From Pedobacter ghigonis (lineage in GTDB: Bacteria > Bacteroidota > Bacteroidia > Sphingobacteriales > Sphingobacteriaceae), in the NCBI RefSeq assembly GCF_903166585.1, contig NZ_CAESCM010000021.1, positions 1 to 64,000 on the forward strand: DNA of 64,000 nt, written 5' to 3'. Position 1 is the first letter of the stretch, and each line of letters opens with the position of its first letter. Both the position numbers and the translations under genes were made by a program. Positions 1 through 64,000 of this stretch are shown piece after piece. The notes below the pieces were generated by a model that did no database searches, was not told where the DNA came from, and saw only the letters and a list, made by a program, of their open reading frames with translations.

Positions 1-127
1 GGTAATTATTACTATTGGAAAACGACACACCAAACGAAGTTATTCTGACAAACCGCCGTATACCGAACGGTACGTACGGTGGTGTGAGGAGACAGCAGGG
101 AAACTAATCCCCTGCTTCTTACTCGAT
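1..127 (+). mobile_element. group II intron, 3' end (domains V and VI), partial
   Basis: Only the 3' terminal part of the intron lies in the window. Positions 52-83 fold as domain V: a 9-bp lower helix (52-60 with 75-83), a two-base CG bulge (73-74), a 4-bp upper helix (61-64 with 69-72) and a GAAC loop. The catalytic triad is CGC (54-56), with the expected G-U wobble at 55/80. Positions 86-124 fold as domain VI: 86-91 with 118-124, then GCAGGG (95-100) with CCCTGC (110-115), leaving A121 bulged. A121 is seven bases from T127, the spacing expected for the lariat branch-point A, and the intron then ends in AT. The helices are seen directly; the assignment rests on established group II architecture. 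The maturase, if present, would lie upstream of the window. Confidence 0.85.
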
Positions 128-164
128 CACACATTTCCGATCCCTTTTTTTTAAACATCAAAAA

Positions 165-180
165 TTACACTTTGGTGTAA
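165..180. promoter_or_regulatory. perfect inverted repeat, possible operator
   Basis: TTACAC and GTGTAA flank a 4-base TTTG centre. This is a perfect 6-bp inverted repeat about 75 bases before the start of the 50-residue membrane protein gene and just after the intron end. It has the size of a binding site for a dimeric repressor, but no regulator in the window is tied to it. It could also be a small RNA hairpin. Confidence 0.35.
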
Positions 181-255
181 CCAGTATTTAAAATGCAATA
201 ATGAACTTTACACCCAATGCATAACGCATTTAAACTATTAAGATAAAACCTAAAT

Positions 256-408
256 ATGGAAATGAAAATGGTACTAACATTCACTTTGGCGATTGTGGCC
301 CTAATGGTTGGTGTGACCTTGTTTAAGCAATTTAATTTTCAAAACTTGAAATTTGAAAACCCTGCATTGACATTCATATATTCGATCATTTTTAGGGGAG
401 CTGTTTAA
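256..408 (+). CDS. small single-pass membrane protein, 50 residues
   Basis: ATG at 256, stop at 406-408. Residues 5-23 form a hydrophobic segment (VLTFTLAIVALMVGV) followed by a polar tail containing KQFNFQNLKFEN and a second fairly hydrophobic stretch ending at a stop. The reading frame is clean and the codon use resembles its neighbours. The family is not recognised. The gene lies between a group II intron end and another small membrane protein gene (479-730), so both may belong to a group of small envelope proteins. The C-terminus stops inside a hydrophobic stretch, so it could be a shortened copy of a longer protein. A chance ORF cannot be excluded. Confidence 0.5.
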   Translation: MEMKMVLTFTLAIVALMVGVTLFKQFNFQNLKFENPALTFIYSIIFRGAV

Positions 409-478
409 AGGCCGGCTCAAAATAAGTTTTGACTAATAATATAACAAACTGAATAACGTAAACACCAAAATATTAAGC

Positions 479-730
479 ATGGAACAAAAAGCACTTACCG
501 AGTTAACAGATGAAGAATTGCTGCAGGAAGCAAAAAAAATGAAATCAGCAGCAATCATGAATGGTTTCTTAATCGGATTTCTGATTGGCATTATATTTTA
601 CAGTATTATTAAAAACAGCTGGGGCTTTCTTACACTAATCCCTTTGATTTTTGCCTATAAACTCATTAATAATTCGAAGTATAAAAACGAAGAATTAAAA
701 AGTATTTTAAAGGCGCGGAATTTGAAATAA
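479..730 (+). CDS. small membrane protein, two TM segments
   Basis: 83 residues. The N-terminal 24 residues are charged and probably helical (TDEELLQEAKKMKS). Two hydrophobic segments follow, at about residues 27-44 and 48-62, and a basic tail ends in KARNLK. No enzymatic motif is seen. The hairpin topology, with both ends charged, suggests an inner-membrane protein with N- and C-termini on the same side. It is a hypothetical protein of a kind seen in Sphingobacteriaceae. The gene stands alone, with 290 bases before the sigma factor gene at 1021. Confidence 0.75.
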   Translation: MEQKALTELTDEELLQEAKKMKSAAIMNGFLIGFLIGIIFYSIIKNSWGFLTLIPLIFAYKLINNSKYKNEELKSILKARNLK

Positions 731-1020
731 GCAATAACCGCTGATAGTATCAGTACTTCATAGACTTAAAAGCCTTCTGTTATTCGACGCTTTTAATGAA
801 GTCTGTTCAATATACTGTGTCAAAACAGAAATTCTAAATTTATATAGAGCCTGCACATAAATCGTATAAATGATTTTTTAGTGTGTGTACAATTGGATGC
901 CCAATCCATTGATTACTTTATTGAAATACACCAAATAGGTGCAATAATTATGGTAAATATTACTATTTTTGATTGCTCTTCTACCTATCCCGGACTATTT
1001 GATGTTTTTTAATCCCTGAA

Positions 1021-1614
1021 ATGACCAATACTGGCATCTCATATACAACTTTAACGGACGATGATCTTTTAATTCATTTAAAAAATGATGATCATTCGGC
1101 TTTTACCGAGATATTTAACCGGTACAGCACTTTATTGTATGCACATGCTTTTAATAAGCTTCGGAACGAGAGCGATTCGAGAGATGTGGTTCAGGAAATG
1201 TTTATGAAAATCTGGCAAAAACGCCAAACTATCGAACAAGGGAATAATTTGTCTGGCTATTTGTTTATTGCCTTGCGCAATGGCATTTTCAATCTCATTA
1301 AACATAAGAATTTAGTAAGTGCATACGCCGGTAATTTTTCGAAGGCAAATGCCGATAGTGGAATTTACACCGATACGCTGGTTCGTGAAAAGCAGTTTGC
1401 AGCAATGATTGCGGCTGAAATTGCAAACCTTCCGCCGCGTATGAGGGCTGTTTTCGAATTGCGCAGAAACGAAAACCTATCCAATAAGGAAGTGGCGGTC
1501 CGTCTGGGCATCACCGAATCTACTGCTGCCGATCAAATGAAAAAGGCATTACGGATACTAAAAACCAAGATTGGATTGATCTTAATCGTTGTACATTACC
1601 TTAATGTAAAATAA
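1021..1614 (+). CDS. ECF RNA polymerase sigma factor (FecI-like)
   Basis: 197 residues, the usual length for the Bacteroidota ECF sigma factors that work with FecR. Region 2 spans about residues 28-95 (FTEIFNRYSTLLY, then DVVQEMFMKIWQKR, the -10 recognition helix). Region 4 spans about residues 130-185 (LPPRMRAVFELRR, then the helix-turn-helix NLSNKEVAVRLGITESTA). The C-terminal 15 residues are hydrophobic (IGLILIVVHYLNVK), a frequent feature of this family. It is followed by fecR-like 1681-2808 and an STN-bearing SusC gene. In the known FecI/FecR scheme this sigma factor is released when the outer membrane receptor binds its substrate and then transcribes the receptor operon. Confidence 0.95.
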   Translation: MTNTGISYTTLTDDDLLIHLKNDDHSAFTEIFNRYSTLLYAHAFNKLRNESDSRDVVQEMFMKIWQKRQTIEQGNNLSGYLFIALRNGIFNLIKHKNLVSAYAGNFSKANADSGIYTDTLVREKQFAAMIAAEIANLPPRMRAVFELRRNENLSNKEVAVRLGITESTAADQMKKALRILKTKIGLILIVVHYLNVK

Positions 1615-1680
1615 TTTTTAATTCTATATCCCCAATCTCTCTTTCACAATTGTATTACTTATATCAAGCTTAATACTCAA

Positions 1681-2808
1681 ATGGAAGAAGAAAAATTCAG
1701 ACGGATTTTAGATCGGTATATTGCAGGTGAAGCTACTCCTGAAGAGGAGGCATGGCTTGAGTCTGCCTATATTAATCTGAATAGCAAAGAACTTCCAGTA
1801 TATACCGAATCATTTTTAGCCGCAGAAACGCAGCAGATCTGGAAAACGGTGCAAGCCAATACCAAACCAGCCCGGAAAATAAAATTACAACCTTTGTTTT
1901 ATGCTGCAGCTGCACTAGTTGTGATTTCTTTAGCAGGTATTTTAATTTATAACCAAAATCATCCATCCTCGTATCTGGCAAGTCTTCCGCCAGCTAAAGA
2001 TATTAAGGCAGGTAAAGACCGCGCTATTCTGGTGCTGGATAACGGGAAACAAATCGACCTGGACCAAATTGATAATGGTCGTTTGGCTGATCAGGCCGGA
2101 GTTAAAATTTCAAAAACAGCCGATGGACAAATTGTTTATGAAATGCCCAATCAGGCAGTAGTTGATAATAAAATCGCACACAATACAATTCAAACGCCTG
2201 CCGGCGGTCAGTATCAGGTTAATTTGCCTGATGGAACCAGGGTATGGTTAAATGCATCATCATCAGTAACTTTTGCCACATCTTTTGCGGCAGAACGAAG
2301 GGTTAAACTTAAAGGTGAGGCTTATTTCGAAGTAAGTAAAATTTCTATGGGGGGCAGGAGGATACCCTTTATTGTAGAAACTGAAAATCAGAAAATTGAA
2401 GTATTGGGTACGCATTTCAATATAAATGCTTATGCCGATGAAATAGCAACGAAAACAACTTTGCTTGAAGGAAGTGTGAAGATTAACGATGCCCTGCTGC
2501 TAAAACCTGGTCAACAAGCCCGTGGAAACGGCGAGGCGGTAAAAGTTTTAAACGTAAATGCCGAGAATTTTATCGACTGGAAAAACGGTGATTTTATTTT
2601 AGAACATAATGATTTTAGGTCGGTTATGCGCAAAATTGCCCGCTGGTACGATGTGGAAGTTGTTTACAGTGATGATGCACCTAAAAAATTAAATCTTGGA
2701 GGGTGGATTTCAAGATCAAAAAATATTTCATCCGTTTTAGAAGTAATGGAAAAGACGGGAAAAGTTCACTTTAAAATTGAAGGAAGGAGGATCACGGTAA
2801 CCAGATAA
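1681..2808 (+). CDS. FecR-type anti-sigma factor with DUF4974
   Basis: 375 residues. The cytoplasmic N-terminus (1-70) carries an anti-sigma region with acidic EATPEEEAWLES. A single TM segment lies at about 72-90 (LFYAAAALVVISLAGILIY). The periplasmic FecR domain (about 165-265) contains TPAGGQYQVNLPDGTRVWLN and GEAYFEV. The C-terminal DUF4974 domain (about 300-375) ends in KIEGRRITVTR. It follows the sigma factor by 66 bases and precedes the SusC gene by 113 bases. Its inferred role is to hold the sigma factor at the inner membrane and to receive a signal from the STN domain of the SusC encoded at 2922. Confidence 0.95.
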   Translation: MEEEKFRRILDRYIAGEATPEEEAWLESAYINLNSKELPVYTESFLAAETQQIWKTVQANTKPARKIKLQPLFYAAAALVVISLAGILIYNQNHPSSYLASLPPAKDIKAGKDRAILVLDNGKQIDLDQIDNGRLADQAGVKISKTADGQIVYEMPNQAVVDNKIAHNTIQTPAGGQYQVNLPDGTRVWLNASSSVTFATSFAAERRVKLKGEAYFEVSKISMGGRRIPFIVETENQKIEVLGTHFNINAYADEIATKTTLLEGSVKINDALLLKPGQQARGNGEAVKVLNVNAENFIDWKNGDFILEHNDFRSVMRKIARWYDVEVVYSDDAPKKLNLGGWISRSKNISSVLEVMEKTGKVHFKIEGRRITVTR

Positions 2809-2837
2809 TATAATTATACGTGGCCCTAAAATAAAAA

Positions 2838-2873
2838 GCCAGAGGTGGTGGAACACCGCTGGCCAAAGTTTTT
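2838..2873 (+). terminator. hairpin between fecR and susC (terminator or attenuator)
   Basis: GCCAGaGGTG (2838-2847) pairs with CACCgCTGGC (2854-2863), with a 6-base loop. Five bases later comes TTTTT (2869-2873). The hairpin sits in the 113-base gap between the anti-sigma gene and the SusC gene. It may end the regulator transcript, so that SusC expression depends on its own sigma-factor-driven start. The T run is short and displaced, so partial termination or mRNA processing is equally possible. Confidence 0.45.
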
Positions 2874-2921
2874 AGCGCTAATAAATCAATCGACTGACTA
2901 TTCAACTTAAAAACCAAACAA

Positions 2922-5900
2922 ATGTACAAATTTTACCCAAACAAACTGGGTGGGCCTTCTGGCCATGTCCAAAAAATTCTGCTGATTATGCGTGTAACTA
3001 CGTTTCTATTATTGGCTGCAATGATGCAAGTAAGTGCAACAACGCTTGCTCAAAGGGTTACAATTAATCAAAAAAATGCAAATTTAACCGATGTATTCAA
3101 GGCCATAAGAACGCAAACCGGTTACGATTTTATATACGATCAGGATTTAATTTCTAAATCCATTCCGGTTAGCATTAACGTTACCAATACAACACTTGGC
3201 GAAGCCCTGAAACGTTGTTTGTCTAACCAATCGCTTACTTTCACCATTGAAAATAAAACGGTAATTATTCAGGAAAAAAGCTTTTTGGATAAGGTTACCG
3301 GTTATTTTGATAATATTACTGTTACTGGTACCGTGCTTGATGAAAGGGGGCAGCCGTTTCCGGGGGTGAGTGTAAAAGTAAAAGGCACGAATCGCTCAAC
3401 GGCTACAGGAAATAATGGTAAATTTTATATCTCGGCTAGCGATGAAAACCCGACGCTTATTTTATCATACGTTGGTTACAAAACCATAGAAGTTACAGCA
3501 ACGGCTACTTTAACGGTTAATATGGTGCTTGATCCGGCTAAGCTGGATGAAATAATGGTTATTGGCTACGGCACAACTACACGCAGGTTAAGCACAGGTT
3601 CGCAGGTTGGCATTAGTGCAAAAGATATCGAAAAGCAACCCGTTACCAACGTATTGCAGGCTTTGCAAGGCCGTATGGCTGGTGTAACCATTGTACAAAC
3701 CAATGGTTTACCGGGCGCAGGTATTAATGTTCAGATAAGAGGTGCAAATGCCATTGGCTTAAACGGTGTTAAGCCAAACCGTCCGCTTTACATTATCGAT
3801 GGTGTTCCGTACTTGTCTGAGCCAATTAATACAGCAGCTTTTGCCTCATCACAATCCGGAGCCGCATTACCCTCTGCAGAAGGCAATACAAGCCCGATGA
3901 ATACCATTAACCCATCCGATATCGAAAGTATTGAGGTTTTAAAAGATGCAGATGCAACAGCCATTTATGGTTCGAGAGGAGCAAATGGTGTGGTATTAAT
4001 TACCACCAAAAAAGGAAAACCCGGCAGAACAAAATTTAATGTCAATGCTTCAACGGGAGTATCAAATGTATCGCATTTTGTAGAAACGGTGGGCACTGAG
4101 CAATATCTGGCATTAAGAAGAAAAGCTTTTGCCAATAATACCACAAACCCGGCAACACCAACGGCAACTACCGCTCCCGATTTGCTGGTTTGGGACCAGA
4201 ATGGCTACACCGATTTTCAGCGTTATATGTTGGGCAATACAGCACATACAAACGATGTAACAGCCAGTTTATCGGGTGGGAATGAGTTAACGAACTTTTT
4301 CTTAAGTGGAACTTACCACAAAGAAGGAAATGTTTTTCCCGGCGATCAGGGGTATCAGCGTGGCGGTGGTAAGTTAAATTTAAACCACGCTTCGCTCGAT
4401 CAACGTTTCAATTTATCGCTAAGCGCCATTTATTCAACTGATAAAAATAACATTTCTACTACTGATTTAGCTACCTGGGCATATAGCCTGGCGCCAAATT
4501 TTCCCTTATATAAAGCAGACGGGAGCTTAAACTGGGATGGTTTTACCAATAATCCCCTGGGTTATTTAAGTCAATCGAATGATAACCGTACTTCGAACCT
4601 GTTAACCAATTTAGCTTTAAAATACAATGTATTAAAAGGTTTGGATATTAAGGCAAGCTTAGGTTACAGCAAAACGGATATGAACCAGGTGGTTACAAGG
4701 CCATTATCTTCGTTAAATCCGAATTTAAACCCAACATCGGGTACGGCAAATTACACGTATAATTATACCAATAACTACATCGTAGAACCCCAAATTACCT
4801 ATACCAATAAAATCTGGAAAGGTACATTGAATGCTTTGGTGGGTGGAACTTATCAGTTTAAACAATCCAAATTGCCTTACAGCACAAGTGCGTCGGGATT
4901 TACCTCTGATGATTTTTTAAGAACTGTTACCGCTGCCTCAATAGTAAGTACAACAAGCAGTTCTGTTGATTATAAATATGCATCGCTGTTTGGCAGGGCA
5001 AATTATAATGTGGCAGATAAGTATATCTTGAACGTTAATTTTAGAAGGGATGGTTCATCGCGGTTTGGGCCAAACAATAAATTCGGTAATTTCGGGTCAG
5101 TGGGCGGAGCATGGATCTTCTCAGAAGAAAAATTCTTGAAAGATAAATTCAGCTGGTTCAGTTTTGGTAAACTTCGTGGCAGTTACGGGGTTGTGGGTAG
5201 CGATGACATCGATAATTATGGCTATTTAGATACATACACAGCTTCAACTTATGTTTATGCAGGTTCAACGGGGTTAAATCCATCACGTTTGCCAAATCCT
5301 GATTACAAGTGGGAACAGACCAAAAAGCTGGATGTTGGCTTAGATTTGGCTTTTTTCAATGACCGTTTATCTTTAAGTGCTTCTTATTACCGCAACAGAA
5401 CAAGCAACCAGTTAATTAATTTAACAACCAGTGCGCAGGCAGGTTTTACCGGCTACCAAAGTAATTTGCCGGCAACGGTTCAGAACTCGGGCTGGGAAAT
5501 GGCTATAACAAGTACAAACATCAGAAATAAAGATTTTTCATGGAGCTCTTCATTTAATATCAGTCAAAACCACAATAAATTATTGTCGTTTCCTGATATC
5601 GAAAAATCATCCTACTTCGCTACTTATGTAGTTGGTAATCCGATTAGTTCCTACTATTTATATCAATATGCAGGCATAAATCCAGCAACCAACCTACCAT
5701 CGTTTACCGATTTTAATGGTGTTGGCGGTATCAATAGTCCAACAACAGGTTTTGCTGCAACAGGCCGTGGAGACCGTTATTATGCGGGCACTTCTTACCC
5801 TAAATTTTATGGTGGTTTAACCAACACTTTTAGTTATAAGAAATTAACACTTGATTTTACCTTCCAGTTTGTAAAACAACAGGGCAGAAGTTTACTGGCC

Positions 5901-6284
5901 TCGTCATTCTATCCTCCGGGGTATTTTAGCAATGCAGCCTTAAGTATAGTAAATGATTATCTGGCGCTGGGTTCTCAAGATTATTTGGTTTCTGCCGGTA
6001 CACGTGGTACTGCAGGTTCGGCAGCGTATTTGGCCTACAGCTATTATACTGGTTCGGATGCTTCGTTGGTTGATGCTTCATTTATCAGGTTAAAGAATGT
6101 AAGCTTATCTTATGTATTGCCAACTAAATGGATTTCTAAAACCAATGCGCCAAACATCAGGGTGTATGCACAGGGGCAGAATTTATTTACCATCACCAAT
6201 TATGAAGGGTTCGACCCTGAATCGCAAGGTGTAGCAACTCCGCCATTGCGCACTTTAATTGCTGGTTTACAGTTCACTTTTTAA
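2922..6284 (+). CDS. SusC/RagA-type TonB-dependent outer membrane receptor with STN domain
   Basis: 1120 residues. A long basic N-terminus precedes the signal peptide (hydrophobic core about 24-43, ending ATTLAQ). An STN secretin/TonB signalling domain follows at about 45-120 (LTDVFKAIRTQTGYDFIYD), then a carboxypeptidase-D-like domain at about 132-205 (VLDERGQPFPGVSVKVKGT). The plug is at about 220-350 (RGANAIGLNG, DADATAIYGSRGANGVVLITTKKG) and a 22-strand barrel ends in the C-terminal aromatic TLIAGLQFTF. STN domains are the part that contacts FecR, which matches the adjacent sigma/anti-sigma pair. It pairs with the SusD at 6297 to bring an oligomeric ligand across the outer membrane. The substrate is not evident, but the downstream protease makes peptides plausible. 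Confidence 0.95.
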   Translation: MYKFYPNKLGGPSGHVQKILLIMRVTTFLLLAAMMQVSATTLAQRVTINQKNANLTDVFKAIRTQTGYDFIYDQDLISKSIPVSINVTNTTLGEALKRCLSNQSLTFTIENKTVIIQEKSFLDKVTGYFDNITVTGTVLDERGQPFPGVSVKVKGTNRSTATGNNGKFYISASDENPTLILSYVGYKTIEVTATATLTVNMVLDPAKLDEIMVIGYGTTTRRLSTGSQVGISAKDIEKQPVTNVLQALQGRMAGVTIVQTNGLPGAGINVQIRGANAIGLNGVKPNRPLYIIDGVPYLSEPINTAAFASSQSGAALPSAEGNTSPMNTINPSDIESIEVLKDADATAIYGSRGANGVVLITTKKGKPGRTKFNVNASTGVSNVSHFVETVGTEQYLALRRKAFANNTTNPATPTATTAPDLLVWDQNGYTDFQRYMLGNTAHTNDVTASLSGGNELTNFFLSGTYHKEGNVFPGDQGYQRGGGKLNLNHASLDQRFNLSLSAIYSTDKNNISTTDLATWAYSLAPNFPLYKADGSLNWDGFTNNPLGYLSQSNDNRTSNLLTNLALKYNVLKGLDIKASLGYSKTDMNQVVTRPLSSLNPNLNPTSGTANYTYNYTNNYIVEPQITYTNKIWKGTLNALVGGTYQFKQSKLPYSTSASGFTSDDFLRTVTAASIVSTTSSSVDYKYASLFGRANYNVADKYILNVNFRRDGSSRFGPNNKFGNFGSVGGAWIFSEEKFLKDKFSWFSFGKLRGSYGVVGSDDIDNYGYLDTYTASTYVYAGSTGLNPSRLPNPDYKWEQTKKLDVGLDLAFFNDRLSLSASYYRNRTSNQLINLTTSAQAGFTGYQSNLPATVQNSGWEMAITSTNIRNKDFSWSSSFNISQNHNKLLSFPDIEKSSYFATYVVGNPISSYYLYQYAGINPATNLPSFTDFNGVGGINSPTTGFAATGRGDRYYAGTSYPKFYGGLTNTFSYKKLTLDFTFQFVKQQGRSLLASSFYPPGYFSNAALSIVNDYLALGSQDYLVSAGTRGTAGSAAYLAYSYYTGSDASLVDASFIRLKNVSLSYVLPTKWISKTNAPNIRVYAQGQNLFTITNYEGFDPESQGVATPPLRTLIAGLQFTF

Positions 6285-6296
6285 ATCCGAATCATC

Positions 6297-7712
6297 ATGT
6301 TAAAATCAAAATACAACATCATCATTTGCTCGCTGGTTTTCATCGCGATTGCCGGTGCAGGATGTAAAAAAATTATCGATATAGATGCACCTTTAAATCA
6401 GGTTACAACCGATTTGGTATTTGCATCAGACAAGCTGGCAACCAGTGCGCGGTCAGGTCTTTTTAGTAGTTTATCGCAAACCACAACCCAATCTACAAAC
6501 CTTACGGTTTACAGCTCGTTACAGGCTGATGATCTGCTGTATCTTTCTACGGTGGGCGGTTTGCAGGAATATAACAACAACAGTTACAATGCACTGAGTA
6601 CGGGGCAGGCAAGTATTTTTTCGGAGTGGTACGCGATCATTTACCGCGCAAATGCCATTATTAATGGTCTCGAAACCTCTACCGGAGCTTCGGACGCAAT
6701 TAAAAAGCAATATATAGCCGAGGCTAAGTTTGTAAGGGCTTACTGTTATTTTAACCTGGTTAATACCTTTGGCGATGTGCCTTTGGTTTTGGTTACCGAC
6801 CCAACAATCACTGCATTTCAGCCTAGAGAGGCTACTGCAAACATTTACACCAAAATTATTGCTGACCTTAGCGATGCAAAAGCGAACCTGTTAAACGATT
6901 ATTCGGCAACGGCAGGCGACCGCTTAGGTGTAAATAAATTTGTTGCTACCGCGCTTTTGGCAAGGGTATATCTGTTTACCGGTAATTATGCTGCGGCCGA
7001 AACCAATGCTTCGGAAGTAATTGCATCAGGTTTATACAGCCTGATTCCGAGGGCAACTATGGGCACAGGTTTATTTATCAAAAATAGCGCAGAAAGTATT
7101 TGGCAAATGTCGCCACCTGTAGTAGCAACGAACCAATATACAAACGAAGCGGCTACTTTTATTCCCAGTACTACAACAGCAGTAACCAGTTTTGTTTACC
7201 GCATCGATCCAAGGTTTACCGCTTTATTTGAAACAACAGATTTAAGGCGCATTAACTGGATGAACCACACTACACTTTCGGGTGCGGTTTACACGCTTCC
7301 TTTCAAATACAAGTATCGTACACAGGCTTTGGCGGTAACAGCTGGCGTTACCGAATTTCAAACTGTAATTAGATTGGCAGAAGTTTACCTGATCCGTGCA
7401 GAAGCAAGGGCAAGAATCGGAACAAATTTAACAGGAGCCCTGAGCGATTTGAATGCCATACAAACAAGAGCTGCGGCTACGTTAAGCACTTCTACTATTC
7501 CTGCTACCTTATTAAGTGATATTGCACTCGAAAACAGAAAGGAACTTTTTTGTGAGCAGGCTTTCCGCTGGTTCAATTTAAAACGTACAGGTGAAGCTGA
7601 TGCCGTTTTAAGTGCGATTAAGGCAGGTTATACACCCAAATCAAAACTCTTACCGCTTCCACAAGCGGCCCTCGACGCTAACTATACTTTAACTCAAAAC
7701 CCAGGTTACTAA
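6297..7712 (+). CDS. RagB/SusD-family surface lipoprotein
   Basis: 471 residues, starting 12 bases after the SusC gene. The signal peptide ends in a lipobox (IAIAGAGCKK, Cys22). SusD-type TPR helices follow (YAIIYRANAIINGLE; AKFVRAYCYFNLVNTFGDVPLV), the most typical motif of the family. The C-terminus has the usual ENRKELFCEQAFRWFNLKRT and ends in TLTQNPGY. The protein is inferred to be the lid of the SusC transporter on the cell surface and to bind the ligand. At 471 residues it is at the short end for the family. Confidence 0.95.
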   Translation: MLKSKYNIIICSLVFIAIAGAGCKKIIDIDAPLNQVTTDLVFASDKLATSARSGLFSSLSQTTTQSTNLTVYSSLQADDLLYLSTVGGLQEYNNNSYNALSTGQASIFSEWYAIIYRANAIINGLETSTGASDAIKKQYIAEAKFVRAYCYFNLVNTFGDVPLVLVTDPTITAFQPREATANIYTKIIADLSDAKANLLNDYSATAGDRLGVNKFVATALLARVYLFTGNYAAAETNASEVIASGLYSLIPRATMGTGLFIKNSAESIWQMSPPVVATNQYTNEAATFIPSTTTAVTSFVYRIDPRFTALFETTDLRRINWMNHTTLSGAVYTLPFKYKYRTQALAVTAGVTEFQTVIRLAEVYLIRAEARARIGTNLTGALSDLNAIQTRAAATLSTSTIPATLLSDIALENRKELFCEQAFRWFNLKRTGEADAVLSAIKAGYTPKSKLLPLPQAALDANYTLTQNPGY

Positions 7713-7720
7713 AAACACAA

Positions 7721-10273
7721 ATGAAAACAAAAAACCAATTTAATGTCAGGTATTTTTACCTGGCATTAGCCATCGGCATGCTCGGTACAACCGTACAATC
7801 GTGCAGTATTTTAAAAAAGAAAAAGAAAACTGCTGTAGCAACGGCTGTTGCACCAAAGCCAAAAACAGATTCTTTAAAAAATCCAATTAAGCCCTACAGC
7901 GAGGTAATTACGGCAAAAGCAGTGAGCCAAAAAGGATTGTTTACTGTTCATAAAATAGCAGATAAATATTTCTTTGAAATTCCGAATACCTTGCTAAAAA
8001 AGGAGATTTTAGCGGTAAACAGGTTAAGTAAATCAACACCTGGTGCTGGCAATTACGGCGGAGAAGAAGTGGGGGCCCGTATTGTGTACTGGGAGTTAGG
8101 GCCAAACAACAAGCTGTTCCTAAAAGTTTCGGCAACGGTTAGCATTGCCGATTCTACCGATATGATTTCAAAAGCGGTGGCCAGTTCGAACTTAAACCCG
8201 ATAATGGCAGCTTTTCCGATTAAGGCAAAAAGTAAAGACTCATCATCAGTGGTAATTGATGTTACAGATTTCTTAATTAGCGAAACCCCCTTATTATCTT
8301 TCGATGCAGAAAATAAGAAAGCATACAGTTTAGGTGCACAGGCGGCCGACCGTTCTTACATCGAAAGTGTAAAGAGTTTTCCAATCAATACCGAAGTAAA
8401 AAGCATCCGTACTTACAATACTGTTGGCGGCAGATTACCTGCTGCGAGCGAGGCTGGTGCCATTACTTTGGGCATGAATACCTCTTTTGTAATGCTTCCC
8501 GAAAACCCGATGAGAAAGCGTATGTACGATGCCCGCGTGGGTTTCTTCGCCAGTGCAAACATCAGGTATAAAGATGATCAGCAGAAAGTAGAACAGGAGG
8601 CTTTTATTCACCGCTGGAGATTAGAACCCAAAGAGGAGGATATTGAAAAATTTAAAAAAGGAGAGCTCGTAGAACCCAAAAAACAGATTGTTTATTATAT
8701 CGATCCGGCAACACCAAAAAAATGGAGGCCATTCCTGATTGCTGGTGTAAACGATTGGCAAAAAGCTTTTGAACAGGCTGGTTTTAAAAACGCAATTGTT
8801 GGTAAAGAATGGCCAGAGGCCGATACAACAATGAGTTTAGATGATGCGCGTTTCTCTGTAATCCGTTACTTTGCATCGCCACAGCAAAATGCTTACGGAC
8901 CAAACATTGCCGATCCGCGTACCGGCGAAATTTTGGAAAGCCACATTGGCTGGTACCACAATGTAATGAACCTGGTACACCGTTGGTACATGATCCAGGC
9001 TGGTGCAATAGATCCGAAAGCCCGCAAAAATAAATTCGATGATGAGTTGATGGGGCAATTAATAAGATTTGTTTCTTCGCACGAAATAGGTCATACACTG
9101 GGCTTACGCCATAACATGGGCGCGAGTAGTACCGTGCCTGTAGAAAAATTGAGAGATAAGAAATGGGTTGAAGCACATGGCCACACGCCATCAATTATGG
9201 ATTATGCCCGTTTTAATTATGTGGCACAGCCAGAAGATAACGTTAGCGAAGCCGGAATTTTTCCAAGAATTAACGATTACGATAAATGGGCCATTCAATG
9301 GGGATACAAGCCGATTTTTGGTACTGCAAATGCTGCGGCCGATAAAAAAATCCTCAACAAAATTACTATCGATAGCTTAGCGTCCAACAAAAGACTTTGG
9401 TTTGGTGGCGAAGGCAGAGATTACGATCCACGTTCTCAATCTGAAGATTTAGGAGACGACGCGATAAAAGTAAGTCAGTATGGCATTAAAAACTTAAAGC
9501 GTGTTGTTCCACAGTTAATTTACTGGACTAGGGAAGATGGTGAAGATTATACCGATTTGAAAGAAATGTATAAAGAGGCAGTTGGGCAACTTTCTAAATA
9601 TGCTTATCACGTAATTAAAAACTTGGGAGGTGTTAACGTAACTGAAAAAACTTACGAGCAGGCAGGTGCGGTTTATAAACCTGTTAGTCTGGCCAAACAG
9701 AAGGAGGCGATTAAATTTATTAACGATGAAATTTTTACCACGCCAAAATGGTTGTTAAACGAGCAGATTTTAAATAAGATCGATCCTAAATATGGTTTTG
9801 GTGAAGTTGAGAATTTGCAATCGGGTGTTGTTGCTTCGGTTACTTCTCAAAGCCGCTTATTCCGTTTAATGGTTAACCAACGCGATTATGGAAAAGGTGC
9901 TTATTCGCCTCAGCAATGGTTAAACGATCTGAAAAACGGCATTTTTTCGGAGATAAAAACCGGAAAGGCTATTGATTCTTACCGCCGCAGTTTGCAGAAA
10001 ATGTATGTGGGTAGTATCATCACCATGTACAATAAACGCTTTGCATTACAAGGTTCGTTGGATAATATTCTGGCAGGTGTTACACCAACTGAAATTCTGC
10101 TTTATTCGAATGTTAAGCCCCTGGCGCTTGCGCATTTAAAAGATCTCCGCAAAGATATTGGCAGTGCCATTGGCAGAACGAACGATTCGGATAGCAAAAT
10201 ACACCTGGCTTATTTAAAACAAATGCTGGATAAGATTTTAACAGAATCGCCAATACCGGGATTAAACTATTAA
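7721..10273 (+). CDS. zinc-dependent metalloprotease (DUF5117/DUF4953-like), lipoprotein
   Basis: 850 residues, 8 bases after SusD. A signal peptide with lipobox (GTTVQSC, Cys28) is followed by a lysine-rich linker. The N-terminal half (about 85-330) resembles DUF5117. The catalytic part contains the full metzincin motif HEIGHTLGLRHN: zinc ligands His454, His458 and His464, and catalytic Glu455. A Met-turn-like SIMDYARFNY lies about 40 residues later. The rest (to 850) fits the DUF4953 type of extension. These proteases are commonly encoded beside SusC/SusD in Bacteroidota; peptide or protein cleavage at the cell surface is inferred. The position suggests that it produces or processes the ligand of the SusC/D pair. 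Confidence 0.9.
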   Translation: MKTKNQFNVRYFYLALAIGMLGTTVQSCSILKKKKKTAVATAVAPKPKTDSLKNPIKPYSEVITAKAVSQKGLFTVHKIADKYFFEIPNTLLKKEILAVNRLSKSTPGAGNYGGEEVGARIVYWELGPNNKLFLKVSATVSIADSTDMISKAVASSNLNPIMAAFPIKAKSKDSSSVVIDVTDFLISETPLLSFDAENKKAYSLGAQAADRSYIESVKSFPINTEVKSIRTYNTVGGRLPAASEAGAITLGMNTSFVMLPENPMRKRMYDARVGFFASANIRYKDDQQKVEQEAFIHRWRLEPKEEDIEKFKKGELVEPKKQIVYYIDPATPKKWRPFLIAGVNDWQKAFEQAGFKNAIVGKEWPEADTTMSLDDARFSVIRYFASPQQNAYGPNIADPRTGEILESHIGWYHNVMNLVHRWYMIQAGAIDPKARKNKFDDELMGQLIRFVSSHEIGHTLGLRHNMGASSTVPVEKLRDKKWVEAHGHTPSIMDYARFNYVAQPEDNVSEAGIFPRINDYDKWAIQWGYKPIFGTANAAADKKILNKITIDSLASNKRLWFGGEGRDYDPRSQSEDLGDDAIKVSQYGIKNLKRVVPQLIYWTREDGEDYTDLKEMYKEAVGQLSKYAYHVIKNLGGVNVTEKTYEQAGAVYKPVSLAKQKEAIKFINDEIFTTPKWLLNEQILNKIDPKYGFGEVENLQSGVVASVTSQSRLFRLMVNQRDYGKGAYSPQQWLNDLKNGIFSEIKTGKAIDSYRRSLQKMYVGSIITMYNKRFALQGSLDNILAGVTPTEILLYSNVKPLALAHLKDLRKDIGSAIGRTNDSDSKIHLAYLKQMLDKILTESPIPGLNY

Positions 10274-10288
10274 TATTTTAAACAGATC

Positions 10289-11377
10289 ATGATGATGCTA
10301 CAAAATATCAAAAACATTGCATTACAGGTTTTGATTATGATGCTATGTTCTACTGTGTATGCGCAACAATTTACACATACCACTGGAAACATAGCAGGTT
10401 TGGGAAACGGATGGATTAAATTTTCTTATGAATTTGATGATACCCTTTATCAGGATTCTGTGCAGGCTAAATCAGATGCTTTTGAAATTAAAATTCCGCT
10501 GGTAGAAACGGCTATTTGTACCTTATCAACATCGGTTAATAAGCAAATTAGGATTTTTATAGTAGAAAATAGTCCTGTTAAGGTTAATGGAGTAGCTGAT
10601 AAAATTTATGAGCTTAATATATCCGGATCAAAAGAGAATGACCTGTTTAACGACTATAAAATGAACTTAGCTGCGATTCCGGGTAAGCGACCCTCGTTAT
10701 CCGGAAATCAAGATGCCGATAAGGCTGCACTCAGTAGATATGCAGCATCCCTTCAACTGTTAAAAGATAGTGTGCTAAACCATTTTATTTCGGCGAACCC
10801 GGATCGGGTAAGCTCAGCAATAGCGATTTTTAATATGTATGTTACTTATCCCGATAGGATAAAAGCGGCTGATGCCTATTCCAAATTATCGGCTGGTGTT
10901 CGGCAATCAGGCTATGGGAAAGAAATAAAGCAATTTATCGATGCGGAAGCAATTACCATTGCAGGGGCTCTAGCTCCTGAGTTTTCCTTAAAAGATGGCG
11001 GGGGAAAAATGGTTTCACTGAAAGATTTTAGCGGGAAGTATGTGCTGATTGATTTTTGGGCAAGCTGGTGCGGACCATGCAGGTTAGAGAATCCCAATTT
11101 AATTAAAGCCTATCAGAAATTTAAAGGCAAGGGTTTTACCATTGTTGGCTTATCCATGGATAGCTCGAAAGAAAACTGGTTAAAGGCTGTTGAACAGGAT
11201 AAACTTTCCTGGATTCAGTTAAATGATCCAAAATCTACCAGTGGAAAAACTGCGGGTATATATGGCGTTAAAAGCCTGCCCGCAAACTTTTTAGTCGATC
11301 CATCGGGTAAAATTATTGCCAGAAATTTAAGAGGAAACGCTTTGGAAGAACAGCTCAATAGCATATTTAACAAGTAA
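10289..11377 (+). CDS. TlpA-like thioredoxin-fold protein
   Basis: 362 residues, 15 bases after the protease gene and probably its last operon partner. The signal peptide ends near VYAQQ (residue 26). The N-terminal part (about 27-225) is a mostly beta DUF4369-like region followed by a helical linker. The C-terminal domain (about 228-362) is of the AhpC/TSA/TlpA type: it starts APEFSLKDGGG and carries the redox motif WASWCGPC (Cys261, Cys264) and the cis-Pro region SLPANFLVD. It is likely a periplasmic thiol reductase. Such proteins are frequent in SusC/D loci of this phylum; the thiol target is unknown. Confidence 0.9.
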   Translation: MMMLQNIKNIALQVLIMMLCSTVYAQQFTHTTGNIAGLGNGWIKFSYEFDDTLYQDSVQAKSDAFEIKIPLVETAICTLSTSVNKQIRIFIVENSPVKVNGVADKIYELNISGSKENDLFNDYKMNLAAIPGKRPSLSGNQDADKAALSRYAASLQLLKDSVLNHFISANPDRVSSAIAIFNMYVTYPDRIKAADAYSKLSAGVRQSGYGKEIKQFIDAEAITIAGALAPEFSLKDGGGKMVSLKDFSGKYVLIDFWASWCGPCRLENPNLIKAYQKFKGKGFTIVGLSMDSSKENWLKAVEQDKLSWIQLNDPKSTSGKTAGIYGVKSLPANFLVDPSGKIIARNLRGNALEEQLNSIFNK

Positions 11378-11458
11378 TTCATGAAAAAATAAGTCATTAC
11401 AGACTTGAAAATTAACAACTGGGTAGAAGCAGTTGATGTTAATAGTAGTTAGATAATG

Positions 11459-11490
11459 ATGCAGGACGACGGATGTCTCCTGCATTTTTT
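11459..11490 (+). terminator. rho-independent terminator after the SusC/protease operon
   Basis: ATGCAGGA (11459-11466) pairs with TCCTGCAT (11478-11485); an inner GAC/GTC pair extends the stem, and TTTTTT ends it at 11490. It lies about 80 bases after the TlpA-like gene. It overlaps the first codons of the longest reading frame for the next gene (ATG at 11473), which argues that the true start of that gene is downstream, at 11530. Confidence 0.75.
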
Positions 11491-11529
11491 ATGATGATAA
11501 TTTTTAAACTTTTCAATCCATCAGAAAAA

Positions 11530-12774
11530 ATGAAATATATAGTTCACAAATTGTTTAGCATTGTTTTTTTGTGGCTTTTAGCTTTGCCAGCTGCTTTCGC
11601 ACAACAAAAACAAGAAGCAGTTTACCTCACCCTGAAAAACGTAAATATTGTTGACGTAGAGAAAGGGAAATTAGATACCGGAATGACAATCCTGATCAAA
11701 AATGATCGGATTACAGCTATTTTTCCGGCTAAAAAAAACAAAACACGAGGAAAGGTAATCGATTTGCAACATCGTTTTATCATTCCCGGATTGGTTGATT
11801 CGCATGTACATCTAAGTAGTATTGGCGGTTCGTCGATCGAAAGGTCTTATCAATATCTTGATTATTTGCTCAGGCATGGAATTACCGCTATTAGAGATCC
11901 TGCAGCAAATGGCGTAATCCTGCAAAAAGTTCAGCAAGATGTTAATTTGGGTATTAAGCCTGGTCCAGCTATTTATTATGCTGCTTTTATGGCCGGCGAT
12001 TGGTATTACAACCGGGATATGAATATTAGAAAAGAGCCTTATCACCCCTGGGAGCAATGCTTAAAACCAGGTGTTAATTTGGATAGCGCAATGAAAGTGG
12101 CGAAAAATTTTGGTGCTACTGGTGTAAAATTATACCATTCTTTTGATGCTGCTTTTTTAAAGGAAATTGTTTCGGCTGCCAAAAGAAATCATTTGCTGGT
12201 GTGGGGCCATGCGATGATGTATCCTGCCAGGCCTTTAGAAGTGGTTAAGGCTGGGGTAGAAGTAATTTCTCATGCTAGCATGCTATCCGCTTTGATCAAT
12301 GATCCAAAAATGAATTACCGGAAAGTTCCGCAGGCCTATAAAGACAGTGTTGGGGCAAGTATTGATGTACGCGAACTGGCTGAAGAAATGAAGAAACGTA
12401 ATGTGATACTCGATGCCACGCTAAGCGTTTTGGAGGTAAAGGAACAATGGATTTTTGAAATTGTAAAAAAGCTTCACCGTTTAGGTGTTAAAATTTCTGC
12501 CGGAACGGATAAAATTACGGTGCTCAGCAATCCATATCCCCATTTGCTGGATGAGCTTAACTATTTCGTGAACGATTGCGGTTTTAGTCCGGCAGATGCC
12601 TTAGCCGCCGCTACAATTATTGCTGCTGAAACGATTGGACAGGAGCAAAACATCGGAAGTATTAAGGTTGGGAAAAAGGCAGATTTCGTGGTAATTAAAG
12701 ATAATCCCTTAAATGATATCAATAGACTAAAAGATCAATACATGGTTATCAAACACGGTAAGGTGGTTGAATAA
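11530..12774 (+). CDS. secreted amidohydrolase family protein
   Basis: 414 residues from ATG 11530. The longer frame from 11473 is rejected because a terminator covers it and because the signal peptide (MKYIVHKLFSIVFLWLLA, cut near AFAQQ) begins here. The fold is that of imidazolonepropionase-like or prolidase-like amidohydrolases: the metal-binding DSHVHLSS follows the beta strand FIIPGLVD, a Lys lies in GATGVKLYHS, histidines in VWGHAMM and VISHASM, and Asp in ISAGTDKI. The C-terminal composite domain reads IGSIKVGKKADFVVIKDNPL. It probably hydrolyses a cyclic amide or a dipeptide-like bond in the periplasm. Substrate unknown. It stands alone between two terminator-like gaps. Confidence 0.88.
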   Translation: MKYIVHKLFSIVFLWLLALPAAFAQQKQEAVYLTLKNVNIVDVEKGKLDTGMTILIKNDRITAIFPAKKNKTRGKVIDLQHRFIIPGLVDSHVHLSSIGGSSIERSYQYLDYLLRHGITAIRDPAANGVILQKVQQDVNLGIKPGPAIYYAAFMAGDWYYNRDMNIRKEPYHPWEQCLKPGVNLDSAMKVAKNFGATGVKLYHSFDAAFLKEIVSAAKRNHLLVWGHAMMYPARPLEVVKAGVEVISHASMLSALINDPKMNYRKVPQAYKDSVGASIDVRELAEEMKKRNVILDATLSVLEVKEQWIFEIVKKLHRLGVKISAGTDKITVLSNPYPHLLDELNYFVNDCGFSPADALAAATIIAAETIGQEQNIGSIKVGKKADFVVIKDNPLNDINRLKDQYMVIKHGKVVE

Positions 12775-12932
12775 TAACCTTGGATTACCGCCAATCTTCG
12801 GGGCAAGACAAAAAGTATTGTTTAGGTTCTCTCACAGCGCCAGTTAAAAGAGAGGAGCCAAATATTTTTGCCTTGCCCTGATTTACTTATCAAACGTTCT
12901 ATTTCTCTCGTTATAATCCCGTCGCTTTCACT

Positions 12933-12940
12933 TATCTTTG
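12933..12940 (+). promoter_or_regulatory. -7 promoter box of the ABC-F gene
   Basis: TATCTTTG followed by CGGCA matches the Bacteroidota -7 element TAnnTTTG. No good TTG is found about 20 bases upstream. The expected RNA start is near 12946, which leaves a leader of about 18 bases before the GTG at 12964. It also places the in-frame ATG at 12868 outside the transcript. Confidence 0.5.
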
Positions 12941-12963
12941 CGGCAATTCAATATTTTCATACT

Positions 12964-14598
12964 GTGATTAATGTAAATAACATCTCCGTTTCATTTGGCG
13001 GAACCACTTTGTTTAGCGATGTAACCTTTTCGATAAACGAGAATGATAAAATTGCCCTGATGGGTAAAAATGGTGCTGGTAAGTCGACAATTTTAAAGAT
13101 TATTGCCGATGTAGCCAAACCTACAACGGGTAATGTAACGGGTCCGAAAGAAGCTGTAATTGCTTATTTGCCTCAGCATTTACTTACCCAGGATAAGGTT
13201 ACCGTTTTTGAAGAAACCATGAAGGCTTTTGAAGAGGTTACTCAAATGCAAAAAGAGCTTGATGAGCTGAATGAGCAACTGACCATTCGCACCGATTACG
13301 AAACCGACGACTACATGAAGCTGATTGAACGCGTATCGGAGCTGAGTGAGAAGTTTTATTCAATCGAAGAAACGAATTACGATGCAGAGGTAGAGAAGGT
13401 ATTAAAAGGTTTGGGTTTCGAGCGTAAAGATTTTACCCGCCAAACTTCTGAATTTTCAGGCGGATGGCGCATGCGTATTGAACTGGCTAAAATTCTGTTA
13501 AAGAAACCTGATCTGATTTTACTGGATGAGCCTACCAACCACATGGATATTGAAAGTATACAGTGGCTGGAAGATTTTTTAATTAACTCGGCAAAAGCGG
13601 TGATGGTCATCTCACACGATCGTGCCTTTGTGGATAACATTACCAACCGTACCATAGAAGTAACTATGGGGCGGATATACGATTACAAAGCCAAATACAC
13701 CCATTACCTGCAGTTGCGTGCCGACCGCCGCATACACCAGTTGAAAGCTTACGAGGAACAACAGCGTTTTATTGCCGATAACCAGGAATTTATCGACCGG
13801 TTCAGGGGAACATACTCTAAAACATTACAAGTACAATCGCGTGTAAAAATGCTCGAGAAGCTGGAAGTTATTGAGATTGATGAGGTAGATACATCAGCAT
13901 TGCGCTTAAAATTCCCGCCTTCGCCACGTTCAGGGCAATACCCGGTAATGGTAGAGGAGCTGACCAAAACTTATGGCGATCATGTAGTGTTCCAAAAAGC
14001 ATCGATGGTAATTGAAAGGGGAGAAAAGGTAGCTTTCGTTGGTAAAAACGGCGAAGGTAAGTCGACCATGATCAAAGCCATCATGAACGAGATTGATTTT
14101 GAAGGCAGTTTAAAAGTAGGCCATAATGCCAAAATTGGTTATTTTGCCCAAAACCAGGCTGCTTTGTTAGATGAAAATTTAACGGTATTCGAAACCATTG
14201 ATCAGATTCCGTTAACGGATGGCACCATTAAAATTAAAGACCTTTTAGGTGCATTTATGTTTAGTGGCGATGATACAACCAAAAAGGTTAAAGTGCTATC
14301 GGGAGGTGAGAAAACGCGTTTAGCCATGATTAAGTTGTTGTTAGAGCCGGTGAATGTGTTAATCCTGGATGAGCCAACCAACCATTTGGATATGAAAACC
14401 AAAGACATTATTAAAGATGCGCTAAAGGATTTCGACGGCACTTTGATTCTCGTATCACACGATCGTGATTTCTTAGATGGATTGGTACAAAAAGTATTCG
14501 AATTTGGTAATAAACGCGTGCGCGAACACTTCGAAGATATTAAAGGCTTCCTGGCTTATAAGAAAATGGATAACCTTAAAGAAATAGAACAAAATTAA
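12964..14598 (+). CDS. ABC-F family ATP-binding protein (ribosome-associated type)
   Basis: 544 residues if started at GTG 12964. The frame can be extended to ATG 12868, but the added 32 residues precede the usual family start (xINVNNISVSFGG) and lie upstream of the promoter box. Two ATPase domains are present: Walker A GKNGAGKST and signature EFSGGWRMR with Walker B LILLDEPTNHMD, then Walker A GKNGEGKST and LSGGEKTR with LILDEPTNHLD. A charged helical interdomain linker separates them (about 240-320 of this start). There are no membrane segments. ABC-F proteins act on the ribosomal E site in translation or antibiotic protection; which subfamily this belongs to cannot be told by eye. Confidence 0.93.
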   Translation: MINVNNISVSFGGTTLFSDVTFSINENDKIALMGKNGAGKSTILKIIADVAKPTTGNVTGPKEAVIAYLPQHLLTQDKVTVFEETMKAFEEVTQMQKELDELNEQLTIRTDYETDDYMKLIERVSELSEKFYSIEETNYDAEVEKVLKGLGFERKDFTRQTSEFSGGWRMRIELAKILLKKPDLILLDEPTNHMDIESIQWLEDFLINSAKAVMVISHDRAFVDNITNRTIEVTMGRIYDYKAKYTHYLQLRADRRIHQLKAYEEQQRFIADNQEFIDRFRGTYSKTLQVQSRVKMLEKLEVIEIDEVDTSALRLKFPPSPRSGQYPVMVEELTKTYGDHVVFQKASMVIERGEKVAFVGKNGEGKSTMIKAIMNEIDFEGSLKVGHNAKIGYFAQNQAALLDENLTVFETIDQIPLTDGTIKIKDLLGAFMFSGDDTTKKVKVLSGGEKTRLAMIKLLLEPVNVLILDEPTNHLDMKTKDIIKDALKDFDGTLILVSHDRDFLDGLVQKVFEFGNKRVREHFEDIKGFLAYKKMDNLKEIEQN

Positions 14599-14608
14599 TT
14601 TAAATATT

Positions 14609-14643
14609 GCAGGCTGTATGGGGTATAACCTTTTACAGCCTGC
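14609..14643. terminator. hairpin between convergent genes
   Basis: GCAGGCTGTA (14609-14618) pairs perfectly with TACAGCCTGC (14634-14643) over a 15-base loop. It sits in the 61 bases between the ABC-F gene (plus) and the TolC-like gene (minus). Flanks are A/T-rich without a clear T run on either side, so a bidirectional terminator is the likely but not certain role. Confidence 0.55.
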
Positions 14644-14659
14644 ATCATTATAGCCTTTG

Positions 14660-16129
14660 TTAATTTAGCGTGGCCCGCGTACCTGCCTTGTAATATAATT
14701 CTGCCAGTGCTTTCTGGTAGCCTGCAACCATACTTTCCTGCTTAATCTTCATCTCTATAAGCTTGGTTTCTCTACTGTTGATTAAAAAAAGCGTGCTCTC
14801 GCCTAAATTAAACTTTTGATTTTCGCCGTTAACAAGCATCTGCTGGTTTTCAATGCTTTTTAATTGTACCGCCAACTGTGCAGAATAAGCCGACAAATCG
14901 TTGTAAGAGGCCATTACCTGGTTCCTGATTTCTCTTCCCGACTGTTGAAGATCGTAATCCAGCTCTTGCTGCTTAATTTTCACCTCTCTTAATTTGCCTC
15001 GCTCAGACCTTAAAAAAAGTGGGAAAGCAAGCTCAACGCCGAATTTATAATTGCTCCAGTTGAAATCATAATATCCCGGTACATTGCTGTTAAAACCGAT
15101 TCGGCTGGAGATCAGGTTACCTATAACATTCAGTTTAGGCTTTAGCATTTCCTGGCGGTAACTTCTTTCAACAGCCAGCTGCTCGCCCTTGCTGCGCAGT
15201 TTTAAAATTTCGGGATGTAGGTTAGCAGCCTGTCCCAAAAGTGTATCCAGCAGCTGTGGGTTGGGTCGGCCCGTTTTATTAACCATATTTTGTGGTACAG
15301 CCTCGACGGGTAATTCCAGAGGATTGCCTGCTTCGTTCCATAAATGGTTAGAAAGTACCAGCCTGGCATTTTGCAATTCGATCGCTGTTTTTTCTTTCTG
15401 GATAATTCGCTCTTGTACCGTAATATAAGCTTCAACCGAATCGATAGCAGGTTTGTCGCCTATAAGTGTTTGTGCACTCAGGGCTTTAAACCGGCGTTGG
15501 GCCAAATCCAGACCTTCGTTAACCAGCTCAAACTGTTTGTGCAGATAATACCAGTTCCAGTAATCTTTAACAACGCCATACCAAACGCTGTTAATCTGTT
15601 TCAGTTGGTCGGCTTCTGCATATTGAACCATTATTTTCGATTGGCGAAGCGTACTTCTCCTTGCATCAATAATTAAACCTTGCCCCAGGGGGATGCTCAG
15701 TCCTATAGCCGACAAACCTTGTCCGTTGGTGCGGCTTTCAGGGTTAACATAAGTGCCTACATTGCGTTCGTAGCCCAGCTTTAAATCGGCACCGGCAAGC
15801 CAAAGCGGTACTTTTAACTCATTATTCCATCTGTTGTAATATTCTGCGTTACCAAAAAACTTCCGGTTAAAGCCTGCCTTTAATTCAGGATCGAAATAAC
15901 CGAGCGATTGCAGTACCTTTGCCCTGGCCGATTCGCTCAGTAATGCAGCCTGTTTAATGATGGGGTGAAACCTGAAAACCATTAGCTGCAGGTCTTCTAA
16001 AGCGAAAATTTTGGTGCTATCCACATTTTTTACTACCGTTGGTATGTCTGTTTTTTGCGCTGAAACTACCCCGGCTGATAATAAGATGATGAGGAATATG
16101 CCTGATATTTTTTTCAAAACTATGTTCAT
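14660..16129 (-). CDS. TolC-family outer membrane efflux/secretion protein
   Basis: 489 residues from ATG 16129, chosen because a GGAGG sequence lies just upstream and a signal peptide starts here (MNIVLKKISGIFLIILLSAG, cut near VSAQ). The frame can be extended to 16267, but that would overlap the HlyD gene. The rest is long, helical and repetitive in the OEP manner, with two halves of coiled-coil helices and short strands (ISIPLGQGLIIDARRS; GVELAFPLFLRSERGKLREV). The last residues contain ALAELYYKAGT. It would form the outer membrane channel for the HlyD and ABC membrane proteins encoded upstream in the same operon. Confidence 0.9.
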   Translation of the reverse strand: MNIVLKKISGIFLIILLSAGVVSAQKTDIPTVVKNVDSTKIFALEDLQLMVFRFHPIIKQAALLSESARAKVLQSLGYFDPELKAGFNRKFFGNAEYYNRWNNELKVPLWLAGADLKLGYERNVGTYVNPESRTNGQGLSAIGLSIPLGQGLIIDARRSTLRQSKIMVQYAEADQLKQINSVWYGVVKDYWNWYYLHKQFELVNEGLDLAQRRFKALSAQTLIGDKPAIDSVEAYITVQERIIQKEKTAIELQNARLVLSNHLWNEAGNPLELPVEAVPQNMVNKTGRPNPQLLDTLLGQAANLHPEILKLRSKGEQLAVERSYRQEMLKPKLNVIGNLISSRIGFNSNVPGYYDFNWSNYKFGVELAFPLFLRSERGKLREVKIKQQELDYDLQQSGREIRNQVMASYNDLSAYSAQLAVQLKSIENQQMLVNGENQKFNLGESTLFLINSRETKLIEMKIKQESMVAGYQKALAELYYKAGTRATLN

Positions 16130-16145
16130 TTCATTGCCTCCCAAT

Positions 16146-17510
16146 CTATTTTTTATCCTTAGCAAGGCCTGTAGGTTCTTTCTCCAGGCTAGGAGGGAAA
16201 CCGTTAAGCTGACGCCAGATCTCATACCAAAGCGGTACAGAACGCAAAATAATGCGGCCATAAACACCCGAACCTTGCCTTAGCTGAGGTGGCCAGGGCT
16301 CATCTTTTGATGGCACCGGATAGGTTTGACTTATCAGCAAACGGTATTTTCCACCTGTGCTGCTCATGCGGTCGATCGAAAAAACCTTGCCCGCAAAAGT
16401 ACCCACAGCTACCGATGGCCATCCCGAGAATTGAACCGATGGCCAGCCTTCAAATTGCAGGCGTACATCGCTGGTATCTAATATCAGTGGCACATCCATG
16501 GCGCTTACATATAATTCTGCAGCTACCATTGGCGATTTTGGTTGTAAAGTAGCAACCGATTCTCCTTCCTTAATATTCTCGCCAATACCGGCTTTTAAGG
16601 TTTTAACAATAAATCCACTTTGTGGTGCCCGCACTACATAAAGCCCGCGCCTGATACTCACATTCGAAATATCGTTGCGCAATTTGGCGATATCGCCCTG
16701 TGCACTGGCCTTGCTTGATATGGCCGTGCTCATGTCTGATTGTGCTTTCGACATCGATTCCTGGTATTTCGCCCTGATGTTATCGAGCTCAATTGAGGCG
16801 TTTAATAAGTTCTGTGCCGAATTGTTTAGCTTATTTCGCTGGCTGATTACCTTGGCATTATCTTCCTGTAGTTTAAGCCGGCGTGTTTCGATATCGGTAA
16901 GCGAGAAAAGCCCGTTTTTATATCCGGTTTCATAACGCTCCAAACGCACTTTTGTGGTTTCGTAAAACTTTTGAACGGCCAATAAATCAGCACTGTCAAT
17001 GCTTACATAGTTTTTGGCTTGCAGTACCTTGTTTTCGGCGGCTTTCATCTGAAAGTGTAAGCCATCGCTCAGGGCCTTCATTTGTGCTTTTGTGGCATCA
17101 ATCTTTTGTCCGGCAGCATTTTCATTGCCCCGCTTGGCATCGAGCTGTTCGTTAAGCCTTGCCGGTAATTCCGGATCGAAATAAGATTGGCTGGTTTCCG
17201 AAATCACCAGAATAGTATCGCCTTTTTGTACTTCCTGTCCTTCGCGTACCGCCCAGTGTTCTATGCGACCACCAATCTGGTTTTGGACCGTTTGAGGTCT
17301 GTCTTCTGGTCGAAGTGCTGTAACAGTACCTCTACCCGGAATGGTTTGACGGTAGGGGAGAAAAAGGAGCAAGACAAAAAAAGCAATAATAAACAGCAGT
17401 ATTCTGCCCAGTCGCTTGGTTCCCCTTGCATCTATAATTTTGCTGTTGGCGTGCACCGAAAGTGTTTCCCAGTTCTGGAGCTGTGCCAGGTTATTACTCA
17501 CCTTACCCAT
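16146..17510 (-). CDS. HlyD-family periplasmic adaptor (membrane fusion protein)
   Basis: 454 residues. One TM segment at about 32-50 (GRILLFIIAFFVLLLFLPY) is followed by the first half of a biotinyl-lipoyl domain (VQNQIGGRIEHWAVREGQEVQKGDTIL). A long coiled-coil hairpin spans about 110-275, then comes the second lipoyl half (VRAPQSGFIVKTLKAGIGENIKEGE) and a beta-barrel domain. The start overlaps the end of the ABC membrane gene by 8 bases, and the TolC gene follows 16 bases later, so the three are surely co-transcribed and probably translationally coupled. It links inner-membrane and outer-membrane parts. Confidence 0.92.
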   Translation of the reverse strand: MGKVSNNLAQLQNWETLSVHANSKIIDARGTKRLGRILLFIIAFFVLLLFLPYRQTIPGRGTVTALRPEDRPQTVQNQIGGRIEHWAVREGQEVQKGDTILVISETSQSYFDPELPARLNEQLDAKRGNENAAGQKIDATKAQMKALSDGLHFQMKAAENKVLQAKNYVSIDSADLLAVQKFYETTKVRLERYETGYKNGLFSLTDIETRRLKLQEDNAKVISQRNKLNNSAQNLLNASIELDNIRAKYQESMSKAQSDMSTAISSKASAQGDIAKLRNDISNVSIRRGLYVVRAPQSGFIVKTLKAGIGENIKEGESVATLQPKSPMVAAELYVSAMDVPLILDTSDVRLQFEGWPSVQFSGWPSVAVGTFAGKVFSIDRMSSTGGKYRLLISQTYPVPSKDEPWPPQLRQGSGVYGRIILRSVPLWYEIWRQLNGFPPSLEKEPTGLAKDKK

Positions 17511-18507
17511 GGTTATAGTCTCCTTTCTCCAACTCCAGGTCGGTTACTACCGCAAGTTTTTCACTACCAGTTATCATATCAAACACCGTGTTTAAATTGG
17601 TCATTAGTTTTTCGATGGCGTAACTAATCTGCACAATAATCACCTCGGCGGCTACGAACTGGCCAAAAGTCATCTGTCGTTCTACAACGAAATAAGAGCC
17701 TAAAAGCAATAGGGCACCCATCAGTACGGTGCGCATAGCCACGGCGCTAACAAAAAACTTTTTCAATATGCCGAAATGATCGTTACGGGCCTGGATATAG
17801 TTGGCTGTGATCTTATCCGTTCGTTCGATAATCTCTTTGCGCTTAGCCGGACTTGAACGGTAGGTATCCAGATCAGAGGCAATATCTTCCAGATAGCCAA
17901 CAACCTCATATTTATAGCCCGATTCTTCAATGCTGGTACGTACACCCTGGCGATAATACAGCACCAGGATCAGGGCAATAACAATAAGCACAAAAGTGCC
18001 AAAAGCCATAAAAACAGGGTGATAGAAAGAAAGCAGTATTACACTGAAAAAGATCAGTACTGCTGCGGCAACAATATCAACCAGGAGTTTAGTAAGGCCT
18101 TTCTGAATGGTAAGGATATCGAAAAAACGATTGACAAGTTCTGTAGGGTTTTCGCCTTCGAGTGCTTTCTTTTTAATTCTTGGCAAACGGAAAGCAAATT
18201 CAAGTGCTGCCTTGGTAAAAATCTTTTGTTCCAGAAACTCAACCAGGGTTAGCTGGCCAATGAGCAGCAGGCCGCCCACCACAATGCCTACCAGAATTAC
18301 GGCAATAAGAATGTAGGTAGAGCTGTACATCGCCCCGTTGGATAACAGGTTGAAAACTGCGCTGGTACCGAGCGGAAGCGATAGGCCGATTAAGCCAATG
18401 AGTATAGCATAGATATATATATAATTGATGGTTTTACGCTCTAAATGGAGCATACGTACCAATCTTTGCCAGGGCGATGGTGCGCCGGCAACAGTATGAT
18501 TTTTCAT
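17503..18507 (-). CDS. ABC exporter transmembrane domain protein without ATPase domain
   Basis: 334 residues. It has the six-helix type I ABC exporter membrane domain: hydrophobic segments at about 29-50, 62-85, 140-160, 163-187, 247-270 and a weaker one near 280-300, with exporter-like stretches QKIFTKAALEFAFRLPRIKK and FGQFVAAEVIIVQISYAIEKL. The protein stops after GSEKLAVVTDLELEKGDYNHG, exactly where exporters normally pass through a linker into the nucleotide-binding domain. No Walker A, LSGGQ-like or Walker B motif follows in any frame before the HlyD gene, whose start overlaps the stop. Either the ATPase is encoded elsewhere, or this is a family that works without one. A simple recent truncation is unlikely because the overlap with hlyD is neat. 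Confidence 0.85.
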   Translation of the reverse strand: MKNHTVAGAPSPWQRLVRMLHLERKTINYIYIYAILIGLIGLSLPLGTSAVFNLLSNGAMYSSTYILIAVILVGIVVGGLLLIGQLTLVEFLEQKIFTKAALEFAFRLPRIKKKALEGENPTELVNRFFDILTIQKGLTKLLVDIVAAAVLIFFSVILLSFYHPVFMAFGTFVLIVIALILVLYYRQGVRTSIEESGYKYEVVGYLEDIASDLDTYRSSPAKRKEIIERTDKITANYIQARNDHFGILKKFFVSAVAMRTVLMGALLLLGSYFVVERQMTFGQFVAAEVIIVQISYAIEKLMTNLNTVFDMITGSEKLAVVTDLELEKGDYNHG

Positions 18508-18665
18508 TTTTTAATTTTTAAATTCAGGCACAAAACCGGTGCAGGGCAACAGCAATGAGCCTGGGGATAAACTTGAACTAGATTTTTGTAGGAATTAACT
18601 AAGCACTGTACCTGCTAAAAGAGGTTTAAGTACCTTAACATTTTGGAATAACAGCTTATCGAAGG

Positions 18666-19004
18666 TTAAGCAGTTAAGTCGGGAGGCGGTGTTGGTACAT
18701 TTTTGGCCGGCGAACTGCAGAGGCGTGGGCCGTACAGATATTGATTAAGCGCAGGGCAATCGGCAGGTGCTGGGTTTAAGCCAGCCAGATCCGACGATTC
18801 GTAAAGCATCAGTTTCTTCTTTAGTTTTTCGAAAGATTCTTCTTCTTTAGCCTTATTTTCTTCACTGCTTTTTTCAATGGCGTAGGCATAATCGGTAGAT
18901 AACAATATGGTTATTGCACTGGTAAAGAATTTAGTGGCAAACAGGACCAATACCATAATGCCAAAAATCTTTTTTAGTAAATTTTTTCTTAATAACCTCA
19001 TCAT
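18666..19004 (-). CDS. small membrane-anchored or exported protein, unknown
   Basis: About 112 residues from ATG 19004 (a second ATG follows at once; the frame is open up to 19034, but a promoter box at 19012-19019 excludes that). A basic start (RLLRKNLLKK) leads into a TM or uncleaved signal segment (IFGIMVLVLFATKFFTSAITILL). A Glu/Lys-rich helix follows (EKSSEENKAKEEESFEKLKKKL). The tail is rich in Pro, with two cysteines (DCPALNQYLYGPRLC) and PTPPPDL at the end. Not recognised. It lies 158 bases upstream of the ATPase-less exporter operon on the same strand, so a functional link is possible but unproven. Confidence 0.6.
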   Translation of the reverse strand: MMRLLRKNLLKKIFGIMVLVLFATKFFTSAITILLSTDYAYAIEKSSEENKAKEEESFEKLKKKLMLYESSDLAGLNPAPADCPALNQYLYGPRLCSSPAKNVPTPPPDLTA

Positions 19005-19011
19005 CTGATCA

Positions 19012-19040
19012 CAAATATAGGGTCGTGAAGGCATCTGAAA
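19012..19040 (-). promoter_or_regulatory. promoter of the small protein gene
   Basis: On the minus strand TATATTTG (19019 to 19012) is a perfect -7 box, with a weaker TTTC (19040 to 19037) 17 bases upstream. The expected RNA start is near 19006, only a few bases before ATG 19004/19001, so the mRNA would be nearly leaderless. Confidence 0.45.
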
Positions 19041-19248
19041 CCATTTAGAAACTGAAATTTGACACTTTTTTAAAAGCCTGACACAAATGTTATACTAGTA
19101 TTAGAACGAGATTAGAGAATGACAAATGGCTGATTTTTTGTACAAAATTATGTGCTGGCTTTAGTGAAAAAAGCAAAAGCGTCCATCAGTACACATAAGG
19201 GTTAGCTGTATACCAATGAACGCTATGGAGTGCGTTAATTAAGATGAG

Positions 19249-19932
19249 TTAGTTTGGAATAATTTCCAGTATTTGCATCAAATGATCAATTACGGCATTT
19301 GGATTCGCATTTTGCAACTGTTCTCTGGTATGTGCGCCTGTAGTAATGCCAATGCTGAGACTGCAGCCCGCATTTTGGCCTTCTTCTATGTCGATGCTCG
19401 AATCGCCAACTTTCATTACCGCGCTTCCGTCGGCAATTTCATATTGTTTCATCGCCAGTAAAATCATATCTGGTTCGGGTCTGTTCTGGCTAACTTCCGA
19501 AGCTGTAATTAGTGCATCAAAATCTTTGCCTGCTACCCATCCAAGCTTTTTTAATATGGCTTCGGCAGTAGGCCTGTCGTAACCGGTATTCAGAACGGTA
19601 ACGATATTCCTGTCCCTTAGTTTCTCAAAAATATCAGTGGCACCTGGCTGTGGTAAAATAGCCTCAACTTCGTAAGCCTGTTGCAACTGGTTAATAAATT
19701 TCCCGTAAATATCGGTCACAACTGCTTCGTCAAAGTCACCTCCATAGGTTTTAAGTACCGATCTGATCGCCTCTTTCTTCTCTTTCCCGGCAGCTACGGC
19801 CAGTACCTGATCCAGGTTGTAAGAAAAACCTGCCGCGTTAATAGCATTCATCAGGGTTTTATAAACTAGGTTATCTTCGTTTACTGTGGTGCCGGCCATG
19901 TCGAATACGACCATTTTAATTTCAGGGTGCAT
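19249..19932 (-). CDS. phosphonatase-like HAD-superfamily hydrolase
   Basis: 227 residues. HAD motif I is VVFDMAGTTVNED, with nucleophile Asp11 and the AGTTV form typical of the phosphonoacetaldehyde hydrolase group rather than the common DGTL. The helical cap contains GKEKKEAIR; a Lys here corresponds by eye to the Schiff-base Lys of PhnX, but this needs an alignment. Motif II is TVLNTGYDR, motif III includes KKLGW, and motif IV is MKVGDSSIDIEEGQNAGC. It faces a divergent dehydrogenase and an MFS carrier with phosphonate associations. Hydrolysis of a phosphonate- or phosphoester-type substrate is inferred; the exact substrate is open. Confidence 0.85.
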   Translation of the reverse strand: MHPEIKMVVFDMAGTTVNEDNLVYKTLMNAINAAGFSYNLDQVLAVAAGKEKKEAIRSVLKTYGGDFDEAVVTDIYGKFINQLQQAYEVEAILPQPGATDIFEKLRDRNIVTVLNTGYDRPTAEAILKKLGWVAGKDFDALITASEVSQNRPEPDMILLAMKQYEIADGSAVMKVGDSSIDIEEGQNAGCSLSIGITTGAHTREQLQNANPNAVIDHLMQILEIIPN

Positions 19933-20005
19933 TTGCTATTGTTAAATAGAGTTAATAAAATAGAATTAGTAAGCTTGTATAATCAATGTTGTTTATGTTG
20001 AGCTG

Positions 20006-20044
20006 CAAATATAAGTTAGTTAGTAATGCTAAACAAATGTTTAG
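20006..20044 (-). promoter_or_regulatory. promoter of the HAD gene with overlapping palindromic operator
   Basis: On the minus strand TTTG (20037 to 20034), a 20-base spacer and TATATTTG (20013 to 20006) make a near-perfect Bacteroidota promoter. The inverted repeat CTAAAC-AAAT-GTTTAG (20029-20044) covers the -33 box, so a bound repressor would block it. Confidence 0.65.
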
Positions 20045-20071
20045 TAAATATTAACATTTATGTTATCATTT

Positions 20072-20089
20072 GTTTACTTTTGCTAAACA
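20072..20089 (+). promoter_or_regulatory. -7 box and second operator copy for the dehydrogenase/MFS operon
   Basis: TACTTTTG (20075-20082) fits TAnnTTTG on the plus strand; the -33 region is weak (TTAA at 20051-20054). It is embedded in GTTTA-N7-TAAAC (20072-20088). TGCTAAACA at 20081-20089 repeats exactly the sequence at 20027-20035, 54 bases upstream. Both divergent promoters are therefore marked by the same half-site. Confidence 0.5.
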
Positions 20090-20216
20090 TTAAATGGTCA
20101 TTATTGCATTTACAATTATCGCTCACTCAAATAATACAAAATTATCAGGTGAGATGTAGTCGAAACTGCAGGATTTAAATTAGCAATGTTTATTGGCACA
20201 TCAACCAAAAATAGTT

Positions 20217-21281
20217 ATGAAAAAAGCAACACTTATTGTTTTCAAAGGAGCAGGCGAGGCTCTTGAAGAAATTAAAACAGATATTCCGGAGCTAAAACCT
20301 GGCGAAATTCTGATCAGGAACCAATATACCACCATTTGCGGAAGCGACCTGCATACTTATTGTGGGTTACGGCATGAAGCTGTTCCAACGGTTTTAGGAC
20401 ATGAAATTGTTGGTGAAATTGCAGGGTTTCATCCCGATCACAATAGGAAAGATTATTTAGGCAGTGCACTTGAAATTGGCGATAGGGTAACCTGGAGTAT
20501 TTTTGCTTCGGACGCTACATCGGAAAAGGCCAAAGCGGGTATGCCACAAAAAGCCGAAGGTTTGTTTAAATATGGTCATGCACAGGTTACCGCAACCGAT
20601 GCACTTCATGGTGGCCTTTCAACACACTGTGTATTAAAAAAAGGTACCACTGTACTCCAGATTAGCAAAGAAATTCCACTTAAAGTTGCGGCCACCATTA
20701 ATTGTGCCGTAGCAACAGTTGCAGGTGCGGTTCGCCTTTCGGGGAGCCTCAGTGGGAAAAAGGTTTTAATTTCTGGAGTGGGTTTACTGGGACTGGTATG
20801 TGCCGCCATGTGTAGTGCCGATGGAGCTAAGGAAATTCACGTGGCAGATTTAAATGAAGAACGCTTAAAGCTGGCTGAATTATTCGGGGCCAATGTTCGG
20901 CATTTGCTCAATCAAAACCCGGCGCTTCCGGCAGATATTGACGTGGCTTTTGATATGAGCGGCTCGCCCGATGCCATGGAAATGGGACTTAATGCATTAA
21001 CTGTTGGTGGAACCGCTGTTTGGATTGGTGCCGTATTTAAAACCCGTAGCGTAGCGGTTAATGCCGAGCAGGTGGTAAGAAAGCTAAATACCATTAAAGG
21101 ACTTCACAATTACAACTACGACGATTTTGTACAGGCTGTAAAGTTTATCGAAAACAATTATTCCAAATTTCCTTTCGAAGCACTGGTTTCGGCTGAATTT
21201 GCGTTAGCAGATGCGGCAACCGCCTTTAATTTTGCAGTAACAGATAAACCTATTCGTGTTGGTATTAACATAGCTCAGTAA
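20217..21281 (+). CDS. zinc-type dehydrogenase of the phosphonate-catabolism-associated group
   Basis: 354 residues from ATG 20217; the frame is open to a TTG at 20193. MDR fold: the N-terminal catalytic domain has the catalytic zinc ligand region TTICGSDLHTY and GHEIVGEI, and the Rossmann fold has GVGLLGLVCAAMCSADGA and VADLNEERL. The stretch VTWSIFASDATSEKAKAG, MPQKAEGLFKYGHAQ resembles the dehydrogenases found with phosphonate genes. However, the four cysteines of the structural zinc lobe are replaced (D, S, A and A by eye), so that zinc site is gone. It is followed 7 bases later by an MFS carrier. Substrate inferred only from context. Confidence 0.85.
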   Translation: MKKATLIVFKGAGEALEEIKTDIPELKPGEILIRNQYTTICGSDLHTYCGLRHEAVPTVLGHEIVGEIAGFHPDHNRKDYLGSALEIGDRVTWSIFASDATSEKAKAGMPQKAEGLFKYGHAQVTATDALHGGLSTHCVLKKGTTVLQISKEIPLKVAATINCAVATVAGAVRLSGSLSGKKVLISGVGLLGLVCAAMCSADGAKEIHVADLNEERLKLAELFGANVRHLLNQNPALPADIDVAFDMSGSPDAMEMGLNALTVGGTAVWIGAVFKTRSVAVNAEQVVRKLNTIKGLHNYNYDDFVQAVKFIENNYSKFPFEALVSAEFALADAATAFNFAVTDKPIRVGINIAQ

Positions 21282-21288
21282 TCAGATA

Positions 21289-22533
21289 ATGAATAAAAAT
21301 ACAGCGATAGGACAGAAGTGGAAGATGTTATTGGTAACCATGTTGTGTTACCTCTTCTTTTATACGGGCAGGCATAACTTTGGCTGGGCGGTAAAAGGAA
21401 TGGTTGCTTCGTTAAATATTCCCTATAGCACAATTGGCTGGATTAGCTTTTGTATGCTTATAGGCTATGCCATCGGGCAGTTTATTAATGGTAACCTTGC
21501 CGATAAGCTAAGTCCGAAACTGATGGTGGTAGCAGGGGCGTATCTTTCTATTATAACCAATATTGCCATCAGTTTTTCGAATACTGCAACAGTAATTATG
21601 GTATTGTGGGGGCTTAACGGCTTTTTTCAGTCGATGGCCTGGGCCCCTGGTGCAAAATTAATTAACAACTGGTGGGATGAGCATGAGCGGGGGAAAGCCT
21701 TTGGTTTTTACACTATGGCCGCAGGCTTATCTTCGGCAGTTACCTATTTAATCTCCATCATCCTGCTGCAACAGGGCATCGAATGGCGAATGCTTTTCAG
21801 GTTGCCGGTACTTTTGTTACTCGTTTCTGCCACCATCTTTCTAATTGTAGCCAAAGATAAGCCCGAAGCTAAAACAGACGAAGGTAAATCAACAACAGAT
21901 GCAGAACAAGCTGATTGGCTCGACCGCTATAAAGAAGCCTTCAGGAACAGGAAGTTTTTGTTTACCTCGCTGGCCTTTGGTTTTGAAAGTATGGCCCGTT
22001 ACGGACTTATTTTCTGGGTGCCGGTACATTTTCTGGGCAAAAACTGGAAAGATAACCCGGGGAATATCTGGGTAACCTTTTTACTCCCGATCGGCATGGG
22101 GATTGGTGCGTTGTGTTTTGGGGTCTTGTCTGATACGCTTTTTAAAGGAAACAGGTTAAAGGCAATTGTGGTAGGCATGGCAGCAAGTGCAGTATTATCG
22201 CTGCTCATTTTCTTCGTGCCCGCGCAAGAGCTTGTACTCAGTGGTATCCTCATGTTGTTGACTGGTTTTTTTGTTTATGGACCACAGGCCTGTTTCTGGC
22301 CACTAAGTCCCGATATGCTGGGCAATAAGCTAACGGGAACCGGTGTAGGTATTATGAACATGTGCGGCTACCTTTTTGCAGCCATAGGCGAACCGTTTTT
22401 GGGATATGTAATAGATGTTACCGGCGATAGCAACAATATTTTTATTGTAACTGCGTTGGCCTGCCTGCTGTCGGCTACCATTGCATTTTTTGTATCCCGG
22501 TCGGGTAAAAACCACAGTCTGTTGGTTGCCTGA
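21289..22533 (+). CDS. MFS transporter, organophosphate:phosphate antiporter-like
   Basis: 414 residues with 12 hydrophobic segments and a charged central loop (about 190-210, rich in Lys/Glu/Asp). The N-terminus CYLFFYTGRHNFGWAVKGM, with Tyr and Arg in helix 1, and the loop GNLADKLSPKLM are typical of the GlpT/UhpT-type OPA family. The start is 7 bases after the dehydrogenase stop, so the two are one transcript. Together with the HAD hydrolase, uptake of a phosphonate or a phosphorylated organic compound is the likely role. The direction and ligand are inferred. Confidence 0.88.
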   Translation: MNKNTAIGQKWKMLLVTMLCYLFFYTGRHNFGWAVKGMVASLNIPYSTIGWISFCMLIGYAIGQFINGNLADKLSPKLMVVAGAYLSIITNIAISFSNTATVIMVLWGLNGFFQSMAWAPGAKLINNWWDEHERGKAFGFYTMAAGLSSAVTYLISIILLQQGIEWRMLFRLPVLLLLVSATIFLIVAKDKPEAKTDEGKSTTDAEQADWLDRYKEAFRNRKFLFTSLAFGFESMARYGLIFWVPVHFLGKNWKDNPGNIWVTFLLPIGMGIGALCFGVLSDTLFKGNRLKAIVVGMAASAVLSLLIFFVPAQELVLSGILMLLTGFFVYGPQACFWPLSPDMLGNKLTGTGVGIMNMCGYLFAAIGEPFLGYVIDVTGDSNNIFIVTALACLLSATIAFFVSRSGKNHSLLVA

Positions 22534-22566
22534 TTTTATTAGTGCATTTTATTCGAGAGATGATTT

Positions 22567-22896
22567 ATGAGTTTAAAAGGAATAAATAAACGTACGGTTG
22601 CCAATCTGATCGGTCTGCTCGATCAGCTGGAAGAGCTCGACCGTTTATTAGGCACCAGCCCTGAAGCGTGTGACGAGGTAAAGGCATTTAAACAGGATTT
22701 GAATGAAGCCTATCGTCAATATGAACGCATGCTTAGCGAAATAGCCATGCATGTAAGTGTTTGCCAGGCGATCTACAATAAAATCAGGTTAAGGTTTATT
22801 CCAGAGAAACTGAAGGGCTTAAGGCGAACGGTTCCACAAGATAGTTACGAGTTTATTTTACTTAGGGAAAGCATCCGCAAGAGCCATTTGATATAG
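22567..22896 (+). CDS. small helical protein, unknown
   Basis: 109 residues, beginning 33 bases after the MFS gene on the same strand. It appears all-helical, with heptad-like leucines (LIGLLDQLEELDRLL) and a middle charged helix (DEVKAFKQDLNEAYRQYERML). Two cysteines occur at about residues 38 and 65. No TM segment, signal peptide or known motif is seen. It could be the last gene of the dehydrogenase/MFS transcript. Function unknown. Confidence 0.7.
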   Translation: MSLKGINKRTVANLIGLLDQLEELDRLLGTSPEACDEVKAFKQDLNEAYRQYERMLSEIAMHVSVCQAIYNKIRLRFIPEKLKGLRRTVPQDSYEFILLRESIRKSHLI

Positions 22897-23176
22897 GTTG
22901 TATTAGTTGTTTTTGCAGGGGGATGTAATAGGAAGAAATTTATTTTGCAGGCGCTTTTATATTTAATTTAAATTGCCTAGCTTCATATCAGCCACAAAAA
23001 AGGTATTCGGAGTATTAGAGATTTAATGCTTATAATCAGCGAATTAATTGAACGCAGAGCTGCTAAAAATTGGTTGCGTAGAAATGAGTAGGCGCTAATT
23101 TTTAGAAAAATGTTCTCTTTGTGGTTCGCTTATGCGATGCAAAACGTTTATTCCGAATTAACAATCCCATCCCTCC

Positions 23177-24556
23177 ATGAATTTTACTTACACCTGGACC
23201 ATCTCAAAGAAAATATTACTCATATTTTTGATCCTTACCATTATTTCTGCCGGGGCTGCTTTTTTCGCGCTCAATACCATCACGGGTAAACTGCGTAGTG
23301 TTTCTAAGCTGGCCACCAATATAGAGCACAGCCAATCGGAACCAGAACAGATTTTGTTGCTCATTCACCATGCAGAAGGCGATTTTCAGGAATCGATGCT
23401 CAATGCGGGCAGTAAAAAATATACTGCTTACAATACTAAAATATCGAAGGTATTTTTGATGATCGATACTTTGCTGAAAGCTCAGGCCGATACTTCTCAG
23501 CTTACTGCATTGCAAATCAAGAAGGTTAAATTCTGGTACAATAAGAAGTCTGCTTTATCCGATCAGCTTTATTCGTTAAAGCATAGTTTCGATTCCTTAT
23601 TAACCATATATGCAGATTATAGCAGGCAAACTGGCCAAGGTGTGCAGGGGGCAAGCGTAACCGAGCACAAGTTCGACAGGAATGTAAAAGTGAAAGTTGA
23701 TACTGTGCTGAAGGCTAAGCCAGTAGCCAAAAAAGGTTTCTTTAAACGGTTAAAAGATGCGATAGCCAATAAAAGCGAAGTGTCTACCGTCGAAATTACC
23801 AAGAAAGAAAGTACACAGACTGCCACTATAAGTAAGGAAAAAGAAACTGCCAGTAGCGACCGTAAAGCCTATTTAAACAAACTTAAGCTCCTGCAACGCG
23901 AAAATGAAAAACTGTTGGGGATGCAGAATGAGCTGATTGTACTCAATAGTCACATCAGTAATGAGCTGGAGAACATTATTAACAATGTAAAAGACATCAA
24001 TTACCAGATGATTGATGAATTTAAAGTGCTTGCACTTAAAAATTACCAGGAAACAACCGCATTGTTAAACAAGTTTTATCTGGCTGCGCTGGTTATTATT
24101 GTGGCTTTTGCAATCCTTCTGATTGTTTTTATCATCAGGCTAAACAAGGCCGAATTGTTATTGCGTGCCGAAAATGAAGAAGAGGTAAATAAAGCACAGC
24201 AAAAAATTGATGAGCTGGTTAAAAAGATCGAGTTGAATGAACAGGACCGTTCGCCGGTAAAAATGGAGGAGTTAAAGGAAATTGTGCAGCTTGCAGTTGA
24301 AAATAACCCTGCTTTCCTGGTTAAATTTAACGAGTTCGATACTGGTTTTAGCAAAAAACTGCTCGAAAAAGCACCTACAATGGTTGCAGCTGAAATAGAA
24401 TTCTGCGTTTTGCTACGCTTAAATTTCGAAACGAAAGAAATTGCCCGTTACACCAAAACCTCGGTACGATCGGTAGAAAGCCGTAAATACCGGATCAGGA
24501 AAAAACTGGATATTCCTTCAACTACCGATATCAATATCTGGATGAGCCAGATTTAG
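23177..24556 (+). CDS. membrane-bound LuxR-type transcriptional regulator
   Basis: 459 residues. TM1 lies at about 11-30 (ILLIFLILTIISAGAAFFAL) and TM2 at about 302-325 (LAALVIIVAFAILLIVFIIRL), enclosing a helical periplasmic sensor region of about 270 residues. A coiled coil follows (LLRAENEEEVNKAQQKIDELVKK). The C-terminus is a LuxR/GerE-like helix-turn-helix (EIEFCVLLRLNFETKEIARYTKTSVRSVESRKYRIRKKL; given here by its ends, about 410-450). Such one-component membrane regulators are common in Bacteroidota. There is no receiver domain and no kinase. The target is unknown, and it has its own 280-base upstream gap without other genes. Confidence 0.85.
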   Translation: MNFTYTWTISKKILLIFLILTIISAGAAFFALNTITGKLRSVSKLATNIEHSQSEPEQILLLIHHAEGDFQESMLNAGSKKYTAYNTKISKVFLMIDTLLKAQADTSQLTALQIKKVKFWYNKKSALSDQLYSLKHSFDSLLTIYADYSRQTGQGVQGASVTEHKFDRNVKVKVDTVLKAKPVAKKGFFKRLKDAIANKSEVSTVEITKKESTQTATISKEKETASSDRKAYLNKLKLLQRENEKLLGMQNELIVLNSHISNELENIINNVKDINYQMIDEFKVLALKNYQETTALLNKFYLAALVIIVAFAILLIVFIIRLNKAELLLRAENEEEVNKAQQKIDELVKKIELNEQDRSPVKMEELKEIVQLAVENNPAFLVKFNEFDTGFSKKLLEKAPTMVAAEIEFCVLLRLNFETKEIARYTKTSVRSVESRKYRIRKKLDIPSTTDINIWMSQI

Positions 24557-24593
24557 TATTTATTTAAGGTATTTTAGTTTTGTTGCGGAATTT

Positions 24594-24689
24594 CGTCATT
24601 GCGAGAAGGCTTTTCCAGCCGACGAAGCAATCTTACAACGATCGCTATTTAGCGAATGCATTAAGATTGCTTCGTTCCTCGCAATGACG
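24594..24689. repeat. dispersed intergenic inverted repeat (CGTCATTGCGAG type)
   Basis: Outer arms CGTCATTGCGAG (24594-24605) and CTCGCAATGACG (24678-24689) are perfectly complementary. Inner arms CGAAGCAATCTTA (24623-24635) and TAAGATTGCTTCG (24662-24674) are too, and a small CGCT-ATTT-AGCG hairpin (24643-24654) is the tip. It would form one long interrupted hairpin. Repeats with this arm sequence are widespread between genes in this group of bacteria; here it follows the LuxR-type gene. Confidence 0.8.
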
Positions 24690-24717
24690 AGACTTTTATG
24701 GGCTTCTGTCAATGCTA

Positions 24718-24775
24718 GCTTGTCGAAGGAGTGTCCAAATATTGCCTGAGTCGTTTCGACAGGCTCAACGTTACA
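24718..24775. repeat. short repeat fragment with TCGAC arms
   Basis: GCTTGTCGAAGG (from 24718) and CGTTTCGACAGGCTCAACGTTAC (24752-24774) look like two arms of another dispersed element; TGTCGAA and TTCGACA are complementary. It directly follows the larger inverted repeat and precedes the end of the EamA gene. Confidence 0.4.
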
Positions 24776-24835
24776 ACCTTGTAGAATCAGGCTAAGGTTT
24801 AGATACAGCCTCGTTAAATAACCAATTTACCTAAC

Positions 24836-25732
24836 TCAATGGCTTGCTGTTGTTAACTGGCTCCTTTTATTCTTATACCAAACACGGCACATTTGCAAGG
24901 CCAGTGAAGTTAGGATTAAAAACAGGCCGATGTAAAAACTGGCAGATAGTACCTTATTTTCTTTGTAAATAACAATGGCCAGTAAGATGGTGTAAAGCGG
25001 TTCGAGGTTAAAGGTTAAGCTTACCGTAAACGAAGAAATATGCTTTAGGGCATTGATGATTAACAGGTACATCAGCACGGTACACAGGATGGCTAAAACC
25101 AAAAGCCAACCAAAATCCTGTAACGAAGGTAATAGTGTTGTAGTTGGTGTAAAGTATAAGAATTCCGGCATAATGAGTGTTAAGGCCAAAACGCCACCCA
25201 GCATTTGGTACAGTATAATGGTTTCTCCTCGGTAATTGCCAGCCAATCGTTCGTTATAAACCGTATACAGCGCTGAAAATATGGATGATATAATGCCCAA
25301 TATAATGCCTGTTCTAAAGCTGATATCCATCCCGAATATTAAGGCAATGCCGCAAAGGGTAAGGCCGCTTAGCAGGAGTTCTTGTACAGAAAGTTTCTTT
25401 TTGTTTATGGCAGGCTCAAACAGGGCGTTAAAAAAACTGGTGAGTGCAAAACACACCACGCCAACCGATATATTTGAGTATTTAATACTGCCGTAAAAGA
25501 ATAACCAGTGGAAACCCAGGATAGCCCCGGCTGCTCCCATTTTAACTTTTTCAGATAAAGTTGTTTTTTGAAACTTGCCGCTAAGTGTTAAAACAATCAG
25601 GATAAAAATTGCCGAGAAGAATGTTCTGTACCAGCTGATTAAACCTTCATTTAATGTGATTAGGCGGCCAAATATGCCTGTAAAACCGGCAAGTACCAAT
25701 GCCAGGTGAAGCTGTATATATGCTTTTTTCAT
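24836..25732 (-). CDS. EamA/DMT-family transporter
   Basis: 298 residues with ten hydrophobic helices in two EamA repeats (about 5-135 and 145-280). Family-like stretches are AGFTGIFGRLITLNEGLISWYR and, in the second repeat, ALYTVYNERLAGNYRGETII and FNLEPLYTILLAIVIYKENKVL. The N-terminal helix starts at once (MKKAYIQLHLALVLAGFTG), so the start is well supported. The C-terminus is basic and short. Metabolite or amino-acid export is typical for this family; the substrate cannot be told. Single gene flanked by repeat-rich gaps. Confidence 0.88.
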   Translation of the reverse strand: MKKAYIQLHLALVLAGFTGIFGRLITLNEGLISWYRTFFSAIFILIVLTLSGKFQKTTLSEKVKMGAAGAILGFHWLFFYGSIKYSNISVGVVCFALTSFFNALFEPAINKKKLSVQELLLSGLTLCGIALIFGMDISFRTGIILGIISSIFSALYTVYNERLAGNYRGETIILYQMLGGVLALTLIMPEFLYFTPTTTLLPSLQDFGWLLVLAILCTVLMYLLIINALKHISSFTVSLTFNLEPLYTILLAIVIYKENKVLSASFYIGLFLILTSLALQMCRVWYKNKRSQLTTASH

Positions 25733-26314
25733 TTTGTTAAGAAAAGTAATCTACCTTGCGCAACAGGTAGAAGTTTATAATGGGTTAAAGCCTGAAACAG
25801 ACTTATGGTTATTGACGGATTTTAACCGTAGCTTGTTCAGCCCGATATCATTCTGTATCCGGTAAATTGATTGAAAATAGATTCATTGCAGGGATTGATA
25901 CAAGAGCATAAGCACGCTGCATCAGATGGCAATAAATTTTAACTAAGGCGCTGGAGGTGAAATTACGTTTCTCATCATGTTTAGCATTTACGGCCATGGT
26001 TTATGGCTTGCTGTAGGCGAAAGTAAGTAATTCCGATTTGAGATCAAAATGAAAATATGAAAAGGAGAAATGATGTTAACAAGAAGAGTCGTCATTTCGA
26101 CTGGAGTCAGCTGGTTTTCACCGGTGGCGGAACGGAGAAATCTACTTAGTTGGATTTAGCTCCGCTGGGCACCAGGTGGTTCTCGACTACATCGCACCCG
26201 ATAGCTATCGGACTTGCTCGAAATGACGATCTTGGCTAGGCTGTTACTTATATTGATTTTAGTCAAACAGGTTCTCCTCAGCATGAAAATCCTGGTGTGA
26301 GCTAGTATTTGTTT
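25733..26314. other. gene-free gap with a dispersed repeat
   Basis: 582 bases between the EamA gene and DUF4256, both on the minus strand. Apart from the inverted repeat at 26090-26228, no ORF with convincing start or composition, RNA gene or terminator was recognised. Confidence 0.6.
26090..26228. repeat. dispersed intergenic inverted repeat (CGTCATTTCGA type)
   Basis: CGTCATTTCGA (26090-26100) is complementary to TCGAAATGACG (26218-26228), 117 bases apart. Inside is the perfect 14-base palindrome CCGATAGCTATCGG (26198-26211), which recurs in the repeat at 62941-63028. The interior also contains partial complementary blocks. No coding sequence. Confidence 0.75.
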
Positions 26315-26875
26315 CTAAACCCTCAACGAACCGCGAAAACCACGGGCTGCATAGTAAGATTCTGCACCGTTATGGTATACGAAAACGGTGTCGTAACGGT
26401 AATCGCAGAACAGGGCACCACCTAATTTTCTGATAGCGGCAGGCGTTTGCACCCAGCTCGAGGTTTTAGAGTCGAATTTGCCCAATTGCTGTAAAGTCCG
26501 GTATTCGGTTTCAGTTAAAAGCGTAATGCCCATCGTTTTAGCCATGTTTACCGCACTGTCGGCTGGTTTATGTTCCTTGCGCGATTCGAGTGCTTCACCG
26601 TCATAACAAATGCTCCGGCGGCCTTTAGGACTCTCGGGAGCACAATCGTAAAAAATGTATTCACCTGTTTTTTCATCGTAGCCCACCACATCAGGTTCGC
26701 CGCCGGTATTTTCCATGTCGTCGAGTATCCATAATTTTGCTTCGCTAGCTTCTAGTTTTGCTTTTACTTCGCTCCATTGAATAGTTTTATGGCGATTCAT
26801 GTTTTTCTCAAAACGGGTTTGCAAAATATTCAGTAATTCTTCGCGTTGCTCGGGTTGTAGTGTTTTATTATTCAT
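26315..26875 (-). CDS. DUF4256 domain protein
   Basis: 186 residues from ATG 26875; a longer start at 26905 would overlap the preceding gene. Family-like stretches are TRFEKNMNRHKTIQWSEV, KLWILDDMENTGGEPDVV, YIFYDCAPESPKGRRSICYD and, near the end, ALFCDYRYDTVFVYHNGAE. The fold is compact and soluble, with no signal peptide. Function is unknown in the family. It is the last gene of the minus-strand ArsR operon, 19 bases after the YdeI-like gene. Confidence 0.88.
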   Translation of the reverse strand: MNNKTLQPEQREELLNILQTRFEKNMNRHKTIQWSEVKAKLEASEAKLWILDDMENTGGEPDVVGYDEKTGEYIFYDCAPESPKGRRSICYDGEALESRKEHKPADSAVNMAKTMGITLLTETEYRTLQQLGKFDSKTSSWVQTPAAIRKLGGALFCDYRYDTVFVYHNGAESYYAARGFRGSLRV

Positions 26876-26894
26876 GGCGGTAATTGTTAAATGT

Positions 26895-27473
26895 TTAGTC
26901 GTCAAGGCCTTTTCCGTTCATAATTTGAGGCATGTATTTTTCTACCCTGGCTTCGCGGGTTTTGGCTTGTTTCGCTTGCGAAAAGTAGAAAAGATAACCC
27001 CGCTGGCGGCCTGGTGTTAGGGCTTCGAAAGCGGCTTTTAAGTCGGGTATGCTGTCTAATTTGTGCTGAAACTCGGCGGGTATGGCAAAATCCTCCGTCT
27101 TTTTAAATTCTACCTTTAGGCCCGATTTTTCTACTTCAATAGCCTCGTGGATATAGTTTTTTAGTGTTGTCGTCATTTCTACTATTTCGAGTGCATTGGT
27201 AAAGCGGATTTGTCGTGCTGATTGCACGTGCTCGGTTTGCTGAACCAAAATACCTTCCGGATCGGCTAATAATGCTCCTTTAAAAAACAGGAAGGCACAA
27301 TATTCTTTAAATACGTGTATTAACACAACATTGCCTTGCTTATAGCTGTAACATGGGCAACCCCATTTCAATTCTTCAGTAAGGCCACAATCCAGTGCAA
27401 TGGTTCTCAGGTGTTCTGTTGCTGTTTGCCAGTTTTTGGCTTTGTTAAAATAAAAATCAACTTTAGGATTCAT
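26895..27473 (-). CDS. YdeI/OmpD-associated family protein (DUF1801 plus YdeI)
   Basis: 192 residues. The N-terminal DUF1801-like domain (about 15-115) contains LKWGCPCYSYKQGNVVLIHVFKEYCAFLFFKG. The C-terminal YdeI part (about 130-192) has IPAEFQHKLDSIPDLKAAFEALTPGRQRG and ends with the family-typical AKQAKTREARVEKYMPQIMNGKG. Soluble and without signal peptide. In other bacteria the family has been linked to envelope stress and bacteriocin protection. Here it sits in an ArsR-controlled operon with DoxX and SRPBCC proteins. Confidence 0.9.
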   Translation of the reverse strand: MNPKVDFYFNKAKNWQTATEHLRTIALDCGLTEELKWGCPCYSYKQGNVVLIHVFKEYCAFLFFKGALLADPEGILVQQTEHVQSARQIRFTNALEIVEMTTTLKNYIHEAIEVEKSGLKVEFKKTEDFAIPAEFQHKLDSIPDLKAAFEALTPGRQRGYLFYFSQAKQAKTREARVEKYMPQIMNGKGLDD

Positions 27474-27529
27474 GTTATCTGGTTAGATTGTTGTAAAAGA
27501 AAATGTGCTTCTCAGTTAAAATGGTTGGC

Positions 27530-27919
27530 TTACTGATTAAAATTAGCAAAAATAATTTTTCTATCCGCAGGCCTGAAATACCATGATGTCGCAGTGAGCA
27601 ACAGAAGCAATACCGGACCAAAAAGGTCTTTTGCTGCATCGCCCATGGCCAGGTGGGAAAATACAGCACCCGACATAGCGAAGAAAAAGCCTGCATAAGC
27701 CCATTCTTTTAGTAAAGGGAATTTAGGGATCAGCACAGCAATTACGCCTAAAATTTTCCAGATACCCAATAAGGTGAGGAAATATACCGGATAACCTAAA
27801 TGTGCCATCATAGCAGTTTCTTCTTTCATTTTCAGTAACTGCACAATTCCTGTTGCTGTCATTCCCAAAGCAAGCCAAACGGTGGCGATCCAATAAATAA
27901 TTTTGTTTCTCTTTGTCAT
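27530..27919 (-). CDS. DoxX-family membrane protein
   Basis: 129 residues with four hydrophobic helices at about 8-27, 47-66, 72-92 and 96-115. Family-like motifs are GMTATGIVQLLKMKE, HLGYPVYFLTLLGIWKILGVIAVL and WAYAGFFFAMSGAVFSHLAMGD. The gene lies 6 bases after the SRPBCC gene and 56 bases before the YdeI-like gene, all minus strand. DoxX-like proteins are often paired with ArsR and SRPBCC genes. Role uncertain, possibly membrane redox. Confidence 0.9.
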   Translation of the reverse strand: MTKRNKIIYWIATVWLALGMTATGIVQLLKMKEETAMMAHLGYPVYFLTLLGIWKILGVIAVLIPKFPLLKEWAYAGFFFAMSGAVFSHLAMGDAAKDLFGPVLLLLLTATSWYFRPADRKIIFANFNQ

Positions 27920-27925
27920 GATCGG

Positions 27926-28390
27926 TTATTTTAATTGATTAACGATTTGTTGTAAACGGTTGTGCGCCATGTTAATGCCCTGGGCAAAAGGCATCGCCAG
28001 GATCTGGTCGCGCACCTCAACCGAACGGTATACCACATGCATGGTTAGTTTGCTGGTAGCATCGGTAAGTTGTTCGAATTTTAAATACTCCAGCTGCACG
28101 CCAAAGGGTGTATTTTCCATTTCGAAAGTTCGGGTGATTTGCTGATCAGCTATAAATTCATGGATTACCCCGTTAAAGCCATGTTTATTTCCTCTGGGGT
28201 CAGTAGTTTCGAACTGGTAGCTGCCATGCTTGCGGCTTTCGAGTTTCAATACTTTGGTTCCCATCCATTGCGCTACAATTTCGGGCTCTACATAAGCTTT
28301 AAAAAGCAGTTCAACCGGGAGGTCGAATTCTCTCGTAACGAGTATTTCCTGTTTGCCGTTTTGGGCATCGATCTTTGTTTTCTGTTCCAT
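27926..28390 (-). CDS. SRPBCC/AHSA1 domain protein
   Basis: 154 residues with a single START-like AHSA1 domain: ILVTREFDLPVELLFKAY, EPEIVAQWMG, the central YQFETTDPRGNKHGFNGV, and QGINMAHNRLQQIV near the end. No signal peptide. The start is one base after the ArsR stop, so it is translated from the same mRNA. AHSA1-like proteins bind small hydrophobic molecules; the ligand is unknown. ArsR-SRPBCC pairs are a frequent arrangement in many phyla. Confidence 0.92.
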   Translation of the reverse strand: MEQKTKIDAQNGKQEILVTREFDLPVELLFKAYVEPEIVAQWMGTKVLKLESRKHGSYQFETTDPRGNKHGFNGVIHEFIADQQITRTFEMENTPFGVQLEYLKFEQLTDATSKLTMHVVYRSVEVRDQILAMPFAQGINMAHNRLQQIVNQLK

Positions 28391-28391
28391 G

Positions 28392-28721
28392 TTAGTCTTT
28401 CTTTTTGGCTTGGTAGGCTTTCATTACTGATTCGAGTTTGTTAAAGCGATCATCCCACATCTGGCGGAAAGGTTCGATAAAATCGGCTACTTCTTTCATT
28501 TTTTTTGCATTAATGTAATAGAAAATTTCCCTGCCATTTTGCTTTTGCTCCAGTAGCTCACATTCGGTAAGGATTTGCAGGTGTTTAGAAACGGTGGGGC
28601 GGGCAGTATCGAAATTTGCAGCAATGGCTCCGGCGGTCATTGCCTGCGAGGCCACCAGCAAAAGGATTGCCCTGCGGGTTGGTTCTGCTATGGCCTGAAA
28701 AACATCTCTTCTTAAATTCAT
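28392..28721 (-). CDS. ArsR-family winged-helix repressor
   Basis: 109 residues. The HTH is typical ([30 protein letters not shown]; here shown only by its ends, about 9-38), the recognition helix is [19 protein letters not shown], and the wing is [17 protein letters not shown]. There are no metal-binding cysteines of the ELCVCDL type, so it is probably of the SRPBCC-associated group rather than a metal sensor. It heads the five-gene operon and almost certainly represses its own promoter through the duplicated sites just upstream. Confidence 0.93.
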
Positions 28722-28724
28722 TAT

Positions 28725-28771
28725 GTAGCTATTTGACTACAAATATATATGTAGCTATTTAACTACGCAAA
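28725..28771 (-). promoter_or_regulatory. promoter and duplicated operator of the ArsR operon
   Basis: Two copies of GTAG-N8-CTAC lie 26 bases apart: GTAGCTATTTGACTAC (28725-28740) and GTAGCTATTTAACTAC (28751-28766). On the minus strand TTTG (28771 to 28768), a 20-base spacer and TATATTTG (28747 to 28740) form an ideal promoter. The upstream operator copy fills the spacer, and the other copy lies over the expected RNA start, only 4 bases from the ATG. Confidence 0.85.
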
Positions 28772-28843
28772 TTTTTCTTCAACTTTTTTAATAAATGTGC
28801 TTTAGCTTTCGTTAAAGCAGGTAATTATGGAGGGTAGTAAAAG

Positions 28844-28881
28844 AACAAAGCCCAATAACCGTAAGGCTATTGAGCTTTGTT
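28844..28881 (-). terminator. terminator of the large TlpA-like gene
   Basis: AACAAAGC (28844-28851) pairs with GCTTTGTT (28874-28881), extended by CAATA/TATTG and CC/GG around a GTAA loop. Read on the minus strand the stem is followed by CTTTTACTAC, a short T run. It sits 18 bases after the stop of the gene at 28900. Confidence 0.65.
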
Positions 28882-28899
28882 TTGGATTTTAAACAATAC

Positions 28900-31227
28900 T
28901 TAAAGTTGTTTTTCTAAAAGCTGCTTAATCTCTTTATTGTCTAAAAAGCCTAAATGTGGATTAACCACCTTGCCTTCTTTGTTTACCAGTACCTGATGTG
29001 GAATGCCGGTAATTTTAAATTTGTCGGCAAGGTAGCGCCAGGCATCGTTGTCAAGTCTGTAATGCTGGCCTTTAATGCCGGGTGTCATATTCTGATAAGT
29101 AGCAAGTGGCGAGGTTTCGTTTGTGATGTAAACAAAGGCCACATTACTATCTTTCATCTCTTCTTTTAAAGGTTTAATCTCTTTTATTCCATTCAGGCAG
29201 GGACCGCACCAGGTTGCCCAAAAATCAACCAGGATAACTTTGCCAGCATATTTGCCCATAATGTTATCAAATATTTTATCGGCTTCAACTTTTGGTGTTT
29301 CGTTTACAAAATATCCACTAGAAGTTTTGTTTATTTCAATCTGCTTTAGGGTTTCATTATTTTTCAGTTCGATATATTCTTTTAAGAAAGGATTGCTGAT
29401 CTGTTGTTTGGCTAAGTCAAGGTGTTTTGTATCAAGTGGAGTTAGCTGAGATACAACTGGTTTTGCAATATCCTGCGATCGCATTAAATCGATCAAAATA
29501 CCCTGCTTAATACCGGTTGCCGAATCTAAAGTTGTGTAGTAGCGGTTCTTAAAAGCATTGCTTACAAAGTCATTGACAAAGCTTTTATGATCTGCATTCC
29601 ATTTTTTTATTATCGGTGCGCTTACACTATCTGTACTAAGACTTAAACCATTTTCGCTGATTAATTTTTCGAAAGCAATATCGTTTTTGCTCAGTTGCCC
29701 GCCACTCAATTTTAGTGCAGCTGTAATGTCTTTGTAATTGTATGTGTAGCTGTCCATTCTGAAGCCGGGTATAAATTTAATCCGGTTGATAAATGTGCTG
29801 TAACCATTAGAAATCACATTAAGCTCATTGTTAAAATCGCTATTGTTAATGAAATTGTAATAACCGACCGGGTAAGCTTCTACATTAACTGTTGCTATAT
29901 CTGGTAGTTTAAATGCACTTCTGTAAGCATATTCATAATTCCAGTGGTATTCCATCATGCGGTTTGCATATTCCAAGAGAATGTCTTTTTTCTTTACCTG
30001 ATAAGCTTTGGCCGAAACTTTACCAAGTTGATTAAGCGAATCTAATTTAGTCTGTTCAATGGCTTGCAGGCCAAGCAGGTAGGTTTTATAATCGTTGGGT
30101 TTCATATTCACCAGTTTTTCTTGTATACGCTGGTAGTTATACTGGTCGATACTGTTTAATTGCCTCAGGCTTTCGTTCAATTGCGCGGCACTGCCAGTAT
30201 ATTTTATGGGGCCATTTCCCAATACCACAAAGAGTGTTTTGCCAGGCTCCAGATAGATGTCATTTTCATCAGCTACATCAGAACGCAAAAATACCCTTTG
30301 CAAGTGGTACACTGGTATTTTGCGGTAGAAGTAGCCATTCGGCTCAATATTAACCAGGGCATTTTCCTGCTCGCCGGTAATAATGTTATCGATGGCCAGC
30401 ATCAGGGTTTTGGTATTCAGTTTCGCTGAATAGTTTTTAATGTATCCGCTAAAAACAGCACTATCATTTTTTAACAGCGGAAGCTGATAAACTTCCTTGC
30501 TTAAAATCTGTGCACAGCTTTCTTTATTACTGCTTAAGCGTGTCGAAAGTTTGCCTATGGCTAGGTTAAGCTCATTGTCGGCCAGTTTTTCTACAGTAAT
30601 TTGTTTGGTAGCCTTGTTATTGCTTAGGGTAAGGTTGTAGTGCTCGCCGTTTTGGGTAATTGCCTGGTAAGTCCAAACTTGCTGATCGAGTATCACAGCT
30701 TTATTGTAAAAAGCGATGGCTAAATCGCTGTTTTTTGGGTTGTACCATTCGGTGTACAAAGAAAGAGGTAGGGGTGTTTGCTTTTTTATGAGTTCAATGT
30801 CGTAAATTTTCCAGCCATCGCCGCTGTCTTCGCCGTAATCAATCATGCTGGTTGTGGTAGCTATTTTTGGGAAAACAAGTTCGTAGCTTGTTTTTCCGCT
30901 GGCGGGCATGATATACTGTTTGTTAAAGGGAATACCTTTTGTGGTTTTGATAAACAATTTTTCCTTTGCACCATTTACCTGTATATAGGTGTTTTTTGGA
31001 ATGCGGATCCAATTTCCAGCAGGAGCAGTGGTTTCGAAGTTTAAAACTGTTGCCGTATCACCTAAGCTAACTTTAACAATTTTTAAGTTCGGGTTTTTGC
31101 CATCAAAGCCAACCAATGGATTGGTAATGGTTTTTTGCGCCAAACTGGTTAAGCTAACTGGTGCCAGCAGGCAAGTTAAGGCCAGGCCTTTAAGCAGATT
31201 GTTTAAGGTAGTGGGTGAGGAGTTCAT
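28900..31227 (-). CDS. large TlpA-like thioredoxin-fold exported protein
   Basis: 775 residues. The signal peptide has its core at about 10-28 (LLKGLALTCLLAPVSLTSL, cut after AQ). Roughly the first 620 residues are an unrecognised region: beta-rich at 30-300, then helical with many Tyr/Asn residues. The C-terminal domain (about 635-775) is a TlpA/thioredoxin fold with FWATWCGPC (Cys674, Cys677) and the cis-Pro region KITGIPHQVLV. It is likely periplasmic and acts in disulfide or thiol exchange. A single gene with its own terminator. The long N-terminal extension has no clear relative that can be named by eye. Confidence 0.85.
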   Translation of the reverse strand: MNSSPTTLNNLLKGLALTCLLAPVSLTSLAQKTITNPLVGFDGKNPNLKIVKVSLGDTATVLNFETTAPAGNWIRIPKNTYIQVNGAKEKLFIKTTKGIPFNKQYIMPASGKTSYELVFPKIATTTSMIDYGEDSGDGWKIYDIELIKKQTPLPLSLYTEWYNPKNSDLAIAFYNKAVILDQQVWTYQAITQNGEHYNLTLSNNKATKQITVEKLADNELNLAIGKLSTRLSSNKESCAQILSKEVYQLPLLKNDSAVFSGYIKNYSAKLNTKTLMLAIDNIITGEQENALVNIEPNGYFYRKIPVYHLQRVFLRSDVADENDIYLEPGKTLFVVLGNGPIKYTGSAAQLNESLRQLNSIDQYNYQRIQEKLVNMKPNDYKTYLLGLQAIEQTKLDSLNQLGKVSAKAYQVKKKDILLEYANRMMEYHWNYEYAYRSAFKLPDIATVNVEAYPVGYYNFINNSDFNNELNVISNGYSTFINRIKFIPGFRMDSYTYNYKDITAALKLSGGQLSKNDIAFEKLISENGLSLSTDSVSAPIIKKWNADHKSFVNDFVSNAFKNRYYTTLDSATGIKQGILIDLMRSQDIAKPVVSQLTPLDTKHLDLAKQQISNPFLKEYIELKNNETLKQIEINKTSSGYFVNETPKVEADKIFDNIMGKYAGKVILVDFWATWCGPCLNGIKEIKPLKEEMKDSNVAFVYITNETSPLATYQNMTPGIKGQHYRLDNDAWRYLADKFKITGIPHQVLVNKEGKVVNPHLGFLDNKEIKQLLEKQL

Positions 31228-31416
31228 GGGTTGTTAATTTGATTAGATAGCTAAATTAAATAATTAAGACGGCCTTAACCCTTAAATAATGTTAATTTTT
31301 TTTGCAGGTACATGGAGGTGTAGTTGAAGCGTAATAGGGATGGCTGACGCTAAATAATTGTTTGAATTTTATAATCAATTATTTGAATTGCGTAATTTTA
31401 AGAAACAACTCTGCCT

Positions 31417-31424
31417 TAAATTTG
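31417..31424 (+). promoter_or_regulatory. possible -7 box of the alcohol dehydrogenase gene
   Basis: TAAATTTG matches TAnnTTTG 30 bases before the ATG at 31455. The nearest TTG upstream ends at 31390, 26 bases away, longer than the usual spacer, so support is partial. Confidence 0.35.
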
Positions 31425-31454
31425 TAAGGGTATAATATTTTAAAATTTAAACTT

Positions 31455-32498
31455 ATGATAGCAACAAAAGGATATGCGGCGCAAAGCCCAACAACAGATC
31501 TTGCACCATGGAACTTCGAACGCAGAGAAGTTGGACCACATGATGTGCAGTTCGAAATACTATTTTGTGGCGTTTGCCACTCCGATCTTCACCAGATTAA
31601 AAACGACTGGTTTCCAGGTATCTTCCCAATGGTTCCGGGGCATGAGATTGTTGGTCGTGTGGTTAAGGTTGGCGACCATGTAAAGAATTTTAAGGTTGGC
31701 GATTTGGCCGGAACGGGTTGTATGGTTGATGCCTGTATGGTTTGCGAAAACTGTAAGCAGGATTTAGAGCAATATTGCCTGGAAGGAAATACGCAAACCT
31801 ATAACGGTTTAGAGCGCGACGGCAAAACACCTACCTACGGTGGCTATTCGGATAGTATTGTGGTTAGGGAAGAGTTTGTGCTTAAAATTGCCGATAACTT
31901 AAACCTTGCTGCGGTTGCGCCATTGTTGTGCGCCGGTATCACAACTTATTCGCCTTTACGCCATTGGAAAGTGGGTAAGGGACATAAATTAGCAGTATTA
32001 GGCTTGGGCGGATTAGGTCACATGGCGGTGAAATTTGGAGTAGCTTTTGGGGCAGAGGTAACTGTATTAAGTACTTCACCTAAAAAAGAAGCAGATGCCA
32101 AAAAACTGGGTGCCCATCATTTTGTGGTTACTACCGATCCTGAACAGGTAAAAGCTGCTACCGGTACATTCGATTTTATTCTTGATACTGTGTCGGCTGA
32201 GCACGATTTTAACATGTACCTTTCTTTACTGAGAACAAACGGAATTCATATTTGTGTAGGCGTGCCACCAAAACCGGCAGAAATTGCTGCGTTTAGTTTA
32301 TTGGGTGGCAGAAAAAGCCTGGCTGGTTCTGGTATCGGGGGTATTAAGGAAACTCAGGAAATGCTTGATTTCTGTGCAGCCAATGATATTGTTTCGGATA
32401 TTGAAATGATTGATATCAAAGATATTCATCATGCATACGAACGCATGGAAAAAGGCGATGTACGTTATCGCTTTGTTATTGATATGGCTACTTTATAA
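31455..32498 (+). CDS. NAD(P)-dependent zinc alcohol dehydrogenase (cinnamyl/YahK type)
   Basis: 347 residues, the usual length. The catalytic zinc ligands lie in FCGVCHSDLHQ and PGHEIVGRV, with the third Cys in LLCAGITTYSPLRHW. The structural zinc lobe is intact (CMVCENCKQDLEQYC). The Rossmann motif is GLGGLGHMAVKFG. The remaining sequence (YNGLERDGKTPTYGGYS; AGSGIGGIKETQEML) fits the YahK/AdhC-like aldehyde reductases, which reduce a broad range of aldehydes with NADPH. A single gene ending in a strong terminator. Confidence 0.93.
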   Translation: MIATKGYAAQSPTTDLAPWNFERREVGPHDVQFEILFCGVCHSDLHQIKNDWFPGIFPMVPGHEIVGRVVKVGDHVKNFKVGDLAGTGCMVDACMVCENCKQDLEQYCLEGNTQTYNGLERDGKTPTYGGYSDSIVVREEFVLKIADNLNLAAVAPLLCAGITTYSPLRHWKVGKGHKLAVLGLGGLGHMAVKFGVAFGAEVTVLSTSPKKEADAKKLGAHHFVVTTDPEQVKAATGTFDFILDTVSAEHDFNMYLSLLRTNGIHICVGVPPKPAEIAAFSLLGGRKSLAGSGIGGIKETQEMLDFCAANDIVSDIEMIDIKDIHHAYERMEKGDVRYRFVIDMATL

Positions 32499-32517
32499 GC
32501 TGTCTGATTATCTAACA

Positions 32518-32553
32518 GGAAAAAACCGGAGCATTGATTGTTCCGGTTTTTTT
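32518..32553 (+). terminator. rho-independent terminator
   Basis: AAAAAACCGGA and TTCCGGTTTTTTT enclose a 9-base loop: the stem of about 11 bp ends in a run of seven T (32546-32552). It lies about 20 bases after the dehydrogenase stop and is the clearest terminator in the window. Confidence 0.9.
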
Positions 32554-32610
32554 GTTTAACCAGTTGATTGCAATAGACGTTGTGCGCTGCTTAAAGTAAC
32601 CATCAGGGAA

Positions 32611-32716
32611 GATCAATTAACCGGTTTAAACAATTAACCAGTTAACCCAATAAAGCGACCAGCTAATGAACCAATGACTAGTGATCAATGCACAAATGAA
32701 CTAATGAGCCAATGAA
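32611..32716. repeat. low-complexity repeat block
   Basis: The gap before the Lrp gene repeats two simple motifs: AATTAACC-rGTT (several times at about 32613-32650) and AATGAACyAATGA (several times at about 32664-32716). The copies are imperfect. No coding potential or stable hairpin is evident. Confidence 0.5.
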
Positions 32717-32717
32717 C

Positions 32718-33185
32718 CTATAATGCATACGCCGTCTCCGCCTTCGATTGCGAAAGCACTAAAAAACTCTGGATATTACCTACATAGGCCAGGGTACCAA
32801 TATTATCCCTCAAAAAATTGTTGTACGAAACCATATCCGGCATGGCTACCTTTAGCATAAAATCGAAATGCCCGGTAAGGTGGTAGCATTCCATTACTTC
32901 AGGGTATTTTTCCATTTCGGCTTTAAAAGCCCTGATCACATCTTCAGAATGGAGGTTAAGCTGAATGTGCGGAAAGGCTATGAAATGTGATCTCAGCTTG
33001 TCAATATCTACCAAAGCTACTGTCGATTTGATGTAGCCGTTTGTTCGTAGCTTTTTAATACGCTCAACAATGTGCGTCATACTTTTTCTAAGCTTCCCCG
33101 AAACTTCCTTGTAGGTTAATAATCCGTCGCGTTGTAAAAGGTTAAGGATTTCAATATCGGTCTGATCAACTTTTGGTGACTGCAT
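32718..33185 (-). CDS. Lrp/AsnC-family transcriptional regulator
   Basis: 155 residues. The N-terminal HTH (DQTDIEILNLLQRDGLL; YKEVSGKLRKSMTHIVERIKKL) is followed by a RAM/AsnC effector domain (about 70-150; KYPEVMECYHLTGHFDFMLKVAMPDM). The family senses amino acids and is often autoregulated. It is divergent from serC (33509) across a 323-base gap, so control of serine synthesis is a reasonable guess but not shown. Confidence 0.92.
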   Translation of the reverse strand: MQSPKVDQTDIEILNLLQRDGLLTYKEVSGKLRKSMTHIVERIKKLRTNGYIKSTVALVDIDKLRSHFIAFPHIQLNLHSEDVIRAFKAEMEKYPEVMECYHLTGHFDFMLKVAMPDMVSYNNFLRDNIGTLAYVGNIQSFLVLSQSKAETAYAL

Positions 33186-33508
33186 GTAAATACTTAGTGT
33201 ATAATTGTATATTTTTTGTTCGCTTTTGTGAAGCCTAAAAATAGGTAAAATAATTATATTTAAGTTGATTTAATGCCAGTGTTAGTGGTTTTGCTTAGTG
33301 TATTTTTTACAATTATGTGTGGTTTTTGTAAGGTGCAATAAAAATTATATTCTGTTGGCTGGTTTTTAGAATCAGATAAACCAAATTTTTGGGATGCAGG
33401 GGTGTTTGAAAAAAATAATTTTTACCAAAAAAAAAGCTTGTTGCTTTATAATTTGCTTAACTACTGATCTTTATAGCATAAATTATTTTACCAAATATTG
33501 TTTCTCTC
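33186..33508. other. divergent gap between the Lrp gene and serC
   Basis: 323 A/T-rich bases with several T and A runs (for example 33415-33435). No ORF or RNA gene is seen. It must hold the promoters of both genes, but no full TTTG-N20-TAnnTTTG pair was found; near matches such as ATAATTTGC around 33450 are imperfect. Confidence 0.5.
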
Positions 33509-34606
33509 ATGGATAAAAAACACAATTTCGGCGCCGGTCCGTGCATATTGCCATCGGCTGTAATGGAACAAGCTGCCCAGGCTGTTATCAACTGGAACGG
33601 AATGGGATTGTCTATTTTGGAAGTTTCGCACCGCTCGCCCGAATTTGAGGAGGTGGTACTTAAAACACAGTTGCTGGTGCGCGAGTTGCTGTCGGTTCCC
33701 GATCACTATTCGGTGCTTTTTTTACAGGGCGGGGCCAGTACGCAATTTGCCATGATTCCGATGAATTTTTTAAGTGAAGGGAAAAAGGCAGCTTATCTCG
33801 ATACCGGTTATTTTGCAATAAAAGCCATTAAAGAGGCTAAATTATTTGGTGAAGTTGATGTTGTAGCATCTTCGAAAGATAAAGACTATGCCTATATTCC
33901 AGATCACCCCAATGTAGATGCCGGATCTGCCTACCTGCATTATACCTCAAACAATACGATTGAAGGAACAGAGATATTTAATTTTTCAGCCGCTGGCGTT
34001 CCGCTGGTATGCGATATGTCTTCAGATATTTTTTCGAGAAAGATTAATGTAAATGATTTCGATCTGATTTATGCAGGTGCGCAAAAGAACATGGGGCCGG
34101 CAGGCATGACTTTGGTTATTGCTAAAAGCGAATTCCTCGATCGTGCAAAGAAAGAAGTTCCATCTATGCTCGACTACCGGGTATTTCGCGATAACATGAG
34201 CATGTACAATACACCTCCTGTATTTTCTATTTACGTGGCCATGCTTAATCTTTTATGGCTTAAAGATCAGGGTGGGGTAAGCGGAATAGAACTTAGAAAT
34301 ATAGAGAAAGCCAAATTACTATATGCTGAAATAGACCGGAATCCGCTTTTTTACGGTACTGCACAGGTTGCACACCGCTCGCGGATGAACGTTACTTTTC
34401 AGGCAGTTGACAAGGATGCAGAAGGCGCATTTTTAAAATTTGCTGCAGAAAAAGGCATCGTGGGGATAAAAGGTTACCGTACTGTTGGTGGCTTCCGTGC
34501 ATCGCTTTATAATGCGCTTCCCTTATCAAGTGTATCTGTATTGGTAGAAGCTATGGTCAGTTTCGAAAAAATATATAGTGATAAAACAGTTCTTGAACTC
34601 GAATAA
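33509..34606 (+). CDS. serC: phosphoserine aminotransferase
   Basis: 365 residues, the standard length. It starts KKHNFGAGPCILPSAVMEQA and continues with GMGLSILEVSHRSPEF, both family signatures. The PLP lysine lies in IYAGAQKNMGPAGM, and FLQGGASTQFAMIPMNF forms part of the cofactor pocket. It ends with GGFRASLYNALP, typical of SerC. It converts 3-phosphohydroxypyruvate and glutamate to phosphoserine in serine synthesis (and acts in the pyridoxal route in some bacteria). It is followed 12 bases later by a DUF1015 gene. serA, often the partner, is not in the window. Confidence 0.97.
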   Translation: MDKKHNFGAGPCILPSAVMEQAAQAVINWNGMGLSILEVSHRSPEFEEVVLKTQLLVRELLSVPDHYSVLFLQGGASTQFAMIPMNFLSEGKKAAYLDTGYFAIKAIKEAKLFGEVDVVASSKDKDYAYIPDHPNVDAGSAYLHYTSNNTIEGTEIFNFSAAGVPLVCDMSSDIFSRKINVNDFDLIYAGAQKNMGPAGMTLVIAKSEFLDRAKKEVPSMLDYRVFRDNMSMYNTPPVFSIYVAMLNLLWLKDQGGVSGIELRNIEKAKLLYAEIDRNPLFYGTAQVAHRSRMNVTFQAVDKDAEGAFLKFAAEKGIVGIKGYRTVGGFRASLYNALPLSSVSVLVEAMVSFEKIYSDKTVLELE

Positions 34607-34618
34607 ATCTATAAAAAG

Positions 34619-35740
34619 ATGATAAAAATTTCTCCTTTAAAGGCATTAAGGCCAGGGAAAGGCATTTTTGATCTGATGATCTCTGACCAGGTAAATGGTA
34701 AGGGACATAAAAATGAAAAACTTTCTTTTGAAGATATCATTAATTTGTTTGGATGTGCTTTGGACGATCAACCGGCCATTTATGTTTATGAAGTTCGTGG
34801 CGATGCTGGTGTAATGCGCGGTGTTTGGGCCACTATTGATCTTTCTGAAACGGCAGCAGAAGCGATTAAGCGTCACGAAGAAACTGTATCATCGAAAGTT
34901 GAATCACTGAAAGCCGACAGGAGAAGTAAAACCACCGAAAAGTCGCCCATATTATTGGTGCATAAAAAAGATAAAGCCTTAGATGCATTGATTGATTATG
35001 TGGTGCGCACGCGCAAACCGCTGGCTACCGAGTGGTCGCAAATGGGACATTTTCTTTATCAGGTACTGGAAGAAGAGGTGATTGAAAAATTTGTGCAACA
35101 GTTTAAAGCAATTGAAGCCGTTTACCTGGCCGATGGCCATCACAGGCTGGAGGCCGCCTGTTCACTTCAAAAAAATATTCCACAGCAAATCAGCTCGCTC
35201 TTTGTTTCTGCCGATGTAATTTCGATAGCGCCTTTCCACAGGATTGTTTCTGCTACTGATATTTCCTGGCCTATACTGATGGAAAAGCTGGGCCAGTATT
35301 ATTACATTTCAAAAATCCCCAACAATAAACCTTATAAACCCGATCAGAAAAACAGGCTGGGACTTTGTTTTCAGGGAGAGTGGTATCAGCTCGATTTAAA
35401 TAAAGCCTGGGATACGCTGTCTGCCAAACCCGATACAGTGATTTTGCAGGATATGATTCTTTCGGAAGTCTTGGGGATACACCAGCCTAAGGAAGATGAG
35501 CGGTTAACTTGTTTTCCGGATTGCAAATGGCCACAGTTTCTCAGCGAACTGAGCAATGATAACCGCTCAATTGGTTTTTCTCTTTTTGCCATGACGCCCG
35601 ATGCTTTTATTGCAGCAGCAGAAAGAGCTGAGTTTTTGCCACCTAAATCTACCTGGATCGCCCCTAAAGTTCCACAGGGCTTTATGGCAAGCAGTCCGGT
35701 AGCCATTACCGCAAAAGGCGAACAGTTACGGATGAATTAA
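34619..35740 (+). CDS. DUF1015 family protein
   Basis: 373 residues. Family landmarks are the N-terminal IKISPLKALRPGKG, the middle LLVHKKDKALDALIDYV and the conserved AVYLADGHHRLEAACSL with the HH pair. The C-terminal part is LEVLGIHQPKEDERLTCFPD-like, and the end reads MPPKSTWIAPKVPQG-like (seen as EFLPPKSTWIAPKVPQGFM). DUF1015 proteins are commonly encoded beside serA/serC and have been described as HTH-like or SerK-like kinases in other organisms. A link to serine metabolism is therefore plausible; co-transcription with serC is very likely. Confidence 0.92.
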   Translation: MIKISPLKALRPGKGIFDLMISDQVNGKGHKNEKLSFEDIINLFGCALDDQPAIYVYEVRGDAGVMRGVWATIDLSETAAEAIKRHEETVSSKVESLKADRRSKTTEKSPILLVHKKDKALDALIDYVVRTRKPLATEWSQMGHFLYQVLEEEVIEKFVQQFKAIEAVYLADGHHRLEAACSLQKNIPQQISSLFVSADVISIAPFHRIVSATDISWPILMEKLGQYYYISKIPNNKPYKPDQKNRLGLCFQGEWYQLDLNKAWDTLSAKPDTVILQDMILSEVLGIHQPKEDERLTCFPDCKWPQFLSELSNDNRSIGFSLFAMTPDAFIAAAERAEFLPPKSTWIAPKVPQGFMASSPVAITAKGEQLRMN

Positions 35741-35753
35741 TAAAAGAAATACA

Positions 35754-35849
35754 ATGTTCGATCTCGATTTAGAAAGTATAGGACAAGTAACGGCCACAGT
35801 GCTAATTGTTGGCTTTTTTGTAGTGGCCTGGTATAAAAGGCGGTATTAA
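35754..35849 (+). CDS. 31-residue single-TM peptide
   Basis: ATG at 35754, stop at 35847-35849, 13 bases after the DUF1015 gene. It has an acidic start (MFDLDLESIGQ), a hydrophobic segment of about 16 residues (TATVLIVGFFVVAWY) and a basic end (KRRY), the ideal layout for a small inner-membrane peptide with its C-terminus in the cytoplasm. Its position at the end of the serC transcript argues that it is expressed. Family not recognised. Confidence 0.5.
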   Translation: MFDLDLESIGQVTATVLIVGFFVVAWYKRRY

Positions 35850-35860
35850 GGAATCCAAAA

Positions 35861-36275
35861 TTTTTCCCGCAAATTACGCAGATTGAAACGCAGAGCTTAA
35901 AATGATAAAAGGTTTAAGATATATAATGCATTTAATCAGCTTTAAATTTATAATATCTGCGGCATCCTCTTAAATCAGCGGGAGATTATGAGTTGAAATT
36001 TTTCCCGCAAATTACGCAGATTGAAACGCAGAGCTAAAAAATAATAAAAGGTTTAACATATATAATGCATTTAATAGGCTTTAAATTTATAATATCTGCG
36101 GTATCACCTTAAAGCAGTGGGAGATGATAAGTTGAAATTTTTCCACAAAGCACGCAGATTGGAGCGTAGAGTTGCAAGTAGGTTGATGAAAGCTGATTTT
36201 TCAATGTATTTAATAAATTGTGCTATTAATAAAATCTGCGGGAAATTATAAACCAAAATTTTTCCCGTAAATCTC
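35861..36275. repeat. tandem repeat block, about 138-base unit, three copies plus a remnant
   Basis: TTTTTCCCGCAAATTACGCA begins units at 35861 and 35999 exactly; a diverged unit starts at 36138 (TTTTTCCACAAAGCACGCAG) and a remnant at 36259 (TTTTTCCCGTAAATC). Spacings are 138, 139 and 121. Units also carry the reverse-oriented TATCTGCGG, so each can fold into a partial hairpin. Copies 1 and 2 are nearly identical, copy 3 is much changed. No ORF. Confidence 0.85.
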
Positions 36276-36364
36276 ATATTCTTGTATAATGCATTAACCA
36301 AGCCTATTATATTTCAATTCAGGTTAAAAATGTATCAATGCGGTTGAAATTTGGTAGCGGATGA

Positions 36365-36393
36365 ATTGATTACCACTAAAATTTATACTTTTG
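36365..36393 (+). promoter_or_regulatory. promoter of the DUF4350-like gene
   Basis: ATTG (36365-36368), a 17-base spacer and TACTTTTG (36386-36393) fit the Bacteroidota promoter. The expected RNA start near 36400 leaves a leader of about 15 bases before ATG 36416. Confidence 0.55.
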
Positions 36394-36415
36394 GTTTTCT
36401 AATCATACTCTTTTT

Positions 36416-37207
36416 ATGAAATTACTTTTTAGATTTTGTGTAGCGGGCCTATTAACTGCTTCATCAATTGCAGCCAGTGCACAAACCGTTACACTCGATT
36501 ACTTTTTTAACCGTGAAACCCGTAAAGATAAACAGGGAAAAGAAATCCGTTTTCACTACCTGTGGAGCGAGCGCGCAAGCAGTGGTTTCTCTATTTTGGG
36601 CAATACTTTTAAGAAAGAGGGCTTTAAACTAGACTCGCTGGAAACCGCACCTACAGCAGCAAATTTAAAAGGAAGTGATGTTTATTTAATTGTCGATCCT
36701 GACAGGCCAAAAGAAAACCCAAAACCAAATTATATAGAAGCCGAGCACATCAAGGCCATTGCTACCTGGGTAAAACAGGGCGGGGTATTGGTGATGTTTG
36801 CTAACGATAGCGCCAATGTAGAACTAACGCACTTTAATAAGCTGGCCAATACATTTGGAATACATTTTAGCAATGAGATGCAAAACCATGTAATTGATGA
36901 TGCACATTTTGAAGATGGTGCTATTGTAACCAAAAACAACCCGGTATTTAAAACTGCTTCAAAAATTTTCATGAAAGATGTATGTGCTATCGAAACCAAA
37001 GGCGCTGCCAAACCGATATTAAAAAATGGTACCGGTGCTACCGTTATTGCTGCTGCAAAATATGGTAAGGGCAATGTAGTGGCCATCGCCGATCCATGGT
37101 TGTACGATGAATACGTAAATGGCCGTTTGCCTAAAGAGATGGGCTTCGAAAACGATAAGGCAGCAGCTGATCTGGTTAAATGGTTAAAAACCCTGGCCAA
37201 AAAATAA
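36416..37207 (+). CDS. exported DUF4350/class I glutamine amidotransferase-like protein
   Basis: 263 residues. The signal peptide (LLFRFCVAGLLTASSIAASA, cut near AQT) is followed by one alpha/beta domain like ThuA or the DUF4350 domain often attached to rhamnogalacturonyl hydrolases: YFFNRETRKD, FKLDSLETAPTAANLKGSDVYLIVDPD, IATWVKQGGVLVMFAND, and near the end YGKGNVVAIADPWLYDEYVN. The nucleophilic Cys of true amidotransferases is not seen, so it is probably not a glutaminase. Sugar-related binding or hydrolysis is possible. It meets the DUF1543 gene tail to tail with no gap. Confidence 0.85.
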   Translation: MKLLFRFCVAGLLTASSIAASAQTVTLDYFFNRETRKDKQGKEIRFHYLWSERASSGFSILGNTFKKEGFKLDSLETAPTAANLKGSDVYLIVDPDRPKENPKPNYIEAEHIKAIATWVKQGGVLVMFANDSANVELTHFNKLANTFGIHFSNEMQNHVIDDAHFEDGAIVTKNNPVFKTASKIFMKDVCAIETKGAAKPILKNGTGATVIAAAKYGKGNVVAIADPWLYDEYVNGRLPKEMGFENDKAAADLVKWLKTLAKK

Positions 37208-37783
37208 TTAAAGTTTATCCAGCTTAAAATAACCTAAATGAATCTCATCTTCTGGTAAGCCGGTTGATTCGGTAATTTCTATCTGGTATTTTTTCCTGGC
37301 CTCCTTACTCAATATATCTTCTATTTTATAGATATCATCAACGTCAATTCCATATTTTTCATCAATATGCGAATTGGCACCTTTGATGGAGTTCGTTTTA
37401 AAAAATAAAGTCCTTTTGGCTTCCTGTATGGCTTGTGCCCGCTCATCGTGTACCGATAGTACAATGTAATGCTGTTCGTAAAGCAAGCCTGATTGATATC
37501 CGCCAAGGTTGATGAAAAAGAGTTTCTTTGTACCGGTGGATGTTTCGTTACTGCGCGGCACTACTTTAATCCGGTATCCATCCACATAATTTACTTCGCG
37601 CCAACCATCCAGATGGATGCTGCTGCCGGCTTCGGGCCAGAAAGCTTTTATATCCGGTATCAATTCCTTTAAACTGTGTGCTATCCCAAAAAAATAATCA
37701 TGTTGCTCTACATTTCTTTTAGGGGCTTTCGATCCCAGTAAAATCATAAACAATTTGGGTGGTGTTAGTCCTTTTTCCTCCAT
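37208..37783 (-). CDS. DUF1543 domain protein
   Basis: About 191 residues from ATG 37783. The frame is open to 37822, but a promoter lies at 37792-37823, so the start cannot be that early. The family-typical KLFMILLGSKAPKRNVEQHD and FFGIAHSLKELIPDIKAFWPEA follow, then VDGYRIKVV and KLFFINLGGYQ. The rest, with an EQHYIVLSVHDERAQAIQEAK stretch, is soluble. No signal peptide. Function unknown in the family. A single gene. Confidence 0.85.
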   Translation of the reverse strand: MEEKGLTPPKLFMILLGSKAPKRNVEQHDYFFGIAHSLKELIPDIKAFWPEAGSSIHLDGWREVNYVDGYRIKVVPRSNETSTGTKKLFFINLGGYQSGLLYEQHYIVLSVHDERAQAIQEAKRTLFFKTNSIKGANSHIDEKYGIDVDDIYKIEDILSKEARKKYQIEITESTGLPEDEIHLGYFKLDKL

Positions 37784-37791
37784 TTTGTTGT

Positions 37792-37823
37792 CAAACGTAT
37801 TGATGTCCGATAAAACTAACAAG
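37792..37823 (-). promoter_or_regulatory. promoter of the DUF1543 gene
   Basis: On the minus strand CTTG (37823 to 37820), a 20-base spacer and TACGTTTG (37799 to 37792). The predicted RNA start, near 37787, is only about four bases before ATG 37783, so the message would be essentially leaderless. Confidence 0.6.
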
Positions 37824-37928
37824 ATTTGTTACGATTGGTTTCTGAAAAGAAATAAGATTGGCAATTTTCCCTGAGCTAAAACAATTTTAGCTTTTAAAGA
37901 TTATAAGGTTTACAAATCACATTAATTA

Positions 37929-39644
37929 ATGGGTAAGGGAAAATTAAATAAGCGGGTTGCTATCATTGGTGGCGGACCAAGTGCGCTTTTTATGTATAAA
38001 AGACTTATAGAATCGAAAAGGAAAAACCTGCAAATCGATATTTTTGAGCGAAAGGATACTTTGGGAGCTGGTATGCCTTATAGTGCCGAAGGAGCAAACA
38101 ACGAGCACATTACCAATGTTTCCGATAACGAAATTCCGGTTATTTTTAATTCCATAGCAGACTGGGTTAAAACCGCACCAAAACCTTTGTTGAAAAAGTT
38201 TAATATCAGCCCTGAAAATTTTAATGAATATAAAGTGCTGCCACGGTTATTTTTCGGTGAATACCTGAAAGCACAATTTGAGCTATTAAAAAAATCTGCC
38301 ACAAAAAAGGGGATTATCACCAGGGTGCACCTCAATACCGTGGTTGAAGATGTGATCGACCATCCACGTAAAAAGGAGGTAGCTGTAAAACTGCAGGAAG
38401 GTGGCTGGCTTGATTTTGATAGTTTAATTATTTGTACCGGCCACAGCTGGCCCAAAAAGTATGAAGGTAAAATCGAGGGGTATTTCGATTCGCCCTATCC
38501 TCCCAAAAAAATGTTGTTAAAGCTGAATCATCCTGTTGGCTTAATGGGTTCATCGCTAACTGCAATTGATGCTGTGCGGACACTGGCTAAAGCAAATGGT
38601 AAGTTTGTAGAAAATAAAGAAGGAAAGCTCAGTTACCAGCTTAACGAGGATAGTGAAGGTTTTAAGCTCATTATGCATTCAAGAAATGGCTTGTTACCTG
38701 CTATCCGGTTTCATTTAGAAGACCCGCATTTAGGTAAAGACGAAACCTTGCCGAAAACAGAAATTCAGAAACATATTAAAGCAAATGGGGGCTTTGTAAG
38801 CCTTGACTTTTTATTTGAGGAGAATTTTAAAGCCAGGTTCATTAAAGAAGATCCAGATTTTTACAAAAAAATAAAGGATTTAACGCTGGAGGAGTTTGTC
38901 GAAAAGATGATGGCTTACCGGGAAAAAAAAGAACCTTTTGAGCTTTTTAAACAAGAATATATAGAAGCCGAAAAGTCCATCCGTAAAAAGGAATCGGTTT
39001 ATTGGAAAGAAGCATTGGCCATTTTAAGCTTTACGATGAATTATCCTGCCAAATATTTATCAGCCGAAGATATGGAGCGATTGCAAAAAGTATTAATGCC
39101 CTTAATATCTATTGTTATTGCATTTGTTCCTCAAAGCTCATGCAGGATGCTGTTTGCCTTGCACGATGCAGGGATTTTAGATATTGTTGAAGTTGGCGAC
39201 GACAGTGAAGTTAAACCGCTTAAAAAAGGAGGGGTCAATTATCATTATTACAACAGCCAGAATAAAAAGGTTGTAAGTCATTTTAAAACATTTGTTGATT
39301 GCGTTGGGCAGCCCCACCTTTCTGTTCATGATTTTCCTTTTAAAAGTTTGGTTAAAGGGGGTAAAATCAGTCAGGCCAGGCTTGCTTTTAAATCAGCAGA
39401 CATGGGTCAGAAAGCTAAGGCTACTGTTAATAAACAAGTGACGGTAATTGACGGCGAATACTATTTAAACGTACCGGGCATTACCATAAACGATCATTTT
39501 CAGCTGGTTGATAAGAAAGGGAATAACTGCGATAGAATCTATCTGATGGCTGTTCCATACATGGGAGGCTATAATCCGGATTATTCGGGACTCGATTTTT
39601 GTGAAGCTGCCTCAACAGTTGTTGCCCAGCAAATTTTAGTTTGA
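37929..39644 (+). CDS. FAD/NAD(P)-binding protein (NAD_binding_9 type)
   Basis: 571 residues. The N-terminal dinucleotide-binding motif is VAIIGGGPSALFMYKRL, followed by the acidic IDIFERKDTLGAGMPYS typical of the FAD-NAD(P)-binding (Pfam NAD_binding_9) group. A second part has LIICTGHSWPKKY and HPVGLMGSSLTAIDAV. The C-terminal part ends with MAVPYMGGYNPDYSGLDFCEAAS, where the FAD-binding helix is expected. No TM or signal peptide. Reaction unknown; related proteins are annotated as hydroxyacylglutathione hydrolase-like or flavoproteins without proof. Single gene before the long leader region. Confidence 0.85.
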   Translation: MGKGKLNKRVAIIGGGPSALFMYKRLIESKRKNLQIDIFERKDTLGAGMPYSAEGANNEHITNVSDNEIPVIFNSIADWVKTAPKPLLKKFNISPENFNEYKVLPRLFFGEYLKAQFELLKKSATKKGIITRVHLNTVVEDVIDHPRKKEVAVKLQEGGWLDFDSLIICTGHSWPKKYEGKIEGYFDSPYPPKKMLLKLNHPVGLMGSSLTAIDAVRTLAKANGKFVENKEGKLSYQLNEDSEGFKLIMHSRNGLLPAIRFHLEDPHLGKDETLPKTEIQKHIKANGGFVSLDFLFEENFKARFIKEDPDFYKKIKDLTLEEFVEKMMAYREKKEPFELFKQEYIEAEKSIRKKESVYWKEALAILSFTMNYPAKYLSAEDMERLQKVLMPLISIVIAFVPQSSCRMLFALHDAGILDIVEVGDDSEVKPLKKGGVNYHYYNSQNKKVVSHFKTFVDCVGQPHLSVHDFPFKSLVKGGKISQARLAFKSADMGQKAKATVNKQVTVIDGEYYLNVPGITINDHFQLVDKKGNNCDRIYLMAVPYMGGYNPDYSGLDFCEAASTVVAQQILV

Positions 39645-39791
39645 AATATTTGATGATTTTGGCTTAAAATGTAGTGCTAAGTATACCTGATTTTAAGTAC
39701 TATGTGTATTCTGTTTTTCTGTGTTTAATTGTTTAGTATATTGATTATTAGTGTGTTAATTGTTGTTTTGCTTGGTTTGTGCTGCTAAAAA

Positions 39792-39808
39792 CAAACGTTT
39801 GCGCTTAA
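39792..39808. promoter_or_regulatory. LacI-type operator, copy 1
   Basis: CAAACGTTTG (39792-39801) is a perfect 10-base palindrome, continued by CGCTTAA. The same extended site occurs at 40057 and 59683. Palindromes with a central CG of this form are typical LacI/GalR-family operators. Confidence 0.6.
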
Positions 39809-40055
39809 ATTGTGTATAAATTATTTCACATCACTTTTTTATCCTGATTCGGACGATAGTCAATGATCTAAAAATTAGCCTATTATCGTTCTCTTTTTAA
39901 TCTTTGATCGCCAAATTATATTGTCATTCTAACGTTTATTGTTTTTTGCCATTCGCTAAAGGAATATCTCTTTAAAAATCGATAAGAATTGTTAGTTATT
40001 ATTTAAGTGCTAAAGCTTTTATGTTGCTTTAGTTTGTTTTAAAGGCATTTATTAG

Positions 40056-40070
40056 GCAAACGTTTGCGTT
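40056..40070. promoter_or_regulatory. LacI-type operator, copy 2
   Basis: GCAAACGTTTGC (40056-40067) is a perfect 12-base palindrome followed by GTT. It lies about 500 bases before the first SusC start and 264 bases after copy 1, a spacing compatible with DNA looping. Confidence 0.65.
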
Positions 40071-40308
40071 AAGAAAAAAGAAAAACGAACTTTCTTAATC
40101 TATATCTTGCATTAACAAAAACATAACGAGCCAAATATTTTATTAGTACAACCAGCTAATAATGTTTCTTGCTAACCACTTGAAACAACATTAGCGAAAA
40201 CAACGATATAACCTCTACCGGGGAATAACAGCAAACAAACAATAACTAATGGTTCTTGTTGCAAATTTTTTTGCAGCAAGGATTAACAATTAATCCTAAT
40301 TAAACTCT

Positions 40309-40350
40309 ATGATCAAAAACTTTACACTTTGTCTCCAGGTATTCTTTTAA
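40309..40350 (+). CDS. short leader ORF 1 (13 residues)
   Basis: ATG 40309 to TAA 40350, encoding MIKNFTLCLQVFF. The beginning is the same as that of leader ORF 2, 122 bases downstream. Either a leader peptide or a remnant of a SusC N-terminus copied in the tandem duplication. Confidence 0.35.
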   Translation: MIKNFTLCLQVFF

Positions 40351-40430
40351 GAAAATAACAAACAACCAAAGGTTTTTAACACATCTTTTTGTAGTTAAGA
40401 ATTATAACTAATCATCCTAACTCCCATACC

Positions 40431-40514
40431 ATGTTCAAAAATTTTACGCTTTGTCGACAGGCATTCTTGTGCCCAAAATTTTCTGCCAGTAATTATCAGT
40501 TACCGGTCTTTTAG
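40431..40514 (+). CDS. short leader ORF 2 (27 residues)
   Basis: ATG 40431 to TAG 40514; begins MFKNFTLCRQAFLCPKFSAS and ends NYQLPVF, with two cysteines. It ends 47 bases before the SusC start. Basic and hydrophobic pieces at the start resemble the pre-signal extension seen in some STN-type SusC proteins (compare the start of the 2922 gene), so it may be what remains of one. A translated leader peptide is the alternative. Confidence 0.4.
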   Translation: MFKNFTLCRQAFLCPKFSASNYQLPVF

Positions 40515-40561
40515 CAATTGCATTTTCATTTAATACTAAAAATTTAATAAAAACTATTCAA

Positions 40562-43500
40562 ATGGTTAAAATTTACACAAGCATTTGTTTTGCCTTGTTT
40601 TTATCTGTTTTTGGATCTCAAGCCTTACATGCCAATACGGTAGTGGTAAAGGGGGGTAATAGTCTGTATTTTGCTTTTCAGCAGGATACGACAAAAACTA
40701 AGAAGGAGCCAGCAACATTTTCTGTAAAAACAGATACAATAGGGCAAATGATTAAGGCGTTGCAGAAATTTAAGGCTGTACGCGATACGATTAACATCCG
40801 TTCGGCAACGCCGGTTCCAAATTTGTCATTACAACAGATTATTAAAGGAAATTTAGCAGGAGTTTACGTGCAGGAGCCAAATGGCGAGCCTGGAACCGAA
40901 CAAAGTATTATTATTCAAGGAGCTTCTGGTTTACTTTTCAGCAAAAAAGATATTTATGCATTGCAACCAGCTGTTTATTTAAATGGTGTACCGTTGGTGG
41001 CCGATAATCCTTTCGCTTTTGATGTTCAGAAATATGACTATAACAGGATTGGCCCTGCTACCAACTTATTGTCTCAAATCAGTATAGATAATATACAGTC
41101 TATTTCGGTGATCAAAGATCCATTTGAATTGGCTAAACTTGGGCCAAATGCCGCTAATGGTGCCATATATATTACTACTAAGAATGCCAGGTCTTCTGGT
41201 CTTCGCGATATCAGTGCAAACGCTTATTTTGGTTATGTAACCACACCTAAAGTAAATACGATTAACGGTGTTTACGAAAATAATTTTAGAAAACCATTTT
41301 ATCAAAAGTATGCAACCGTTGAAAATTATGCGGGTTATGCATCTTATTTAAGAGATTCGACCAATACCGCATACTACGGACCATCTAACTGGAACGATTT
41401 ATACTACAAAAATACGCCAACTTTTTCGGCTGATTTAGGTATTACAGGTGGTGGTGACCGCGCAAATTTCAGATTTTTCGGTTCAGGCACTAAAAACGCA
41501 GGTAATGCAGATGATACTAATATAAATAAGTATAATTTATTTTTTGGTATCAACATGGCCCCATTTCAATGGCTTACAGTTTCGAGTAGTGTGAATGCAG
41601 CGCGTTTAGACCGTACCAGAAACCGAAGTTTGAGAGATCGTTTTGCTGAAACCAGGTATATTCCAGATTTATCAAATCCTTTATCGCCAAACGCTTCTAT
41701 TTATGGAAATTTTTTAGAAGAAAATGCCAAGAATGTAGATAATAATCGCAATAGCATTTTAAACGGTAATTTAATAATCAGCGCTAAAGTCAATAAAATA
41801 ACCCTTACTTCGAGTTTAATTTTTGATTATAACGAAGGCGTGAGAGATTATTTTACTCCTTCTAGCTTAATGGATGGAGTGAGTTATGTATCCAATTATT
41901 TTGGTTATAGCCAGCGTTTGTTGCAAAGCAATACAGCTTCTTATAAGTATGAAATTAATAAGAAGCATACTGTCGATTTTGAAATTGGCCAAAGTTTTCA
42001 GGGCGATACCTATAAATACAATTATGCTCGTGCCTATAACGGACCAAATGATTATGTAAAGTTAAACCTGGTTGATGGCCGTGAAAAAATTAACGATGCT
42101 GATAACCCGGATTATCTAAATACACTTGCAAAAGGTGGTTTCTATGTTTTCCGGTATATAGACAAGGAGCGGAATAACCTGATGTCTTTCTATGGATCGG
42201 CTAAGTACAGCTATAAAAACCTGTTAAACGTAAGTGCCCTTGTAAGAAGAGATGGTTCATCTAACGGACAGCCGGATAGCAGATGGGTAACAACACCAGC
42301 CTTTAATGCCACCTTTAATTTGAAGGAGCAGTTTTTAAAGAATGATACTTTTTTTGATGCCCTGAACCTTAGTGCTGGTTGGGGAAGAAATTTAAGGATT
42401 TTCCTTGACGACAGATATGCGGCAGGCCCTCAGTACCGTTCGGAAAATGGTTGGTTTGAAGAGCCTACTATCCCAGGCTATGGAGGTAGATTAGGGATAA
42501 ACAGACCATATGAGAGCGGCTTTATTGGTTATGGAATTAGTCTTCCTTTTTCTGATCGGACCAATATCACACTTGATGCAGCTTTCTTGAATAACAGAAT
42601 TAATGCAGCAATCAGTGCTTATAACCGTAACGACAATAATAACATTATTGGTGTACCGGTACCTTTTGAAACAGGTTACAATGTTAACTATCAATCGGGA
42701 ATGGATATTAACAATAAAGGTTTAGAACTTATGTTGAATGGTGTAATCATCAATCAACCTAAAGGGTTAAGCTGGAATACAACCCTAAACATCAATTACA
42801 ACCGTAACGAACTTAAGGCATTACCAAATGGTTTAAAAGAAGTAATTGTTGGCGATAATAAGCTTACTGTTGGTAAACCGGTTGGAAGCTTTTGGTTGTA
42901 TACTAACAATGGTATTTACAATACCAATGCCGATGTACCTGCGGGAAGAACCTTTAATGGTATTCCAATGAAAGCCGGTGATCCTAACTGGGCAGACTAT
43001 AATGGCGACAACCGTATTGATAGTAAAGATAAAATTTTAACAGGTAACCGTTTACCGAAATTTGTAGGTGGTTGGAATAATACCTTGGCTTACAAAAACT
43101 TCGATCTTAATTTCAACTTCATCTTTGCATTGGGCCAAAAGGCAATTAATCAATATGAAGCTACCCGTTATGGTTTTATTAACCGCGAGGCAGGCAACGA
43201 TATTAATTCTGTTAAGGAAGTTTCTTCATGGCAGGTATTTGACAATGAAAAAACGTATCCAATTTATAATCCGTGGAGTGATGTTGATGCATATCGTGTT
43301 GATCAGGATCTGTTTTTAGAGGATGCCTCGTATGTAAAATTAAGATCAGTAACCCTTGGTTACGATTTCGGTAAAACTTCATTCTTCAAAAAAACGGGTA
43401 AAACAGTAAGAAGGGCATACTTATACGCAACCGCGATGAACTTGTTTACCATTACCAGGTTTACAGGGGCTGATCCTGAACTTGTAAACTATACCGGATA

Positions 43501-43564
43501 CTACGATGGAGCCAATTTAACCATCCCTAGAACCTTTGTATTGGGCTTTAAATTGGATTTATAA
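40562..43564 (+). CDS. SusC-like TonB-dependent receptor without the N-terminal carboxypeptidase-like domain
   Basis: 1000 residues. The signal peptide (about 1-25; ICFALFLSVFGSQALHA) leads into a linker of about 60 residues rich in Lys and Thr instead of the usual beta-sandwich domain. The plug follows (about 85-215: LQQIIKGNLAGVYVQEPNGEPG; ISVIKDPFELAKLGPNAANGAIYITTK), then the barrel, ending TIPRTFVLGFKLDL. SusC proteins almost always carry a carboxypeptidase-D-like domain here, and this one does not, nor an STN domain. It forms the first SusC/SusD pair of the double locus with 43583. Ligand unknown. Confidence 0.93.
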   Translation: MVKIYTSICFALFLSVFGSQALHANTVVVKGGNSLYFAFQQDTTKTKKEPATFSVKTDTIGQMIKALQKFKAVRDTINIRSATPVPNLSLQQIIKGNLAGVYVQEPNGEPGTEQSIIIQGASGLLFSKKDIYALQPAVYLNGVPLVADNPFAFDVQKYDYNRIGPATNLLSQISIDNIQSISVIKDPFELAKLGPNAANGAIYITTKNARSSGLRDISANAYFGYVTTPKVNTINGVYENNFRKPFYQKYATVENYAGYASYLRDSTNTAYYGPSNWNDLYYKNTPTFSADLGITGGGDRANFRFFGSGTKNAGNADDTNINKYNLFFGINMAPFQWLTVSSSVNAARLDRTRNRSLRDRFAETRYIPDLSNPLSPNASIYGNFLEENAKNVDNNRNSILNGNLIISAKVNKITLTSSLIFDYNEGVRDYFTPSSLMDGVSYVSNYFGYSQRLLQSNTASYKYEINKKHTVDFEIGQSFQGDTYKYNYARAYNGPNDYVKLNLVDGREKINDADNPDYLNTLAKGGFYVFRYIDKERNNLMSFYGSAKYSYKNLLNVSALVRRDGSSNGQPDSRWVTTPAFNATFNLKEQFLKNDTFFDALNLSAGWGRNLRIFLDDRYAAGPQYRSENGWFEEPTIPGYGGRLGINRPYESGFIGYGISLPFSDRTNITLDAAFLNNRINAAISAYNRNDNNNIIGVPVPFETGYNVNYQSGMDINNKGLELMLNGVIINQPKGLSWNTTLNINYNRNELKALPNGLKEVIVGDNKLTVGKPVGSFWLYTNNGIYNTNADVPAGRTFNGIPMKAGDPNWADYNGDNRIDSKDKILTGNRLPKFVGGWNNTLAYKNFDLNFNFIFALGQKAINQYEATRYGFINREAGNDINSVKEVSSWQVFDNEKTYPIYNPWSDVDAYRVDQDLFLEDASYVKLRSVTLGYDFGKTSFFKKTGKTVRRAYLYATAMNLFTITRFTGADPELVNYTGYYDGANLTIPRTFVLGFKLDL

Positions 43565-43582
43565 AATAATTATACAATTAAT

Positions 43583-45175
43583 ATGAATGATATAATCAAT
43601 AAAGAAAATAGGTTTTACAAGACTGCTGCTGCAATTTTGGTATTACTAATTGGCTTTGGGAATTTTTCTTGTAAAAAGATCGACGATGTACAATCGACAA
43701 GATTGTCTACTGAAGAAACCAACTGGAAAACCTTAGAAGATGCCAAAGCGAACTTGCTATCGGTATACGGGTTGCTCCGTTCGGCTACTGTAGCTGATAA
43801 CGGCCACTGGATCATGGGCGATTTAAGACAGGGCGATTTTACCATTACTAATCGTGCCGATTTAAAGGCTGTTGTGAATGGTCAACTTAATGCTTCTTAC
43901 CCGGTAATTAACAGGTTAACCAACTGGAGAAGATTTTATGCTGCCATAAATGCTGCAAGTCTTTTTATAGAGCGGGCAAAAGAGATTAAAAGTTTAGATC
44001 CCCGTTACACTCAGATAAATTTTGATGTAGATGTTGCACAAGCAAGAATGCTTAGAGCCTTTGCTTATTTTTATATGAGCAGAATTTGGGGCGATGTGCC
44101 TTTGCTTACTTCATCTCACGATGGTGAATTTATACAACTGCCCAGGACCTCGCAGCAAAAAGTACTGGCATTTGCTACTAACGAATTATTAGCTGCCGCT
44201 AAAGTAGTGCCTTTCAGGTATGGTGGTACCGACCCGATTATGCCGGGCTTATATTATGGTGCAAACTGGCCGTCATGGAATGGTATCGTTTTTACACGTT
44301 TATCGGCTTATATTATTTTAGCACACATTGCTGCATGGCAAGGTAACTATATTGATGCGGCTAATTATTCGAAATTTGTTTTGGATAATCAATCTACACA
44401 GTATTTTGTTGATGGGGCTAACCCGTTGGATTATATTGATATGAACGCCCTAACGGAAAATCAGAACAACTATAGTCCGTTTGCATACAAAAGAGCAAAC
44501 CTGATGGTAGGTTTCCCTTTTGAAGCAGGTAATGGTTTATCAACTGCCAATGGCCACATTGAGCAATTAACGCTGGCTTATCCTTTTATCCCGAAGTCGC
44601 AGCCGGAAATGTTTGTGTCTAAAGATACCATCATCAAAGCATTTCCATATCCTGTTGATTTAAGGTTCAGCAGAGATCCGGTAACAGGATTATTAAGAAC
44701 AAATTATTTTTATGGTTTTGAATCTGAGCGTCCAATTTTTAATAAAATAAAAGTAATCTATCCGTCCAGTACTTCGGGTAATGTAACCTTATTCAGTTCT
44801 TCAATGGTATTTAGCCGAATGGAAGAAATTACCTTGTTAAGGGCTGAGGCGCTTGCTGTGTTAGGACAGAGAAGTGATGCGCTTATTGCCCTAAACAGAG
44901 CTTGTGCTTTAAGAGGTTTCAGTTTCACATCTGATGTACAAGATTTAGTTGCCGCAATTTTTCAGGAACGCAGAAGAGAGTTAATGGGAGAGGGTTGGAG
45001 ATGGTACGACATTATAAGATACAATCGTATTAAAAATCCCCAAGGTGTTTTTACAACTAAAAATGGTAAATCGATGACTTTTAAGGAGTTTGAAGCTGCC
45101 GGTGGTATCTATTGGCCGGTATCGCAAGATGTAATTAATGCCAATTCATCAATTACCCAAAATCCATACTGGTAA
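43583..45175 (+). CDS. RagB/SusD-family surface lipoprotein (pair 1)
   Basis: 530 residues, 18 bases after its SusC. The signal peptide core (LVLLIGFGNFSCKK) has the lipobox Cys at about 30. SusD landmarks are the N-terminal NWKTLEDAKANLLSVYGLLR, FYAAINAASLFIERAKE, the AQARMLRAFAYFYMSRIWGDVPLL motif (here in pieces, about 155-178) and the C-terminal RRRELMGEGWRWYDIIRYNR. It ends SSITQNPYW, as expected for the family. Surface ligand binding together with the SusC at 40562. Confidence 0.95.
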   Translation: MNDIINKENRFYKTAAAILVLLIGFGNFSCKKIDDVQSTRLSTEETNWKTLEDAKANLLSVYGLLRSATVADNGHWIMGDLRQGDFTITNRADLKAVVNGQLNASYPVINRLTNWRRFYAAINAASLFIERAKEIKSLDPRYTQINFDVDVAQARMLRAFAYFYMSRIWGDVPLLTSSHDGEFIQLPRTSQQKVLAFATNELLAAAKVVPFRYGGTDPIMPGLYYGANWPSWNGIVFTRLSAYIILAHIAAWQGNYIDAANYSKFVLDNQSTQYFVDGANPLDYIDMNALTENQNNYSPFAYKRANLMVGFPFEAGNGLSTANGHIEQLTLAYPFIPKSQPEMFVSKDTIIKAFPYPVDLRFSRDPVTGLLRTNYFYGFESERPIFNKIKVIYPSSTSGNVTLFSSSMVFSRMEEITLLRAEALAVLGQRSDALIALNRACALRGFSFTSDVQDLVAAIFQERRRELMGEGWRWYDIIRYNRIKNPQGVFTTKNGKSMTFKEFEAAGGIYWPVSQDVINANSSITQNPYW

Positions 45176-45197
45176 TCATTAACCTAATCGATTTAGA

Positions 45198-45875
45198 ATG
45201 AAAAATTTATTATATAAAAAGAGCACGTTTTTTCTTTTGGGGCTAATAGGCTTATGCTTTACTGCCTGCAAAAAAGATGTTTCGCCTTACCATGATTATG
45301 TAAATACACAGCAAACCTTTAATGGTTCTGCGATTGATTATTTAAAGGCCCAGCCTAAAGGTACATTCGATTCCTTGCTACTAGTATTAGATCGTTATCC
45401 CTTCCTTAAAGACTCGTTAACGAATCAAAAAGTAACACTTTTTGCCCCGGTTAATAAAAATTTTGAGGCTGCGGAGAAGTATCTGAATTTAGTACGTAAA
45501 AACCAGGGCAAAGCACCAGTTTATTTGTCAAATGCAGACCCTGTTCAGTTGGCTTTTATGATGTGCAAATACATCATCAGAGGCAATAGAACAACTGATG
45601 CTTACATTAATAATGCAGATGGGGTGTTGCTTAAAAATATTGTAATCGACTATCAGATGCATATTAAATATGTAAAACTAAGCTCGGCAGGTTATGTTGG
45701 CGGCGGCCCCGCAACACTTAATTTTAGCGATACCTATGGGTCTATTTTTGCCAATACCTGGGTAACAACAACAACCAACGCGGTTAACATTAAAACCAAC
45801 AATGCAATTATCAATATACTTACACCGATACACAATTTTGGTTTTGACGAATTCACCTATAGATTGAACAATTAA
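45198..45875 (+). CDS. fasciclin (FAS1) domain lipoprotein, copy 1
   Basis: 225 residues. The lipobox is GLCFTACKK (Cys24). The body has a FAS1-like layout: FDSLLLVLDRYPFLKDSL, the conserved VTLFAPVNKNFEAAEKYL, LAFMMCKYIIRGNRT and the final NIKTNNAIINILTP. FAS1 domains mediate adhesion or carbohydrate contact at the cell surface. In this locus a similar gene follows the second SusD too (51652), so the family is part of the repeated module. Confidence 0.88.
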   Translation: MKNLLYKKSTFFLLGLIGLCFTACKKDVSPYHDYVNTQQTFNGSAIDYLKAQPKGTFDSLLLVLDRYPFLKDSLTNQKVTLFAPVNKNFEAAEKYLNLVRKNQGKAPVYLSNADPVQLAFMMCKYIIRGNRTTDAYINNADGVLLKNIVIDYQMHIKYVKLSSAGYVGGGPATLNFSDTYGSIFANTWVTTTTNAVNIKTNNAIINILTPIHNFGFDEFTYRLNN

Positions 45876-45878
45876 AAA

Positions 45879-46907
45879 GTGACGATGAAAAATAAAATAA
45901 ATCTATTGCGTATATCCTTAACCCTGTTGACGGGGAGCATAGCTTTATCGGCATGCAAAAAGAATTTACCTGATGAACGCTTATCCATAGCCAACGATTC
46001 TCAGTACACCCAATATTTATATCAACCCGTTTTAGGTAGAAATACTTTGTTTACCAATAATTTTCAATACGGGAACTCCAGCCGTCCGTTGGACTTTAAA
46101 ATTGTAAATATGCGTTCTTTTAACGGGGAGCCAGCACCAGAGTTAACCAATAATTATCCGGTAACAGTTTGGAAAACTGCTTACGATGGTACAGAGAAAT
46201 CGCTGGCAGAGATTGAAGCAAAACGTACAACAGAAAACCACCCTTTATTTGAAGTAAGACCACACTCTGGTGAGTTTATGATGTGGGCTGCAGCAAATTC
46301 AAACATGGTTAAGGCGCAGCCAGACTCTGGTTATGTTTTTGACGTAGAAATGTCGAATTCGGGTGGTAGAAAGTACTATCAAAACTTCCGTTTGCGTCCT
46401 TTGCGTGAGCGCCCTTACGAGCCATCAAATTTAGATCCTGTTACAGGTCAGGGTACATCAGTATCGGTTAATCCTACCAGTGTATTTATTACCGGCGAAC
46501 GTGGACAGTTGCTGAATACCAGAGATGATGTTCAGGTTTTGTTTAAAAGGGCAGGAAACGGCAATAGTATCACTTTCAAATTTGCAGATACCTTATCTAA
46601 TCCAATTGATCCGAATAAGTTTGCTGCTACCGATTGGGCTAATTTGGTACACGGCTTTAATATGGTTAAAGATGCTACCAAGGTAAAATACGAGGTTGCA
46701 TATCCAATACCTTGCAGTGCTTATCCTACCAAATATACCACATTATCGGGCGATCAGGCCAGGGTTGTTTTTAGGTTTAACAGGCAGGCATTTGGTAATA
46801 TACAGCAACAGTGTTTCCTGGCCTTCAACTTTAATATTTACCAAAAAGGAGATTGGGAAATCACTTTCTGGTTTAAGCGTGATAAACCAAAATTTGATAA
46901 TGATTAA
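45879..46907 (+). CDS. DUF5007-like surface lipoprotein
   Basis: 342 residues, 3 bases after the fasciclin gene. The lipobox is GSIALSACKK (Cys25 from the first Met). The rest is beta-rich with PVLGRNTLFTNNFQYGNSSRP and SGEFMMWAAANSN. A stretch PDSGYVFDVEMSNSGGRKYY and the end WEITFWFKRDKPKF give it the look of the DUF5007 family found in SusC/D loci; this match is from memory and should be checked. Its stop overlaps the first ATG of the next SusC gene (TAATG), so translation may be coupled. Probable ligand-binding accessory lipoprotein of pair 1. Confidence 0.75.
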   Translation: MTMKNKINLLRISLTLLTGSIALSACKKNLPDERLSIANDSQYTQYLYQPVLGRNTLFTNNFQYGNSSRPLDFKIVNMRSFNGEPAPELTNNYPVTVWKTAYDGTEKSLAEIEAKRTTENHPLFEVRPHSGEFMMWAAANSNMVKAQPDSGYVFDVEMSNSGGRKYYQNFRLRPLRERPYEPSNLDPVTGQGTSVSVNPTSVFITGERGQLLNTRDDVQVLFKRAGNGNSITFKFADTLSNPIDPNKFAATDWANLVHGFNMVKDATKVKYEVAYPIPCSAYPTKYTTLSGDQARVVFRFNRQAFGNIQQQCFLAFNFNIYQKGDWEITFWFKRDKPKFDND

Positions 46908-49900
46908 TGGAACAATATAAACTAAAACAAAACATATTTCCGATGAAGTATTTTTACACCATAGTTATTTTATTGATTTTTGGTTTCCAGAATTTAGCTA
47001 TTGCCCAGCAACGTATTGTTGTAACCGGGACAGTTATTGATGGTTCATCAAAATCAAAAGAAACCATACCCGGGGTTAGTGTTACCAGCGGGGGCAGTTC
47101 GTTAGGAATTACCGATAATAACGGTAAGTTTAGGGTAACTGTAGCTAACAACGCGTCTTTAACCTTTAGTTATGTAGGTTACGAATCGGTTACCGTTAAA
47201 GTAAACAACCGTACCAACATTTCGGTTACCATGGGGGTTGATAACAAAACCTTAAAAGAGGTTACAGTTACAGCTGGTTATCAAACCAAAACAAAAACAT
47301 TGATGACCGGTTCTGCAGTAACGATTTCCGGAAAAGATATTCAGGGACAACCAGCCAGTGATGTAATGTCGCTATTACAAGGTAAGGTGGCAGGTTTAAA
47401 TATCCAGAACAATACAGGTGCTCCAGGTTTCAGGGGTAGCTTAACCATACGTGGTATATCTAATATCAACGTTTCTGGCTCAGGAAGTTCATCTTTCTTA
47501 ACACCTACATCGCCATTATTTGTAATTGATGGTGTACCGGTTGATGACAATACCGACTATTCGTATGGTTTTCAGCAGGCAGGACCTGGTGTTTCGCCAG
47601 CTTCCCAAATTCCACCAGAGGATGTTGAAGATATTACAGTATTAAAAGATGCAGCCGCTACAGCACTTTATGGTTCGAGAGGAGCGTATGGTGTAATTTT
47701 AATTACCACAAAGCGCGGCAATTCTAAAGTTCCTGTAGTGCGTTACAATGGTTCTGCATTTATGTCAACCGTTCCACAATTGCGTTCGGTAATTGGAGGT
47801 AAAGGTGAGCGTTTGTTAAGAGTAGACCAAATTTTACGTTACGATACAGCTTACAATCACGCTATCGATTTAATAAACTCTACGCCGTTTTTAGCTGATA
47901 GTTTAAATGCGTATTACAATAATTCGACAGATTGGCAGTCTTATTTTTATCGCCCTACTTTTAACCAAAGCCACAATTTAAATATTTCTGGTGGTGATGT
48001 AAAGTTTAACTATAAAGTAGCCCTTGGTATTTATGATGAAAAAGGTATTCAACAAAATACAGGGTACTCCCGGTATAACCTGAACATGAATATGATTTAC
48101 GCGCCCAGCCGAAAGTTTAAACTCGAAGGGCAGTTAAATAACTCTATACAAAAACAGCAAACAGGAAGTGGTAATGGCCTCCAGAACGCGGGCATAGCCA
48201 GAGGAGGAAGTTCGTCTTCCTTACTACCAGCCCCGTCACTTTATTCTTCTGTTGATGCGGTATTGGGAGCACTAACTACCGACAATGATAATAAAGTATT
48301 AAACACAACTGCAACGCTAAATGGAGAGTACGAAATTGTGCCAAATTTAAAATTGGGTTCCTACTTAAGTTACACCGCAAAATCGAGTACTAAGGATAAC
48401 TTTTCTCCAGCGGCCTTAAATTCAAACCAGGCAGAGTATTATACTTACAACGATAGGGCAACCACTTTATACAATCGTAATCAACTTTCGTACGTATATT
48501 CGTTAAAAGAGGCAGGAGAAGATGCGCACAACTTTTCAGTTTTCGCATTCTCTGAGCTCAGGGCTTCATTCTTTAAATCAGATGCCATATTGAACGATCG
48601 CGTAGTAAACGATCAGTTAAGGGGGCCGCTAACCAATATGACTGATTACCTGACTTCAAAAGGCGGAACAATCGGTTATACGGATTTAAGAAGTATTGCA
48701 TTTGCAGGCGCTTTCTCTTATAACTATAAACAAAAATATGTAATCGACCTGAACTACCGCGTGGACGGACTTTCTACTAATGGCCCAAATGCCGGTTACA
48801 AGAAAAATCCGGCGATAGCGGTAAAATGGAATTTTGACAGGGAAGAGTTTTTAAGCGGTTTGAAATTTTTGGATTATGGTGATATTCGCTTAAGTTATGG
48901 TTCAAATATTACGCCTAACGGTAATATTTATCAGGCTTACGGTAAGTATGTTGGCGGTAACCGTTATAATAACAGCAATACGGTAGTGTCAGATTTAGAT
49001 TTCGTACCAAACTTAATTTTAGAACCAACAAAAGCCACTACTTATAATGCTGGTTTTGATGTTGGTATCCTTAACGGAAAATTTAGTTTATCAATGGATG
49101 CTTATTACAAGCAAACAGATAACAGTTTCAGGGAAAAGAAACTATCTACTGCTAATTCATTCGATAAAATTGGTTCAACAGAAATTAGTAATGTTAACTA
49201 TGGTTGGGAGTTTCAGGCAACAAGCCGCCCGCTAAATGCTACAAGTCCGTTTAAATTATCACTAAGTGCGAATTTATCTATCAACAGAGAAATCTTGGCT
49301 TCGTTGCCTGACGGACTTAGAGAGCAGATTTATTATGATACGGCTTTAGGACAGGATCTTTATTATCGTTTAGGTATCAATTCACTATCTAACTACCTGT
49401 ATAATACTAAAGGTGTTTATAGTACCAATACCCAGGTTCCGGTTGATCCGCTTACGGGTTTACCTTATCGTGTAGGTACTAACGGTAAATTGAATTATTT
49501 TAAAGCCGGAGATCCAATTTTTACCGATTTAGATGGTAACTATGTTTTAAATGAGTATGATAGGGTAATTGCCGGTAACTCGCAGCCACAAATTACAGGT
49601 GGTTTCACCTCATTGTTCCAATATAAAAACTGGAGTTTAGAGGTTAATACATCTTTCACGCTTCAGCGCGATATCTTAAATAACAGTTTAGCAGCTCAGT
49701 TTGCCCGCTTCAACACGCCGCTTGGTAATGACAAGGGGGATATAGGTGGTTTGGTTCCACTTTCTGAATATAGCTATTGGGCAGCGCCGGGCGATATGGC
49801 CATGTATGGTAACCCATTGGATTTCGTAAGGGCAAAGCTATTAGATCCATTTAGATCTAATCAAACCTTGTTCCAGGAAGATGGATCGTATTTTAAATTA

Positions 49901-50113
49901 AACTCAGTAAAAGTATACTACATGTTTAATCAAAAATTTACCCAAAAATACGGTATGAACAGAGTGAGTGTTAACCTAACTGCCTCTAATTTAGGTTTTA
50001 TAACCCGTTACTCAGGCCCAAATCCAGAAAATGTTACTTCTTTGGGTAGAGATGATTCGGGAGGTTACCCAATTTCAAAACAATTTGCATTAGGCTTAAA
50101 TATTGAATTTTAA
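46907..50113 (+). CDS. SusC-like TonB-dependent receptor (pair 2)
   Basis: 1068 residues from ATG 46907. ATG 46943 (MKYFYTIVILLIFGFQNLA) is an alternative that gives a tidier signal peptide, cut near IAQQ. The carboxypeptidase-D-like domain is present (about 35-110; VTGTVIDGSSKSKETIPGVS), followed by the plug (about 130-260, with TVLKDAAATALYGSRGAYGV) and the barrel ending KQFALGLNIEF. It differs from the pair 1 SusC in having that domain. Its stop overlaps the start region of the pair 2 SusD gene. No STN domain, so no FecR control is expected. Confidence 0.93.
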   Translation: MEQYKLKQNIFPMKYFYTIVILLIFGFQNLAIAQQRIVVTGTVIDGSSKSKETIPGVSVTSGGSSLGITDNNGKFRVTVANNASLTFSYVGYESVTVKVNNRTNISVTMGVDNKTLKEVTVTAGYQTKTKTLMTGSAVTISGKDIQGQPASDVMSLLQGKVAGLNIQNNTGAPGFRGSLTIRGISNINVSGSGSSSFLTPTSPLFVIDGVPVDDNTDYSYGFQQAGPGVSPASQIPPEDVEDITVLKDAAATALYGSRGAYGVILITTKRGNSKVPVVRYNGSAFMSTVPQLRSVIGGKGERLLRVDQILRYDTAYNHAIDLINSTPFLADSLNAYYNNSTDWQSYFYRPTFNQSHNLNISGGDVKFNYKVALGIYDEKGIQQNTGYSRYNLNMNMIYAPSRKFKLEGQLNNSIQKQQTGSGNGLQNAGIARGGSSSSLLPAPSLYSSVDAVLGALTTDNDNKVLNTTATLNGEYEIVPNLKLGSYLSYTAKSSTKDNFSPAALNSNQAEYYTYNDRATTLYNRNQLSYVYSLKEAGEDAHNFSVFAFSELRASFFKSDAILNDRVVNDQLRGPLTNMTDYLTSKGGTIGYTDLRSIAFAGAFSYNYKQKYVIDLNYRVDGLSTNGPNAGYKKNPAIAVKWNFDREEFLSGLKFLDYGDIRLSYGSNITPNGNIYQAYGKYVGGNRYNNSNTVVSDLDFVPNLILEPTKATTYNAGFDVGILNGKFSLSMDAYYKQTDNSFREKKLSTANSFDKIGSTEISNVNYGWEFQATSRPLNATSPFKLSLSANLSINREILASLPDGLREQIYYDTALGQDLYYRLGINSLSNYLYNTKGVYSTNTQVPVDPLTGLPYRVGTNGKLNYFKAGDPIFTDLDGNYVLNEYDRVIAGNSQPQITGGFTSLFQYKNWSLEVNTSFTLQRDILNNSLAAQFARFNTPLGNDKGDIGGLVPLSEYSYWAAPGDMAMYGNPLDFVRAKLLDPFRSNQTLFQEDGSYFKLNSVKVYYMFNQKFTQKYGMNRVSVNLTASNLGFITRYSGPNPENVTSLGRDDSGGYPISKQFALGLNIEF

Positions 50114-50120
50114 ATCGGAT

Positions 50121-51647
50121 ATGATGAAAGCGAAAAATATAAAATATTTACTGATGGCTACTTTACTGTTGTTCGTAGCCCCAGGATGTAAGAAGTTTCT
50201 AAATGTAGAACCTATTGATGCATTATCTGGAAACAATTTTTGGCAAACCAAAAAGGATGTAGAAGGTTTTACCAACGGTATTTATTCCAGGTTGAGAAAT
50301 AAGATAGGCTCGAGTGTGATCATGCCCGCTCTTGAAGTTCGTGGGAATTTTGTAACGGTAGTGAGTTCAATCGATAATAGTGGAAGCAATGTTTTCAGTA
50401 ACTTGGTAGCCAATAACTTAAAAGCTGCTGTAAATGGTACTACAACCTACGACGGCAGATTAAGAGGTATTATGGATTGGAAAGCCTGGTACGATATTAT
50501 TGCCGCCAGCAATATCCTTTATTACGAAGTTGATAATGTCCCAGCTAACAGCCTGTCGGATAGCGAGAGAAAAAAATATAAAGCTGAAGCAGTATTTACG
50601 CGTAATTTAAGTTACATGTTTATCTGCAAATTATTTGGAGATGCCATTTATTATACTGAAGCTTATAATAACAAATCGTTGCCACGTACCCCTCAGGTTG
50701 AAGTAATGAAAAAGTGTATTGCAGATATGAATGCTGCAAAGAACGATCTTCCTGAAGCCTATACTGATGCTTCCTTAGTAGGCATAAGACCAACTAAAGC
50801 TAGTGCAGTAGCTTTGTTAATGCATTTAAATATGTGGGCAGCTGCCTGGGATACCGGAGATAAAACAGGTTATTATAAGTCAGTTGTAGCACTAGGAGAG
50901 GAGCTGGCTACTTATAAGAATTACACCGTATTACCAGTTACGGTAGAAAATACCAAAAAGATTTTTAAAGGCCGCTCCAGCGAAAACTTATTCAGCGTTT
51001 TGCAGGATTACAATTATGGTGAGACATTTTCAAGTTTCTCCAATTATTCTTATTTCTTTTCTCATTACCCGATTCGTGGTGCTACAACTAAAACTCTCAG
51101 TTTTATGACCTATGAAAAAGATTATATCAATAAACTTTTCCCAGCAGGTGTGCCCGATGCAAGGGTAACTACCTGGTTCGAAAACTATAATAACGGCGAT
51201 GCCAGCTTTCAGTTTAAAAAGTTTATCAATGTGTATTCAACCGGTTCCGGAGCAAGTTTAACGGTAAACAGTGATGATAGTGCGGTTATTTTCCGTTTGC
51301 CCGATGCCTTGCTATTGGCAGCAGAAGCCGCAGCAGAGTTGGGAAATGATGCCGTAGCACGCGACTATGCTAACCAGGTAAGGGTTGCAGCAGCAGCACC
51401 GTTGTTATCTACAAGTGGCGATGAATTGAAGAACGATATTTACAAAGAGCGTTGCCGCGAATTAATTGGCGAAGGACAGTTCTTTTTCGATCTGGTACGC
51501 ACGAAAAGAGCAATAAATACCGAATACTCAAAAGCGGTAATTAGTGTGTCTAATTTTAATAATGGGGCATGGACCTGGCCATTAATCATCAGTAGTGCTG
51601 AGCGTGGGGCTAATCCATATTTGGTAGGTAATAACTTTTGGAATTAA
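50121..51647 (+). CDS. RagB/SusD-family surface lipoprotein (pair 2)
   Basis: About 508 residues from ATG 50121; ATG 50124 and an upstream ATG 50103 (overlapping the SusC end) are also open. The signal peptide (LLMATLLLFVAPGCKK) carries the lipobox. SusD features are KDVEGFTNGIYSRLRNKIG, WYDIIAASNILYYEVDNV, AVFTRNLSYMFICKLFGDAIYY and, near the end, KERCRELIGEGQFFFDLVRT. It is the partner of 46907. A ligand different from that of pair 1 is possible. Confidence 0.94.
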   Translation: MMKAKNIKYLLMATLLLFVAPGCKKFLNVEPIDALSGNNFWQTKKDVEGFTNGIYSRLRNKIGSSVIMPALEVRGNFVTVVSSIDNSGSNVFSNLVANNLKAAVNGTTTYDGRLRGIMDWKAWYDIIAASNILYYEVDNVPANSLSDSERKKYKAEAVFTRNLSYMFICKLFGDAIYYTEAYNNKSLPRTPQVEVMKKCIADMNAAKNDLPEAYTDASLVGIRPTKASAVALLMHLNMWAAAWDTGDKTGYYKSVVALGEELATYKNYTVLPVTVENTKKIFKGRSSENLFSVLQDYNYGETFSSFSNYSYFFSHYPIRGATTKTLSFMTYEKDYINKLFPAGVPDARVTTWFENYNNGDASFQFKKFINVYSTGSGASLTVNSDDSAVIFRLPDALLLAAEAAAELGNDAVARDYANQVRVAAAAPLLSTSGDELKNDIYKERCRELIGEGQFFFDLVRTKRAINTEYSKAVISVSNFNNGAWTWPLIISSAERGANPYLVGNNFWN

Positions 51648-51651
51648 GAAG

Positions 51652-52371
51652 ATGAAAATACAAAACATAAATAAAGCATTCTTATTGGTATTGACCTGTG
51701 GGCTTTTCATGCTTGCAAGTTGCAAAAAGTATTATTTTGATACAGGCGTGCACGATCCAAAATATAGTGGAAGTACATTACAGTACATGAAATCCAAAAA
51801 ACCTTTTTTCGACAGTACTTTAACAGTGATTAATCTGGCTGGAATGAACGACGTATTGGACAAAGAAAATGTAACTTTTTTTGCTCCGCCAAGTGGTTCA
51901 GTTTTTAAAAGTATTAAAAGATTGAACGAGTATTTGAGAATTAATGGAAAGGATACAGTATCGCAACTCAGTCAGATAAAGCCTGAAGTATGGAGAAACA
52001 CCCTTTCGCAATATATATTCAAGGGTTCTAACCTGTTAAAAGATTATCCGCAAAGAGATACGCTTTCGTATATTGCTTTTCCAGGGCAGAATTATACTTC
52101 TTATGGAGGTCGTATTATGAATGTTGGCGCAATTTTTAGTGATGCAGCTGGGGTAAAATACGCAGGGTACCGTCAGTTGTTTCTGGCCTACATTCCTGAT
52201 TTATCTAATCCGCAGGTAGCGCTACAAAATAATCCTGTAGCTACATCAGATATTCAGACTACAAATGGTGTACTACATGTATTAACAAAAATTAAGCATA
52301 ACCTGGGTTTTAATACCAATAGATTCATTGATCAGGTAGTTGCAGCAGGTATTTTACCACCTACCCCATAG
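51652..52371 (+). CDS. fasciclin (FAS1) domain lipoprotein, copy 2
   Basis: 239 residues, 4 bases after SusD 2. The lipobox is CGLFMLASCKK (Cys25). FAS1-like parts are FFDSTLTVINLAGMNDVLDKENVTFFAPPSGSVF (here by its ends), the LSQYIFKGSNLLKDYP region, and TNGVLHVLTKIKHNLGF at the end. It corresponds in place and type to 45198 in the first module; the two share little length identity by eye but the same order of motifs. Confidence 0.87.
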   Translation: MKIQNINKAFLLVLTCGLFMLASCKKYYFDTGVHDPKYSGSTLQYMKSKKPFFDSTLTVINLAGMNDVLDKENVTFFAPPSGSVFKSIKRLNEYLRINGKDTVSQLSQIKPEVWRNTLSQYIFKGSNLLKDYPQRDTLSYIAFPGQNYTSYGGRIMNVGAIFSDAAGVKYAGYRQLFLAYIPDLSNPQVALQNNPVATSDIQTTNGVLHVLTKIKHNLGFNTNRFIDQVVAAGILPPTP

Positions 52372-52403
52372 CTAATTATTTATTCATATCAATTAATAGA
52401 TAT

Positions 52404-54107
52404 ATGTTAACAAACATAAAATATAGAACAGGCTTTTTGGTAGCAATGGTAATTTGCCTTGTTAGCCTGATGGTTTCTTGCGAAAAAAGCAAGGGGCTGG
52501 CCGAGGATCCTTATGCCGGAGGGAAACAGGTATTGGGTATAAATTTTATTTCCAAAACTACTGATCCTGATATTGTAACTGCAGGTGCAACCCTGAACCT
52601 TCAGGTAAACGGCTTAATGAAATATAAAGATAATTTTAAGCTTTATGTTAATGAGATCGAAGCTGAAGTGTTAAATTATACAGATAGCACCATCCAATTC
52701 AAAGTTCCTTTAACAGCAAGCACCGGTAGTGTTTGGATTACCTCGCAAGGTCAAAGTTTTTTTGGGCCAATTGTTAAGGTTGGTGGGAAAGTAGCAGTAG
52801 ATCCTACTTTTAAAATTGTAAATGGTGCCGGATCAGTTTCTGCATTTGGTATCAATACAGTTTACGATGCAGAAAAACTCCCTACTGGTAGATTTTGGCT
52901 AGGTGGCGGATTTACCAGTTTTGAGCAAAAAGGTACCTTAGTAACACCAAACGGAGGTATTGTTCAGCTAGATGCCGATGGAGCTTACATTACCAACGAT
53001 ATTAACTTTGGAAAGGGCGTTGCAGGGGGGCTTGGAATTATAACTTCAATTAATAGAATATCAAGCGGCTCGCAAAACGGTAAATTTATCATTTCGGGTA
53101 GTTTTTCTTCTTATAACTCTTACCGAGCTAATCGTCAAACGCTTAGCAATATCGCCAGATTAAACGCTAATGGTACTTTAGATACCATCAAAACAGCTGA
53201 TAAAGATGCTCAGGGCAATTCATTGGTGCCTATTGTAAACCCTAAACCTGGCGAAACCTGGAAAAACGGCGATACTGTAGCAGCTTTTAATGCCGGTGTG
53301 GATGGTTTTGTAAGAAAAACATTTATTTATGGTGAGCAGATTTATATCGTTGGTAATTTTCAAAATTTCAGAAGGATGTATTATCCAAACTCTAGTTACG
53401 ATGAGAAAGTATACGACATAACCAAAATGAAACAACTGGTGAGGGTTAATGCAGATGGATCAATGGATTCTACTTTCCATTATAACAAAAATACCCGTCA
53501 AAGTGCTGCTGCAGGTAATGGAGGGATTATCGACGCCATGATGCAAACAGATGGAAAGCTCATTTTGGTAGGATCGTTTACTTCGTTTAACGGTGTAACT
53601 GCCAACCATATTGTGCGTTTAAATTTAGATGGGTCGGTAGATCAGACTTTTAGTGCTGGTGCTGGATCAGATGGCGATATTTATTCGATCAGATATAATA
53701 CTACAACCGATAAAATTGTAGTTAGCGGCAACTTTAATACCTTTAACGGAAAAGCATCTTCCGGCCTGGCCTTACTAAATTCAAATGGGTCTGTAGTCAG
53801 TACTTTTAATAGCTCGGTTATTAGTGGAGGTATTGCAACTTTCGCTGCACAGCTTAACAATGGTAAAATAATAGTTGCCGGTTCATTCAATAAATATGCC
53901 GATTATTTACGTCAGGGTTTTATGATATTGGAAGCTAACGGGCAGTTAGCTGTGGGGTACAACAATACAGGAGGTTTTCAGGGCAGGATTTACGATATGA
54001 TTGAAACACCGGTAAGCAATGGTTCGCAGGTTGTTTTAGTTGGTGATATTTACAGGTTTAACTCTATACTGCCGCATAACGTACTTAGGCTAGTCATTTC
54101 TAATTAA
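52404..54107 (+). CDS. DUF5008-like lipoprotein with IPT/TIG and delta-60-type repeats
   Basis: 567 residues. The lipobox is VSLMVSCEKS (Cys26). An IPT/TIG-like domain at about 45-130 (DIVTAGATLNLQVNGLMKY; VPLTASTGSVWITS) is followed by a beta-propeller-like repeat region (about 150-567). Repeat units look like DGKLILVGSFTSFNGVTANHIVRLNLDGSVD and KIVVSGNFNTFNGKASSGLALLNSNGS (both only in part). The layout matches DUF5008 as I remember it. It is likely a surface-exposed binding lipoprotein and holds the place that DUF5007 has in module 1. Confidence 0.75.
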   Translation: MLTNIKYRTGFLVAMVICLVSLMVSCEKSKGLAEDPYAGGKQVLGINFISKTTDPDIVTAGATLNLQVNGLMKYKDNFKLYVNEIEAEVLNYTDSTIQFKVPLTASTGSVWITSQGQSFFGPIVKVGGKVAVDPTFKIVNGAGSVSAFGINTVYDAEKLPTGRFWLGGGFTSFEQKGTLVTPNGGIVQLDADGAYITNDINFGKGVAGGLGIITSINRISSGSQNGKFIISGSFSSYNSYRANRQTLSNIARLNANGTLDTIKTADKDAQGNSLVPIVNPKPGETWKNGDTVAAFNAGVDGFVRKTFIYGEQIYIVGNFQNFRRMYYPNSSYDEKVYDITKMKQLVRVNADGSMDSTFHYNKNTRQSAAAGNGGIIDAMMQTDGKLILVGSFTSFNGVTANHIVRLNLDGSVDQTFSAGAGSDGDIYSIRYNTTTDKIVVSGNFNTFNGKASSGLALLNSNGSVVSTFNSSVISGGIATFAAQLNNGKIIVAGSFNKYADYLRQGFMILEANGQLAVGYNNTGGFQGRIYDMIETPVSNGSQVVLVGDIYRFNSILPHNVLRLVISN

Positions 54108-54130
54108 CTGTACACTTTAATTTTATAGAT

Positions 54131-55879
54131 ATGAAAAAAAATATAAGATCAGTTTTTAATATTAAAACGATAAGTGCAGCATTCCTTTTAGGGTTTATTT
54201 TACTCCTCTCGGCCTGCAATAAAAATTTTGATAATGTTTTGCCTAAATCGTTCAGAAATGATACGCTGGGTTTAGGTAGTAATTCAAAAAAAGTATTATA
54301 CATTATATTGGATGGCGTGAAAGGTTCGGTGGTAAGTAGTTTAGCGCCTGCCAACATAACGCAAATTACCAATAATGCCATATTCTCTTATGATGGAGTG
54401 GCCGATTATCAACGTAATTCGCTTACCAATGCCGCAGCATGGACCACTATGCTTACTGGTGTTGATTATACCAAACATAATGTAAGTACGGAGGCTTTTA
54501 CAGGGTTAAATTTACAAACCACGCCAACATTATTTACCGGTATAAAATCAAACCTGGGTAATGTGCGGACAGTTTCTTTAGCTTCGACGGCAGCATTTAA
54601 CGATAACCTGGCCGTTGATGCTACGGTTAAACAAACACTGGCAGACGATGCAGCAGTTAAAACTTCGGTTATTGCTGAGTTAGGGGCAAACAATCCTTCA
54701 TTATTGGTGGCACAATTCCATAGTGCAGAAGTAGCAGGTTTGGCAAATGGCTATACTGCATCAACAACAGCATATACTACTGCCATTAATACACTCGATG
54801 GTTACGTGGGGGAGATTTTGACTGCTTTAAGGGCTAGAAAAACCTATGCACAGGAAAACTGGTTAGTAGTTGTATCCTCAAATAAGGGCGGAGCTGCTAC
54901 TTCTGGTGGTGCACCAGGTTCAAATATCTATGCAGACGATTCGCGTAATACTTTTGTAGCTTTTTACAATCCTAAATTTAAACCGAATGCCATCAATAAA
55001 CCTGATGTAAGTAACCTGCCATATTCTGGCATCGGGGCTAAATTTAATGCAACCAATGGTGCGGTACAAAGCGATGCTAATTTTTTAAATTTAGGTACAA
55101 ATATCGAAGCTACCATTCGTTTTAACATCCGTTGGGATGGAAGTGCTGGTAATTCAGGTTACTGCGCAATTCTTCAAAAAAGAGGACTTACCAGCGGAAT
55201 CACCGGAGGTGTACCGGGATGGGCCTTTATCAAAGATGATGGTGGTATTATTAGTTTAAATACAAGTTTCACTGGTTCAGGTAATATCCAGGCAAAAGGG
55301 CCAACATCTCAAAAACTGGATGATGGTAAGTGGCATGCTATTGCGGTAAGATTTTATAATAGTGGTGCAGACCGTTATGCTAGTATGTTTGTTGATGGTA
55401 TACCAGCTCAACAACCTGATTTAAAAATCAATGGAAACATAAATAGCATAGCACCTTTGCAGTTTGGGAAATACAGCAGTGTTGATTGTTTTATTACTGA
55501 ATTTGCGGTTTACAATATAGCCATTCCAAAGGCAGATATTATTGCAGCAAGTAAAAAAACGCCATTAACACCGATTTCTGATCCGTATTATAATAATTTA
55601 ATCGCTTATTATAAAACCAGCGAAGGTGTTGGAAATGTGTTGAATGATGCCTTAGGTAAATCACCCGCAATGAATTTGGTAGGTACGCCTAATTGGACTA
55701 ATTATGCCGATATCTCTCCAAATTTATCTCCCGCAATATCTGAAGCAGCATTTAAAGCAGTGCCAAATGGTGTGGATATACCTGTGCTAATCTACAATTG
55801 GTTAAATATAGCTGCACCTGCTAAATGGGCATTAATGGGGAAATTTTATGCCCCGGTTGTTTCTTTTCCAACCAACTAA
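54131..55879 (+). CDS. alkaline-phosphatase-fold plus LamG lipoprotein, copy 1
   Basis: 582 residues. The lipobox is LLLSACNK (Cys29). The N-terminal domain (about 50-290) looks like a type I phosphodiesterase/alkaline phosphatase fold: VLYIILDGVKG with metal-ligand Asp61, and AAAWTTMLTGVDYTKHNV. However, the expected S-D-H-G metal motif reads SSNKGG (Asn251, Lys252), so both metal ligands are changed. The second half (about 305-475) is a LamG/concanavalin-like lectin domain (DGKWHAIAVRFYNSG), followed by a tail of the DUF4983 type. It is probably a binding protein rather than an active enzyme. It is paralogous to 57835 on the other side of the M60 peptidase. Confidence 0.78.
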   Translation: MKKNIRSVFNIKTISAAFLLGFILLLSACNKNFDNVLPKSFRNDTLGLGSNSKKVLYIILDGVKGSVVSSLAPANITQITNNAIFSYDGVADYQRNSLTNAAAWTTMLTGVDYTKHNVSTEAFTGLNLQTTPTLFTGIKSNLGNVRTVSLASTAAFNDNLAVDATVKQTLADDAAVKTSVIAELGANNPSLLVAQFHSAEVAGLANGYTASTTAYTTAINTLDGYVGEILTALRARKTYAQENWLVVVSSNKGGAATSGGAPGSNIYADDSRNTFVAFYNPKFKPNAINKPDVSNLPYSGIGAKFNATNGAVQSDANFLNLGTNIEATIRFNIRWDGSAGNSGYCAILQKRGLTSGITGGVPGWAFIKDDGGIISLNTSFTGSGNIQAKGPTSQKLDDGKWHAIAVRFYNSGADRYASMFVDGIPAQQPDLKINGNINSIAPLQFGKYSSVDCFITEFAVYNIAIPKADIIAASKKTPLTPISDPYYNNLIAYYKTSEGVGNVLNDALGKSPAMNLVGTPNWTNYADISPNLSPAISEAAFKAVPNGVDIPVLIYNWLNIAAPAKWALMGKFYAPVVSFPTN

Positions 55880-55884
55880 TTTAA

Positions 55885-57822
55885 ATGTATATGAAAATTA
55901 ATCATTTCACTATATCATGCGCTGCAGTTTTATTCTTAAGTCTGACAGCTTGTAAAAAATATGGTTACGATATTCCAGATGGCTATCCGGATAATTCTGA
56001 AAATGTAGCTGGAGGTAGTATCGATACCAATATGAAGATCATCGATAAATCGATGTATGCGAAAGCCAGGGTATTTCCAGGTCTGGTAGATCAGTCTGAA
56101 CCTCGGGTTCAAAATGCCAAGTTTACTTTAGATTTAAATTTCACCGATCAAACGGCCGATAATTTGCGTATTTCGGTAGCACCAGAACCACAGTATAGCA
56201 CTGGTTATTATGCTGCACCAGGCGAACTGGTTAAGATAGAGGTTCCGGCTGGCATTGAAGGTTTAACGGTTCAGATAGGTGGGCATACCGATAACCTTGC
56301 AGGTAAATCGCCGTTATTGCGCGATCCGGTTGTGTATATGCGCCAGCAATTATATGCAGGTGCTAACTATGTACGGAATTTGTATGGTGGTACCATTTAC
56401 ATCCGTGCAGACAGGGCTTATCCAAACCCTGTAGAATTCACCATTACCAATGCCTGTGTTTCTCCCGATTTTATTCTGGGGCAAACTGTTGATGCAGACT
56501 GGGTAAATAAAGTAAAGGCATCACAGGTGCCCTGGTTAGAATTGCGTAGCAAACGCGTAATTTTCCTGGTACCGCGAGATAAAATTGTGGCCACATTTAC
56601 CTCATCAGAGCCCTATACTAACCCAACAGTTGCTTTGGGTAAATGGAACGATGTATTCGATTTGGATTACAACGCCTGGATGGGGTTATCTGATAATGCA
56701 CCAGATCCAAAAGACAGAAGTCCGCAAGGCCCATGGAGAGGAGTATTGGATATTCAACTATCAGCGGGGTACGGTCACTCAGGTTTTCCTTTTGTTGGCT
56801 TAAACGATAGCGAATGGTTTAAAGGTTTTACAAGTCTGAAAAATATTACTACCAGCGACGGGCAATGGGGGTCTTATCACGAGTTTGGCCACAACTGTCA
56901 GCAAGGTAAGGTTTGGAGCTGGAGTACGCTGGGCGAAACTACCAACAACTTGTTTAGTTTTAAAGTAGCCAACAGGATAGGAGCAAATTATAACATCCTG
57001 CACCCTGCTGTTTCAAGTGGTTTCCCTCAGGCTATTACTTATGCTTCGGGTACAGGAACTAAAAATTTTGATACTGATGGCGCTATGAACGATCCGTTTA
57101 AACGGATGACGCCTTTTGTACAGATTTTTGAAAAATATGGTTATGGCGCAATGACATATCTTTATACAGAAGCCCGTCATGCAGCCCGCCTGAATACCAG
57201 TGATATTACCATGCACAATTTTGTGTACGAAAAGCTATCTGACTATACCCAAACTGATTTGGCCCCGTTTTTCGATGCCTGGGGTATTAATTATAGTGAT
57301 GCAGTTGCTGTAAAAATGTCTAATAAATACCCTTTGTTAACTAAACAGATCTGGACTTATAATCCTTTAAATAAAACAGGTGGTACGGGCACAATAATTT
57401 ATACAACCAGTGTGGTATCAGCAAGTTCTCCTGCACAGGAGGGATCGACTGCTGCTTTGGTAGATAATAATTTAACTACATACTACCATTCGCAGTACTC
57501 AAGTCCAACACCTGCTCAGTCATATCCTTTTACCTTCATTTTTAACGCAGGTGCTAATATTCCAATTAAGGGCATGTATTTTAATGGTAGAGCAGGCACC
57601 AATAGGGCAGGAGATGCTAAAGACATAGAAATTTTTAGCAGTAGAGATAACATTAACTACACCAGCATTGGTACCACTACTTTGCCTAATACAGCCAATA
57701 GGTTCGAATATATTTTTCCAAATGGAAATGTAAATGCCAAATTCTTCAAAGTAATCGTTAAAAACGGATACACCACTAATCCTTATGTGGTATTTGCCGA
57801 AATGAATTTAATAAAGCCATAA
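55885..57822 (+). CDS. M60-family (enhancin-like) metallopeptidase lipoprotein with F5/8 type C domain
   Basis: 645 residues; ATG 55891 is an alternative start. The lipobox is LSLTACKK (Cys23). An N-terminal M60-associated region (about 40-180) precedes the peptidase (about 190-480), with the zinc motif YHEFGHNCQ: His332, Glu333 and His336. Glu351 in LGETTNNLF is a likely third ligand. The family is known to cut next to O-glycans in mucin-type glycoproteins. A discoidin (F5/8 type C) domain at about 500-645 (FTFIFNAGANIPIKGMYFNG) adds sugar binding. This is the only clear catalytic enzyme of the locus, so it probably sets the substrate. Confidence 0.88.
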   Translation: MYMKINHFTISCAAVLFLSLTACKKYGYDIPDGYPDNSENVAGGSIDTNMKIIDKSMYAKARVFPGLVDQSEPRVQNAKFTLDLNFTDQTADNLRISVAPEPQYSTGYYAAPGELVKIEVPAGIEGLTVQIGGHTDNLAGKSPLLRDPVVYMRQQLYAGANYVRNLYGGTIYIRADRAYPNPVEFTITNACVSPDFILGQTVDADWVNKVKASQVPWLELRSKRVIFLVPRDKIVATFTSSEPYTNPTVALGKWNDVFDLDYNAWMGLSDNAPDPKDRSPQGPWRGVLDIQLSAGYGHSGFPFVGLNDSEWFKGFTSLKNITTSDGQWGSYHEFGHNCQQGKVWSWSTLGETTNNLFSFKVANRIGANYNILHPAVSSGFPQAITYASGTGTKNFDTDGAMNDPFKRMTPFVQIFEKYGYGAMTYLYTEARHAARLNTSDITMHNFVYEKLSDYTQTDLAPFFDAWGINYSDAVAVKMSNKYPLLTKQIWTYNPLNKTGGTGTIIYTTSVVSASSPAQEGSTAALVDNNLTTYYHSQYSSPTPAQSYPFTFIFNAGANIPIKGMYFNGRAGTNRAGDAKDIEIFSSRDNINYTSIGTTTLPNTANRFEYIFPNGNVNAKFFKVIVKNGYTTNPYVVFAEMNLIKP

Positions 57823-57834
57823 ATTAAAGAGATC

Positions 57835-59529
57835 ATGAAATTAGATAACAAAATTTTTAAAGTCCTTTCATTTGGCCTTTTAAGCATCTTAATTTATTCT
57901 GGTTGTAAAAAATATGATAATCCACCGCCAGTATTCGAAGAGTTAAAAAGATCGGTACTTGCGCAACGCAAAGTGATGATTATCAGTATTGACGGTTTAA
58001 CTGGAGCTGAGCTGCAAGCCATAGCACCAACTAGTATTACAGAGTTACAGAAAAACTCAAAATATAGCTATAACACTTTGAAGACGGCTTCTGATGCTGC
58101 AGGGTGGGCATCTATGCTAACAGGTACAGGTTTTGCAAAACATCAAATCAGCGGTGATAATTTCGAGCGGGTAAAAGACCCCAATACTGATGATCATGCG
58201 CCGATTGTATCTTATCGTAACGTTTTTGATTATGTAACGCAGTATAAAGCTGTAAAAACAGCCTTAGTTACACCTTGGGCTAATTTGCGCAATTATATGC
58301 GTAATGCTGATTTTTCACCTATTGTAACAACGGATCTGGCGGTTAAAGACAGCACGATAAGCATCCTGAATAACCAAGCAGGTTTAGGTACCATAGCGGT
58401 TAATTTTAGAGAAGTAGAGGCTGCAGGTGCTAACGGTGGATATTTGGCAAGCAATCCAAATTATAAAAATGCAATAATAAAGGCTGATGAGTATGTTGGC
58501 AATATTATGACGGCTTTAAAAGCCAGAAAAAATTATGCAAATGAAGATTGGCTTGTAATAATCACCAGCAATCATGGTGGCAGTAGTGCCAATCCAACCA
58601 ATGGTTTTACATTATTGTATAATCCTGCCTTTAAACCTTACGAATTAAAGAAAACAGGATTTAATCCGGTTTTATTCAATAACACTACTGGTAGAGCTAC
58701 TTTAAGTGCTGATAATAATCTTTACGATGCTGGTGAAACAAAAAATTTTACTGTGCAGATGGATGTGAAATTTAATGCTGTACCAAGTGGCTACTCAAGC
58801 TTTTTTAGTAAGAGTACTAATCTAAGTGGTTCCTCAATTACAGGTTGGCAATGGGCGCTTTATCCTGGTGGCAAGTGGGTGATTACTACTGGAGGAACTT
58901 TAAATGGAGGCGGAGGAAAGCTTGATGTAACATCAACTGATTCTCCTGGAACAGATTGGCATACCTTAACCATGACGGTCGAATACATCAATTCAACAAC
59001 AAGAAACCTAATCATGTATATAGATGGTAAACGTCAAAATGCAACTGCATTAAATATTAGTGGAAGAAAAAGCTTAAGCACAACAGAAGGATTTAGAGTA
59101 GGCCATAGAACTGGTGATAATGATACACCAACATCCTTTTATGGTGCTAATCTAGCTTATTTTAATACTGCATTGAGCGAAGCTATCATAAACAGTAATT
59201 TAGGATTAAAAGATATTACCAAGCATACTAATTATGCAAACATTACTGGTTTTTGGCCAATGGACGAAGGTGCAGAGGGAACTTTTTTTAATAAGGCTCC
59301 AGGTGGTTATAACATGGCCCTTTCAGGTTTGTATAACTGGACAAATTTGGGTGCTTTGTATCCTCCGGGTACGACTGCTGAACCTGTAACATCAACATTA
59401 TCTATTCCATCAACAGTGAGTGATGTTTCTGCATTAACCTTATATTGGATGAAAATAAATATTCTTTCTGATTTTGGTTTTGATGGTAAACCCTACCTTA
59501 ACAAATTTGAAATCGAATTCTTAAAATAG
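57835..59529 (+). CDS. alkaline-phosphatase-fold plus LamG lipoprotein, copy 2 (DUF4983-like)
   Basis: 564 residues. The lipobox is LIYSGCKK (Cys23). The N-terminal domain has VMIISIDGLTGAEL (Asp53) and AAGWASMLTGTGFAKHQI. Its metal motif is TSNHGG (Asn246, His247): the usual Asp is Asn but the His is kept, so it is less decayed than in copy 1. The LamG-like domain (about 290-460) contains DWHTLTMTVEYINSTTRNLI, and the C-terminal tail ending YWMKINILSDFGFDGKPY (by its beginning) is of the DUF4983 kind. Similar in layout to 54131; last gene of the locus, followed by a terminator. Confidence 0.78.
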   Translation: MKLDNKIFKVLSFGLLSILIYSGCKKYDNPPPVFEELKRSVLAQRKVMIISIDGLTGAELQAIAPTSITELQKNSKYSYNTLKTASDAAGWASMLTGTGFAKHQISGDNFERVKDPNTDDHAPIVSYRNVFDYVTQYKAVKTALVTPWANLRNYMRNADFSPIVTTDLAVKDSTISILNNQAGLGTIAVNFREVEAAGANGGYLASNPNYKNAIIKADEYVGNIMTALKARKNYANEDWLVIITSNHGGSSANPTNGFTLLYNPAFKPYELKKTGFNPVLFNNTTGRATLSADNNLYDAGETKNFTVQMDVKFNAVPSGYSSFFSKSTNLSGSSITGWQWALYPGGKWVITTGGTLNGGGGKLDVTSTDSPGTDWHTLTMTVEYINSTTRNLIMYIDGKRQNATALNISGRKSLSTTEGFRVGHRTGDNDTPTSFYGANLAYFNTALSEAIINSNLGLKDITKHTNYANITGFWPMDEGAEGTFFNKAPGGYNMALSGLYNWTNLGALYPPGTTAEPVTSTLSIPSTVSDVSALTLYWMKINILSDFGFDGKPYLNKFEIEFLK

Positions 59530-59547
59530 TAGTTAGTTTAGTTAGTG

Positions 59548-59582
59548 AAACCCTTGCCTCCGGAGGAGGCAAAGGGTTTTTT
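59548..59582 (+). terminator. rho-independent terminator of the double SusC/SusD locus
   Basis: AAACCCTTGCCTCC pairs with GGAGGCAAAGGGTTT (59548-59580) over a short loop, followed by T. It lies 19 bases after the last gene of the locus and separates it from lacZ. Confidence 0.9.
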
Positions 59583-59682
59583 CTGTTTAAAGGGATTTTA
59601 TAGCGCATAATTAGTATGATACCTACGCCATAGTATCAAGCAACTCCTAATAACGTAACCGTTCAGTAACATATTTAAAACT

Positions 59683-59697
59683 CAAACGTTTGCGCTA
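59683..59697. promoter_or_regulatory. LacI-type operator, copy 3
   Basis: CAAACGTTTG (59683-59692) followed by CGCTAAA, 75 bases before the beta-galactosidase start. The extension CGCT matches copy 1 (39801-39805). It suggests shared control with the SusC/SusD locus. Confidence 0.6.
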
Positions 59698-59767
59698 AAA
59701 CATTCTTACTATTATCACCCAATCATCCGTAATTTGGATGCACAAAACCTAATATTATACACACACA

Positions 59768-62700
59768 ATGAAGAGAAAACTAACCATTTTATTTACCTCA
59801 TTATGGATAGCCGGTCAAGTTAGTGCACAACAACTGCCGGCCGAACTGCAAACACCCGAAGTGGTTTCGGTAAACCGTTTGCCCATGCGGGCCTCGGCCT
59901 TTGCTTTCGAAAGCCAGGAGCTTGCCGCTAAAAGAGCTAAAGAAAAATCGGCCTACTTTTTATCCTTAAACGGAACCTGGAAATTTAACTGGGTAAAAGA
60001 CCCACATAAACGACCAACAGATTTTTATAAGGTAGATTTCGACGATAAAGGATGGGATAACTTTAAAGTACCTGCAAACTGGGAAGTAAACGGTTATGGT
60101 CTGCCTATTTATGTGAATCAGCCATACGAGTTTGCCGGTAGGCAGCTTACAGGTAACCGCATGAATCCGCCTTTCGATATCCCGGAAGACAACAATCCGG
60201 TAGGTTCATACCGCAAAAAAATCAATATCCCGGCTAACTGGGGCGATAAGCAGGTATTTATCAGCTTAGGAGCAGTTAAATCGGCCTTTTACATTTGGGT
60301 AAATGGCAAAAAAGTAGGTTACAGCGAAGATAGCAAGTTGGCAGCCGAATTTGATATCACCAAATACGTAAAACCTGGCGAAAATACAATCGCATTGCAG
60401 GTGTACAGGTGGAGCGATGGCAGTTATTTAGAATGTCAGGATATGTGGCGCATCTCAGGTATCGAGCGGGAAGTGTATCTGTATGCTACTCCTAAATTAG
60501 ATATCCGCGATTTTAAAGTATCAGGTACGCTCGATGCAAGCTACACCAACGGACTGCTGAATGTTGATTTAGCCGTTCAGAATTACAAAATAGATCAACG
60601 CACCAATCACAGCCGCCCGGATAGTTTTTATGTAGCACTCGATCTGGTAGATGCCAAAGGAAATAACGTGTGGAAAGAAGCGACCAAACTGCAAAAAGTA
60701 TTGGGTAACTATAAAACAGATCTTAATTTCAAGGCACAGATTAACAATGTTAAAAACTGGTCGGCAGAAGTACCTTATTTATATACCTTATACATCACTT
60801 TAAAAGATAAAAACGATAAAGTAATCGAAGTAATTCCACAACGTGTGGGCTTCCGTTCGGTAGAAATTAAGGGCAGCGATTTACTGGTTAACGGTAAGCG
60901 CGTCTTCTTGAAAGGTGTAAACAGGCACGAGCACAATGCTACGCAGGGCCATACCTTAACCCATGCCGATATGGAAAAAGATATGGAAATGATGAAAAAG
61001 CTGAATGTAAATGCCGTGCGTCATTCACATTACCCGCCCGATCCCTATTGGATGGAACTTTGCGATGAATATGGTTTGTACGTAATTGATGAAGCCAATA
61101 TCGAATCGCATGGCCGTTATTACAGTCTGGAGACAACTTTTGCCAACGATAAACAATGGCGCGTGCCACATCTTGAGCGCATTACACGAATGTATGAGCG
61201 TGATAAAAACCATGCTTCGGTTATTACCTGGTCGTTAGGTAACGAAGCAGGTAATGGCGTTAACTTTTACGAAGCTTACGAATGGTTAAAAGCCAAAGAT
61301 TTCCGTCCGGTGCAGTACGAAAGGGCAGAAAATGATTTCAATACCGATATGATTGTACCGCAATATCCTTCGCCAAATTATCTGCCCCGTTATTCGAAAC
61401 AGGAAAAAGAGACCCGTCCGTTTATCATGAGCGAATACGCCCATATTATGGGCAACAGTTTGGGTAATTTTAAAGAATATTGGGATGCCATTGAAAACAA
61501 TCCAAAATTACAGGGTGGTTTTGTATGGGAATGGATCGATCAGGCCATCGATACTGTTAAAAACGGCAAACGCATTATGGCTTATGGGGGCGATTTCCCT
61601 TTAAGTGGCCCGGTTGATGAAAACTTTAGCGATAACGATTTTTGTGTTAAAGGAGTAGTTACCGCTTATCGCGGCATGACCCCAATGGCTGTTGAACTTA
61701 AAAAAGTACATCAGTACATTAAAACCACTTTTAATGGTACCAACCAGATTAATGTAAATAACAGCTATTTCTTTAAAGATATCAGCAATGTACAGTTAAA
61801 CTGGGAGTTAGTAGCAGATGGCAAAGTAGTGCAAAGCGGTGTGGTAAATAACCTGAATGTTGGGCCGCGCCAAAGCCAAACGCTAAGCATTCCATTTAAT
61901 ACGAACTATGCAAACGGTAAAGAGTATTTCTTAAATGTACGTTACCGCTTAAAAACAGCTGAACCATTTTTAGAAAAAGGCTACGAAATTGCTTATGAGC
62001 AGATTGCTTTGGCAGGAACACCGAAAGCGAATACCTACGCTGCTGGTAAAAAGGCTTTAAAAGTTGAACAAACTGCCGATCGTGCAATGGTTAAAGGCAG
62101 CGATTTTACCATTACTTTCGATCTTAAAAAAGGAACATTAATCAGTTATCTGTCTAAAGGTCGCGAGCTATTGGCTAATGGCCCGCAACCGGGTTTTTAC
62201 CGGGCGCCAACCGATAATGACATTGGTGCAGGTTTGAACACCAGGTTAAGGATGTGGCGCAATGTATATCAGGATAATGATGCCGCCAATATCAAATCTA
62301 CTGTAAATTCAACAGCTACCGACTTTACACTAACCGTTAAATCATCCCTGTTAAAAGGCGATGCCGAAACCACTCAGCAATTTACGGTTCTGGCCGATGG
62401 TACCGTTAAAGTAGATAACCAATTTAAAGCGGTAACAGGAAACTACAAAAGTTTAATGCGTATCGGAAATGATTTGCAATTGAAAAACGAATACAACAAT
62501 ATTCAATGGTATGGCCGTGGTCCGGGCGAAAACTATGTAGATAGAAAAACGGCTTCCTTAATCGGAACCTATCAATCAACCGTTGCCGATCAGTATTTCC
62601 CGTATGCCCGTCCGCAGGAGAGTGGTAATAAAACTGAAGTGCGTTGGGTAAATTTCACCGATAAGGCCGGCAAAGGTTTACGTTTCGAGTTTGCCGATCA

Positions 62701-62932
62701 GTTATTGAGCTTTAATGCACTGCCTTACGCAGTTGAAGATTTAGATCCTGAGGCAGAGAAAAAACAATACCACTCAGGCGAACTGGTAAAGCGTAATCAG
62801 ATTTATGTACACATGGATTTACAGCAGCTGGGTGTACAGGGAATTGATAGCTGGGGCTCTATGCCATTAATCCAGTACCAGATTCCTTTCAAAGATTACA
62901 ATTACAGCTACTACATTAAACCTATTAAGTAA
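59768..62932 (+). CDS. lacZ: GH2 beta-galactosidase, secreted (LacZ type)
   Basis: 1054 residues, the usual length. The signal peptide (LTILFTSLWIAGQVSAQ) points to the periplasm. GH2 sugar-binding domain at about 45-225, immunoglobulin-like domain at about 228-345, then the TIM barrel with FLKGVNRHEHN, acid/base Glu493 in WSLGNEAGNG, and nucleophile Glu556 in FIMSEYAHIMGNS. A DUF4981-like domain (about 640-730) and the large C-terminal Bgal_small_N domain (about 765-1045; GPGENYVDRK) complete it. It hydrolyses terminal beta-galactosides. The GH27 gene follows after a repeat, so a galactose-rich substrate is likely. Confidence 0.95.
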   Translation: MKRKLTILFTSLWIAGQVSAQQLPAELQTPEVVSVNRLPMRASAFAFESQELAAKRAKEKSAYFLSLNGTWKFNWVKDPHKRPTDFYKVDFDDKGWDNFKVPANWEVNGYGLPIYVNQPYEFAGRQLTGNRMNPPFDIPEDNNPVGSYRKKINIPANWGDKQVFISLGAVKSAFYIWVNGKKVGYSEDSKLAAEFDITKYVKPGENTIALQVYRWSDGSYLECQDMWRISGIEREVYLYATPKLDIRDFKVSGTLDASYTNGLLNVDLAVQNYKIDQRTNHSRPDSFYVALDLVDAKGNNVWKEATKLQKVLGNYKTDLNFKAQINNVKNWSAEVPYLYTLYITLKDKNDKVIEVIPQRVGFRSVEIKGSDLLVNGKRVFLKGVNRHEHNATQGHTLTHADMEKDMEMMKKLNVNAVRHSHYPPDPYWMELCDEYGLYVIDEANIESHGRYYSLETTFANDKQWRVPHLERITRMYERDKNHASVITWSLGNEAGNGVNFYEAYEWLKAKDFRPVQYERAENDFNTDMIVPQYPSPNYLPRYSKQEKETRPFIMSEYAHIMGNSLGNFKEYWDAIENNPKLQGGFVWEWIDQAIDTVKNGKRIMAYGGDFPLSGPVDENFSDNDFCVKGVVTAYRGMTPMAVELKKVHQYIKTTFNGTNQINVNNSYFFKDISNVQLNWELVADGKVVQSGVVNNLNVGPRQSQTLSIPFNTNYANGKEYFLNVRYRLKTAEPFLEKGYEIAYEQIALAGTPKANTYAAGKKALKVEQTADRAMVKGSDFTITFDLKKGTLISYLSKGRELLANGPQPGFYRAPTDNDIGAGLNTRLRMWRNVYQDNDAANIKSTVNSTATDFTLTVKSSLLKGDAETTQQFTVLADGTVKVDNQFKAVTGNYKSLMRIGNDLQLKNEYNNIQWYGRGPGENYVDRKTASLIGTYQSTVADQYFPYARPQESGNKTEVRWVNFTDKAGKGLRFEFADQLLSFNALPYAVEDLDPEAEKKQYHSGELVKRNQIYVHMDLQQLGVQGIDSWGSMPLIQYQIPFKDYNYSYYIKPIK

Positions 62933-62940
62933 CATAGATG

Positions 62941-63028
62941 GTCGTCATTCCCAACTTGATCCGATAGCTATCGGATGGGAATCTTAAAGCATTAGTATTA
63001 AGATTCCTATCTGTGTGAGAATGACGAC
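62941..63028. repeat. dispersed intergenic inverted repeat (GTCGTCATTC type)
   Basis: GTCGTCATTC (62941-62950) is complementary to GAATGACGAC (63019-63028). The 14-base palindrome CCGATAGCTATCGG (62961-62974) is the same as in the repeat at 26090-26228, and GGGAATCTTAA / TTAAGATTCC form an inner stem. It lies 8 bases after the lacZ stop and 18 bases before the first possible GH27 start (63046). It may end or reduce transcription from lacZ into the GH27 gene. Confidence 0.8.
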
Positions 63029-63072
63029 TGTTCTTTTTTAATGAAATGATGAACGCGCTATCCAAAGAAAAT

Positions 63073-64000
63073 ATGAGATTTATCAAAATCTGTTTTACCT
63101 TATTGTTATTTGTCCAAATCAGTTTTGCACAAGAAACAAAATTAGCAGCAACACCACCCATGGGCTGGATGAGCTGGAATATCATGTCAGAAAACCCGAA
63201 CGAAAAAGATATTAAAGCAATGGCCGATGCGATGGTAACCAGCGGAATGGTTAAAGCAGGTTATCAATATATCTTTTTAGATGATTGCTGGCAGGGCGGT
63301 CGCGATAATAAAAACAACATCATAGCCGATGCTAAGAAATTCCCTTCAGGCATTAAAGCACTGGCTGATTATCTGCACGATAAAGGGATGAAACTAGGCA
63401 TTTATTCAGATGCCGCTCCTTTAACCTGTGGAGGTTATACCGCTAGTTTAAATTTCGAAGACCAGGATGCCAAAACCTTTGCATCGTGGGGAATCGATTA
63501 CCTGAAATACGACTATTGCAACGCACCGGAGGATGTAGAAACCGCGAAGAAACGTTATGGTAAAATCGCCCAGGCTTTACGCAAATCGGACAGGGATATC
63601 ATATTGGGCATTTGCGAATGGGGCCCACGCGAACCCTGGAACTGGGGCGCACAGGTTGGCGGACAAAGCTGGCGTACCACTTACGATATCAGGGATAAAT
63701 GGCTGGATACCGAAGGTAAAGGCGGTGTGGGGATTTATAACGTGGTTGATAAAATGGCGGGATTAGCCAGCTTTTCAGGTCCGGGTAAGTGGAACGACGG
63801 CGACATGCTGGTAGCGGGTTTGCACGGCACCAAAGGGCCTTCCGCTGCTTTTAATGGCGTGGGTTGCACAAAGGCCGAGTACCAGAGCCAGATGAGTTTA
63901 TACAGCATGCTCAACTCGCCACTGTATGCCAGTTGCGATATCCGCAAAATGGACAATGAAGCGAAGGCTATTTTCACCAATACCGAAGTTATTGCTTTAA
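63073..64000 (+). CDS. GH27 alpha-galactosidase, partial (runs off the right end)
   Basis: 309 residues visible from ATG 63073, without a stop. In-frame ATGs at 63046 and 63049 would add 8-9 residues before the signal peptide (FIKICFTLLLFVQISFAQ). GH27 signatures are TPPMGWMSWN at the start, the YIFLDDCWQGG strand, nucleophile Asp147 in YLKYDYCN, and WNDGDML (about 240-246), which holds the acid/base Asp and where the usual Pro is Gly. Terminal alpha-galactosides are the substrate. It sits behind lacZ, with a repeat between them, and the same operator lies upstream. The C-terminal beta domain is outside the window. Confidence 0.92.
   Translation, partial: MRFIKICFTLLLFVQISFAQETKLAATPPMGWMSWNIMSENPNEKDIKAMADAMVTSGMVKAGYQYIFLDDCWQGGRDNKNNIIADAKKFPSGIKALADYLHDKGMKLGIYSDAAPLTCGGYTASLNFEDQDAKTFASWGIDYLKYDYCNAPEDVETAKKRYGKIAQALRKSDRDIILGICEWGPREPWNWGAQVGGQSWRTTYDIRDKWLDTEGKGGVGIYNVVDKMAGLASFSGPGKWNDGDMLVAGLHGTKGPSAAFNGVGCTKAEYQSQMSLYSMLNSPLYASCDIRKMDNEAKAIFTNTEVIAL

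Follow-up and report, generated by a model that had tools for sequence, protein, structure and literature searches.

SusCD systems are a main glycan-feeding route of Bacteroidota. The levan utilisome of B. thetaiotaomicron is described as two copies of each part around a dimer of one SusCD type, and the solved utilisomes described in the same work are dimers of a single transporter, those for levan and dextran consisting of SusC, SusD and two more outer-membrane lipoproteins (PMC7618045). The mucin PUL BT4240-50, as described in PMC11992087, has a surface M60 peptidase with a CBM32, one SusCD pair, a DUF1735 SGBP, a GH109, a kinase and an adjoining GH2 beta-galactosidase. Arabinogalactan is listed as the primary substrate of BT0262-90 (PMC3243724), and bt0268 is described as the susC under control of the arabinogalactan promoter (PMC6874557; PMC5061871). 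An annotation table in an iron-response study gives SusD, a hypothetical protein, DUF5007, SusD and DUF5124 for BT0269-75, and a carbohydrate-binding protein, an "alkaline phosphatase family" protein and a hypothetical protein for BT0277-79 (PMC10434189).

In the DNA of Pedobacter ghigonis analysed here (the window, 64,000 nucleotides), positions 40562-59529 hold eleven plus-strand ORFs spaced by -11 to 32 bp (Table 1), and the gene content given for this region in a preliminary description is borne out, with the corrections given below. Each of the two modules has four parts, as do the levan and dextran utilisomes, with FAS, DUF5007 and DUF5008 proteins in the place of the SGBP and GH; unlike in those utilisomes (PMC7618045), a SusCD of one type is here always accompanied by one of another type. 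The locus shares with BT4240-50 an M60 with a CBM32-like domain that is predicted to lie at the surface, SusCD and an adjoining GH2, whereas it has two SusCD pairs, FAS and DUF5007/DUF5008 proteins, pseudo-phosphatases, a GH27 and a second M60 (PMC11992087); neither a DUF1735-type SGBP nor a GH109 was called in the operon or the three genes after it. To BT0262-90 it can be likened, by annotation alone, through the order SusD-hypothetical-DUF5007-SusD and a later alkaline phosphatase family gene, but in that annotated stretch DUF5124 replaces DUF5008 and no M60 is named (PMC10434189).

Table 1. Features of the double-module locus and of the genes that follow it. Coordinates are window positions unless prefixed by the contig (C21).
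Feature	Position	Strand	Evidence
SusC1, TonB-dependent receptor, module 1	40562..43564	+	Pfam Plug 1.1e-7
SusD1 lipoprotein	43583..45175	+	SusD_RagB 3.3e-20
FAS-like lipoprotein a	45198..45875	+	Fasciclin 0.0098, below Pfam cut-off (16.5 vs 22 bits)
DUF5007 lipoprotein	45879..46907	+	PF16398 8e-86; predicted all-beta, N-terminal Ig-like sandwich
SusC2, TonB-dependent receptor, module 2, CarboxypepD_reg-like N-terminal domain	46907..50113	+	Pfam
SusD2 lipoprotein	50103..51647	+	SusD_RagB 4.1e-19
FAS lipoprotein b	51652..52371	+	Fasciclin 5.3e-6, over cut-off
DUF5008 + DUF5122 beta-propeller lipoprotein	52404..54107	+	PF16400 1.2e-14, PF17164 3.3e-35
AP1, degenerate alkaline-phosphatase-fold + LamG-like + DUF4983 lipoprotein	54131..55879	+	Pfam, all three below cut-off
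M60 with F5/8C (CBM32-like) C-terminus, lipoprotein	55885..57822	+	PF13402 2.9e-38, F5_F8_type_C 2.1e-10
AP2, second degenerate AP-fold + DUF4983 lipoprotein	57835..59529	+	Phosphodiest 4.7e-9, over cut-off; DUF4983 below cut-off
Hairpin and T run 3' of AP2, terminator-like	59554..59572	+	8 pairs, 5 G-C
GH2 beta-galactosidase (LacZ type)	59768..62932	+	3.8e-86; 238 bp after operon; no lipobox seen
GH27 alpha-galactosidase	63046..64000 in window, to C21:64275	+	No lipobox seen
Second M60, beyond window	C21:64314-65837		Follows GH27; no lipobox seen

The order SusC1-SusD1-FAS-DUF5007-SusC2-SusD2-FAS-DUF5008-AP/LamG is found at all four loci of the genome itself, at 16 of 17 further loci of the family and at 74 of 80 named loci, which lean to close kin because they are the best 80 of 233 relatives, and which share at least three members with the 17 family loci (L066, L067 and L126 are G053, G016a and G038). 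L104, L116, L134 and L135 each have several core genes broken up into two or more ORFs, and adjacent fragments entered the count as one gene. Pedobacter soli DSM 18609 and P. nyackensis DSM 19625 are among the carriers of close copies. SusC1-SusD1-FASa-DUF5007 stand in order at all 80 named loci. In the family sample every full-length DUF5007 lies beside a DUF5008 (21/21), and none of 10 short DUF5007 matches, as read off the match lists, does so. The distances among SusC1 and among SusC2 proteins are correlated (r = 0.956 over 74 loci; 0/999 permutations as high). The order is still kept where DUF5007 identity, measured against the window copy, has fallen to 37% (family loci) or 43-48% (Niabella, Chitinophaga and Paraprevotella), and the linkage is therefore old. 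Both DUF5007 and DUF5008 exceed their cut-offs in 2 of 345 genomes sampled across the phylum, the genome itself and one family member, which makes the unit rare beyond this neighbourhood. The proposal that the parallel modules belong together is thus strongly supported, and the outcome that would have refuted it, modules occurring mostly independently of each other, did not arise. The double module is conserved across relatives and seems to be undescribed. The C18 locus, SusC-SusD-FAS-DUF5007-like-ApbE, shows that single-module relatives exist and rules out the absence of a single-module ancestor.

The two transporters are distinct: SusC1 shares 44-62% identity with its counterparts at three paralogous loci and SusC2 44-66% with its own at the paralogous loci, while no SusC1-SusC2 pair reached 38%. 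Only the second of the two proteins originally called fasciclins passes the Pfam cut-off; counterparts of the first do so at C1 (24.5 bits) and C2 (30 bits), and the C4 counterpart has no Pfam match. For the AF2 model of DUF5007 (pLDDT 91.8), the best match of a fold search that bears on the N-terminal part, the C-terminal half after residue 177 being hardly covered, is the SusE-like BT4661 (4ak1; Z 9.0, rmsd 2.3, 93 aligned, residues 34-176), with an alpha-galactosidase (Z 8.2) and cadherins (Z of at most 8.1) close behind; Foldseek returned mostly Ig-type matches with query TM of about 0.2. No NCBIfam name was obtained for any FAS, DUF5007, AP or PA14/PKD protein submitted.

A lipobox-like Cys followed by KK, NK or EK was read by eye in all nine operon proteins other than SusC, which probably face the cell surface. 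Among named-locus ORFs a crude lipobox rule found it in 76/80 DUF5007, 62/79 AP, 67/68 M60, 68/81 FASa and 76/80 FASb proteins; another, simple pattern missed or misplaced several. The hairpin after AP2 suggests that GH2 onward is on a separate transcript, and this evidence is weak because terminator-like sites in the region are fewer than in shuffles (11 vs 15.9); a promoter scan found 67 sites versus 58.8 in shuffles. No sensor or regulator was found in the operon, nor is there a regulator among the upstream window genes that were scanned. An AraC gene lies near the C1 copy and a hybrid two-component-type gene near the C4 copy.

The two proteins that the preliminary description called LamG lipoproteins need another name. 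Both match Phosphodiest of the alkaline phosphatase superfamily (AP1 at 17.3 bits, below the cut-off; AP2 at 36.7 bits, over it), whereas LamG is below the cut-off in AP1 and is not called in AP2, which is 28% identical to AP1. The AF2 model of AP1 matches the Xac NPP 7mw8 in Foldseek (E 5.3e-10, 233 columns, rmsd 3.6; TM 0.29 over the whole query and 0.43 over the target), and a PDB sequence search with AP2 gave chance-level matches only. The phosphodiesterase-type domain, at residues 97-257 of AP1 by Pfam and also found by Foldseek, rules out simple lectins. Across 65 rows (58 of 79 named-locus copies, with a lipobox found and a length of 540-660 aa, and 7 of the genome itself), the first Asp position is D in 64, the DHG position has 0 D and 4 H, and the His position of DxxGH has 0 H; the DHG motif and the DxxGH His are what we take to be metal ligands of the superfamily. 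NPPs thus share their fold with the N-terminal part of AP1, but AP1 lacks the metal ligands and adds LamG-like and DUF4983 domains. AP1 and AP2 are accordingly predicted to be phosphatase-fold domains that are catalytically dead, and an active phosphatase for organic phosphorus is ruled out by the lost ligands.

The M60 protein (PF13402, 132.4 vs a curated cut-off of 25.8 bits) has an intact zinc site, H332, H336 and E351 with catalytic E333, as the preliminary description implied. The zinc Glu, Trp328 and Asn355, positions that bind zinc and GalNAc in characterised mucinases (PMC9325726), are kept in all six full-length core M60s. These proteins have the HExxH...E site and the GalNAc-subsite Trp and Asn of AM0627, BT4244, ZmpB, ZmpC and IMPa (PMC9325726, PMC9996832), but the GalNAc-site Arg common to these five mucinases is replaced by N (N370 here), K, a gap, M, S and S, the position being taken from a sequence alignment to AM0627; instead, the AcfD homologue 23px can be aligned over an HSGxP stretch. 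The loss of this Arg means that mucin need not be the substrate. In some Sphingobacterium copies an Arg lies nearby. Of the 68 M60 ORFs at named loci, 48 show HExxH; among the other 20, the locus end truncates 17 ahead of the full motif, one ends early and two lack the motif. In two Niabella copies the M60 fold is present but HExxH is not.

The locus is not built round the M60, as had been supposed. At least 58 of 116 genus loci have an M60 in place and the other 58 have none among the matches listed, the first figure being a lower bound since the count rests on lists of 116 DUF5008 and 150 M60 places from which weaker M60 matches are absent. The function of the core cannot therefore depend on peptidolysis. 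In the family sample of 21 loci, six carry M60, 13 PA14/PKD and two are unlabelled (G007; G032, cut by a contig end), so that of the 15 loci without an M60, 13 have PA14 and/or PKD/F5-8C proteins in its stead. In the DUF5007 tree, from which three duplicate loci were dropped and in which six rows are without a cargo label and L114/L122, which lack HExxH, are labelled M60, a single branch separates the two cargo classes (SH-aLRT 100). The M60 is an optional, exchangeable cargo of the core; the count and the tree rule it out as the centre of the locus.

The absence of any glycoside hydrolase stands for the operon and fails for its neighbourhood, where the GH2 and then the GH27 follow. All 47 solved chains among the matches listed for the GH2 are beta-galactosidases. 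Among the best 30 of 62 GH27 matches, 18 lie within 25 kb downstream of a core and 12 are not downstream of one; a second M60 stands behind the core in 16 of 116 genus loci, and the GH27/second M60 pair recurs behind other Pedobacter copies. GH2, GH27 and the second M60 are probably periplasmic because no lipobox was seen.

We consider it fairly probable that the locus is a PUL-type outer-membrane system for an O-glycosylated protein with two distinct SusCD importers. Its fixed core would be two different SusCD pairs, each with a FAS and a DUF5007 or DUF5008 lipoprotein, and a dead phosphatase-fold/LamG lipoprotein, and its exchangeable cargo here would be an M60 glycopeptidase at the surface, bearing a CBM32-like domain, and another pseudo-phosphatase. 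The lipoproteins would capture a glycoprotein, the M60 would cut the backbone of this protein beside an O-glycan, (glyco)peptides would be imported through both SusCD pairs, and GH2, GH27 and the second M60 would finish the trimming. We infer the surface location, substrate, division of labour and assembly of the system. The intact M60 zinc site, the lipobox-like Cys and the CBM32-like C-terminus make it plausible, as proposed earlier, that a glycoprotein is bound and cut at the cell surface.

It is conceivable, though we lean clearly against it, that the core imports a plant glycan of the arabinogalactan-protein type, the M60 cutting a plant O-glycoprotein backbone rather than mucin and the PA14 class using the same polymer without peptidolysis. 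The annotated order of BT0269-79 and the arabinogalactan assignment of BT0262-90 and bt0268 would fit (PMC10434189, PMC3243724, PMC6874557, PMC5061871), the missing GalNAc Arg and the GH2 and GH27 neighbours would suit galactose-rich glycans, and several named hosts are plant-linked by name. However, the likeness to B. thetaiotaomicron is by annotation alone, with one row from an iron-response study (PMC10434189), the substrate of its PUL5 is given as "Unknown" in another table (PMC13088901), no GH43 or GH16 is among the proteins scanned, and the GalNAc-site Trp and Asn are kept. General scavenging of peptides or glycopeptides, with sugars incidental and the modules importing different peptides, is a doubtful reading: the operon has a peptidase but no GH, and SusCD import of peptides is known from RagAB and BT2263-64 (PMC11992087), yet the CBM32-like domain of the M60, the F5/8C, PA14 and LamG-like cargo domains and the GH27 recurring behind M60-type cores all point to glycans. 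Neutral co-inheritance of two unrelated SusCD loci that share a block of recent spread but no function is very improbable, since the linkage is old at the DUF5007 identities given above, even though co-location alone is no proof of joint function and loci are duplicated within genomes (four in G000, the genome itself).

Within the O-glycoprotein reading, a more specific arrangement may be imagined, which as a whole we regard as unlikely. The two SusCD types would form one heteromeric "double utilisome" (C1D1.C2D2, not the known homodimer), in which DUF5007/FAS and DUF5008/FAS would be docking lipoproteins in pairs, with the pseudo-phosphatases as scaffold and either M60 or PA14/PKD/F5-8C mounted on it, and the Arg-less peptidase would be specific for a non-mucin O-glycoprotein.

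A nine-gene unit thus keeps two transporters in a fixed order across several genera, with its cargo split into two classes, and this fixed pairing makes it possible to test directly whether two SusCD types act as, or even form, a single machine. The orphan families DUF5007, DUF5008 and DUF4983 and the FAS lipoproteins are placed in one system, and an M60 clade whose glycan pocket is altered is useful for finding peptidases of non-mucin O-glycoproteins.

The P. ghigonis genome (5.9 Mb) carries, on contig C21, an operon of 11 genes with intergenic gaps of -11 to 32 bp, whose DUF5007 protein shares 92% identity with its counterpart in Pedobacter sp. ISL-64. In all nine non-SusC products, as read by eye, a lipobox-like cysteine precedes KK, NK or EK near the start. 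A GH2 beta-galactosidase gene begins 238 bp past the operon and is followed by those of a GH27 alpha-galactosidase and a second M60 peptidase, all on the operon strand and none with a lipobox seen in its product. The absence of glycoside hydrolases in the preliminary description is therefore valid for the operon and wrong for its neighbourhood. A siderophore synthetase gene lies about 2 kb beyond the second M60 in opposite orientation, and another SusCD locus at the start of the window is possibly a peptide-uptake system.

Features of the window and its flank, and other loci in the P. ghigonis genome (contig C numbers) and in Niabella
Location	Strand	Feature
C21:1021-12774		SusCD locus: ECF sigma factor, FecR anti-sigma, STN-bearing SusC, SusD, met-zincin (DUF4953/5117/5118), thioredoxin-like protein, amidohydrolase
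C21:40562-59529	+	Operon: SusC1, SusD1, fasciclin (FAS)-like, DUF5007, SusC2, SusD2, FAS, DUF5008 + DUF5122 propeller, AP1, M60, AP2
C21:59554		Terminator-like hairpin 3' of AP2
C21:64314-65837	+	Second M60
C21:68039-69850 (L007 8039-9850)	-	IucA/IucC siderophore synthetase
C2:459092-461566 (L024 7092-9566)		GtaA hairpin/DUF5127/DUF4964 gene
C18:76001-96000 (L025), 8092-15663	-	SusC, SusD, FAS-like (sub-cut-off), DUF5007-like (29.8 bits), ApbE flavin transferase
C20:18001-38000 (L010), 2883-15464		M60 locus: SusCD, GH20 hexosaminidase, two GH29 fucosidases
L114 18343-20352 (Niabella)		M60-fold protein
L122 18379-20400 (Niabella)		M60-fold protein

The two parallel modules, SusC1 to DUF5007 and SusC2 to DUF5008, form a real unit together with AP1. 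DUF5008 occurs in four copies in P. ghigonis (contigs C1, C2, C4 and C21), each with a full-length DUF5007 approximately 6 kb upstream and a complete nine-gene core. Among these loci SusC1 proteins share 44-62% and SusC2 proteins 44-66% identity, while all SusC1-SusC2 pairs are below 38%, a sequence pattern indicating that the copies were duplicated or acquired as whole loci and not as single modules. Across 81 family genomes a full-length DUF5007 is found 5.8-6.6 kb upstream of all 20 DUF5008 matches, and the DUF5008 partner of the twenty-first full-length DUF5007 was detected by a home-made profile. The nine genes stand in order in 16 of 17 family loci outside P. ghigonis, counting one (G032) whose last core gene is cut by a contig end; in the exception (G007) the second FAS gene is uncalled and one SusD is split. 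The best 80 of 233 relatives make up the named loci, and 74 of them likewise have the order intact; L079, L083 and L116 run into a contig end, L110 is without an AP call, and in the Niabella loci L114 and L122 an M60-like protein precedes a short AP. Thus, in the search for the same order in other genomes, the modules travel together, not independently. The correlation between SusC1 and SusC2 distances across 74 loci is 0.956, a value not reached in any of 999 permutations. Such a pattern is expected from co-inheritance and by itself does not imply physical contact. The single-module relative L025 may represent the ancestral state with one transporter, next to another neighbour gene.

The M60 peptidase, around which the locus had been thought to be built, is instead cargo of the core. 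In 119 genus genomes an M60 starts 3.86-4.12 kb downstream of DUF5008 at 58 or more of 116 loci, a lower bound because the weak end of the match list is absent; the other 58 have no M60 within 6 kb downstream among the matches listed, and 92 of the 150 M60 matches listed lie outside the post-core position. In the family sample, six of 21 loci carry M60 and AP2, and 13 carry a PA14/BT_3987-like protein and/or a PKD plus F5/8C protein in place of M60. The first FAS ORF is 529-567 aa long in eight named PA14 loci versus 225-403 aa in 68 M60 loci, and in the C2 locus, the sole PA14-type locus scanned with Pfam, the product of this ORF carries an F5/8C tail. In a DUF5007 tree of 98 rows (quick method, midpoint root), 71 M60 and 21 PA14 loci fall on opposite sides of one branch (SH-aLRT 100), which suggests that the cargo switched once or that both classes are equally old. 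The L024 gene follows a PA14-type core copy, and its relatives adjoin the core in G031, G039 and G061.

GH27 and the second M60 constitute a cassette that is a frequent but not constant companion of the M60-type core, as their recurrence behind such loci indicates. Of the 30 top-scoring GH27 matches from the genus, 18 follow a DUF5008 at a distance of up to 25 kb, which is 10.5-10.7 kb in 13 cases. As read off lists, 17 of the 18 stand behind an M60-type locus, G105 being the exception. One further match (G167) precedes a core, and the other 11 have different locations, two with an M60 as neighbour. A second M60 is found at 12.4-12.6 or 19.6-20.7 kb in at least 16 loci, always behind a first M60, and among the matches listed two loci have an M60 on the upstream side of their core.

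The window M60 has both HExxH and the third Glu. HExxH is present in 48 of 68 M60 ORFs of the named loci; 17 end at the locus edge before the motif is complete, that of L134 ends early in a locus rich in split genes, and the two full-length Niabella proteins (L114 and L122, about 670 aa) do not contain the motif and are likely pseudo-peptidases. The GalNAc subsite of AM0627 comprises Trp321, Asn347 and Arg362, according to the accessible text of PMC9325726. By sequence alignment the first two correspond to W328 and N355, kept in all six full-length core M60s, and Arg362 to N370 in the window M60; the other five show K, a gap, M, S and S there. An Arg occurs close to this position in some Sphingobacterium copies, so Arg loss appears to be a tendency with exceptions. 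The F5/8C domain at the C-terminus has CBM32-type chains among its matches, such as a B. theta CBM32 (7blg) and 4aax, described in the available part of PMC11992087 as the GalNAc-binding CBM32 of CpGH89.

AP1 and AP2 had been called LamG lipoproteins. The AP1 model (mean pLDDT 85.6) does match LamG/pentraxin-type chains, among others, but its phosphodiesterase-type domain (Xac nucleotide pyrophosphatase/phosphodiesterase, E 5.3e-10, 233 columns) has lost metal ligands. At the positions taken to be ligands in this superfamily, 64 of 65 copies retain the first metal Asp, none has the Asp and four have the His of the DHG motif, and none has the His of DxxGH. The AP proteins are best read as putative pseudo-enzymes for binding or scaffolding. 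The DUF5007 model (pLDDT 91.8, pTM 0.81) is all-beta except for the signal helix and short helices, with an Ig-like sandwich at residues 34-176. Its best structural match, SusE-like BT4661 (4ak1; Z 9.0, rmsd 2.3, 93 residues), is a hint only, as an alpha-galactosidase and cadherins score just below.

In the literature outside subscription, and in the text accessible there, DUF5007/DUF5008 appear in one table row (PMC10434189). Fasciclin together with SusC and SusD matched one paper, where fasciclin is confined to the reference list, M60 in Pedobacter gave no match, and no title among the two-SusC or SusD/fasciclin/utilisome matches listed concerns a double-module unit.

The presence of M60 argues for an O-glycoprotein substrate. 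A plant glycoprotein is possible: the subsite Arg is missing in core M60s, GH2 and GH27 are neighbours, and an arabinogalactan PUL of B. theta is apparently similar by annotation in the available parts of its sources (PMC10434189, PMC6874557, PMC5061871, PMC3243724), although a table in PMC13088901, likewise available in part, lists its substrate as 'Unknown'. L010 encodes a more classical, host-glycan-like set, and in its M60 an Arg lies close to the GalNAc position. For the O-glycoprotein reading, the analogy is BT4240-50, as far as the excerpted PMC11992087 describes it: a captured glycoprotein would be cut at the surface by M60, glycopeptides would be imported via the SusCD pairs, and GH2, GH27 and the second M60 would complete trimming in the periplasm. 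The levan utilisome contains two copies each of SusC, SusD and a pair of lipoproteins, in the accessible text of PMC7618045; each module here, known from its genes, may likewise be a four-part unit.
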